From Bugula neritina (lineage: Eukaryota; Bryozoa; Gymnolaemata; Cheilostomatida; Bugulidae), in NCBI GenBank assembly GCA_964035545.1, contig OZ037769.1, forward strand, positions 16,476,633 through 16,540,632: DNA of 64,000 bases. Reading direction: 5' to 3'. Position numbers and translations under genes: made by a program. The stretch's first letter is position 1; each line of letters starts with the position of its first letter. Below are positions 1-64,000 of the stretch, piece after piece. The notes beneath the pieces are model-generated. The model worked only from the letters and a program-made list of their open reading frames with translations, had not been told where the DNA came from and did not search any database.

Positions 1-3000
1 TCGCCCTGATGAGTCCACTTCTTTTCTTAGTGCGCACGTACTTGACTACTCCGTCCGGCCACTCCTTCTTGATGTACTCCTTCACTCTCTCGCATTCCTC
101 GGCACACTGCAGCTCCTCTGTATGAATATCACACTGATCTCTACCAGTACTACACACTGAGCTCTACTAGTACTACACACTGACCTCTACTAGTATTACA
201 CACTGAGCTCTACTAGTACTACACACTGACTTCTACTAGTATTACACACTGAGCTCTACTAGTACTACACACTGACCTCTACTAGTACTACACACTGACC
301 TCTACTAGTACTACACACTGACCTCTACTAGTACTACACACTGAGCTCTACCAGTACTACACACTGAGCTCTACCAGTACTACACACTGACCTCTACTAG
401 TATTACACACTGACCTCTACCAGTACTACACACTGACCTCTACTAGTATTACACACTGAGCTCTACCAGTACTACACACTGACCTCTACTAGTACTACAC
501 ATTGACCTCTACTAGTACTACACACTGACCTCTATTACTAAAGTCATCGAGCAGAATGACCTCGTGGAGGTGGTCAGGTGGAGATCTATTCACCACGCTG
601 TGCACAGTTCTCATCAACGCTGACCAAGCCTCGTTGTGGAATATTATGACCACACTGGCACTCGGGAGGTCCTTCGGGTACGTCAGCTTTTTGCACCTTC
701 AACAGCAGAAACATGGGAGTTCAGAGGAACAGTAACTCCAACTCAGTTAGTAGACATTGAATGACTAAACAGCTGACTCTAGGTCACTATGCTTTGGGCA
801 GGTAAACAACACAGGTGTGGATTTGATATAAAAACTACCCATCCGGAAAATAACAAAAGTTTTGAAGCTCAAACATTTACACTGCGAGGCTTACAATGAC
901 AAAAGGCTATTACAAGCAAACACACTTAGTAAAACTTTGAATACATTGAAAGTTAGATGGCAATATATCAGCATTAACTGAGGATTAAGTTGCATTGCTC
1001 AATCTGTAATTTACTAACAACTAGACTAACTTAACAGTAGCTAGTAATTAACTTTAGTTAGTAGTTAGTATTAAAGACTTGCTATCATTAATTAACCCCT
1101 CTCTCCTACTACTAGAACAGTTATGGCTGGCTGATTTTAACCTAATTAATTATATAATATACTCTGTTGAAATATATTCTATAATTTAGGGAAAACTAGA
1201 ACATAAACGAAATCAAATAAATGGCCATAGCCTTACATAATGTATTCATAGGTTACATACATTTTGATATATTAGGAAGGTTATTGTTGATGCATTTATC
1301 TTTGTGACGAGAAGAACTATTATCAATCTTTCTAATTATTTAAACAAAAACCCAGTCATGGGTATCTAGTAAAATAATTCACAAATACTCACTTGTAGAC
1401 GTGATATAAAACTTAAAACACACCAAATTATCAGTAAAAGTAGTCTGGGCTCTATAACATAGCCTGAATTCTATCCTAATAATAAAATGATATCACACCT
1501 TAAGACATGCTGGTGCCTTCACCTGATGTACTCTAGTCCATGCTATCAGTCTGTATGCATGTATTAGTTAAGTTACCTTACTATATATATATTCTCATAA
1601 ACTGTAGTACCTTGTCAAGTCATGCAGCCATAAAGGTATGAACTATCACTAATAGCTATATTGTAGTTTATTTCTAACTTTCTTTCAGTTACTTAGTTTC
1701 AGTGCTGAAATTAAAAGAAAATTAATTCAGTGCCAAAAAACACAGCCAACATATTCTGCTATCAACTTTTACTTTTACATAAAGAGAATTATGTAAATGT
1801 AGTTGAATTAAACAACAGATAATTAGAAAGGTAATTTTCTTTTTAAGCAAGAAAATGTTTTTTGTAAACAAAACAATGTATTTTTTAAATGTTAGTATCA
1901 TAATATAATATAAAGTAATGTATATTATATTTATATACAATAGCTATTATGCGTTATGTAAATTGCATATATTATACTGAAGGGACTACATGTGTATTTA
2001 TAACAGTGTGTCAGCTAATACAACCCAGCAGAATCTCTCCACAGCCTTACTCTGAAATCATATTGATGAGGAAGACCAATTTGTAGTAGTAATACACGAC
2101 TGGTTCTATTGCTACTTGATACCCTTTGAAAAGGTAATGCATCTTCCACAGAATCTACATGGTAAAGCTGGGAGGGTGGTTAATGTGTGTAGTCAAGTGT
2201 TGTGTTACCTTTGTTTCTGACTGCATTAAAATATTTATAATGAAGTGATTTTAGTTGAATATCTGAGCAGTGCACTTCATTTATAATTTCTTACAACAAT
2301 AGCTACAGTGAGTAGGTCTCAAAGGGACCCAGTCTCTTGTAGAACATTCTAGACTACTGACTGTAACCAAACCTACACAGCTTTATGTTCAAGCTGTCTA
2401 TATTCAGAGTTGGTATCTTTCACGCTGCATGAAAATAGCCTTAGATACAGGTTTTCAGTTTAGTTTAAACAAGCTTGTGTACAATTAGTTAGGGTTGTTA
2501 AGTAAGGGAAGCTATATTTAAACTAGCCTATGCTATAAAATTATTTAAGCCAAAGATACACCATTACAATGAGCTCTATTACAATACACAGTAACACTCA
2601 TTGACATGATGACTAATTATGAGATGTGAGGTCTTTTATATTTAAATAAGGTAAAAAGATGAAACTTATTGTGTTAAAAACTTTAAAATACAAACTCCCA
2701 ACAGTGGGTTGTAAGAACATCAGTATGTGAAATGCATGGCCTAATATTACAATATACTTTATACCGCTTAGATTCAAAATTTTGTCTGGTTGACTTTAAC
2801 ATAATTTATATATTATTTGAGTAAGTTATACTTTTGATTAGAAATAGTGAATTCTGAAAATTCTGAAATGGTTTCAAAGTGTATCAAGTTACCTAAACCA
2901 AACCTATTAAAATATGATTGAGTAAATTATGATCATTTTGTGTCAGTCAGTCAGTCATACTAAGTATTAGCTCTAATTTTAGGTTTGATTGCAGCAATAT

Positions 3001-3868
3001 AGTGATTGCCAATGTAAACATACGTTATCTGTCTCATTGTTGAGCTCTCCCTATTACATCCTAACAGGTGCCTAATTTGTGCAGTCACAATCTCTTCTCA
3101 AAACTCTTTTGCTGCATTCACCCAATCTCTCACATGAAGTTAAAAACCCTCTTTCTAACATGCCCACCACCATAATATAATTATTTATAATCCTACAAGC
3201 CACACCCACATTACACTTTATCCCACTGATTGACTCAATTCATAAATTGTGTACTTTCTGTGCATTGCGGGAAAAATAACACCAACTGCCTATCAATAGA
3301 TGACAAATCGTGATGTAACAGTTTTACTATTAGAAATGATATTTTCTAAAGCCAATAGTAGTAATATTAATTCATAATGATATAAAAATTTAAACTTCTA
3401 GTCCTTACAGCTTTAAGTTTATAAGAGTAAGTGCATTGTCATTGTGATAGGGTTTGGATTGCACAGTTAGGTTACTTACGCTGGATCTCTAATATCCTTT
3501 AATGTTCGGTTAAGAGCAATTCTGTTGCTGGCTATTATATTAAAAGCTTCTTTTTTAAACAAACTATCAGCCAAAGCTTTATCTTTCCCAGTCAACTGAA
3601 CTGCAGCACCCCTTTCTCCTGGTGAACCAGCATTTTCTTTATCTCTATTCGCATATCTATCGTATCTATAGGCTGCTTTTTTCATGCTTAGGCCATTGGC
3701 AGAGTCTCGTTTGTTGATTCCAAGTTCAGTATTATCTAGTTGACCATCCCCAGCTTGATTATCATTCAAAGCAGAGTGCCAAACCGTATACAATACTATT
3801 ATTAATATTGCGCACCCGATCAAGCGTGTGTTTGTCCACCCATATCTTCTTAGGCATCTTGACAACAT
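1..3868 (-). CDS. GALNT: Polypeptide N-acetylgalactosaminyltransferase, 5' part (runs off window start)
   Basis: Exons 3868-3480, 696-530 and 117-1 (continues beyond the window). Phases agree (2, then 1). The product would be a Golgi type II membrane enzyme that starts mucin-type O-glycosylation by moving GalNAc from UDP-GalNAc to Ser/Thr. The start ATG is 3868-3866. A short basic N terminus is followed by one hydrophobic anchor (about residues 16-34) and a polar stem. The stem ends in a family-typical segment ([15 protein letters not shown]). Exon 2 holds the start of the GT-A catalytic domain: [31 protein letters not shown], and LLDD. Exon 3 continues to [11 protein letters not shown]. The DxH motif and the lectin domain lie outside the window. 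The intron after exon 2 starts with a 23-bp minisatellite. The family assignment is firm; the isoform is not assignable. Confidence 0.93.
123..529 (-). repeat. 23-bp minisatellite anchored at a 5' splice site
   Basis: About 18 copies of a 23-bp unit fill the intron between GalNAc-transferase exons 2 and 3. On the minus strand the exon ends AATAGAG and the intron begins gtcagtgtgtag. Each unit again contains AGTAGAG followed by gtcagtgtgtag, so every copy repeats the exon tail and the donor site. Unit variants alternate gtcagt and gctcagt. Confidence 0.95.
697..3479 (-). other. Intron 1 of the GalNAc-transferase gene
   Basis: This 2.8-kb AT-rich intron lies between the membrane-anchor exon and the first catalytic-domain exon. 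The minus-strand donor is gtaagtaac next to 3480 and the acceptor is tgttgaag next to 696. I see no exon, tandem array or clear transposon in it. Confidence 0.7.
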
Positions 3869-5900
3869 TTTGAACAAACTATTTATGCAGTGATAATTAA
3901 AAATAATATCTAAAACGAGGTGAAGAAAAAAGAGGCATATCCATACTCATACGACATACTCGTAGCGGTCTTCCAACTTTCTTTTTGCAAGTGAAAACTC
4001 GTAAACGGAAATTGCAACTCGCTTTTTAATTGGATATTTAGATGCACGATAACCTTAATTTTTAATAAACTTACACACTAACGAGAGGGCTCAATAGGTA
4101 TCCGCAATTAAACAATTCAAAAAACGCTTACATAGAAACAACAAACTACTCATCAAATAAATAACTGTTTAAAATGATGTCTCCACAAGGTTACACACAG
4201 TTCATTATTCGCTATTTCAGATGACTTTGTGAAAATTACTTGTCACTGTGGGGGTTTACTAGTATGCGGATAGCATAATTACAATCATAATGTTATTGTT
4301 AAACTCAATGAAATCATTTATACTCATACTGAATTGATTATTGGTATTGACGAATTGCCGCACATCGCCGTTATTACATCATTATTGCCAATTATTTTAG
4401 TTTAATAAATGGTAGAATTATGAGTGCACAACGATGCTTGAGACGAGTTGAATCTGAGTCTCAGTCTAACTTCAACTTTAAATTTTAGAATTTAGATCGA
4501 TCACGAACTCTTTTCAAGAGTCAAACTTCAACTCAAGTTGAATTCAAACTCAAAGTCAATGTTTAGATTTTGGAGTTTGTCATACTGATAGTGATAAGTG
4601 ATACTCATAGTCATAGTGATACTCATATGTAATACTAATAGTAATATTTATATTAATACTAATACTAATAGTAATACTAATACTAATAGTAATACTATTA
4701 CTATTAGTAATACTAATAGTAATACTTATACTTATAGTTATACATTAACTTATAGTAATAATGTTTACGTTGTAACTTTAAGATGCTTCAGGTTGGCCTT
4801 TATTAAAACTAATAATTATTATATAAATATATTGCTTAATAATATTAGTTATTACTTATAGTTATTAATAGTACTAAAAGTAAATCTAATACTAATATTA
4901 ATAACTATAGTATATGATCATGATTAGTATAAGTACTAATACTAATAGTAATAGTAATACTGGTTTAAACATTTACATTTTGATTTTGTGTCCCATACCG
5001 GTGCTGGCCCTGAGTCTGATGCTCATAGTTATTAGTATTACTAATAACTATAAGTAATAAGTAATACTGATAGTTAGGCCTAAGTATTGTCATTGTAACA
5101 ATCATTTTACTTGGAATCTAATGGTATTTAAATTGATTGTGAAATTATGCAGGATATTTAGTCATTAAATCACCTTTTAAAGTCATCATAAAAATTTTAC
5201 AGTCACTAATAATCAGCGAAATGACTTATTAGTATTACTATTTATTATTTTTACTTTTAGTGATGGAATAATAACTTTAAGTTTAATCATAATATCACTA
5301 ATATAACTGATACATTCTCCTACTCATACTATTACTGCAGATTGTGAACTCCATTATACTGGCAGCGAAATTATACATTTATCACTATTACTTTTATCAC
5401 TCAAATCTTATAGTGGCAGTTTTAGTAACTCTAGACTTATTATATGGGTTAATATGGCAGGAATGTAGTTGCCAGGTTTGAATCATCAAATCAAATTGTG
5501 TTATTTTCAGTAGTGTTCAAAGTAGCAGCCAGTTTTGTCAAGTTCTCAAAAAAGTTAAAGAAAGTCAACCAATGGCTTGAATTGGATTTTATCAATTCTA
5601 TTTGACTTTCAAGTCTTTTGTCTACAGCACAAACGTTTGAACAATTAGCAACATAGGAGTTGTTGAGAATTGGTCAGCCAAATCAAGTGAACATTAACTT
5701 GGCCATGTAATTCGGTTTTACTGAAATAAACGATATTTATTATTAAGGCATTTTAGACCTTTTTTTAGGTTTAAATTCAATATATCATTGCTTACTTGAT
5801 TTAGATATTGTGGGAGATTTGGTATTCAAGAATAATGTAACTTAGTTGGTTTATTGTAATTTTTGTGGTAAATTAAAATTTGAGATTTTTAACAAATATG
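3869..5900. repeat. Intergenic, with TAATAC/TAGTAA low-complexity block
   Basis: This stretch holds the GalNAc-transferase promoter side, with no TATA box that I trust. At about 4590-5075 there is a block of interspersed 6-bp words (taatac, taatag, agtaat) without strict periodicity. The open frame through it is low-complexity Asn/Thr/Ser and is not a gene. Confidence 0.6.
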
Positions 5901-6617
5901 CTTTTCATATTACAGAAACATTTGAAGCCCTTGTACTGTGGATCCCCTCCTGTCCCACCCGTCATGTGATTGTGTAACATTGCTGGACTTGAGGCTTACT
6001 AGGTAAGTTATAGTCTAACAAATTTTGACGCCTACCATTCTTTTAGTTAGTGGAGAGAATTAAAAGTAATTATTTACAGACATAACTTTATGCAGTTGAG
6101 ATTTTAACTCGAGTTTGTTGAAAGTAGTAATTCCTATACTGGTGATTCAATCTCATAGTGCTAATGATGAAATAACAGTAACTTAGTGAAACATGCTAAC
6201 TTATTCATTGTTACTGTTACTTTTCTCTCTTTTAATCTGAACTATATATGATGTGTTACTTTTAACATGAAGTCTTGCACTGAATGTAATGTGATATTTT
6301 TTGAAAGTGAAATTAAATCCCTGGCCATCTCTAAGGCTGCGTAATGATATGTACTCAGTTTATCGAATGAGTCCTGGTATAGTAGCTGGTGGGTATACAA
6401 GATGTATGATTCTCCATAACATATTCACGTGTGCGGCATTTGTATATTCTTGTGATCTAAACATCTAGTTTCATCATAGACTGGAATCATAACCTTGAAA
6501 TTGTCTTTGTCATTTCCAGGGTCTCACTCTACTCTGAAGCTTGTCCCTAAGCTGTATGGTATGGTTGTTGACCTTGACATAATTCTTAGAAGCCACCAGT
6601 TCAACTGAGACTTACTC

Positions 6618-6947
6618 ATGGAAGCCTATGTATACTGGCTAGCTCCGCTGCTAATATGCCTCTTTATGATGCTGATGCTTGGCTTAGGGATTCTCTTGTG
6701 TTACAAGCTGAGGTCGGGGCACTCCCCCAAACCCCCGTCCCAAAGTAGCTGCACTTGCAAGCGTAAAGTAACGGTCAAATCTCGTGCTAAGTCATTTCTC
6801 GCCAGCTCTATATTTTTCACACAAACTTCCGAATTGGCAGTAGATGGGCCGATGTATCGTAAATGTGACGCACGCTGCTGCTGTAACCACTCCGGCAGCG
6901 TCTCTACATCCACCAGGCAGCAACACAAGGGCTATCAACTGATATGA
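6618..6947 (+). CDS. Small single-pass membrane protein, Cys-rich tail, unknown function
   Basis: This 109-residue open frame begins at an ATG. The hydrophobic segment (about residues 6-30, leucine/methionine-rich) could anchor the protein in a membrane. The basic, Cys-rich tail follows, with CTCKRK near residue 45 and CDARCCCNH near residue 84. The cluster next to the membrane could be a palmitoylation or metal site; that is inference. A non-coding 5' exon probably ends at 6001 (ctag then gtaagt). Its acceptor is tttccag at about 6520, which gives a plausible two-exon mRNA with the ATG in exon 2. I do not recognise a family. The antisense frame here is taken as a shadow. Confidence 0.5.
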   Translation: MEAYVYWLAPLLICLFMMLMLGLGILLCYKLRSGHSPKPPSQSSCTCKRKVTVKSRAKSFLASSIFFTQTSELAVDGPMYRKCDARCCCNHSGSVSTSTRQQHKGYQLI

Positions 6948-7862
6948 GTCAGCCCTATGATGTAATCTCATTCAACTGTCTATTGGGAGATTTATTGACA
7001 TTTATTTTTGTTTAATCATCAAATGTTCATGCTTTGCTGCACTTTGACTGGAAAGTGCTTAATCATTCCATTGTTGTTTCTATGCTCTATTTTATGCTTG
7101 TTATTACAGAATTGCATTTCGTGCAACATCTATCAACTTGTCATGCTTGTTAATGTATTTACTAGTATTTAAGAATGTTATGTACATTTAATTTAGTCAT
7201 CTCCAGTTGTGAGAGTTTTGTAGAGGCTTGGAATCATTTTGCCACTTTTATTTTATGATAATTATATAATAGTTTTATATATATTGTGTTATTCCAGTTT
7301 TATGTATATTACTCGTTGCACATTGTTTTTTCTAATGAGTTTTGTTAACGAAATGTTTATAATAATATAGGACTAATTGCTAAAAACGAACACATGCGAT
7401 ATATTCTGAGTTACATTAGACCTGAAGCTAAGTTACTTTAGACCTTAGGCTGAGTTACATGAGAGCCTATAATGATGCAACTAGAAAACACTTGGCCATA
7501 GTGCACTTTGAACCCACTCTCATATGATAGCAGGGATAACATTTTTTATAAATTTATTCTCCATAGTTCACAGCCAGTTTCTAAGTGAAATATCACATCA
7601 GTCTAATACTTCAAACAGGAGTGTTATATTCAACCTGCTATTATCATATCAACTCTAATAACAGATGTTATATAATAGTGATAGTTAATTTCCTCTTTGT
7701 AAACAAGAGTCTTGCATAGTATAATAGAGATTATTATATTATGCAGATGTCCAGTTTCTTGAGAGTTTCGAGTAACTTAACTATTGCAGCTGTACAAATC
7801 CCTAAATATTATAATGTTTCCCAAACAACCCAACCTGCTGGGAGTATTTTCATTCAGTAAAG

Positions 7863-7868
7863 TTTATT
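7863..7868 (-). terminator. Candidate poly(A) signal of the SBSPON-like gene
   Basis: An AATAAA on the minus strand lies about 230 bp after the stop codon at 8094. The flanks 6950-8090 are otherwise AT-rich with no gene seen. Confidence 0.4.
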
Positions 7869-8093
7869 GAATACTTATAACATACTAGTAAATATGTACA
7901 AGAGCATCATATATGCATTCAAAACTAACTACTATTAAGAATATATTTTCTATCAAGTAGAAATTACAAAATAAAATTGCACAACAAAGTAAATTTATAA
8001 GCAGTAATGGTTCTTCTAAATTCATTGCAACATGTAAAGCTTATCACGTGATATTAATATGAGTATTTTGTGTTATAAATAAATAGTATTACT

Positions 8094-11000
8094 TTAAATA
8101 AATATGAAGTTATTGCCAAATCGATTGCTAGACTGACAGTCGCATTGCTCTGAGTCATCCAGCCTTTCCCACCAACCAGTACAGCCAGGGGCATTCACTG
8201 CGTTCCAGTTAGTAGATACGCCAGTTTCGCCATGTCCAGTACACAGACCATCCGTGTGACCTTTCTCCATGGCCGTCTGCTGACACTCTACGCATATTAT
8301 AGCTCCTGGTCGTAAAACGTTAGCCCAAGGTGTCACATAGCTCTGACACAAAGATCCGGAGGAGATAATTTTAAATCCACTGCAATATCTATAAATATAA
8401 CAATAGAAAACATTTCAATGAATACATGAATAGTGTCACACACTGTGTGTCCAGTACCTCATGCACTGCGTTTCCATGACTGCGCATAATGCGAATGAAT
8501 GCCCCGTACGGATTATTTGTGGTTTGTGGTTTGCATTAACTTATAGTTGCGGTTTCATTCGATGTAACTGTTTCCATTAGCCGAATGAAAAAATCCATTC
8601 GCATAATGCGATAATGGAAACGCAGTGATGCTAATGGATGCTGGTACTGATGGATTTGTGGTTGCGGTTTGCGTGAACTTATGGTTGCGGGTTCATTTGG
8701 AGGTATGGTGGAGTAATGGAGAAAAGCCTGTGTTCTAGAGTAGAAATGTAGCATATGAAGTTATGTTCTCGCACCCCAAACCAAAATTTAATAATAAAAC
8801 TAAAGAACGTAGGCTATCTCAATTTCTCCACTATTTCAACTGTTTACTAATGCTAATACTAATTGGTTGTTATCTGCCCCTGTTCTACAACCATTCCTCT
8901 TGAAAAATACATATCAACAATACATGTATAATACAAGAGTGACATATGGTGGACACACAGACATCTGCTGATGGGTTGCCAACAGACCTTTTACATTAGT
9001 GTCTGTGGGAATCAACCCTCACTTGTATAGAAAGCTGTGGAACAGAGACAAGAAGCTCTTTATAGAGCAATTAGATACTCCCACTGCTGTCCTATTGTTA
9101 TGTATGGCACCATCAGCACAATAATATTATAGTCTGAGAACATAATCTACACACATGTTACGCTTATAAGGTGTGCTCGTGCACAATCGTATGCAGTTTG
9201 TCAGATGAATTTTATCATTGAATAGTCATTTTTTCATAAGTCCTGGCATACTGTGAATAAAGGACTTGGAGTAAAGCCACTAATACTTGTTATAGGTAGT
9301 TATAGTACCAGTGACGCACTGTATAGTAGTCATAGTATCAGTGACTCACTATAAGGTAGTTATAGTACCAGTGACTCACTGTAAAGTAGTCATAGTACCA
9401 GTGACTCACTATTAACTAGTTATAGTACCAGTGACTCACTGTAAGGTGGTCATAGTACCAGTGACTCACTGTGAGGTAGTCATAGTACCAGTGACTCACT
9501 ACAAGGTAGTCATAGTACCAGTGACTCACTGTGAGGTAGTTATAGTCCCAGTGACTCACCCTCTATAAGTATTGACGTCCATAGAGTAGTACTTATTATA
9601 GAGGTTACTTCTGATGTCAAGGTTGGCATTGTACTTAGTCATAGCCCGGAACCTTCCAAAACTGGCCGGCATTATCTTAGCTGTCTCTAAAACAGATAAA
9701 AGAAGGTCAATTAGTAACACAAAAGCTGTCTAAATAAAAGCGCTTTGTTTACAAAAGTGCTGTCTACAAATATGGCAGCTCTTTCCTTTATTAGATCCAA
9801 CTAGGTGAATTTCAAAAACTGTAAATGACTTTTGAAATAGTGCAGTTGGTTAAACTGTGCAAACTAAATGTAACTCAAGTGAATGAATCAATTTTTTGTA
9901 AGTTACAACTGTTCCATTTTTTCCACATAAGTTTAAAGCATCATGATAGGCGCTGGAAGAACTAAAGCGATTGGTGTTCATATAAATCATAATTATTATA
10001 AATTTAAATCAAGAGTCGGCTTTTAGTTTGAGCGGAAAGAAATAGGTTTGATGTGCCCGATTTGGGTTCATAAATGTGTAACGGATACTGTACACAGGCA
10101 GTTAGAAAGACGCGAGAAGGACTACAATATCCACTACATAGTTTAGATTGGGAGGGAAGATTACACTTGTGGAATAATAATCATAAAAAGAAGTATTTCT
10201 GCCACTTCTGCTAATAAGTAAAGGATGTTGGGAGATAGAAGATTCAGTAGTCATTGTTACAAGTGTGCAAATTAAAAGAATGTGTGAGTATAAGTGAAAA
10301 CACATGACAAAGTTAGTTTAAAGTATTGTAACAATAGGCGTCCACCGTGTACACATATGCTTGCAAGCTACAGCTGGGTGGGTGCAAGACTTGCATCTGT
10401 TTACACTACAGCTTAAAGAGTTATCTTCTCTTTATTTCATCATTGAGGAAAATATTTCCTAATCTAGCAAAAACTTTGTGGATCTAGATAAACCTTTCAG
10501 AAAGAAGGGAAATACAGTCTTTCAAAAGACTGAAAGTTTTATTAAACAATAGAATAGACTACTTGAATTATATGGATTCTAAGACTTAAATTTCTTAGTA
10601 CTTGAGCTTCTATTAACTAAATAGACTTGAGTTGACTTGTTTACAACGCTAGTTAATTTCTGTATATCTAAAGACTAATCTCTTGCCAACATAAATAGTA
10701 GCATAAATTCAGAATTCTATTTTCTTGGTACAGAGTAGAAACTGGAGCAGTGACTTGAAGTTGTCACACCAATATTTTATAATGAATACATTGGCTTATT
10801 ACAAGTTACATGTATTGATTTATTTTGGTACTTTACAGCCACTTTTGAACTTGATGAACTCCTGTTATATTCTATTTTTCAAATTTTAAGCACCTTCTAC
10901 TATGATCATACTTTCAGTTAAACAATGTCCTTATGTAGGCTACTTCTACAGTAAATGGGGAAATTGTATTGAAACCATTATATTTGGAGAAGTACGACCT

Positions 11001-13848
11001 GAAATACCCCCAGGGGTAATTTTACCCTTGGGGGCAGTATGGTACCTCCTGGTACTTAATAGAAATAAAAAATTAAAACAAATATCGTGAAGGGAGCAAT
11101 ATTTTGAAAAAAGTTAAAGAACTACAACCTAAGAAGAAAAGAGAGAGTCGAGCCCTTAATCAAATCTACTAAAGTATTGTTTTCATTGGAGGAAGCAGGT
11201 TCTATAAACATGTCAAGGTATAATTAGCTGAACTATTGTCTGAGTTTTCAAACATGTCACTTCTAACTCAAATGTGTTGCACTGAGGGATCCATTTCAGT
11301 GTCTAGTAGTGCAACAGCCTCTCTACTAACACACTGTAGCATCAGAGCCACCCTACAGTTCTCTCATTATTAATATTGTTTGAGTGACCAGCTGAAAAGC
11401 CGAAAGCAATAAACTGCCAATTAATTCCAACAGATGTTGACTCATAATTGCATTCAGCTGCAATGATAATAATTTTACTTTTATTTATATGTTTGAGGTT
11501 TTGTTTGGAAATTTTGCCTGACATTGCTTTTATTTATCCCATCCCCTAGGCCATTGGGAATACTGAACGTTGATCATTTGTTGGGAGCCACGAGATGGAA
11601 AATGTCGGTTACAGATATTGGCTAGTAATTCATTTAGCTAGCATTTAACAAAACTCAATCTCAAAATTTGCAAGAGACTTTGCTGTTACTTTCATTTTTT
11701 AGCTAGAGTCTCACTAATTGATTTATCAACAAGCAGCAATTATGTCTTTCAGGACCTGGGGAATAGTCCCACAGACAGGGTGTACAAATAAAATATTATC
11801 ACCCATATTTTACTAATCATGTGACATGGCCTTTGGTGATGTTAGGAAGAGCATCCAGTCATAATTGCTCCTGTGCCCCATCTGAATAAGTCCTTAGCCT
11901 GATTTAACAAAAAAACCCTTCCCATCAGGGGTGGTGACTATAAACTTGCATGAGTTTTTAGTGACGTGGTCTTATAAAACTCTTTGCCCCCACTGGGACT
12001 CGAACCTGAGACCTCAGGCTTGCAAGCAGGCACCTTAACCATTACCCCACGGGCTACTGCTCAACGCCCGCAATCTCCAAGCTCTATAGCCTGAGATTAT
12101 ACAGTTTGTTAGCCTGTGCTCACCTTTCTCAACCTCCACTTCCTGTTGGACTTCTGACTCTTGACAGGAACTGCCGGTACAGATTGTCGTCTCTTTCAGA
12201 TTCACGGGACACGCTGCACCACCGAAACGAGGCTCAACGAGGACTGATCTAGTTCTACTCTTTAGACCGATTCCGCAGTCCTTACTGCAGTGGGTGTAGT
12301 TACTCCAGTCGGTCACCTGACAGTCCACAACTATAAGACAAGGGAATACAACTTCTGATAGTTTATATTATAACACGGGGTAACTAAGGACTCTTAGAAA
12401 GGCAATTAATAGCTAGTTATGGTATTTTGTAAGCTAGTGGTCATTTCGCTATCTTTTTTAAGTTCCTTCTACTTCTATATGATAGGAATTTTTCAAATGC
12501 TACTCTAAATTTATTTTAAAAAATTGAGTTTTTATAAAATACAAAGACAACTCTTCGTTTATGAGGAGAGGGTGGATATAGCTCATTGTTTAATCTCCCC
12601 TTTCTAGGTTGGCATTGTAGAAGGAGTGGAAACAGCAAGGGGGCACACCCAGTATAGGCATGTTATCATAACATAATGAGTAGCAAAGAAAACAATGGCT
12701 GTTAAATCAATATATTTTATTGTTATAACTTAAAAGTATTTGGCCATAAGAAAGCAAAGTTATCAAATAAATCCTCAGTGATACATCTTATCCCTGATTC
12801 TATCCACCACTTTTCTCGAGTGGGAAGGGGTGAATGCAGAAGGCAATAGAACTTTTGACCTCACACTCAAACTGACAAAGAAGCTTTGTTTTCTGATAAG
12901 AGAGTTTATAGAGTAAACTATTGCTTTTCCTGTAGGAAACATCATAACAAACACTGGCACCCAAATATTGGCACCTCAGGACACCAGATGCACTAAGATA
13001 TAAACGTTACATATGCTATATCTATGACAGAGGTTTACACATTCAAAACAGAAGATAAGTTGTCAGATTTGGCAAATTGCCAACATCATAGCGACAGCAT
13101 AGGGCAGGTGTTGGGTTTGAAGGCTACATACTCATTTGAAGAGCTGTTAACTTAAACTCCATAAGTACTAACTTATCCAAAACCCTTAACTAGAAAAAAT
13201 GCATTGTGTGAATCAAATGGTAAAGTGATCTAAGTTTTCACTTAGCTTGGTTTTCTTTTTTTTTGGCAATTGAGTTGGGAATTTGATATTGTTTTATTTT
13301 ATAGACAGACCCATACTCATGCCACCAAGTTCCAATAGAACTTGTGCTATTTGAAAAGAAACTCAAACTGCAACTCTGCACATATGTTAATGTGAAGGTT
13401 GCAGAACAAATAACAATAATAAACCCAATCTGGTTTCGAATTCACTGCATTTGTGAAATTACTACAATGACTGGTGAGATAAAGACTAAAGGAGAGTTGC
13501 CTTCCTTTCAGCTTACAAACTCCTAAACCCAAATATACTAAATAATGATTTTAGAGTTTTACCTTTGCATGCTGACTTGTAATCGAAGCAGCAGTCGCCC
13601 ATGCCCGAACAACCTTCGTCACAGAAGCATCTAGAGTGGATCGATCCTTTCCCAGACACTTTGAGACCCGTACTATGACAACTGTTGTTTTTCCCTTCGC
13701 AGCACATGCTTCCACACCCAACTCCAGTTACGGCTGTGAGAAGACCTTCAGATAGTCCAACTGGCTCAACAGCTGCTGAAACATCTTCACCGAAACAAGT
13801 TGAGCTCATGAGAGCACAAGTTAGAAATACTACAGCCGTCTGAATCAT
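8094..13848 (-). CDS. SBSPON: SBSPON-like secreted protein (somatomedin B + thrombospondin type 1)
   Basis: Exons 13848-13563, 12330-12124, 9686-9560 and 8388-8094 give 304 residues in frame (phases 1, 1, 2). The start is the ATG at 13848; the frame stays open upstream but has no ATG there. Residues 1 to about 22 form a signal peptide (MIQTAVVFLTCALMSSTCFG). A somatomedin-B-like Cys module follows (CGSMCCEG ... CFCDEGCSGMGDCCFDY). Exon 2 is a thrombospondin type 1 repeat (DWSNYTHCSKDCGIG, SRTRSV, CP, C). Exons 3 and 4 form the Cys-containing C-terminal region typical of SBSPON (PASF, CQSYVTPW, ICVECQ, WNAVNAPGC). It is probably an extracellular-matrix protein. A TATA box lies 80-90 bp upstream. 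Intron 3 holds a splice-anchored array and a MITE; intron 2 holds a SINE. Confidence 0.85.
8464..8627. mobile_element. Short palindromic MITE (164 bp)
   Basis: The ends are inverted repeats: CACTGCGTTTCCAT on the left and its complement ATGGAAACGCAGTG on the right, with inner GCATAATGCG motifs. Both sides are flanked by ATG, a possible 3-bp target duplication. Part of the interior (tttgtggtttg ... aacttat) is repeated just outside at about 8650-8700. The element lies in intron 3 of the SBSPON-like gene. Confidence 0.65.
9290..9559 (-). repeat. 30-bp minisatellite anchored at a 5' splice site
   Basis: About nine copies. On the minus strand the exon ends at TATAGAGG and the intron opens with gtgagtcactgg. 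Every unit repeats gtgagtcactgg followed by tactatgactac, so each carries a strong donor-like site. Reading through gives a stop at once (GGG TGA). Confidence 0.95.
11007..11034. repeat. GC-rich 28-bp near-palindrome
   Basis: The arm CCCCCAGGGGTAA is followed two bases later by ACCCTTGGGGG, which could form a hairpin. It is isolated inside AT-rich intron 2 of the SBSPON-like gene. Function unknown. Confidence 0.5.
11750..12056 (-). mobile_element. tRNA-derived SINE (family A)
   Basis: Read on the minus strand, it starts with a tRNA-like head: A-box-like GTGGGGTAATGGTTAAGG, then a perfect B box GGTTCGAGTCC. A non-tRNA body follows, with a GGATGCTCTTCCTAACATC motif. It lies between SBSPON-like exons 2 and 3 in the sense orientation. 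The tail end is approximate. Confidence 0.7.
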
Positions 13849-13930
13849 TTCGACTCTTGCGGACTCACACACGTTGCGTCCTGCTGCAATGTCTACCAAC
13901 TGTACTGCTGCATCGCGATTGGGACGCGCG

Positions 13931-13938
13931 GCTTATAT
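13931..13938 (-). promoter_or_regulatory. TATA box of the SBSPON-like gene
   Basis: TATATAAG on the minus strand lies about 85 bp upstream of the chosen ATG. This fits a transcription start near 13905 and a short 5' UTR. Confidence 0.6.
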
Positions 13939-13949
13939 AGGTGTGAACT

Positions 13950-15600
13950 TATGACCTTTGTAGTAGTAGGGCTGTCACTGGCTCTTTGTAATCTCTCAAG
14001 TCTTAAACTCTAACTCAGTCAACAACCTGCGTGACCAGCATTGATTAGCTAATAAGTCTAAAATAACAGAATTAAATGGACAAATAAACTGTGCATTGAC
14101 AATGGCACTGCACTGGCTATATTTACACAAACCAACTTATCAAGTCATTTCGAGAAAATATGATTTCATTAGCAGAAAGCGGCTTCCTGTGTTGATAAGG
14201 GTGTCAGTCACCAGCTCTTGCAGATGTTGAGCAAGTTCCTGTAGTTCAGTGCATTGAAAGATGAATTGGCACAGAAAATTATCAAAGGAACTCAAACTGA
14301 ACAAAAATATATATTTCTGTTTAGCCTGGGCTCCAAATCAACTCGAATTGCACTCACATGTAAATCATGAAGTTGAGCCAGTCTATACTCTATTTTACTA
14401 TTTATAGCCAGGCAAAGATATATCTTTGTATTATGAAAGATCATGAACAAATAGATAGAGTTATGTTAACGTCGTCAACTTTTTTACACATGTAACTTTA
14501 TTATTATTTAACTGATAAATGCTGACCTATAATAGGTGCATCTATAAAAATGTGCAATCCATCAATTAATAAATATTCTTTTAGATTTGCATGATTATAG
14601 TATATACAGTGATAATATGCACAGATATTTTATACTGTAGGATAATATTTTCAATGTGAAAAGTATACACAGATAATACCATGTAATCGAACTACATAGC
14701 AGCCTGTTGGCCCTACAAGTATAGAGTTATAAATTATATGCAATATTCTTTAGTTTTATAGATATACATTTTATATTCTATAAAACATGTGACTGTCATC
14801 ACAGCTTTTACTTTTAGTTTGATTGTCTGCTCATTGACAAAACCTTATTGCAAACCAACAAGTACAATAATATACACTAATATTATCATAAGGTATTGTT
14901 ATACCCTACCAGCCATGGCCTATATATAGTGACTATTTAGAGCAGGTGTAACTTAGTAAACACAAGGTCAGTGTTTAGAATCTCAGTAAAGGTCATTGGT
15001 GATGTTAAGTTCTGTTTTGTCAGTTCATATAAAATAAGTCTTTAACCTGCTTCTGAAATGGGCCTTTTATAAGTGGTTCCCACAAGCTAGAATGGGGACC
15101 ATGGAACCATGTGAATTGTTTGTTATGTATATGGAAGAGTTGCTTTCTCATTGATGAATATGATTAATTGGTATATAAATTTTATAAGTAATTAAGTTAA
15201 TATGAATTCATCAGCACTACACCTATGCACACACGGCTACCAAAATTTAATAAAACAACGGTTCGAAGTAAAAGTTGCAAGCACTACATTCGGGGGGAAC
15301 AACTCCCTAAATGTTGAATTCTCTCGAACAAATAAACTGTAACTCGGAGTTGTATGTACGTCAATGGTAGCAACATTCACTTGGCTACCCACAAGTCTTT
15401 TGTGCACTGTGATAAGTTATTTCTGGCCAAAACATGTTTTTGCAGATCCCACGAATATGTTTACAAAACGAAACAATAAATGCAAAACTTATGCTTTTAC
15501 ATTAACTCTTTTCACTTATCATCGATGTGATATTGTGGGTGTATTGTATAGCATAATAGCACTTGAAACATAAGCATAATATATACAAAAAACAACAAGG
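13950..15600. other. Intergenic region with SINE fragment
   Basis: No gene seen. At about 14990-15060 there is a diverged match to the body of the family A SINE (ggtcattggtgatgtta, agtctttaacctg). The rest is AT-rich. Confidence 0.5.
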
Positions 15601-15619
15601 CCTTGGACATGAATAGATC

Positions 15620-15625
15620 TTTATT
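15620..15625 (-). terminator. Candidate poly(A) signal of IGF2BP
   Basis: An AATAAA on the minus strand lies about 1.2 kb downstream of the IGF2BP stop, which would leave a long 3' UTR. Confidence 0.4.
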
Positions 15626-16849
15626 GCATGGCATTGATGAATTTAACAATAATATTCACAAACTGACAAAAAAATTTAATGAATTAAACAAAATTTTCAA
15701 CTATGGTAGCAGGTGCAGCAAGGCAAAGCGCAATTAAATTACAGAATTCAATTAACAGCAGAAATAATTATAACACAGCTAGCTAAAGAAATTGGAAAAT
15801 ACTAAAGAAAAGTTAACACAGTCAAACAATAAAATTAATAAAATATAATAATACATTAGGTAAATAATTATAGGTTTCAATAACCTCAAAAAGCAACAGC
15901 GTAGGTTCCTCTTTGAACATGTAGAATGTTAGCTTACAAGGCAGAGAAGAAAAACAGTAACTGGCTTACACGTAAATAGCAAATAAAGAAATGCAAGCAT
16001 GTGATTGGTTAGCTGGGGAGCACAGCTCAGCAGCAGCGAATAGGAGCAGGCGTTGGCTATTCGTTCATTTAGAATTGTCAAAGTTTTCAGGAAGCTATCA
16101 ATTAGCTTTACAAATACTGAAGTTAAAACATGCCATGAAGTTCTCAACAAATGGATTTTTCAAAAAAAAAATTAAATAACAAAAAAACAGCAACATTTCA
16201 TAAAAAAGATAATAATTATAATTATATAATAAGAGAATAAAAGGGCGGCCAAAACCTCTCCATTCATACCTAGTATCTAGTAATTATGCAAGATATACTG
16301 ATGGTACGAATACACATTCTAATATCAAGAAAGAGCCTATCCTGCGCTCGGTGCGCATAAACACAACTTTCGACATCTCGGAGAATCCAAGACTACAAGA
16401 CACGACCATTAATTTGGTTGCCTAAATGTCACGACGTTCCACTACTCTATGTACAGATATTGAATCTATATTGATATATGAAACGAAAACCAGATGTTAG
16501 ATACACGGTGATTGGTCTACCCGATGCTACATACAGAGTGATTAGTCCGATGTTACATACATAGTGATTGGTCCACGGGATGTTATATACATAGTGATAG
16601 GTTCACCGGATGCTCCATGCACAACGAATGATTGGCTAGATGCAGTGATCATCCAAGCGTATCACACCCAATGTGATTCAGACAGCCTGGTTAGAAAGTG
16701 AATTGCATTCTAGTGAATATATATTGAGAGCAGGCAGAGTGGCCGCGCCCCGTACTACATGGTATGCTGAATGTGATTGGTTGAATATGACCAATATAAG
16801 CTAAGTATACTAGGAATATGTACATATGTACATCGGTTTAGCCTTTGCT

Positions 16850-19800
16850 CTACTCGCTCTCATGGAGCGAGACGTGCCTGCCAGAGCCCCGGTTGCTGCC
16901 GGTGAAATATCTCGGGTGACCCATTGGTCTGCTGAGGTGGTCTGTGATTGGAGGTCCGAGCTGACCCTGTGTCAGCAGCTGACGTATCAGATCTTGAGCG
17001 AGCTGCAACAGAGAGATGTACTTACAGTACATACAATGTACTTACAGTACATACAATGTACTTACAGTATATACAATGTACTTACAGTACATACAATGTA
17101 CTTACGATCTGATATTGAAAGTTTCCGGTTATCTGAACAGGAATATCCTCCTGGTCAGGATTTTGAGCGCCAGGAAGTTTAATAGAGACGCCAGCTACAT
17201 CCTGTATGTGCCTCACGTTTCTACCTCCCTTCCCAATGATCCGTCCGACCATGTTCTTTGGCACCAGGACATCGCAGCGCAGGTGGGAGTAGTGGTCGCT
17301 GGTGAAACCCTCGTTCTTGATCTTCTCGAATATGAACCACTGAGCCTACAGACCAGATACAGCACTAGAAAGGGAGCATGTGACCTTTGACCTTAAGCTA
17401 CCAGATACTCGGCAGCCGCTGCCATTACTGAGTTCACGATGCAGAGAGAAAGAGAGTGAGAGAGATGACACTCACCCTGGAAACACTGGAAGGGTAGCCC
17501 GTGATCTTCACCGGTCTCTCTTCTGCTTCCGGGTTGTCGTGGTCCTCCAGCACCTGGCAGCTAGCCCTAGACTCCTGCTTCACGTAGTTGATATATGTAC
17601 CCTTGGTTCCTATGACTGCACCGACAGACGCCTTTGGTATGTACATGAAACAGGTCATGTGACCGCCAACACTCTGCTGGGGTGCGGGAGGGAGCAGGCT
17701 GGGCGGCGCGGCACCAGGACGTCCCAACACACTCTACAAGACAAGTGAGAATACAGGGCTACACCCTGAGAGCGTAACACTTCCTAATCTACATGTGCCA
17801 ATGAGACAATGGAAGACATGAAAATACTGGCAGCGGGAATACTCACCGGCATGTAGCTGCCGAGGGGCCGGGTGCTCCAAGGAAGGTAGGGCATGGACAT
17901 GGGCGGGGCAAACATAGATGGCTACAACAGAACGTGTATATCAGAGACTTGGCAGTGTTTAGTGCAGCATTACTAGTAATAAACAGGCGGTATTCGGAGT
18001 TTGACCAGCAGGAAAAAATGTATTCATAATATTTAAAATACTAGAAATACAAAAAGTAAGAATTAGTACTGTTTCAGTAACACTCTGCATACGCATATTT
18101 CCTGTGGTGAAAGATACTGACAGCTAGTGACATGTGGTGACAGCTAGGGACAGGTAGTGACAGCTAGTGACATGTGGTGGCAGCTAGTGACAGGTAGTGA
18201 CAGGTGGTGCTACTCACATGATTGTACTTGGGGTTCTGCATATCCGACTCAAAACACAACTTCAACTTGTCATGTATCTTCTCAGCTGCCAGACACATGG
18301 CCTCCAGGGTGCCGCGAATGCTGACCACACGGTCAAAGTTGATTGGACCAATATTGTTGACACTAAAATAAATACTATGTATGTTAGTATACGCCCATTA
18401 TACACAGTAGTGACTCCCCTGTGACTCACCTGGACACTGTGACTCACATGGATACTGACTCACCTGGACACTGTGACTCACCTGGACACTGTGACTCAGC
18501 TGGACACTGTGACTCAGCTGGACACTGTGACTCACCTGGACAGTGTGACTCAGCTAGACACTGTGACTCACCTGGATACTGACTCACCTGGACACTGTGA
18601 CTCACCTGGACACTGTGACTCACCTGGATACTGTGACTCAGCTGGACACTGCGACTCACCTAGATACTGTGACTCACCTGGATACTGTAATGGTGGTTTC
18701 AGTCTCCTCCATAATACCTTTGATTATTACTCCCTGCTTGCCGATGAGTCTACCACAGAGGTTGTTGTGAGCGAGAATCCTTAACTCCGGTTCACTACAT
18801 CACATACATGGTATTACAGTATAGTAATATAATAGTAATATAATATAGTAATATAGTAATATAATAGTATCATAGTATAGTAATATAGTAAATCATACAC
18901 AACAGAAACTATTGCATAGCACATAAGGCGCGTAAATTGTCTACCAAATCAGGCGCTGCTGAAGCTCATTTCTGAAAACTTCACTTTTATATAACAGATG
19001 AAAGGAAAATATCACGACCCTAACTTGACAAGTAGTTGAACACATAGAACAAGGTGAAGGAACTCAGACTAGAGGAAGAGGAAGTTGTGCTGAAACACAC
19101 CGTGTACTTTGTTCCGACTCCGCTCCCATACTGTCATTCACCGACTCGCTGTTGATAACTTTTAGTATCTCCAGACAGGCGAGAGTACAGTTTTCAGTTT
19201 GAGCACCGAGTATCACAACCATCTACAACGAGTATAAGCACCGCTATAACGAGTTTCAGCCCACAGCACGTACCACTAAAGTGTTACGTAATGAGTTAGA
19301 CCAGTAGAACATGATAGTGCGGTGTAGAAGATTAGATGAACACTTACATTGTCTGCCTGGAGCGTGTTGTCGCGTCTGACTACATCTACCCTGGCGTTGC
19401 TCTGCCGTGCGATGGTCCGTATTGTCTGACCGGACCGGCCCATAATGGCCCCAACATACTGCCGGGGCACGAGTAACCTGCAAAACATTGACACGTGATT
19501 TACAGGGTTTATAAGACATCGCGGGAGGGTTTAGAGTTTAGACACTAAGGAGGAGTATAATATTTGGATAGAGTTGATGGGTGGAGAGGAAACACTAGCA
19601 AAGTACATGTAATAGAGAGAGCATGTCGTGTAATGACAAGTAGACCATAAGATATATCGACACATAAACTATGGACAAGTAGCCCAGTGCTTATATCGAC
19701 GCATGAACTATGGACAAGTAGCCCAGTGTTTATACTGACGCATGAACTATGGACAAGTAGCCCAGTGTTTATACTGACACATGAACTATGGACAAGTAGC

Positions 19801-22800
19801 CCAGTGTTTATACTGACGCATGAACTATGGACAAGTAGCCCAGTGTTTATACTGACACATGAACTATGGACAAGTAGCCCAGTGTTTATACTGACACATA
19901 AACTATGGACAAGTAGCCCAGTGTTTATACTGACACATAAACTATGGACAAGTAGCCCAGTGTTTATACTGACACATAAACTATGGACAAGTAGCCCAGT
20001 GTTTATACTGACACATGAACTATGGACAAGTAGCCCAGTGTTTATACTGACACATGAACTATGGACAAGTAGCCCAGTGTTTATACTGACAGTAACTACA
20101 CTGTCTTGGAGTAGGTAGCCAAGAGCTCGTTACCTGAGAGGAAATTCTATTTTATACGAGTTGTTCTGTGCATACTTGGAAGACGATTTTCTACCATTCA
20201 GGAAATCAGCCTGTCAACAGAACAACAAAAGATGAGACAAATCCCAACATATATTCAGCACAAGATCACTTGCTAGCAGCAGAAGTCAAGACTATTCTAA
20301 CCTTTAACCTTTGACCTTTCAGTTCTAAACCATTTAGTTTCTCCTTGGCACTAAAAAACAAAACAGCATTAGGTTATAAGAAACTGATGAAACATTTTTA
20401 CAGAAAAATTATTCAAGCAGCAATAAAAGGATGTTGAAAGACAAACTCAGAAGCTTATTCACAAGTGTCTAATTCATTAATCAACGATGATATTTAGTTA
20501 TGAAAAACTTGGGTAATAATTAGCGAATATCACACCATGTCTCACTACAGTCAACACTCACCTCTGGGCCTCATCTGCACTAGCATAGGTAACGTGCACA
20601 GATTCATTTTGCCTACTAAAGTCTTTGACTGTACCATGTTTAGATAATTCTTCCTTCACTTCTTCATCAGTCAGCTCTCTGGATACTGACTTTATAGCCA
20701 ATTTACTACTGCTGCCGACTTTCAAAGAATTCCGACTAACAAAACATAGCATCAACCTGCAGTTCATTCAGTCTCAATAATTCATGCTGATGAAAGTAAA
20801 GTAACCACACCTCCTGCTTGTCTATAAACACTCTAAATTATAACAAAATAGGAAAATTTTTCAGCATGAACTTCAAGAGCTCGAGAATTGAGAGCTCAGA
20901 GAAAAGTATGAAATGTTACAGCGGAAAAATAGATAAAGACAAAAAGGGTGCACTATATATATATATATGTGAATAGTAACACTCGAACCAGTAACTGGCT
21001 TTGTTACTTACTGGTTTTTATTCACTGCTGGCTCCACTGTGATGACTTTATCGTGAAGAGACAAACCTGCAGCATACACAAAGTTTGGCATACAGCACCA
21101 ATGAAGGCTTGTATAGTTGGCATCTTAGTTTATTATAAGCCACTAACATTATTATTTTACTTTTCCTAGCAAGTAAAAAGGGTCGCATCCTAGAGAGAAG
21201 CTAGACTAAATTTCCCAGTTGGACGCTATTTATTTATTTTGGTGCAATTACATACAGTAACATACCTATATAAACGTTACATTGATTACTAAATAGCTAG
21301 AGCTAATAGCTATAATAGCTAATATAAAATATTTGGGATACTATTCCAATTTTCATGGATAAGTGTGTGAAAAAAGCAGCAATACTTTAATAATAGATAT
21401 GATCTTTATTGAATACTTATTAGCAAAATATCTTATCAAACAAGAAGCATAGAAAATGCAAAAATAATAAGTTAATGCAGATCAAAAATTTTATTTATAT
21501 GCTAAATAACAAGCAATTGGTCCAAGTTTATTTAAATATACATATATTTCAAAATTATTAAAATTAATTGCACATAGAATATATCTTGTACCAAAATAAA
21601 TAAATAAACTGGGAAATTTAGTCTAGAGTCTAACTGGGATGACACCGTAAAAAGTTATAGGATATTTAGCTACATACATCCACAGTGATATTATAACTTA
21701 CAAGACATATTTAAATCATGTAGTTTCTTATTTCGTAGGCTAATAAAATTAAAAATTATAAAATCATAGTTGCCGAATAAACAAAATAATAATATAATTG
21801 TACTATTATAATTTAATTCAGTTATCTTAAATTGATAATATAAATCTCCTATTCACTCAATTATTTATTATTTTGATTTTGATAATTACTATGGATATAA
21901 AAAGATTGCATAAAATTAAATTGCACTAAGAAATTTGCCATTAATGCAAATTGTCTTAAGAACAAGTAACTTAAATGTTAAGATTAATGGTTATTTGTAA
22001 AGAATTTTAATGTATGGTGCTCACAAATATATATTTGAGTACCAGACCTGCTTATGTTATATAATTGAGTAGTAGAGACTGATTTCAGTCCAAAAGCATT
22101 AGCTAGTAAAAGTTAACCTAAAGCTTCTCTAAGGTCTGAAACTAAAAGCTTGCATTATAATTAGTATAGGAAGCAAATAACCAATAATACAATTACAATC
22201 ATTTAAAATTAACGTTTATGATAATCATTAATATTTATTTAATTATTTATCATTTAAAACTAATAATGTACAGTATTATCATTTCAATGTTATTATTATT
22301 TCAGTTTGATTCCAACTAAAATATTTATTACAATACTTAATCTTATACCATAAAAACAGCAATAGTGATACTAATACTAATAGTATATACTAATACTGCT
22401 TAAACCTAAACTTTCTCCTAGTAGTATGTGTACTACAGTACCACTACTACAGTATTAGTGGTAGAGGTACTGGTAGTAGTACAGTCGTACTAGGAGTACT
22501 ACTACTTTTAGAGTTCTACAACTAATACCACCACTACTACTACTAGCACTACTACAAGTAAACTACTACTAGTAATACTACTCTACTACTACTAGGTACT
22601 AGTATTACTATTACTATTAGAAATACTATTATTAATTGTAGTATTTAACTTTAAGTATATGTCCTTCTACTACTCTATTACTATTAGTATTAGTATTACA
22701 TTTACTATAGTAGTATAGTATTAGTACTACTGGTTACTGCAATACAAATATGCATATACTGCACAATGAAGATACAAATGCACTGAGCTGGATATTTACC

Positions 22801-22986
22801 TGATAATTTTTCAATAGCACTATCAACAGCTGATTGATCTTCACAGTCTACAAAAGCGTATCCTTGTTTCAACAAAATATTTTCGGTCTCTAAATTAATA
22901 TTAATATTATTATCTAAAAACAATGTTTTCACTTCATCTTCTGTGGTTCGATCAGGTAAGTTTCCTATGTACAACCTCTTAGCCAT
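16850..22986 (-). CDS. IGF2BP: IGF2 mRNA-binding protein (IMP/VICKZ family), complete
   Basis: Exons 22986-22800, 21066-21012, 20735-20562, 20350-20302, 20210-20134, 19477-19348, 19222-19101, 18794-18678, 18362-18218, 17921-17847, 17733-17476, 17345-17106, 17002-16850 sum to 1782 nt (593 residues), in frame throughout. Human IGF2BP1 has 577. The order is the family's: RRM1 ([18 protein letters not shown]), RRM2 ([18 protein letters not shown]), then four KH domains. The KH GXXG loops are GRSG, GKQG, GTKG and GKGG, all intact. A Pro/Met-rich linker (exon 10) separates the KH1-2 and KH3-4 pairs. The product should bind mRNA and control its localisation, stability and translation. Five introns carry tandem arrays or repeats. 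The very short exons 2 and 4 rest on phase and homology. Confidence 0.95.
17024..17105 (-). repeat. 20-bp array at the last IGF2BP donor site
   Basis: Four copies of gtaagtacattgtatgtact (minus strand) begin exactly at the donor after exon 12 (CAGATC then gtaagtac). Each copy repeats gtaagtac. The exon tail itself is not copied. The intron is only 103 bp. Confidence 0.9.
18115..18205 (-). repeat. Short array near the donor of IGF2BP intron 9
   Basis: Irregular copies of gtcactagctgtcaccacat (minus strand) begin about 12 bp inside the intron whose donor is gtgagtag. The units lack a donor motif. Confidence 0.75.
18420..18677 (-). repeat. 18-bp minisatellite anchored at the KH2 donor site
   Basis: About 14-15 copies of gtgagtcacagtgtccag (minus strand). 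The exon ends ACAGTATCCAG and the intron starts gtgagtc. Each unit reproduces the exon tail ACAGTRTCCAG plus gtgagtc, a perfect CAG|GTGAGT donor. Read-through gives an immediate stop. Confidence 0.96.
19640..20095 (-). repeat. 39-bp minisatellite in IGF2BP intron 5
   Basis: About 11 nearly identical copies start roughly 40 bp after the donor of exon 5 (CTCAG then gtaacgag). The unit contains aactatggacaagtagccca on the plus strand and lacks a donor consensus. The long open frame through it on the plus strand is a by-product of 39 being a multiple of 3. Confidence 0.95.
21178..21648. mobile_element. MITE-like repeat, copy 1 (about 470 bp)
   Basis: The ends are imperfect inverted repeats: gcatcc ... 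tagactaaatttcccagtt on the left, with its complement aactgggaaatttagtcta near 21610-21628. The interior matches a second copy at 45066-45460 (for example tccaagtttatttaaatata and gctgggatgacacc-like ends). It lies in IGF2BP intron 1. Confidence 0.65.
22360..22735. repeat. TAC/TAG low-complexity block
   Basis: Mixed tracts of tac, tag and tta triplets in IGF2BP intron 1. The tract is imperfect and not a clean microsatellite. Confidence 0.8.
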
Positions 22987-23099
22987 ATTTATAATAAATA
23001 GTGTTAAAACATTAGATTTAAAAACAGTGACCAAGTCACGGGGAAAATAAAACTTTTCTCCTAAACTTTTAGGAAAGAAAATTGGATTAAACACAGCGC

Positions 23100-25400
23100 C
23101 ATTGAACTCAACTGAAAGCTACACCAACGATAGCTAAATGTCAGCAGGCTAGTTAGAGAGCTCAATGCGAAGCCCGTTTTCAGTTGAAAAGATAGCGTTT
23201 CAAGTTCCGGTTGTAAGAAAGTAAAACATCTCATATATTAAATACAAAAAATAATAAAAATAATTTTTTTTTTAAATTTAAATTGCACTTATTGTTTAAA
23301 TTATTAAATTTTAATAATAATTTTTTTTAACTTGAAAGCAACAACTCAATAGCGTCCATGAAAGCGATATTTTCCTGCGACAGGAGTTGCCTACACTGTT
23401 GCTATAATTATTATGAGGCTGTTATAATGAAACTGTACTGCGATATTAGTCAGTTGTGCAGGGGAATTCCCAAATATCGCTTTCAGTCACTGCAAGGTCC
23501 AAAGGCAGAAAACATTACATTTGGGTGGCAGGTACTAACAAATTACACTGTCAAATTAATTGAATAAAAATTGACTCTCAAAACAAACTTTTGGCGTTTT
23601 TGATGAATTTAAAACACATCAATTATTGCCATTAGTAATTATAAATTAATATTAGAAATAGCTATAGGATAGGAGTATTTCTACCAGTATCACTATCACT
23701 ATCAGTATCAGTATGAGTATCAATATCATAGTCATACTCATAGTGATTTACTTATTCTTTATTTCTTAGTCTTATTCTAAGAGTTAGTAACAGTAACACT
23801 AACCGTAAGTTGGAAGATGAATTCATTAAAGCAGCAGTGGTACTGCCTTATTAGTTAGTAATAGTATCGTAGTAGGTCTCCAGTCACAATAGGAGCAGTA
23901 CAATCACTGAGTCAGAATCAGCACTAGGTCTACATCTACTAAATTGCTAGTACTACTAAACGTGTTTCACTTTGACTTTGTGCTTCTTCATATTGAATAT
24001 CTTCTATTTTTGCGACTAGATCATCGCGATTGACTACCACTAATAGTAATAGTGATGGTATTGCTTTCAGTTTTACTAATAGTAATACTAATGCACTTAT
24101 AGTAATTAAGATTTAGTACCTATCATTATGATTATCACTATGAGTAAATAAAATACTAGTATTACTATTATAGGTATAGGTGTATTACTAAGACTATTAG
24201 ACTAAGAGCAATAAGAATAGGTTTTGTACATGGTAATACAAATGCTGAAATAGTTTAAGTATTGAGTATTGTTCGTACTATAAAAAGTCCCATGTGCCTG
24301 CGGAACAAAAAGTTAATCACCCACTCAATCGGAATGCATGGATAAAATCAAATGTAAAAGCTCACCTTTATGATTGCATGAAGACCAATATTGAATAAAT
24401 AAATAAAAATAAGTATGACCACTTTAAATGTTGTGATTCGTTATCGTTATTGAGTGACAGTTGTAATTTGTGATTATCTGTTTTCAAATAGATGCGCTCA
24501 TATTGAATTCTGATAGGGAAAACACTCTCATTGATAGTAATTATACTTATATTCTAATGGATGAGGTTATAAATATAATATTTATATTTATTGCTAGTAA
24601 TAAATAAAAGTATGACCACTTTAAATATCATTATTCATTATTATTAAGGAAATCGAATAGAACAGTGACATTTGTTGTTTATAATAAATTATATTTTATA
24701 AGTTTAAGCTGCTACCATTATGATGTTGGTATAAAGGTAGTAATCATATAATGTCATATAAATGATAGGTGACGGTAATATGTAAAGTATAATATCAAAT
24801 AGGTTTTGTATATGTATCACGTTTGTTACTACTCTACATATAAATAGTTTTAATATGTTAAATTTGTTTGTCTTCAGTCAGTTCTTGGAGCCTATCACTT
24901 TTTTCACTACTTTTGGTGAGTAAATTATGGATAGCTTCCTGCCATTTACTAGTCTTATGCAATTTTTCAACAAATGCAAATAGCTTAAGCTGATTATAAA
25001 ATGTTAAAGCACAATATTATTTTTAGTATCCTCGACAGTTTTAATCAGGCTACAAATTTAATTTATTTCTGATATCAATAGTGTTTAATTGATACAAGAA
25101 TTATATGTTGTAGATCAAAAATAGTATTTTTTTTAGAAATCTTTCTTCAATTTAGAAAATGCAAAAGTTTTATGAATGAGCGAAAAAAATAGAAACTGTT
25201 ACATAAACAACTGAGCTAGCTTTGCATGATTGCTATATATTAACACATTAAATGATTTTTTACTTGCCATCAGTGTACTAGAAAAAAATAAGAACAGGTT
25301 ATGTTACTAATACATGCAACTATAAGGTTTCAGTGAACAAAATATAAAAGTTGTTGAAATTTAAAATGACCACCAAACTTGAAACTAGAAATTTATGGCT
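23100..25400. other. Intergenic region between divergent genes
   Basis: This spacer separates the IGF2BP start from the deltex-like start, so it probably holds both promoters. It contains low-complexity cactatcagtat-type words at 23680-24200. A short duplicated segment (aagtatgaccactttaaat) occurs at 24410 and 24610. No gene seen. Confidence 0.5.
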
Positions 25401-25435
25401 CTGAACTAAAAGAAGTTTGTGTATTCAGCTATGCA

Positions 25436-33067
<7,632 letters not shown>

Positions 33068-33292
33068 TAATGACAATATGTAACCCCAGAAATATTATGT
33101 TACGAAAATTTCTAAATATTTTAGAGACAGATATTATATTCTATAAATTAGCTTTCCAATTCCAGCTGTATGTGCTATTCTATACATGATTATGTGGCTT
33201 TTGGCTTTTCTGTTATCTTTTCAGTGATTTTGAGTTAGTGTTATTTTTTGCAATCAATATTAATTGTGCTATTGATTTCAACAAGCTAATTA

Positions 33293-33298
33293 AATAAA
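33293..33298 (+). terminator. Candidate poly(A) signal of the macrodomain-deltex gene
   Basis: AATAAA about 225 bp after the stop. The stretch 33300-34300 is AT-rich with no gene; 33590-33620 resembles the SINE family B tail (aggggcttttctcaacctga). Confidence 0.4.
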
Positions 33299-34320
33299 TT
33301 ATAAACGCATATATTTCATTATATATTGCATAGGGATATATAGTATTAAAGCTGCAGCTGTACACTATAGAGTAAATCTATTAGTCTGAAATTCGTACTG
33401 CTTTATAGTAAATATGCACTGAAAATAATAACATAACATATAAGAGTTGAAAATGTTTGTTCAACAACTTTTGTAATTGGTATGTTTCACACTGCTTTCT
33501 TCAGTTTAGTACGCTATTAAGGAAGTTTTTTATAGCCTAATTCCTGTGAGAACATAGCTTTTTTCTTATCAAGAACAGGGGCTTTTCTCAACCTGACTTC
33601 TCCTTTAGACCAAAGAATGGTATACGGGTTTGGTAGCTTTTTATAGCAACTAAATCAGTAAATTGCATGCTGCTGCAGAAATTACATTATATTTGGTTTT
33701 GCCCATCAAACAGAAGTAAAGGCTGGAGAGGAAACCAGTTAAATCCATGTTGTGTTACTAGCTAGTATTGAGTTGAAAATCAATTAAAGATTAGTTGAAG
33801 TCAATGGTGCACAAATAATTTTCACTTTGTACCTTATGACTATCCAAAATGTGTATTGAAATAGTCAACCTGTGTTGGAAATCACAGACGGTCAGTAAAA
33901 GTGCACTTGTCTGGCCTGTCAAAGTTACAATAACTCTAAAGTTGTTATTATATGACATGTCGGATTTCAAATGACTCAGCAACTGGTATATGAGACGCAG
34001 TGCCTGGTGATTGCACATTTTCATTACACCTATAAGACATATTTAATTTTCAATGCAACTGCTAGCACAAGTGCAGGGTTGTTTGAAGTAACACATTATT
34101 AAAATTAATGAATTTATATAAATCTCATACCAATTTCTTTTATATTATATCAACATAACAAGGCTTGATGAATGCTTTTTGTAAAAAGCTTTTTGCATTG
34201 CTACATATTATGCTAGATATAGCGCTGCAAATAGCTTATGGCTATAAAAAGCTGCTTGATAGGCTGTAGGCCTACCTAACTTCACTTTGAGAACTGGTGT
34301 CTAAAGGAAGACCTCAAGAA

Positions 34321-36798
<2,478 letters not shown>

Positions 36799-36972
36799 AG
36801 GCTATTCTTTGCAACCCACAACCTGTGCAATACAGGATGGGGTGAGAAAATGTTAGCTAGTGGACTAGCTACAAGTTAATTTCCACTATTGTTATTATGA
36901 TGTTGATAATATACTGTTCACTTTTTGTTATTTACTGTAAAAGTTTAATTTGCTATATATAGCTTATAATGC

Positions 36973-36978
36973 AATAAA
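36973..36978 (+). terminator. Candidate poly(A) signal of the short RING-deltex gene
   Basis: AATAAA 175 bp after the stop codon. The following 36980-38180 is AT-rich intergenic DNA with a TA-rich tract at 37850-37920 and no gene seen. Confidence 0.5.
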
Positions 36979-38199
36979 GTTTATTGATTCAAAATATAGA
37001 CTCATTTATACTTATGAGGCTGCAACTAATTTGAGCAGGGTGGTCGGCAATTAGCCCCAGGAATTAAAAAATCTCCATTTATCATTTGAGTAACACAACA
37101 ATCAACTCTGAATGAACTCACTGCACAGTATTTACTTGTAAATAAAGGGAAATTCACTACACTTACTATATACACCAATTATTACATCAATTCAACAGCT
37201 TCATTGATTCTACTTCTGACAAAACCATGTGACTAGAACCTTACTTTGAGAAAGCCAAAAGATGATTTAACTTAATCTGATTTCTTAAGACTACGTCAAT
37301 GTTTAGCAGCTTTCAAATGTAGATTAATACGAATCTGTAATATAGTGCATATAACAACCTGTATAGTGTATCAGTAGTATACGCAGTGAACTTTGAACTC
37401 TGCTAGAATATGAAAGCCTTTAATTTAATAACTTATGTTACATCTACTTCTGGCTGCCAGGGCAGAAGGGTTTCTCCCTTATACAATATATATCTGTATC
37501 CACTCCTTTCTATAGCAAATCAATAGGTTTGTGAGGGATCGGAATTACAATGTTTTGATCAACCTTCAACTATCCTTTGTATTTATGCAAGAGAAGAGAA
37601 ATGTATTGTATAGAACTGAGACCTCTTGAATAAAAATAGAGAAGATCATTTCCCCTGAGAGTTTCCGTGATTTTTTATTCAAATTTTTTTAAGGGTATTT
37701 AAAAACTGATTATTGACATTCAAGAGTTTTTGTCATCCAGTTGAATGTAATAATCAATATGAGTTTTAGCAAGATTTCAAAGTGTCATTATATAGTCATC
37801 TCACAAATAAAATTGCTGTGTCACATATCAGCATGAATTTAACACTATATTCAATAATACTGTATATATTATATGCATATATTTATATAATATATATGTA
37901 TATATATATAAATAAATATTTACATTAAATATTTTAGTATGTAATATTACATATGCAGATTTGTGATACAGTAAATTCTTGTTGCATGTGAGATGCCTAA
38001 TAAAGCATTCAAATCTTGCTGAAACACTGTTCTATTTAATATATTTTATATAATACATATAAATATACAAAAAAACTTTTACAAAACATTCGAATAGAAA
38101 ACTTTTCAGACTTTGTTTTATTAGATGCTTTTACATCCCAAATTTATCCTAATGCTATAGATTTCAGTTGTAACACAAGCACCTGGAGGGGGGGAGGGG

Positions 38200-38424
38200 G
38201 TGAAAATCTGCATACACCTCTTTGGTGACAAACCTAATATGTCTTACAATCACTTCCCATAACAAGCTTCACTGTTTGAATTTAGTATACAATTTCCTAT
38301 CAAGTGCCTATATATATCTCTAATCGAGCATTTGATAGGAGCTTTAACCTAGCAATTGGTTTCAACACCTCACAACTTTATTAGACACAAACAAAACCAA
38401 TTACGTTTGTATCTCTGAAACAAA
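38200..38424 (+). promoter_or_regulatory. Upstream region shared with the second receptor gene
   Basis: About 200 bp before the ATG resembles 42208-42417 before the paralogue. Best-kept blocks: GGTTTCAAC, then ACTTTATTAGACACAAAC (38358-38392), and a CATTTGATAG/CACTTGATAG block further up. Conservation may be promoter constraint or recent duplication. Confidence 0.45.
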
Positions 38425-40467
38425 ATGTCGAACACTGTATGCCCTCTGACAGCCAAGAAACACAAAATGGACCCCTCTACGACCATGTCTGGTGACCAAA
38501 GACATGGCTACACTTATCCTCTACGTGTGGCCCTCCTTATCACTGGACTTTACTCTGGAAGACATGAGAAGAAGTTTCTCACTGTACTGTGTGTAGCCTA
38601 CCACCTGATTTGTTGTATTCTGTCAACTCTACTCTGTCTCACTTGTAAGTATTGCTTCTTCTTAGAACTACAAATTTGTCTTTTGAATAATATTCCCATC
38701 TATCTAGACAGTACAATAACATATTAAATTGGTAATGGAAAAGACGTTAATAAATAATTAAATTCCAGTTTTCAGTAAAATGCGAACCTATAGCGATCAG
38801 TATAGTTGAGATTCTATATAGTAATGAAGTTTTTGATATTCCCCTAGCGTCAGTTTTGACTCTTTAATTTACTTTGAAGATACAATTTATGTTCTCTACT
38901 TTTTAATTATAATTTTAGGTGTGGTAGTGCTCTGTTTGTGGCTTCCAACAATAGAAATGACGATTCACAACTTCGCCATAACAGCTGTTGGCATGTACTG
39001 GTACCTCACTCAGACTATCAGTAACTGGATCTTCTTCTACAACTGTCACAGAGCTGATGGCCTCTTCAGATTGTTCCAGAATATTAAAGATGAAACGGAA
39101 ATAATGAAAACTAAGAACATTAACAGTAAGCCAGCTAAAGAAAAGAGGAATCAAATCATAATATTTCTTGTCTCGACAATATTGGTTGCTGTTAACACTG
39201 GTATAAAACTATGGGACATCACTCACGCGAAAAGCACGGATCCAGTATTAAATTCAATGGTTTTACCAACTTTGAACATTTCTCGCAGTCTCTATGTCAG
39301 CATTGAGTGTGTGTCAGCAAGTGGCTCTGTGCTGCTTTGCATTCAGTGGTTGTACCAACCAGCTTTCTTTGTGAGCATTTGCTACACTGTGTATACAATG
39401 ATGTCCAACTTTAATGAGCATTTCGGGGAGTGTGTAAAGAGATCTGTACAAGACACGATTGACCATATTCATGAATACAGAATGATGCAGTTACGCTTGA
39501 GTGAGCTCGCCGAGTTTATCAACAAGCTGTTTAAGTTCTACTTGGCAAACACCATCACAGACTTGGTGATCGGACCACTAGTGTTTCTCTACTTGCTGTC
39601 CACGCCACAAATGGGAGCATTTGACTTGTTTGGACAACTCAACATGACCTACTGGTTCATATCCTCCGGACTCATCATTCTATCCTGCGTCTTTTTCTCT
39701 CAAATTATAGCAGATGTGGTAAGTAAAACTCTAGTTGTTCTGTTAAATAATGCATGATAAGGTCAAGGGTCATTAATAATTTTATTATTGATTTAGTCTG
39801 GAGAAGCATACGGACATCTGCTGAACCTGATGGATGACCAGACAGAGTTGACCGTCACTCAAAGTCATCAGGTGAAGTTAAACTAGTCTTGTCTTGTCTT
39901 TCTACAGTCCGCATGTTATTGTAATGATTCTGGAAACTATAGTACGTGTGTGTAAGATTGTATTTTATAAAAGTTCGGGATAGAGCTGATTTGAATTAGC
40001 ATTTTATTCCACAGTTTATTTGGTTTAAAATCTGTCAAGCAAACTAGTTTATCTGTATCTCAACACAAATAAAAATTATATAGATCAAGTGGAATCAATT
40101 ATTATATTTTATAAATAAAATTATATATATACCCACTGAACATAACAGGTATTGTTATTCCTTCTGTTGTTAGATTCAGCTGTTCATTAGTAAGACTCAG
40201 TCTCCAGATACTATAACCATGGGGAGAGTATTAGATGTGAACAAGGAGCTCGGTCTAACAGTGAGTACACCTACTTAGGCTATATTGTAGATACTTAGTC
40301 TATATTGTAGATACTGAGTCTATATTGTAGGTACTTAGTCTATATTGTAGATACTTAGTCTATATTGTAGATACTGAGTCTATATTGTAGATACTGAGTC
40401 TATATTGTAGATACTGAGTCTAATGGTGACGTACTACCTAGTGATGTTACAGTTTAACCAAAGTTGA
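38425..40467 (+). CDS. Gustatory-receptor-like 7TM protein 1
   Basis: Exons 38425-38644, 38919-39718, 39797-39871, 40174-40260 and 40411-40467 give 412 residues in frame, the usual size for this family. Several hydrophobic segments (for example FLTVLCVAYHLICCILSTLL and IIIFLVSTILVAV) fit seven membrane passes. The tiny last exon encodes TYYLVMLQFNQS and the stop, matching the TYhhhhxQF signature in TM7 of insect-type gustatory receptors. Family knowledge predicts an intracellular N terminus and a ligand-gated channel. A ligand cannot be read from sequence. The last exon's acceptor lies in a 20-bp array whose units all end ttgtag. A paralogue follows 2 kb downstream. Confidence 0.85.
40270..40410 (+). 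repeat. 20-bp array anchored at a 3' splice site
   Basis: About eight copies of atactgagtctatattgtag. The last copy's ttgtag is the acceptor, and the exon begins ATACTGAGTCTA, so each unit repeats the acceptor plus the exon head. Confidence 0.96.
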
Positions 40468-41123
40468 AGATGGAAGATGGGTGTCCTTGACATATCCTGT
40501 AATAATTATACATACATTAGTAACTGAATAAGTTTTGTCAACCTTGCTTTTTCAAACAGCCAAAATTCAAGATGCTGTTTGTCTATTGACTACCAAGCTT
40601 CAACCAATTTATATTTATTAAGTGGTTAAACCTTAGACTGATATACAATACAATACAATTATTTCAAATCATTGAGATAGTTTAGAGGTTGCCACGGCAA
40701 CCATATCATTTCATATTATTCATTCATATTATTGCAACATATTTGGAGTTATCTTTCTTTTATACATATATATCTTTGGGAATTCTTTTGATTTATTTTA
40801 AATTGTTATGGACTTGGAGTTATCTTTTTAAGGTATATAATTTTTGGAATACAATAATATTTACTTTTTTGTCATGTGAATCTGAATTGGGCCGAATTCG
40901 GATGCCCCGAAGTTCGGAGTGTTAGATTCAGAAGATCGGGTGCCTGAATATCATTTTCGGGCGTCCGATTCGGCCCGAAATTTGGATAGAATATTCTAAA
41001 ATTAGAAGCGCCCAAATTCTAGAATACAATAGGACGAGCTCGCCAGCATAGATTCAGTCTACTGCTGGAGCGCGGAGAGAACACTACCTACCTATATACA
41101 GATACTTTGTTTGGAAGCATACC

Positions 41124-41129
41124 AATAAA
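41124..41129 (+). terminator. Candidate poly(A) signal of receptor gene 1
   Basis: AATAAA about 660 bp after the stop. The stretch 40470-42200 otherwise holds AT-rich DNA and a CpG-rich imperfect inverted repeat at about 40885-40985. Confidence 0.3.
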
Positions 41130-42207
41130 GATATCTTACACCTAAAATTGCCTTTTCTCTTTTGCTAACAAAAAGTTATTTTCACTAGATAAAATTTTTA
41201 CAATCCCACAATTTATCACATATTTGGTGTAAGCTGATTGGCCAACCCTCTCTACAACACATTATTCTGTATCATTTCATTTTATGCTATAATAAGTATG
41301 TTGGTTTATTGCATTTGTTCAATATATTGTTTTGACAAAGCACTACCTCTCAAAGCAATACAAACAATTAGCAAACTGTTAGTAAATATTACAGACTAGT
41401 TTCATATATTATATTACTCATATATATTACCAGATCCACTGTTTCTTATTTATGCATGTAGAATTATTATTTAACTGTATCTATTCCTAATTTAATAACT
41501 GTATATGATCAGTTCTAATAGCAGTATATTATGAGAATAAATTTTGAATCATTGAAAAGGTATTAGTTGTAAGTACTCATAGTAAAATACTGGGTTAATA
41601 ATGATTATTGAAGAATAAGTAATGTGTCTACCAATTTAAACTTTTTAACAATAAGTTTACCCGTTTATGCCCTTAAGTGCTATCCACTCCTTTTATGCTA
41701 TCTATATCAAATCAAGGTTTTCGAGTGAGTTATAAAATATTGTAAATGTAATATTTAGCTCTGTTTCATTGTTAATATATTGAGTTTTGCTGACTAGACA
41801 AAAGGGTTGAGAGACTGATTATCTCTTGAACATAAGTTAAGAGTAAGTGAGAGCATCCGCCATTTTGTATTTCAAACTCATTCAGGATGTTATAAATACT
41901 GAGTATCGATATCACGCCAAGGTTTGTGTTATACGGCCATGGATAATAATCAATAAACTTATAATATAAATATATATGCAATGCACAATGGTAGTATAGC
42001 GTGAAGTATGGTATAAATCATAAAAAGTTACACAACAATTGTGTGACAAACGAAACAGAGTTTTATAATTTTAATGAATCGCCCATATATACCCCTGAGA
42101 GACATCTTTACACAACAAATATGTTTTCTATGCAGAGACATAAAGTTTGACCCAAACGTTGTGTCTGTGTTGTAATATATACATGTGCATAAAAATGAAA
42201 AAGGGGG

Positions 42208-42417
42208 CCAAATCTGGTTACACCTCTTATATGCTAAACTTAATATGTCCTACAATAATAAGCATCACTGTTGCATATATTCAGACCCCAAGCAAAGCAT
42301 TACATGCATTTCTATTGGAACACTTGATAGCAATTATCATGACATAGCAATAGGTTTCAACAGCTTATAACTTTAATAGACACAAACAAAACAAAAAGTT
42401 TGTATATCTAGAATAAA
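42208..42417 (+). promoter_or_regulatory. Upstream region shared with the first receptor gene
   Basis: This is the counterpart of 38200-38424, with AGGTTTCAAC, ACTTTAATAGACACAAAC and CACTTGATAG kept in the same order and spacing. Confidence 0.45.
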
Positions 42418-45400
42418 ATGTCGAACACTGTACGGCCTCTGACAACCAAGAAAGACTCCTCTACGACCATGTCTGGTGACCAAAGACATGGCTACACTTA
42501 TCCTCTACGTGTGGCCCTCCTTATCACCGGACTTTACTCTGGAAGACACGAGAAGAAGTTTCTCACTGTACTGTGTGTGGCCTACCATCTGATTTGTTGT
42601 ATTCTGTCAACTCTACTCTGTCTCACTTGTAAGTGTTTCAATTTGAGTTGCATATGATATGTTTTAAATAATTTTACCACATTATATTATAGACAGCACA
42701 ATAACATTCTATATGAGTATACGATATCAAAGCTGAGAGATTTGATTTGATAAATGAATCATTAAAATAATATATTAATTGATTTCCTAGACAATCAAAC
42801 AATGAAAAATTTGTTACATAATTACAATAGTATAGTAAATATTTGATGTAGTAATTGAGTCTATAACATTTCTAGAGTAATTTTTGCTTGATTCTTTAAG
42901 CTTTACAGTTCTAATCTTATTTGTCTATTGTCTATTGTCTAGGTGTGGCTGTACTGTGTTTGTGGCTTCCAACCATAGAGAAAACCATTCACAGCTTGGC
43001 AGTAACCACTGTGGGCATGTATTGGTACCTCACCCTAATGATTAACAACTGGATCTTCTTCTACAACTGTCACAGAGCTGATGGCCTGTTGAGATTGTTC
43101 CAGAATATTAAAGATGAAACGAAAATTATGAAAACTATGAACATTAACCGTAAGCCAGCTAAAGAAAAGAGGAATCAAATCATAATATTTGTTGTCTCGA
43201 CAATACTGGTTGTTGGTAACACTGGTATAAAGCTATGGGACATGACTCATTCGAAGATACTAGACCCGATATTCAATTCGATGACTTTACCTACTCTGAA
43301 CATTTCTCACAGCATTTACGTCAGTATTGAGTGTGTGTCAGCAAGTGGCTCTGTGCTGTTTTATATACAGAGCTTGTACCAACCAGCCTTCTTCGTGAGC
43401 ATTTGCTACACTGTGTATACAATGATGTCCAACTTTAATGAGCATTTCGGGGAGTGTGTAAAGAGATCTGTACAAGAAACGATTGACCATATTCATGAGT
43501 ACAGAATGATGCAGTTACGCTTGAGTAAGCTGGCCAAGTCTATCGACAGGTTGTTCAAGTTCTACTTGGCAAACACCATCACAGACTTGGTGATTGCTTC
43601 TTTAGTATTTCTATACTTGTTGTCAACTCCACAAATGAAAGCATTTGATTTCTTTGGTCAACTAACCATGTCCTACTGGTTCTTATCTTCTGGACTCATC
43701 ATCTTATCTTACGTCTTCGTCTCTCAACTTGTAGCAGATGTGGTAAGTAAAACATTAATAGTTATGCAATTGCATATAGTGTCCAGGGGTGGGTGCAGTG
43801 ATGGAGAAATTGAAAAAAGCCTGTGCTGTGAATTTGAAATGTAGCAAAAGTGAAAAATAACTGGGATTCGAACCCGAAACCTCTGGTTTGCAAGCAAGTG
43901 TGCAAACCATTACACCACGAGGACCACTGGATAAAATCAACACTACAAAAAGAAGTTATACTCTCTCAAGAATTTCAACTGCCCCCCTCCAAACCGAAAG
44001 TTATAAAGAAATTTACATTCAGGGGCAATAGTGGGGAAATTGGAATAGCCTAAGTCTTTTAGCATTTTTATTAAAAATTGTTGCTCAGGCTAAAATTCTT
44101 ACAAGAACATAACTCTTTATGCTACAATTATAATCTAGGGCAAAGGCTTTTTTCAACTTCTCCATTTACCGCACTTTATAGGTATCTACCTCAAAATTTA
44201 AAGATAGTATGCTATCTTAATATCTCTACTGCTGCTCCTAAATGGTAGTCCAGGTCCAATCACTAATAATTATTGATTATTGATTTAGTCTGGAGAAGCA
44301 TACGGACATTTGCTGAACTTGATGGATGACCAGACAGAGTTGACCGTCACTCAAAGTCATCAGGTGAAGTTAAACTAGTCGTGTCTTTTAAAATAGCAGA
44401 GTCTTTCTATAGTCCGCATGTTATTCTAATGATTATGGTAACTATATAGTACGTGTGTGTAAGATTGTGTAAGATCGTGTCTCTTTAGATAGTAGATACC
44501 TTCTAGTTAGTATAACTTCCTTCTAATATCTTAAAAAAGATGTGAAGAAAACAAAAATATTTTTACAAATTTTAAATGAACTTCAACCTCTACACTGGAG
44601 AACTGAGGACATCCTGGCCTGAAACCTTTCATATTTGTCTAAACTCACCAGAAATTGAAAAAACCCATTTAATTCAACTTCTAAAAGCAGTTCATTTGCA
44701 ATTATTAGAGCTGCTCTACTTTATATAAATAAAGAAATAAATAAAAAATTTTACAACTTCAAAAAATTTGTACCACAAATATTGCTACTGTAACATCCAT
44801 TACAAAATTTCCCAAAAGCTTTCTTTTAAACTATAGTCCAGTTTAAAAACTATCGCGTCCTTTAAACTGGAGTTTGAAGTTAGTAAACAATAACGTGCGG
44901 TTGCTCTTTAAACAAGTAACATTATCATGCGTTTGTAATAAAGCTGGAGTACATTGAAAATATTATGCATTCTAAATTATAAATATAATAACTTTTATGA
45001 ATAATATTATAATATATACTGGACTGCACATTGATGGTAACAAATGGCCCTCACCCTTACATTGGTCTTGGTGGTTTCATCCCATGCAGTTAGACGTTAT
45101 TTTTTATTTTGGTAACATAATAATGCATATAACTGATTGCTAAATAGCTAATGTGCTAATTATTATAGCGGTAATAGCTAATATGAAGCATCTGGAATAA
45201 TAGGCCACTTTTCATGGATTTGTGTGGGACAAAAGACAGTAATATATTATTAATACTTATATAAATATTGGTATAGAATATGCAAAATTAACCAATTAAT
45301 GCAGATCGCAGGAATTTATTTATGTGCTAGATAACAAACAACTGATCCAAGTTTATTTAAATATACATATGCTTCAATAATATTCAAATAAATTGCATTT

Positions 45401-46849
45401 AAAATATATTATATTGTACCAATATAAATATATAGCCTCTATAGCTGGGATGACACCTTTTTTGTTGATTTCAAGCAAAGAATTTATTACAACATTATTA
45501 GAGTTGTAATATAATTATATAACATTATGTGATGATTATACAGATGTTGTTATATGCAGTTGTTGATTACTATAATATTCTATAGATAGATTATATTGAA
45601 CTTAACAAATATTGTTAAATTCCTGTTGTTAGATTCAGCTGTTCATTAGTAAGACTCAGTCTCCAGATACTATAACCATGGGGAGAGTATTATATGTGAA
45701 CAAGGAGCTCGGTCTAACGGTGAGTATACCTACTTAGTCTATGCTGTAGATACTGAGTCTATATTGTAGATACTGAGTCTATATTGTAGATACTGAGTCT
45801 ATATTGTAGATACTTAGTCTATATTGTAGATACTTAGTCTATATTGTAGATACTTAGTCTATATTGTAGATACTGAGTCTATATTGTAGATATGGTACTG
45901 AGTCTATATTGTAGATACTTAGTCTATATTGTAAATACTTAGTCTATATTGTAGATACTTAGTCTATATTGTAGATACTGAGTCTATATTTTAGATACTT
46001 AGTCTATATTGTAGATACTTAGTCTATATTGTAGATACTTAGTCTATATTGTAGATACTGAGTCTATATTGTAGATACTGAGTCTATATTGTAGATACTT
46101 AGTCTATATTGTAGATACTTGGTCTATATTGTAGATACTTGGTCTATATTTTAGATACTTAGTCTATATTGTAGATACTTAGTCTATATTGTAGATACTT
46201 AGTCTATATTGTAGATACTGAGTCTATATTGTAGATACTGAGTCTATATTGTAGATACTGAGTCTATATTGTAGATACTGAGTCTATATTGTAGACACTT
46301 AGTCTATATTGTAGATACTTAGTCTATATTGTAGATACTGAGTCTATATTTTAGATACTTAGTCTATATTGTAGATACTTAGTCTATATTGTAGATACTT
46401 AGTCTATATTGTAGATACTGAGTCTATATTGTAGATACTGAGTCTATATTGTAGATACTGAGTCTATATTGTAGATACTGAGTCTATATTGTAGACACTT
46501 AGTCTATATTGTAGATACTTAGTCTATATTGTAGATACTGAGTCTATATTTTAGATACTTAGTCTATATTGTAGATACTTAGTCTATATTGTAGATACTT
46601 AGTCTATATTGTAGATACTGAGTCTATATTGTAGATACTGAGTATATTGTAGATACTGAGTCTATATTGTAGATACTTAGTCTATATTGTAGATACTTGG
46701 TCTATATTGTAGATACTGAGTCTATATTGTAGACACTTAGTCTATATTGTAGATACTTTGTCTATATTGTAGATACTTTGTCTATATTGTAGATACTGAG
46801 TCTAATGGTGACGTACTACCTGGTGATGTTACAGTTTAACCAAAGTTGA
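42418..46849 (+). CDS. Gustatory-receptor-like 7TM protein 2
   Basis: Exons 42418-42628, 42943-43742, 44289-44363, 45633-45719 and 46793-46849 give 409 residues in frame. Exon lengths match paralogue 1 except for a 9-nt deletion in exon 1 (HKM missing). The middle of the protein is strongly alike (for example FNEHFGECVKRSVQ). The differences cluster in the hydrophobic segments (for example VIASLVF versus VIGPLVF). The last exon again ends TYYLVMLQFNQS. Introns 3 and 4 are longer than in paralogue 1: they gained a SINE cluster, a MITE-like copy and a large expansion of the acceptor-anchored array. Likely a chemosensory receptor; ligand unknown. Confidence 0.85.
43790..43943 (-). mobile_element. 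tRNA-derived SINE (family B)
   Basis: On the minus strand: tRNA-like head GTGGTGTAATGGTTTGCA with B box GGTTCGAATCC, then a tail (ttttgctacatttc, acaggcttttttcaatttct). Similar tails lie at 44115-44170 in opposite orientation and at about 8700-8755. It is in receptor gene 2, intron 2. Confidence 0.65.
45066..45460. mobile_element. MITE-like repeat, copy 2 (about 390 bp)
   Basis: Homologous along its length to 21178-21648: the same order of tagctaat words, tttcatggat, taatgcagatc, tccaagtttatttaaatata and a right end gctgggatgacacc. It is diverged and shorter. It lies in receptor gene 2, intron 3, and is absent from paralogue 1. Confidence 0.65.
45732..46792 (+). repeat. 20-bp array, about 53 copies, anchored at a 3' splice site
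   Basis: The same atactgagtctatattgtag unit as in paralogue 1, expanded to over 1 kb. Variants (actta, actttg, attttag, gacact) occur in repeating order, for example 46204-46380 and 46424-46600, so multi-unit blocks were duplicated. The true acceptor is the last ttgtag before 46793. Confidence 0.97.
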
Positions 46850-47175
46850 AAATAGAAGTGTCGACATTAAAACAAGTTATAGTAATTGGTTGTCCTCGAC
46901 ATATTATATAACATTTCTCTATTGTGACTGAATGACTTTTTCAATTTTATTTATGCCTTTATATTAATACTATCATATGAAAATGTATATAAGCAGCAGT
47001 TTGAGGACTGCAAAAGTGCATAGTCAGTAGCAAGCTAGCGGGGTCATTAAGTGCAAAATTTGATGAAGTTTTTGTATCATTTGTAAAGCGCGAAACAGAG
47101 CCGTGATGATTTGAATGATATGTTGCAACGTGATGAATGATGAAATTAAAATAAGATAAGCAGTAAGAAACACTA

Positions 47176-47181
47176 TTTATT
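47176..47181 (-). terminator. Candidate poly(A) signal of the MFS transporter gene
   Basis: AATAAA on the minus strand about 340 bp after the stop codon. Confidence 0.4.
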
Positions 47182-47516
47182 TTCACAAAAAGAAATAAAA
47201 TTATGAGTATCCAAAGTAAATAAAATATTATACACTTTAATAGTTAAGTAGAAATTGAATAATGAGCTTTTTGTTTCTAAATAATACAGAATGATTGAGA
47301 AAAAATATATAAAAATATGAGCTGATGATATATAATTATTATTGACTGACATTATATTACATAGCATTGTAAATTATTATAGAATGATGTAATACATTGT
47401 ATATAATATATTATAGAATGATGTGACGTATATTATTAAGTATTTTGTATTTGGACTTAGTATGTTCGGAGATTGAGATGTGTAGTGACTTCTACAGACT
47501 ATGCAAGACCCCTTGG

Positions 47517-50500
47517 CTAGGGATATCCATTCAACTTTGTGGCATTCTTTCTCAAAATGGGCTCGCTATCCGTAAGATCGCTGTCGTCGGAGAACTCAAA
47601 CTCCTGCATCTGCATAGTGTTCCAGTTCTCTTTGGGGGCAGACGTGCGTACCGGACGGTAAGAGCTGCGAGGGGCGGAGACGAGATATTTCATGACTACA
47701 AACGTAGCGGCGCAGATTACCATGGAGATGAGGGACGTGTAAATGAGAGACAGGGGGCCTATACTATCGATTGACAAGCCCACAATTGCCGGCACAGCCA
47801 TCTCCCCTAAAGCAGACGCACAGACAAACACAGCGGCCATCTTACTTGTAACTTTGATGTAATTTTCGAGCCACAGAACACCCGTAGGAAATATGGCGGC
47901 CATTCCAACACCCAGAGTCAAAGAGAAAAACCAAACCGGTCCGTTTAAAGCTGCAAATGCAGTAGTGGCGATGGCCAGGCCAGCTGTGGAAAACACCGAA
48001 ATGACGATAGAAACAATAAGCATGGTGTTGGGTGTCAAGCATTTAGACAGAGGTATACACAGGCCTCTAGCCATGGCAAACGAACCCCAATACAGGGAGG
48101 TAAGCAATGCCGCCCGCTTCTCACTCAGATGACTCCTGTGGTGTATGCTAAAAGTAGCAATAAACTGGCCATACGCCACTTCTGTGCCAACGTAAACAAA
48201 GAAAAAGACAAATGCTGCAGACATGACCTTCACCTTGTAACGGGTAGATACGTTGGAAGCTGTGAACTTATCCACTACTTCCTGCAGATCGTTTTCAGAC
48301 TTAAACCTAGCCATTCCGGTGCGACCTGAGCAGCATCCACATTGCAGACAGCAGAACACAACTCCAAACGTGACTAATACTATAGCAATGATAAGGTAAC
48401 TGAACTGCACTTTGGAAATGGAGGAGAAAACGTCTTTGGCTTGTTCAAAAAGAGAAGGTGCATGTGTGGAGTTACCACTTGAAAAAGTCTGCGGGGGTTT
48501 GGCATTGCTGTCGCCTGAATGTGATGGCTTAGCAGCCTTTGTGGTTGCCTTGGACTTTTCTGGAGTAAGAGTCGTTTGTTCTGGAGCGGGAATTGTCTTT
48601 TCTGGCTCTGCAGTAGGAGTTGTCTTTTCTGGATTAGGAGTTGTAGCCTCAGTAGTCGACACACTTGCTATCGTAGATGCATTAGACACACTAGCAGGAG
48701 TTGAGGTGGTTATTGCAGTAGTAGTTGAGGTGGTAGTGGACCGTCCCAGCTCTGAGCTAGACGCTGAGCCAGGGGCGGCTGAAGAGGGGTTGGAGTCGGA
48801 CAGTGAGGAGGAAAGGGGGGTCGTTGGAATCGTTTTGTTTGCTAAGTACGAGGAGGGATCCAAAGAAGAGTTTGTGAAAGAAGTTTCATTGAAAGTTCCT
48901 TCTGGAGGAGTGACCGCTGTGGAATTTTCTATACCGGCAGTATTACCACTACTAGTTGTAACAGTATCAGTACTACTTGTTGTAACAGTATTACCACTAC
49001 TAGTTGTAACAGTATCAGTACTACTAGTTGTAACAGTATCAGTACTACTAGTTGTAACAGCATCAGTACTACTAGTTGTAACAGTATCAGTACTACTAGT
49101 TGTAACAGTATCAGTACTACTAGTTGTAACAGTATCACCACTATTAGTTGTGGCACCATCAGTACTACTATTTTTAGTAGTACTAGTGTTAGTAGTACTA
49201 GTGCTAGGGGTACTGGTGTTAGTGGTAATAATGTTAGTTATACTGGTGTTAGTTGTACTGGAGTTAGTACTGTCAATTGAAACAGTATCAGTGTCAACAG
49301 CTGAAGTAGAGGAATGAGGTGATGGAAAACCTGTCAAGTTATTGGCAGAGACACCTGTGTCAGGAGCAGATGGTGTGGCAGCAAGGGTGACGTTCTCAGC
49401 GGTGTCACTAGAAAGCTGCTTGAGTTGAGTCTCATTGGAGTCAGTTGAAGAGTTTTCAGACGATGTCGCAGCTCTAGTAGTAAGAGGTGTAGTAAGGGGA
49501 GTAGCAGGGGGAGTAGTAGGGGGAGTAGTAGGGGGTGTGGTAGGGGGTGTGGTAGGGGGTGTAGTAGGGGGTGTGGTAGGGGGTGTGGTAGGGGGTGTGG
49601 TAGGGGGCAAGGAGGAGGTGAATAGCTTTTGTTTATTGTCATCGATATCTTTGCCAATATTATTGCCACTCCCGTCATTTAAGTCTTTGTTTTTGCTCAC
49701 CTCCCCTCCAGTATGTGAGGGTTTCACAGGAGCTGGCACAGCACTAGTCACACTTGTTGAAGTATTCAAGGATTTCACAGTAACTGGCACAGCACTAGTC
49801 ACACTTGTTGAAGTATTCAAGGATTTCCCAGAAGTGAATTGAGTAGAGGAAGTGAAGGCAGACGGGAGACTAGAAAGTGAGTCATTAGTTGCAAGTGCTG
49901 CCCGTTTGCTCAGCACTTGAGGCACGGAGGCAGCAGGAGTAGTCAAAGTGAAGTTGTCTCCCAGCTCCATCGATGTGTTACAAGTTAGCCCTGAAACTGA
50001 ACTCAAGAATGGGGCAGCTACGAGGGGCGCAATACAAGCCCCGAGTCCAAACGCAAAGTGCAACGACTGCATGTATGGGCCACTGCTTTTCCCCCAGATC
50101 TTCAGGCATATAACATTTCCACCTGCAATAAATAGTCAACTGTGTAAGGATATGACATAGCATAGCATATATATGACATAGTATAGCCTATATATGACAT
50201 AGCATAACATATATATGACATAGCATAGTGTATATATGACATAGCATAGCGTATATATGACATAGCATAGTATATATAACACAGCATAGCGTATATATGA
50301 CACAACATAGCGTATATATGACACAGCATACCTGTGTCCAGGAATCCCATAGCTATACTAGTTAATGAGAGGAGAACACAGAGTGTGGGGAGTGAGAAAA
50401 CCCAAGGAGCTATGCAGATTGCTAGAAATAAATATATAAAATTCAATATTACCATGGTATATGTTATATGTTATACCTAAATAATCAAGGTTCTTTTTAA

Positions 50501-52435
50501 TTTTGCTTGATTTCCCATGTTTTTTCCTAATTATTCAGCTACTTTTGATTGCAGAGTGTTATGAAAAAAACCATAACTCTCCGAAATCAAAAGTAGCTGA
50601 ATAATTAGAAAAAAAACATGGGAAATCAAGCAAAATTAAGAAGAACCTTGATTATTTAGGTGTGTTCATTTATATTTTACTAGTTTTGGGCTTCATTTTG
50701 GGTTCATTAGCAGCTAAATTGTAAAAAACAGCTACAAACTGGAGATTTCCTGTGTGCACTAAATTAAGTAATATGACTCATATATTATGCATATTATACC
50801 ATGCAGTTTATATTACAAATATTATATTATACAATAATCCCATCACATGTACTATACTTTACATAAAATAAACGTACTAAATATAGAATATACATAATGC
50901 TCAGTAAATTCAGAGTTATTCTCTCTATTAAGTTTATTATTAGTATATAGTAGAGTAACCTACTGATTCCTGCTAGAATGAGTGCTAAGGCTACAAACAG
51001 CTTCTCTTTGTTTGGGAACCTGTCAAATAGAACCCCTCCCACTAAAGATCCTGTAAGAGAGAATAAGGCTATGCAAATAGCAGACAACTCCAGTAATCGC
51101 AGAATTAGAAGGACAAGATCACCTTTAACCTTCATGTCGAGAAATAATTATATAACTTGTAAGTACATGTAAATATGTGTTCCATTAGTATGAATATTAT
51201 ACATATACTATACATGTACTGATATTGAAATTTTTAAAAACAATTATTAGGAAGACAACTTCAAAGTGTTGTCATGAGATTGCATAGTAATGGAACTTAC
51301 CGACTAGATAGCCTACAGACCTTGAAGGAAATATGTAGCTAATAGACTGCAGAGTAGCACCCACCCGACACTGCAGGTAGCCTAGTGTTGGGCCAGGTAT
51401 AGCTATGGCTAAACCCTGTCAACATGGCAAAATAATATATTTTAGTGACACCTTTATGTTATATTATATTATGTGTATATTGTGCTATATCATTTTATAC
51501 TATATATATCATATTATATTATATCACATATTATATTTCATTATATTATCGCATACTATATTATATTATAATATATTATATTATGAGTATATGATATTAT
51601 ACTTTATTATATGATATTGTATTATATGCCATGTAATATTATGAGTATATAATGTTATATAATAAATTATAATATCCTTTATTACGTTTAATATGATATA
51701 ATACATCATACCATATACTATAATATTGTATCATGTTATAATATACTATAATATATTACATTATTTTATGAAGATAGTAACAAATCCTGCTGAGATACAC
51801 AACACAAGGAACTGCTATCTTGTGTAATCTTGGAACTTGGCATAAGATAGGAAAGCAAACAGCAGTTTCTAATAATAACACAATCACCATGTGAGATTGA
51901 AGGATGCAAAGTCTAAAGTGGGACGCAGTATGAACTGATGGTCAGAGTAGCTGTACTGTTTATTCACTGGATTTAGTTATTTACACTTTGACTTGCTGTC
52001 CCAGACTCATAGCAAATAGTAATATGTGATGTAGCATACAAGATGACTCTATAGTGATACTATAGTACCTATGTAGTAATATGTCTTGTAATATAGTAAT
52101 ATAGCTAGCACTAGTAGTACAGTAACATAGCATTACTAATAATACGACTATATTACTAGTAATATAGTCGTCTAGTTATACAACCAATAATATAGCAATA
52201 TAGCTATTACTAGCAATATAAACACATTATTAACAATATAGTAATACAGCTATATTACTATATTACTACTAACACAGTACTATATCTATTACTAGTAATA
52301 CAGTAATATATTACTATATTAGAAGTAATAATTATAGTAATATATATTACTAGTAATAAAGTAATATATATATTATTATATTACTAATTATATATATACA
52401 TATATATACATATATATACATATATATATACATAC

Positions 52436-52515
<80 letters not shown>

Positions 52516-52703
52516 CTAGTAATATAGCTGTATTTCTATAACTGCATACTTACTATACCGAAGAAAGCACCACATAGGGAGAACGTGTTAATAAGTTTGT
52601 TATTTCTCAAGGACACGGCGGGTCCAGGTCTCTTGGATCTCCGCTTTATGAGAGAAGTTTTGTCAAACACTGTGATATCGTCTTCATCTTCCGCTTGCAA
52701 CAT
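47517..52703 (-). CDS. MFSD4: MFSD4/NaGLT1-like transporter with mucin-like extracellular loop
   Basis: Exons 52703-52554, 51415-51301, 51050-50964, 50421-50332 and 50122-47517 give 1015 residues in frame. The start ATG is 52703-52701. MFSD4 marks are clear: [50 protein letters not shown]-type [18 protein letters not shown] and [14 protein letters not shown]. Vertebrate relatives have about 510 residues. The excess is a Ser/Thr/Pro-rich loop (about residues 205-725) after TM5, with a (PPTT)n tract and repeated TTSSTDTV octamers plus many NxS/T sites; it should be heavily O-glycosylated. The C-terminal half ([39 protein letters not shown]) completes the fold. Family members are described as glucose carriers; the substrate here is unproven. 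Confidence 0.88.
48950..49280 (-). repeat. Coding 24-bp Thr/Ser repeat
   Basis: About nine units encoding TTSSTDTV (variants TTSSGNTV) in the transporter's loop, followed by irregular TNTS-type repeats. The complementary strand is also open, producing a spurious Val/Leu-rich frame. Confidence 0.9.
49498..49610 (-). repeat. Coding (PPTT)n 12-bp repeat
   Basis: About nine tandem PPTT tetrapeptides in the mucin-like loop of the transporter. Confidence 0.9.
50124..50331 (-). repeat. 21-bp array filling intron 4 of the transporter
   Basis: About nine copies of a unit containing tatgctgtgtcatatatacg (minus strand). The first copy overlaps the donor (GACACAG then gtatgctgtg). In later copies the donor g is c, so the motif is not kept. 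Confidence 0.88.
50475..50661. mobile_element. Palindromic MITE (187 bp)
   Basis: Two arms of about 85 bp are near-perfect inverted copies (left acctaaataatcaaggttct; right is its complement), leaving a spacer of about 10-20 bp. It is in intron 3 of the transporter. No clear target duplication. Confidence 0.75.
51430..52515. repeat. AT-rich intron 1 with (TA)n tract
   Basis: 51430-51780 is almost only a/t with tatatt words. 52010-52380 has tagtaatata words, and 52380-52515 is a long (ta)n/(atatac)n microsatellite, followed by the donor side at 52553. Confidence 0.9.
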
Positions 52704-52719
52704 GCTTATGTTGTCTGCA

Positions 52720-55700
52720 GATATACCAGCAGTTTACTGAACTAACAGCAGCAGCGGCAGCAGATTACAGAGAGACGCTAAGAAAGAACAGACACAACTA
52801 CTGATTAGTAATTCGAAGTTGAGAAGAATTTTTTATAAGTTCAAATGCACCAAGAACTGACAGCAAAACTTTATTAACAACCTGAAGTACCAGCCGAGAA
52901 CTTTATTGTATGTATAAGCTACAATGAGTGGTCTACTGTATGCATAAGTTACAATGATTGGTGGATGATAAAATTTTGCAAATTTTTCCGGTATTTTTCA
53001 GATGACTATTTCAATTGTTGAGAGTAAAACTGAAAAGAGTAACTTTTAATTTGAATGCTCGCTCAGCACAGCTATTAAAACTACAATTTCTTAGTTACAG
53101 ATTACACTTGCTGATGATTTATGATATGTTGAGCCTCTGAATACGATACAATGACACTGACTGGACAAGCTATAACAAATGCAGTTTATAACTGATGGCT
53201 ATATAAATGACTTTTCACATTAAATTACAAAGTAGATCGTCTCCCTGGTGTGGTGCATGCAGGTATAAGCTGCCCTTAAATATACTTGAGTTAGCTTATT
53301 GAATCAACGCTGCAAAGTTTAAATAAACGACTTCAGCATAATACAAACCAGTAACATTAAACACATGTTTTAAATTTTAAAGATGGCTAGTTGTTTAGGT
53401 TAACAATGTAAAAATAAATTCAAGACATTTTTTGGCAAAAAATCCTTATAGCCTTAATTTTTACTAAAAACTATCAAGTAACATCAACATTGTGACTGCC
53501 ACAACGACACCAACATTAACTAAAATAGCCACTATAAATATAATTATTATCTATCAGAGTAAATGACAATTGAACTAGACAAAATCTACACTGACAATCT
53601 ACATTATCAATATGAACATCTAAGATTCCATGACCTTAGAGGCTTATAAGTTATACTATCTGTCTATTCCACAGCCATTTTGATGTTCATATTGCATAAA
53701 TAATCATTACTATTGTAATCATAGCTATACTATTATACTTATAGCTATCTTTATAACATCAACAGGAGCTTTTCGGCTAAGACTTCTAAACAATCATGCT
53801 CACTCATAACCATTGTGTGATTTAGTGCAACTCAAAAACTGAAGAAAAACTTACAAGCACTCAAATATTACTATTAGCAGTTCTACTCTGTATGAACAGA
53901 TTAGGCAAATAATTATAATGATAATCATAATGAATATGATGATAATAATAATAATTCAAACTAGATATCATAATCATATGGACTATCATATTGATTAACT
54001 TAAAGTGATAACCACTTTACGCTTCAGTTTATCATTATGATATTGATTATAATAATATTAATTATAATTAAAATAATTTTCAACCTACATTCAGTCTTAC
54101 TCTTAGTCTTACAGTTACAGTGAGTGAACTTTCACCTGCATTCAAACTTAAGGTTAATGATGACCTGAAGTTAATGCCAACTTTAGATTTATGATTAACA
54201 TAAAGTTAACCAGCTATACTTATACATACAGTTATACTTTTTGGCACAATATGAATATGAACATAATTATCAATATAAATACAATATGAATAACTATAAC
54301 TAAAGATTAGGTATTAGTATAACTCCTTAACTGTGCAAGACTAAGTATAACTATAACTGTATAACATCAATTATAAGTATAAATATAACTTAAACTATAA
54401 CTATAAGTCTAACTCTAAGTCACTATAGGTATAACTGCAAGACTAAGTGTAGGTCGAGGTGTAACACTAACAGTAGTTCAAATTGTAAATCACTCATTGG
54501 TCATTACCTTTAAGTTTAAGTCAAACTCAATGTGAATATGAATGTCATAATGATAAAATTAAATGATAATATTGATGAAATATTAATAATAATAAAAATT
54601 AGAGTTCTTACAGTATGATTAAGTGTAGCACTAACAGTAATGGGTAACAGTTAGACTTAGTGTTACAGGTTGAGGTTGTATTACTATTACTATTACTATT
54701 AGTATTACTCACAGTCACTATTAGATTTAGTATTACTATTAGTATTTAATAATAATATACTAATTAAAATTTAGTATATTATTATTAAATATTAATATTG
54801 CATCATTGTTAAAAATTTAAATAGCCCGTGATCTACTTCTAGCTAATAACCTACAATAAACAACCTGTAAATTAAAGTTTTAAAATAGCCATTAGCTCAT
54901 TTTCATTAATTAAATTACAAGTTTTATCATTACGATAAAGTGATTATGGTTATGTTTAACTTTGAGCAGTATACGACATATTTGAGCCTGAAAGCTTTAA
55001 CTGGAAACGCTATAATACTTTCCATAATGTATTTTAAACGAGTTTTGTAGCCTGTTAATAGAAACAGTCTAACTTTTCTTTTATTCCCATTTCGTACATT
55101 TGTTACAAATTATCCGCTACTTCCTTCAAGTTGTTTTTCTTGTCAAGTTCCGCTCAGTTTGAGTTTACACCGAACCTATACTATATTTCACCACCAGTGT
55201 ACTACTAGTAGTATAACTATAATATTTCAATTATTAGTAGAATAAAATGTGTTGTTTTTGCAGGCTTAAAGCTCACTCTAAGTCTAGGAGTAGCCGTAGG
55301 ACTAAGTTAATCATAATCATAATCATAATGATAATCATAATCACTTTATCATAATGATAATCATAATCACAATGACTATTTATATCACCATCGCTATGGC
55401 TATCAGTATGAGTATCACGTTCACTGTCACACTCACAGTAATTGCGAATTGAAAATTTTATGACAAGCGTAAGCTTTGTAGCTAATGATGAACTACATAA
55501 AACTAAAATGAAATGTTTTGCTTGGAAACTACAATTTACCGAACCTTTGTAGTGTCTTCCGTCTAAAAAATGTCCCAATCTATTGCATAATATATTGCGA
55601 GTATATTGTATATTATTATTCTATACACTATATAAGTTAAGGTAATGTTAACATAGCAGCAGAGACTGCAGATGTGAATTATCTGTGAAGAAACTTTTAT
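52720..55700. other. Intergenic, low-complexity
   Basis: 3 kb between divergent genes. AT-rich, with blocks of near-repeats of tataacta, ataatcat and tattacta at 53930-54060, 54230-54780 and 55290-55380. No gene or transposon recognised. Confidence 0.5.
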
Positions 55701-55762
55701 AACCAGTTAACACTAGTCTAGTGAATCTCAGTATTCAATGCTTGTGTTTTCAGTGTATTCCA

Positions 55763-58700
55763 ATGGCTGAAGCTACAGTTAAGCAGGTAGAATGTGGATT
55801 CTGTGTAACCAGACTAGAAGATCTAGAAGATTCCAGATCTCTGCCTTGTTCTCATGTACACTGCTTAAGATGTCTGCTGGGGAACTTTGAGGTCAATAAG
55901 ATAGTGAGATGTCCCTTCTGCAGGTATCATCTTCCTTTGAGATATTCTCAGTTTGAGTTCTGTTTACTAATCATTGTGAGTTCTACTGTATTGTGTGTTA
56001 TATTCTCTACTGAGTGAGATGTATTGTATACTGTGATGAGTTAGTAACTGCTTTACTGTATTGTATAGAGAAGTATTTGATGTTGACATTCACTCTCTTC
56101 CTACCTCCAACATCGGAGAAGGTCCATCTCTATATTGTGATAGTTGTACCAGGAAAGGAGTGAATAATCAGCCAGCTGTTATTTACTGTAAAACTTGTTC
56201 CACTAAACTGTGTGCTAAACACAGAGAGGTGAGTTAAACGTCAGATTTAGTATTTTAAACAATTTAATAATATGATTCATGTAACATGTTTATTATGTGA
56301 TATATTAATGGCAATCATGGTTGTACTATTATAACTTTTACTGTATTATACACAGTCACATGATGATGTGCATGGAGCCCACCCTATGATCACCATGACT
56401 GACTACAGAACGCAGGCTATGAAGCTAGCACCCAGGCTATGTACTAAACACACAGAATTGCCATACATTCTGGGATGTAGAAAGTGTTTAACTTGTGGCT
56501 GTGTGGAGTGTCTTAGTGTCCTGGGGAATTGTACAGATGGTATGTATTCTATAGAGAATTGTACAGATAATATGTATTCTATAGAGAATTGTACAGATGG
56601 TATGTATTCTATAGAGAACTGTACAGATAGTATGTATTCTATAGAGAATTGTACAGATGGTATGTATTCTATAGAGAATTGTACAGATGGTATGTATTCT
56701 ATAGAGAATTGCACAGATGGTGTGTATTCTATAGAGAATTGTACAGATGGTGTGTATTCTATAGAGAATTGTACAGATGGTATGTATTCGCTTCAAAAAT
56801 GAACATCAGTGTGTATTATTTCATAGGTTCATCTCACAAACTGATGTCACTGAAAGAGTTGGTAACTGAACTCTCCAAAGAGGTGGATGAGATGAGATCA
56901 GAAATACTGGACAGAGAAGATAAACTCTCAGATTTACTGAAACACGTGACTGGAGTATTGTGTGATTATGATAGTGAGACTAGAGATATGATAGAGACAC
57001 TCCACAGAACACGTGATGAACAGGTCATATTATATACTCTGTACTGTTATATGTTAGTTGAATATCACTGTAGTCACTAGTTTGTAAGTCGAGATATAAA
57101 TAAACTAGTAGAATCTATTTATAGATTGAGAGTATTCAACAGAAGTATAAGAAGTTGGAAGAAGAGTTGATAGAATTGAGAAGAAATACTAAATTAGAGT
57201 TGGAGAGATTCACTGAACAGGATGTTGGAGTGAAGTTGTCTGATCTGAATAGACATAGACTTCAGATTGAGGCCAGACATAAACACAATCACCAGGTCTG
57301 TGGTTTACTAGTTCCATGATATTAGCATTTAGTTCTGTTTGATTTTGATGAAGTGATATTTTCATTCTTCAGTTTCAAGAAAGTATATATCTTTAGGTGG
57401 ACATTATAAACAGACATGGGGAGACAATCAACCAGATTAAGGAGTTGTTATCAGGGAACCTTCCAACTCTGAAACTATCCAATATGGCTACTCTAGAGGT
57501 CAAAGGTTAGACTTGGATATTACTAAATAGTGATTTTTTAAAACTTTTTCAGCTTAGATGCCCTTTTTTTAGTAAGTAGTATAGTAAGTAGTAAGGCTAA
57601 ATACTTTATTACTTTAATTGGCTAAGAAATGTAGGTGCGACTTAAATATAAAAGTATGTACTGTCAAACACATTTGTTTACAAGACTTACTATAAATCAT
57701 GTGTCAGTTGAGTACTCTTATTCGATGCACCAAATTCTCTACTGTCTGACATGTGACGATTCCAATTTTGTGGTTTTAAACGCTGTTTTTCTCACTAACG
57801 GTTTAATGGTAAAAAGGGTGATTTGCTTTATATTTGAATGCATGCTTCGTGCTTTGAATAGTTGAGAGGTTATATCACTAAGCCTAGGGCCACACGGTGC
57901 GTATTTTCGCATGCGAAAATTGAAATCACAAGTAGCAAAGGTGTCCACTGTAGCGTTGAGAAAACGTTCGCACTTGTCGCTCTGCATTTTCAACGCAAGT
58001 GCGAATCGTCTCTGTCGTCGTCACCTAATTAGCTGGTAGTTATTCGGCGAGCCCAATTTCTTTATTTTAGTGCTTCATTCCAGTAAATTGCGTTTTATTG
58101 AAAGCGAGTGCGATTTAAAAATGAATGCTTTTTTTATCACGCATCACTGACGCTACAGTGGACACCTTTGCTACTTGTGATTTCAATTTTCGCATGCGAA
58201 AATACGCACCGTGTGGCCCTAGGCTAACACTATAGTGCTGCTCTCTATTTATTATCAAATACATACTGACACTGGAAGATTATATAAAGTATCATATAAT
58301 CATATAATATGACTGTTTGAGATGTAGTGCCACCTGCTAGCACCTGTTTCTTACCAATTCAGTGTTCTGTAAACTATAACAATATTTTCTACAATCTAGA
58401 AAGACATAAGTGTTTAGAAAAATATTATTGTTGCACTTCAGTCATTTGCTGTTATAAAATTCACTCTACTGATGCACATTTCTATATTTTGAGTTGATTC
58501 TGTAAATCTCAAATTGTCTAGATCACTGGTGGAGTATAATTTAGGTGAGCATTGAATCTCTTAATAACCTCTCTATGAATTTCATTGTAGGCGAGAAAAG
58601 AGAAGTTGAAGTAGAAGTTGTCACCTCAAAAAGTGTGTCTATAGACTTGGAATATGGACTGACAACTCCTGATACTCTACCTACACAGTTGTCTCTCCTG

Positions 58701-59926
58701 CATACAGTTCCTGTGTCTGGTGGCTGTACTTCAGTCTGTAGTTATCAGGGAAACACTTATGTTGGGACAGAGAGTGGTGGAGTAGATATAATAGATGAGA
58801 ATAACCAACTCAGTAGGGAGTTTGTAAGAGTAGGTAACTCTGTACTCAGTGTAGCTGTATACAAGGACAGACTGTATACTTTAGCACATGGTAACCCTTA
58901 CAGAGTCACAGTACATGATCTGACAGGGAGACTCATCACCAGCTGGACACACACTGATTATGGGTATTTTAGTAAACTAGCAGTTGTTAGTGACCAGGTT
59001 GTTATACCAGACAGACAGAACAAGAGACTAACAGTTTACTCTCTTACAGGGGAGGTAATTAAACACATTCACTGTCCTCTACTCAGTCCTAACTGGGTAT
59101 CAATGTGTGCCGTAGACAATCTCTCTGTTGTTGTGTCTCATTATCAAACTTCTAAAGTGTTTAAAGTGAATATTCCAAGTGGAGAAGTTGAATGGACGTC
59201 ACAAGATGTACCCAACCCTGAAGGTGTAACATACCACGGAGGGAGAGTGTTTGTTACTAGCGACAGTAATACCACCAGAGTCTGGATACTGGATGTGAAT
59301 ACAGGTTAGATTATATACGTACTAATCTACATTGTATACTTACTAATCTGCATTATATACTTACTAATCTACATCATATACTTACTAATCTATATTATAT
59401 ACTTACTAATCTACATTATATACTTACTAATTTACATTATATACTTACTAATCTACATTATATACTTACTATTCTACATTATATACTTACTAATCTACAT
59501 TATATACTTACTAATCTACATTATATACTTACTAATCTACATTATATACTTACTATTCTACATTATATACTTACTAATCTACATTATGTACTTACTAATC
59601 TACATTATATACTTACTAATCTACATTATATACTTACTAATCTACATTATATACTTACTAATCTACATTATGTACTTACTAATCTACATTATATACTTAC
59701 TAATCTACATTATATACTTACTAATCTACATTATATACTTACTAATCTATATTATATACTTACTAATCTACATTATATATTCATATATTCAGGTAAACTG
59801 CTGACAGAGATCTCAGATGCTGCTATAAGAAGTAACTCTAGTGTATTTGATCTGCACGTAACAGGAAATACTCTGATAGTCCCGAGATTCGATGAACATA
59901 AAGTGCTGTTCTACCAAATAGACTGA
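55763..59926 (+). CDS. TRIM-type RING/B-box/coiled-coil protein with propeller-like C terminus
   Basis: Exons 55763-55923, 56069-56228, 56356-56539, 56827-57023, 57125-57295, 57397-57505, 58591-59304 and 59793-59926 give 609 residues in frame when the first available donor is used for exon 3. Domains: RING (CGFC, LPCSHVHCLRC, CPFC), B-box 1 (CDSC, YCKTC, LCAKH), B-box 2 (CTKH, CRKC, CGCVEC, then SSHKLMSL), a heptad-rich coiled coil (exons 4-6), and a C terminus of repeated short strands (TSVCSYQGNTYVGTESGG, LSVAVYKDRLYTLA) like an NHL/beta-propeller. A ubiquitin-ligase role is inferred from the RING. Exon 3 ends inside B-box 2 at a 9-unit array of in-frame donors. Intron 6 holds a Harbinger-like MITE and intron 7 a 21-bp array. 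Confidence 0.85.
56527..56790 (+). repeat. 30-bp array of in-frame donors in TRIM exon 3/intron 3
   Basis: Nine units. The exon reads GGG AAT TGT ACA GAT G, then gtatgt. Each unit repeats AATTGTACAGATG and gtatgt with no stop in frame, encoding NCTDGMYSIE. Any of the nine donors joins the next exon in phase 1. Confidence 0.95.
57882..58224. mobile_element. PIF/Harbinger-like MITE (343 bp)
   Basis: Perfect inverted arms of 75 bp beginning GCCTAGGGCCACACGGTGCG, flanked by TAA on both sides (57879-57881 and 58225-58227), the 3-bp TWA target duplication of PIF/Harbinger elements. The arms contain a TTTTCGCATGCGAAAA palindrome. No open frame for a transposase. Arm identity suggests recent insertion. 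Confidence 0.85.
59309..59785 (+). repeat. 21-bp array with TACTAAT motif in TRIM intron 7
   Basis: About 22 copies of a 21-bp unit (acttactaatctacattata plus one base) fill the intron from just after the donor (ACAG then gttagatt) to about 15 bp before the acceptor atattcag. Each unit carries TTACTAATC, which resembles a branch-point consensus. Confidence 0.96.
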
Positions 59927-60109
59927 ACAGTCTGCTCTACTTTCTACTTGTCTGTCAATAGACAGGGAATTGGAATCTTGAAAATTAAATGATTCTGAAG
60001 TATAATTCACATCATATAAACTTATATTATTATCCTGAAGTTACTATATTATATCTTTCCCTGTTTGATTCCAAAATTATTTTATATTTTGATAATTGCT
60101 GTCTTACCA

Positions 60110-60115
60110 AATAAA
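60110..60115 (+). terminator. Candidate poly(A) signal of the TRIM gene
   Basis: AATAAA 184 bp after the stop codon. Confidence 0.5.
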
Positions 60116-60398
60116 ATTTGCAATCCCTTCTATGTAACTTAAATGATATAAATGTTTGCTAATATCCTAAAGTCTTTACTGAATGTGATCTATGTAACTT
60201 CCTCTTCCCTAAATAATATGCTACATCTCTGCTTTGTCATTTTTTCTTTTCTATCTTGTGTAATTTTAAATGCAAAAACTTCATAAATCTGAGCAGTATC
60301 TTCACTAAAGATAAGTTACTATAACTAGTCCATAATATAAGGTTTTTTCTCTTGCTGTAATATAATATTATAATGTTTCCTATGCAGTCTTCTTAGGC

Positions 60399-60754
60399 CA
60401 GGGGTGTCCAACCTTTTCAGAGCGAGGGCTACAGAAATGCAATATTTCATGGCAAAGGCCACATTGAAAACTTTAACTCCAGTTGGGGTTACAGCATAAA
60501 TTTTTCTCAAGCGAAATTATTCAAATGCTTAAGACTATAGTTACTGCATGCTGCATGTTTTCAGCATGCGTATAACAATAAGGCATTTAAAAGGCCGTCT
60601 CCAGCTCTAATTTTTGCATTTGTGTGCAAAATAATTTTCTTTGTTGGACCCACTTTACCTGACAAGATCATATTATTTTGAGTTCATTGGTTGTGCCTCA
60701 CAAATATAGTCTGGGGCAGCATTCAGTCCTGGGGCCTCTTGTTGGACAGCCCTG
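60399..60754. mobile_element. hAT-like MITE (356 bp)
   Basis: Left end CAGGGGTGTCCAAC, right end GTTGGACAGCCCTG: 14-bp inverted repeats with one mismatch, of the CAGGGGTGTCC type seen at hAT termini. Flanking octamers tcttaggc and acttatgc agree at 6 of 8 positions, fitting a decayed 8-bp target duplication. No transposase frame. Confidence 0.75.
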
Positions 60755-60759
60755 ACTTA

Positions 60760-62735
60760 TGCCAACTGTTGCTGAGATATTACGAACTGCGTTGCGCAGT
60801 AAGAGTTATTTGCTCATGAGACGTTATAAATACTAATTTTGTTTATGTTTATTCCGTCTTTTCGTTGCGAATTGTTTTATAAGCAGCTCTAATTTGGGGA
60901 TGAATAAGTGCAGTAGTTTGAAGTTAGAATACGTGACCCCAGACTATTGTACGCTTTCACCCCCAACTTGGAGCTCCTTATACAACACTTCGCTCACTGT
61001 GAAAAATCACACATTCTGTATTCACCTTGGAACGGATTATCACGGTTATAGATTAAGACCACTTAACTAGAAATTATAATATTATTAATATCTTTTCCAG
61101 TTCATTGATAAAAATCACGTATTATAAATATATGGTCTTTTGCCTTTTTAAAGAGTGATTTTTAGTAGAGTCAATATCAATATCAATATGAATATCGGAG
61201 ATTTATGATTTAATTATCGTTATGATTATGATTACCACTACCAGTTAGTGTTACTGAATTAGTATTACTAATAACTAATTCAAGTATTACTATTAGACTT
61301 ACCCTTAGTATTACTATTAGTGTATTGCTGTAAGACTAAGTGTAAGTCTAAGTGTAATTATAAGTGTATTAGTATTACTATAAGTATAACTGTATAAGTA
61401 TAACTATTAGTCTTGTATTACTATTACTTTTAGTTTTACTATTAGATTTAGTGAGTATTACTATTAGTAGGAGCTTCACAGTATCAGTATGAGTACTCAG
61501 CAGATGTTTAAATTTGATGATCCAAGCTCAACGAGTCATAGGAGTAAGTGTATGCTTTTACTTTTGCAACTTGCAGTCAGTATGAGTCAGCTTATAAGTG
61601 ATCTTTATACTTAGTCTTATTGTTATAGTTATAGTCATTGACTATAAGACTGAGTATCAGTATAACTATGACATTGAGTTTGACTATCACTATGAGTATC
61701 ACAATAAATATAATACTGATGGTTTCAATTTGATGTTGATCGACTATGGCTTTACATTTAGTTTTTTTTAAGTTGGAAGTTATGTTTAATTTTATCATAC
61801 TTGTCTTTGTACTTTTATACTTTGATACTTTGATTTGCTTTAACTGGAAAGCTTTTAATTTGAATTCACTTTCAAGTTTCAGGGTTTGATAATCGTAACA
61901 TTAACCATGCAGGTGAAAGTTAGACTTATTTAGTTGTACAGTATTAATATAAATATAGTTAATAGACTTAAAGCTATTTACTAATTAGTAATTTTAAATT
62001 ACTTAAACTAATAATAATACTCTTTTAGGGTGTGATTAGACAAATAGAGCAAAATAGTAAGCTTCAACTCTGCAGGTGATACTCCCAATTATCGTAGCCT
62101 ATGGCATTAGTTATGATAATTGATCAAAGTTGCTCATGGCGAGTTGGAGGCTGATGCTATTTTATTTATGTTAATTATTGGTATAAAGTAAGTAGAGTAG
62201 GGTAGACTGTTGTATTTTACGTAAGTAGAAGAGAAATAACAGGAAAGTATTGTGGGTAATATAATGAAGTGTTCATACAGAGAGAAGACATTTACTATCG
62301 GTAGCAATTTCCTTGCTAATAGTTCTGTGTTTTTCATCTTAGTGTCAGCTCTTTCTCACTCTAAAGGGGAAGTTGTTTGTAGTCACAGTGTTGTGGTTTA
62401 CTTTGATGATAGTTATTTGGTGCTGCCATTTTGTTGTGGGAGAAGAAAGGCTGACTGTTTCCTTACATAGGGATTCACAGACTTCATATGATATGATGGG
62501 TTCTTTAGGAGCCATTCATCAGAGATCCCGTTTTTTTCTCTTTAGTTTCTTGTGTTGAACGTGGTGCGGACATAAGCATGTCCCTAAAATTTTTGTGCAA
62601 AGCCTATTTTTCTCTTGCATAGTTTCTCGTAGATAAATGTATTATCATGTGTAATTTTCTCATTCGGTCAGCAAACACCAGGTTTTTGCACGATTGGTGT
62701 GAAGCAGTGTATCTGTAATTGTTGTTTAGGTGTAA
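60760..62735. other. Intergenic, with low-complexity block
   Basis: AT-rich spacer; 61160-61700 contains patchy agtataact/ttactattag words. Short open frames at 62134-62558 have no family signal and may be part of the downstream 5' region. Confidence 0.45.
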
Positions 62736-62737
62736 CC

Positions 62738-63444
62738 ATGGCAACTAAGGAAATTATTAAATCATTTGAGGGGGAGTGGCAATGTGACAACTCTAGAACA
62801 GAAAACTTTGAGGAGTTCCTAGCAGAAATGGGTGAGATTGTGTTCTGGAAATGCTATTAATAGTTTCATGTTTCCCAAAAACATCATAATGTTGTTTCTT
62901 GCCTAAACAAATTTACCTCAGCCTATCAAACAGCAAGAAAAGATTTGCCAGTTTTTAAGCTATACACGTGGATTAAGGGTGTTTCACTTTTTATTATCCT
63001 ACCCTTCGTGTTAATCAACTGCTTGATTTGCTTGTCTGTCTGTAATATATGGAGTTGGTGCCAAAGTTAGATCAGCTTTGTTGTACTTTGTATTAATTTG
63101 AAATTTATCACTCATTACTCTAACTACTACTATTAAATTTCCATTTACACTATCATTTATTACTGTGACCATAGCTTTTTACAATCACTCATCACAGTGA
63201 CTATCACTCATCACTGTGACTATCACTCATCACTGTGACTATTACTCATTACTTATCACTGTCACTAGGAGTCAACTTCATGATCAGGAAGCTGGCCAAG
63301 CGTAGCTCCCCCATCATGACCATCTCCTCAGACGACACTCACATCACCTTTAAGAATGAAGCAGGGTTCACCACGAAGATCACCTCCCTACCTCTAGATG
63401 GCACTGAAGTGCTAGAGGACCACCAAGGAGGGGGCAAATCCAAT
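62738..63444 (+). CDS. Fatty-acid-binding protein (iLBP family), first two exons; rest outside window
   Basis: Exons 62738-62831 and 63269-63444 (phase 1 junction) encode 90 residues of an expected 130-140. The start ATG has a good context (aaccATGG). Family marks: FEGEWQCDNSRTENFEEFL corresponds to the GTW...ENFDEYL start, then MGVNFMIRKLA (the helix region), PIMTISSDDTHITFKN (strands) and EDHQGGGKS in the expected loop. The second exon ends at a donor gtatgtg after AAATCCAAT. The exon boundary after the helix-loop region matches the conserved first-intron position of the family. It is a cytosolic carrier of fatty acids or retinoids; ligand not assignable. The C-terminal exons, with the Arg-x-Tyr carboxylate site, lie beyond the window. 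Confidence 0.88.
63165..63268 (+). repeat. About 19-bp array ending at the acceptor of FABP exon 2
   Basis: About four copies of cactcatcactgtgactat run into the acceptor, whose last bases (tcactgtcactag) are a variant of the unit with ctag in place of ctat. Confidence 0.7.
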
Positions 63445-63821
63445 GTATGTGTTACATTCTAAGCTTTTCTATTCTAAGTTATTCTATTCTCATTCTAATT
63501 CTCTTAATACATGAAGTAGACTTTTCTGATGGGTGTATTTAGTTACTCTTATACTTCCTGAGAATATAAAAATAGTGAGTAAACTTTTCAATGAAGCAAC
63601 TGTAACATACGATTGTTTATACATACTGAGTGCATATTAAAAAATTGTCAAGTTCCTTTCAATTGTCAACTGGAAGGTGTGTTAGTCTGGTAAGTAGACC
63701 ATCAGATTGCTGATTGGCTGTAGCAAAGGGTTGCTGATTAGCGTATATTTACCATAGATCAGCTACTAGCTACTTTATAGCTCAGGTTCTATGAGATATA
63801 AAGTTGTGTATTACTCTACGT

Positions 63822-64000
63822 CAGGGGTGTCCAACCTTTTCAGACCGAGGGCCAGTCTGCAAGTTTCAGCTTGAGCTGGGGGCCACAACATTTTTTTTGT
63901 TTTTAAAATAAATTTTCAAGATTCATTAAACATCTGCAGGCCATATGCATTGTAATTATAAGCGAGGGCTAGGCTTTGCATGTTTATTAAAATCATAACA
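63822..64000. mobile_element. hAT-like element, left part (cut by window end)
   Basis: Starts CAGGGGTGTCCAACCTTTTC, matching the left end of the element at 60399 for about 30 bp (with one change in CAGASCGAGGGC). The right end is not in the window. Confidence 0.6.

Follow-up and report, generated by a model that had tools for sequence, protein, structure and literature searches.

Minisatellite arrays fill introns and overlap their borders in a 64-kb region of the Bugula neritina genome

Background

In the 64-kb stretch of Bugula neritina DNA analysed here (the window), tandem arrays lie in the introns of many genes, repeatedly at the very border with the exon. This raises a question: are splice junctions singled out for tandem duplication, as a first-pass annotation of the window had proposed, or does contact with the border follow from the way in which arrays occupy introns?

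Results

Intron arrays were called with TRF (period of at least 10 bp), and intron borders were placed by reading frame and homology. Such arrays were present in 17 of the 33 resolved introns of the window (Table 1). In nine introns, belonging to eight genes, the joined exons and TRF output place the array in contact with a splice site or across it, and a tenth array, in MFSD4, misses the site by 1 nt; the other seven are separated from their nearest splice site by 5-182 nt, going by TRF's best row. The first-pass annotation, which had listed at least nine introns with an array exactly at a splice site and unit sizes of 18, 20, 20, 23, 30, 30, 38 and 57 bp, was thus correct on both points. When arrays outside the window were included, 8 of 30 independent arrays spanned a border and two more began exactly there. 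Both 5' and 3' borders are hit (eight donor and two acceptor contacts), and the units of the touching arrays measure 17-57 bp.

Table 1 Array-bearing introns and a control intron in the window
Feature	Position	Strand	Array	Relation to splice sites	Support for junction
GALNT intron	118..529	-	97% array, TRF 130-534; 23 bp x 17.6	unit includes donor GAG/GTCAGT + 5 exon nt	Glycos_transf_2 crosses junction
SBSPON-like array	9294..9559	-	30 bp x 8.9	first base = donor of intron 9559-8389 (1171 nt)	SBSPON_C crosses junction
IGF2BP last intron (103 nt)	17003..17105	-	87% array; 20 bp x 4.5	array start = GTAAGT exactly	KH_1 crosses; Watersipora alignment
IGF2BP array, intron 18217-17922	18107..18209	-	~20 bp unit	start 8 nt inside donor (14 nt, TRF's best row)	
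IGF2BP array, intron 18677-18363	18419..18688	-	18 bp x 15	at donor; unit includes 11 exon nt + GTGAGTC	alignment unbroken at ITVS/SVNN
IGF2BP interior array, intron 19100-18795	18820..18891	-		acceptor 25 nt away	
IGF2BP interior array, intron 20133-19478	19659..20091	-	39 bp x 11	donor 42 nt away	
PARP/DTX-A array, intron 28614-29622	28566..29185	+	57 bp x 11	donor at 28614; unit includes 48 exon nt + GTAACATAT	open frame
Macro-like-region intron	30163..30335	+	87% array; 23 bp x 6.6		open frame alone
Mid-intron array	31268..31332	+	unit carries GAGGTAAGTG	nearest splice site 182 nt off	
DTX-A array-free intron (control)	32676..32776	+	none	position equals DTX-B intron	
DTX-B array, intron 35865-36507	35853..36305	+	38 bp x 11.9	unit includes 12 exon nt + donor GTGAGT	DTC 2-133/133 crosses junction
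GRL-A last intron (150 nt)	40261..40410	+	20 bp x 7.6	unit includes acceptor TTGTAG + 12 exon nt	
GRL-B last intron (1073 nt)	45720..46792	+	GRL-A unit x 53.5	acceptor side, 12 exon nt	
MFSD4-like intron	50123..50331	-	87% array; 21 bp	start 1 nt inside donor	
TRIM array, intron 56540-56826	56526..56789	+	30 bp x 8.8	unit includes 14 exon nt + GTATGT	read-through in-frame and open
NHL/beta-propeller gene intron	59305..59792	+	96% array; 21 bp x 22.4		
FABP-like array, intron 62832-63268	63184..63267	+	19 bp	wider TRF row ends 1 nt before intron end; TRF's best row 15 nt from acceptor	

Removal of the array-bearing introns joined the exons into open frames, several of them with a conserved domain running across the junction (Pfam: Arf over three junctions, Peptidase_M16 over two, and DTC, KH, SBSPON_C, Glycos_transf_2 and Ricin_B_lectin). 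The joined IGF2BP protein aligned with that of a bryozoan relative (Watersipora) with no inserted array residues. Protein similarity points to a bryozoan host. Other joins are based on frame alone, their borders having been picked to yield an open frame, and the openness of these frames is therefore not independent evidence. A Pfam search of the piece joined across the Macro-like-region intron gave no match, and a protein database search with the joined TRIM model gave no relative. Six coding arrays of the window have a period divisible by 3 (45, 30, 24, 24, 12 and 51 bp), as expected from selection on frame.

The standout feature of these introns is the filling of their bodies, not contact with their borders. 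In 17 of 29 array-bearing introns, just 9-56 nt lie outside the array; the shortest of the array-free introns (n = 32) measures 78 nt. Comparison of the residual lengths with the array-free introns of C5 alone gave P = 0.06.

The unit sequences had also been described as unrelated, and this holds for most of them: blastn (E ≤ 1e-3) matched six pairs among the 31 intron arrays compared, at 97% identity for the GRL pair and 69-79% for the others, and among the nine touching introns of the window, the only match was the GRL pair. Arrays resembling the GALNT unit, the sole unit searched genome-wide, occur at four further places (78-85%), one of them in an ARF1-like gene. The accompanying view that the arrays are not one transposon was borne out, since the units are mostly unrelated; for the same reason, the single sequence family at many introns that would mark introners or transposon-borne introns was not found.

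Another important question is whether the arrays lie closer to splice sites than chance would place them. When simulated arrays were confined to introns, the observed arrays were crowded at splice sites (P ≤ 5e-5). However, the sequences contain duplicated segments that overlap borders, and overlap was therefore allowed in the null. With collapsed introns, 12.2 contacts were then expected among the 30 arrays, and 10 were observed; the expectation was 8.0 (P = 0.26) when array-free C5 introns supplied the lengths and 6.4 (P = 0.08) when all array-free introns did. Of the 14 arrays from beyond the window, 2 touched a splice site against 5.5 expected with collapsed introns. Comparison with simulated positions, of the kind that the first-pass annotation had proposed genome-wide, thus indicated enrichment for intron-confined arrays but no contact excess once overlap was allowed, and the claim that duplication is seeded at exon-intron borders was not supported (10 of 30 vs 6.4-12.2). 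It appears that splice sites are not a preferred target.

Targeting of junctions, mainly donors, for duplication, for example via nascent-RNA structures or microhomology at AGGT-like sites, is accordingly unlikely in our judgement, although several observations beyond the within-intron test speak for it. A mild excess of arrays lies within 30 nt of a splice site (24 of 30 vs 19.7 expected, P = 0.01), and the eight donor against two acceptor contacts (P = 0.11) may leave room for a donor bias. Genome-wide, a triple-GTGAGT pattern gave 20,987 matches vs 12,762 for the reversed pattern (ratio 1.64), counts that concern one motif and comprise overlapping, non-independent matches inside large arrays; the ratio for single-copy GTGAGT was 1.25, or 1.41 in the C1-C4 blocks alone. 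Four of the nine GTGAGT arrays read on C1, a set selected by donor motif, start at or span coding-exon donors, whereas real donors make up, as a rough uncomputed estimate, about one-fifth of GTGAGT sites. Speaking against targeting, donor motifs were enriched only in touching arrays, with no excess in non-touching ones.

Other sequence properties were also considered. The hairpin potential of the units (mean z -0.47, s.e.m. 0.22, 29 units) was too weak to be retained as an explanation, and antisense donor motifs showed no excess in the units (P = 0.52); an antisense acceptor signal was seen in the non-touching arrays (P = 5e-4). An effect of chromosome ends was considered, since the window lies 1.2 Mb from the C5 end and 11 clusters of GTGAGT arrays occur on one strand within the initial 1.04 Mb of C1. 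It was rejected: on C1 and C3, two 5-kb stretches at a distance of 1.2 Mb from the right end contained no array (at least 3 copies, 80% identity, period of at least 10).

Comparisons between paralogs bear on the age of the arrays relative to their introns. The GRL-A and GRL-B arrays are a single event in a duplicated gene, with copy numbers of 7.6 and 53.5 in the single haplotype. DTX-A and DTX-B have an intron position in common at which DTX-B alone carries an array; in this pair, the array grew inside an intron that the paralog holds array-free. Intron 2 of the ARF1-like gene recurs, shifted by 1 nt and array-free, in two paralogs on other chromosomes. The intron-free state that intron gain would predict before the duplication was seen neither for the DTX pair nor for ARF1 intron 2, the latter with its 1-nt shift. 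These cases argue against the idea that some introns were born as arrays, with tandem duplication of exon DNA creating the splice sites and the repeats becoming the intron. What speaks for this idea is that the GALNT intron 529-118, the GRL-A intron and the IGF2BP intron 17105-17003, reduced to one unit, would measure ~20-35 nt, and usual animal introns are longer; on balance, we regard it as highly improbable.

The first-pass annotation had further stated that the unit carries the splice motif and often exon bases, and copied sites are indeed numerous: over the 11 junctions whose splice site is copied, 58 copies are as strong as or stronger than the authentic one. At 10 of these junctions, a stop or a frameshift would follow from the use of any copy, other than the exon-proximal one, whose score lies no more than 2.5 bits from that of the authentic site. 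This makes it extremely unlikely that the arrays are regulatory, with copies serving as alternative splice sites, even though in TRIM, the exception, six inner donors equal the authentic donor and would add in-frame open 10-residue repeats, and a human minisatellite with multiple splice donors reportedly provides a precedent. Judging from the reading frames, the spliceosome would tolerate such decoy sites.

Discussion

The explanation that we consider probable is that the arrays are mirage-type minisatellites that have grown where the mRNA is unaffected and have taken over introns without targeting of splice sites, the loss of the remaining intron being unaccounted for. Short segments (mostly 14-57 bp) would be tandemly duplicated, a molecular step that we infer, and the arrays would then expand, presumably by slippage or unequal exchange. 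Growth would be permitted wherever the mRNA is unchanged, from the intron interior to the last few nucleotides required for splicing, and across a border if the splice-site copy next to the exon stays in place, the copied exon bases then becoming intron. The array would eventually supplant most of the intron body, so that its ends would come to coincide with, or lie close to, both splice sites, with no need for targeting. The spliceosome would pick the copy closest to the exon on either side, consistent with exon definition, and the decoys would thus be harmless. We consider it unlikely that intron bodies are being converted to minisatellites genome-wide, starting preferentially at donors, with introns as the least stable part of genes and the mRNA shielded by exon definition.

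These natural introns, consisting of repeats flanked by a few nucleotides on either side and carrying dozens of equal decoys at known distances, make two questions testable: how much unique sequence an intron minimally requires and how the spliceosome chooses among identical sites. They also suggest that mirages, described so far in amphioxus in the literature examined, can dominate gene structure in other lineages.

Among known systems, the splice-donor minisatellite of IFI6 (6-16) reportedly provides several donors; the Bugula arrays also contain several donor copies, of which the inner ones, if used, would mostly disrupt the frame. Human internal tandem repeats of about 30 bp alter intron borders in duplicated genes (PMC2812944); those repeats are variable, transcript-supported and located in segmental duplications, whereas the Bugula arrays occupy introns of many genes, with one testable intron older than its array. 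Intron gain via tandem genomic duplication of AGGT (PMC3443670) likewise involves duplication of splice-site-like sequence, but the Bugula arrays grew in introns shared with array-free paralogs in the two testable cases. The closest parallel is offered by the mirages of amphioxus (Adh3, globins, TnC and PGBD5), border-spanning tandem repeats at 5' and 3' intron ends with many copies of splice signals and with unit lengths of 10-72 bp for Adh3 and of about 150-160 bp for the globins (PMC3087553, PMC3902484). The Bugula arrays also span both 5' and 3' borders, and their units of 17-57 bp compare with the 10-72 bp of Adh3. Unlike the mirages as reported there, they occur in many genes of one region, reach 53 copies and have replaced intron bodies almost completely, and they are described here from sequence. 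The matches listed in the open literature, a search in which subscription papers are mostly uncovered, included no report of mirages in bryozoans. The kind of structure is therefore already known from amphioxus; what is new is the bryozoan host, the density of the arrays and their takeover of intron bodies.

Array and intron sample

The window (C5:16476633-16540632) belongs to a genome of 216 Mb in 295 contigs, and TRF returned 85 rows for it, which merged into 38 arrays with a period of at least 10. Intron borders were fixed by reading frame and homology, and introns without fixable borders were excluded. This left 61 introns. The window supplied 33 and the 20 kb upstream of it 9; a further 3 came from L008 (an ARF1-like gene 0.7 Mb from the window), 2 from locus L035 and 14 from the ARF family, drawn from seven loci elsewhere, one of which (L031) contributed none. 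Arrays were present in 17/33, 6/9, 3/3, 2/2 and 1/14 of these, respectively; the shares for L008 and L035 are biased because L008 was discovered via an array and both L035 introns were read on account of theirs. When the units of 31 intron arrays were compared with each other, six pairs matched at blastn E ≤ 1e-3: that of the window paralogs GRL-A and GRL-B (97%) and five others (69–79%). Because GRL-A and GRL-B represent a single event, the position tests excluded GRL-B and used 30 arrays.

Evidence for the junctions

The gene models were open once their exons were joined. Pfam domains cross junctions in GALNT, SBSPON, IGF2BP (last intron) and DTX-B, as well as three ARF1 and two Peptidase M16 junctions; in the lectin part of GALNT, the domain passes the junction by a mere two residues. 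The best match of the joined IGF2BP, a protein of Watersipora subatra (56% identity across 96% of the length; next match, 42%), is itself bryozoan and so points to a probable bryozoan host. Array residues were not inserted in this alignment, in which conservation was poor around intron 18217-17922. Reading frame is the basis of the GRL, MFSD4, NHL, EGF-like and PARP 28614 joins, of the Macro-like and FABP-like joins, for which the Pfam scan gave no match, and of the TRIM join, where nothing over the curated cut-off spanned the array junction in that scan. The names GRL, MFSD4, FABP and PUF60 and the DTX/PARP grouping are, at least in part, our presumed assignments, as is the name IGF2BP, which is also borne out by that of the protein match.

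Position of arrays relative to splice sites

The first-pass annotation had claimed that tandem duplication is seeded at exon-intron borders. Enrichment at splice junctions was indeed found under a null confining arrays to introns (P ≤ 5e-5, 30 arrays); among the 16 arrays covering <80% of their intron, 4 touched a splice site (began at or spanned it) vs 0.18 expected, and 10 lay within 30 nt vs 4.4 expected. However, this null rules out border overlap, which the real array sequences display, and the enrichment in contacts did not survive when overlap was permitted: 10/30 arrays touched vs 12.2 expected (4 vs 2.9 in the <80% set; 2 vs 5.5 among 14 arrays from beyond the window). Proximity within 30 nt still exceeded expectation, both overall (24/30 vs 19.7, P = 0.01) and in the <80% set (10 vs 5.7, P = 0.01). 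Sampling pre-array lengths from array-free introns gave 8.0 expected contacts for C5 introns (P = 0.26) and 6.4 for all (P = 0.08). Contacts involved eight donors and two acceptors (P = 0.11). Contact is thus explicable without targeting; a mild pile-up near intron ends and a donor lean persist.

In 17/29 array introns, the sequence outside the array amounts to 9–56 nt, whereas array-free introns (n = 32) measure 78–2437 nt. Residual lengths differed from all array-free introns (P = 0.003), with P = 0.06 against those of C5 alone. Therefore, arrays either took over intron bodies or expanded in introns shorter than every array-free one sampled.

Splice motifs and decoys

Against dinucleotide shuffles, donor motifs were in excess in touching arrays (P = 6e-4); non-touching arrays showed no donor excess (P = 0.06; two sense and two antisense at ≥7 bits). 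In 20 non-touching intron arrays, the antisense acceptor-like score exceeded shuffles (P = 5e-4). Copied sites occur at 11 junctions if GRL-A and GRL-B are entered separately; decoys there were scored with a matrix built from the 32 array-free introns. Fifty-eight copies equaled or exceeded the authentic, exon-proximal site, with none doing so at the SBSPON donor or the IGF2BP last-intron donor. At 7/8 donor junctions, all decoys within 2.5 bits would lead to a stop or frameshift, the exception being TRIM, where six decoys would be in frame and open; at the three acceptor junctions, 6/6, 48/48 and 2/2 decoys would likewise give a stop or frameshift.

Arrays elsewhere in the genome

Counting arrays with at least 3 copies and at least 80% identity, the density per 10 kb was 2.8 in the window, 3.5, 2.0 and 8.0 in other C5 stretches, and 0.25–0.5 in four 40-kb blocks of contigs C1–C4, where two arrays lay inside donor-like sites adjoining open frames, at distances of 7 and 11 nt (by eye). 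Three spaced GTGAGT motifs gave 20,987 matches genome-wide vs 12,762 for the reversed pattern; single motifs gave 146:117 in 244 kb and 90:64 in the C1–C4 blocks. The triple matches listed fell into 11 clusters, all within the initial 1.04 Mb of C1. Nine, preselected by the donor motif, were read, and four start at or span coding-exon donors (L040, L043, L044, L046).

Features and loci in the window and elsewhere
Location	Feature	Observation
Window 27608-28088, 31695-31771, 35501-35599	Coding arrays	Periods 45, 30, 24 bp; each divisible by three
Window 48948-49170, 49477-49607, 49718-49831	Coding arrays	Periods 24, 12, 51 bp; each divisible by three
Window 31268-31332	Array in middle of intron	Three copies of near-perfect donor GAGGTAAGTG, distant from found exons
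Window 56526-56789	TRIM array	In-frame, open 10-residue ENCTDGMYSI repeat; inner-donor use could add repeats to protein
L008 1210-1398	ARF1-like intron after QNTQ	Phase 0; phase 1 in paralogs L025, L028
L032 1779-5002	Retroelement-like	Long frames with zinc knuckle
L033 9092-9280, 9397-9630 (minus)	GALNT	Two neighboring similar catalytic-domain exons, ending YIR
L040	Array at donor	IKK-like kinase (E 1e-14 to IKK-beta)
L043	Array at donor	Zinc finger
L044, L046	Arrays at donors	Frame basis; Pfam scan without match
L038, L041	Arrays	Possibly at coding-exon donors
L039, L042	Arrays near acceptors of exons on opposite strand	Frame basis; Pfam scan without match
L045	C1 array	Exon not found beside array

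The GALNT exons are candidate mutually exclusive exons, and the ARF1-like phase difference is an apparent 1-nt intron shift. Small contigs (e.g., C58, C83, C99) carry Arf/GTPase matches, some without introns and some with many stops, which are perhaps bacterial or other non-host sequence.

Comparison with known systems

In amphioxus, repeats spanning exon-intron borders are termed mirages (PMC3087553, PMC3902484), and human repeats across such borders also exist (PMC2812944). The Bugula neritina arrays are a variant that shares the anatomy of mirages but differs in being far denser and in apparently having taken over intron bodies.
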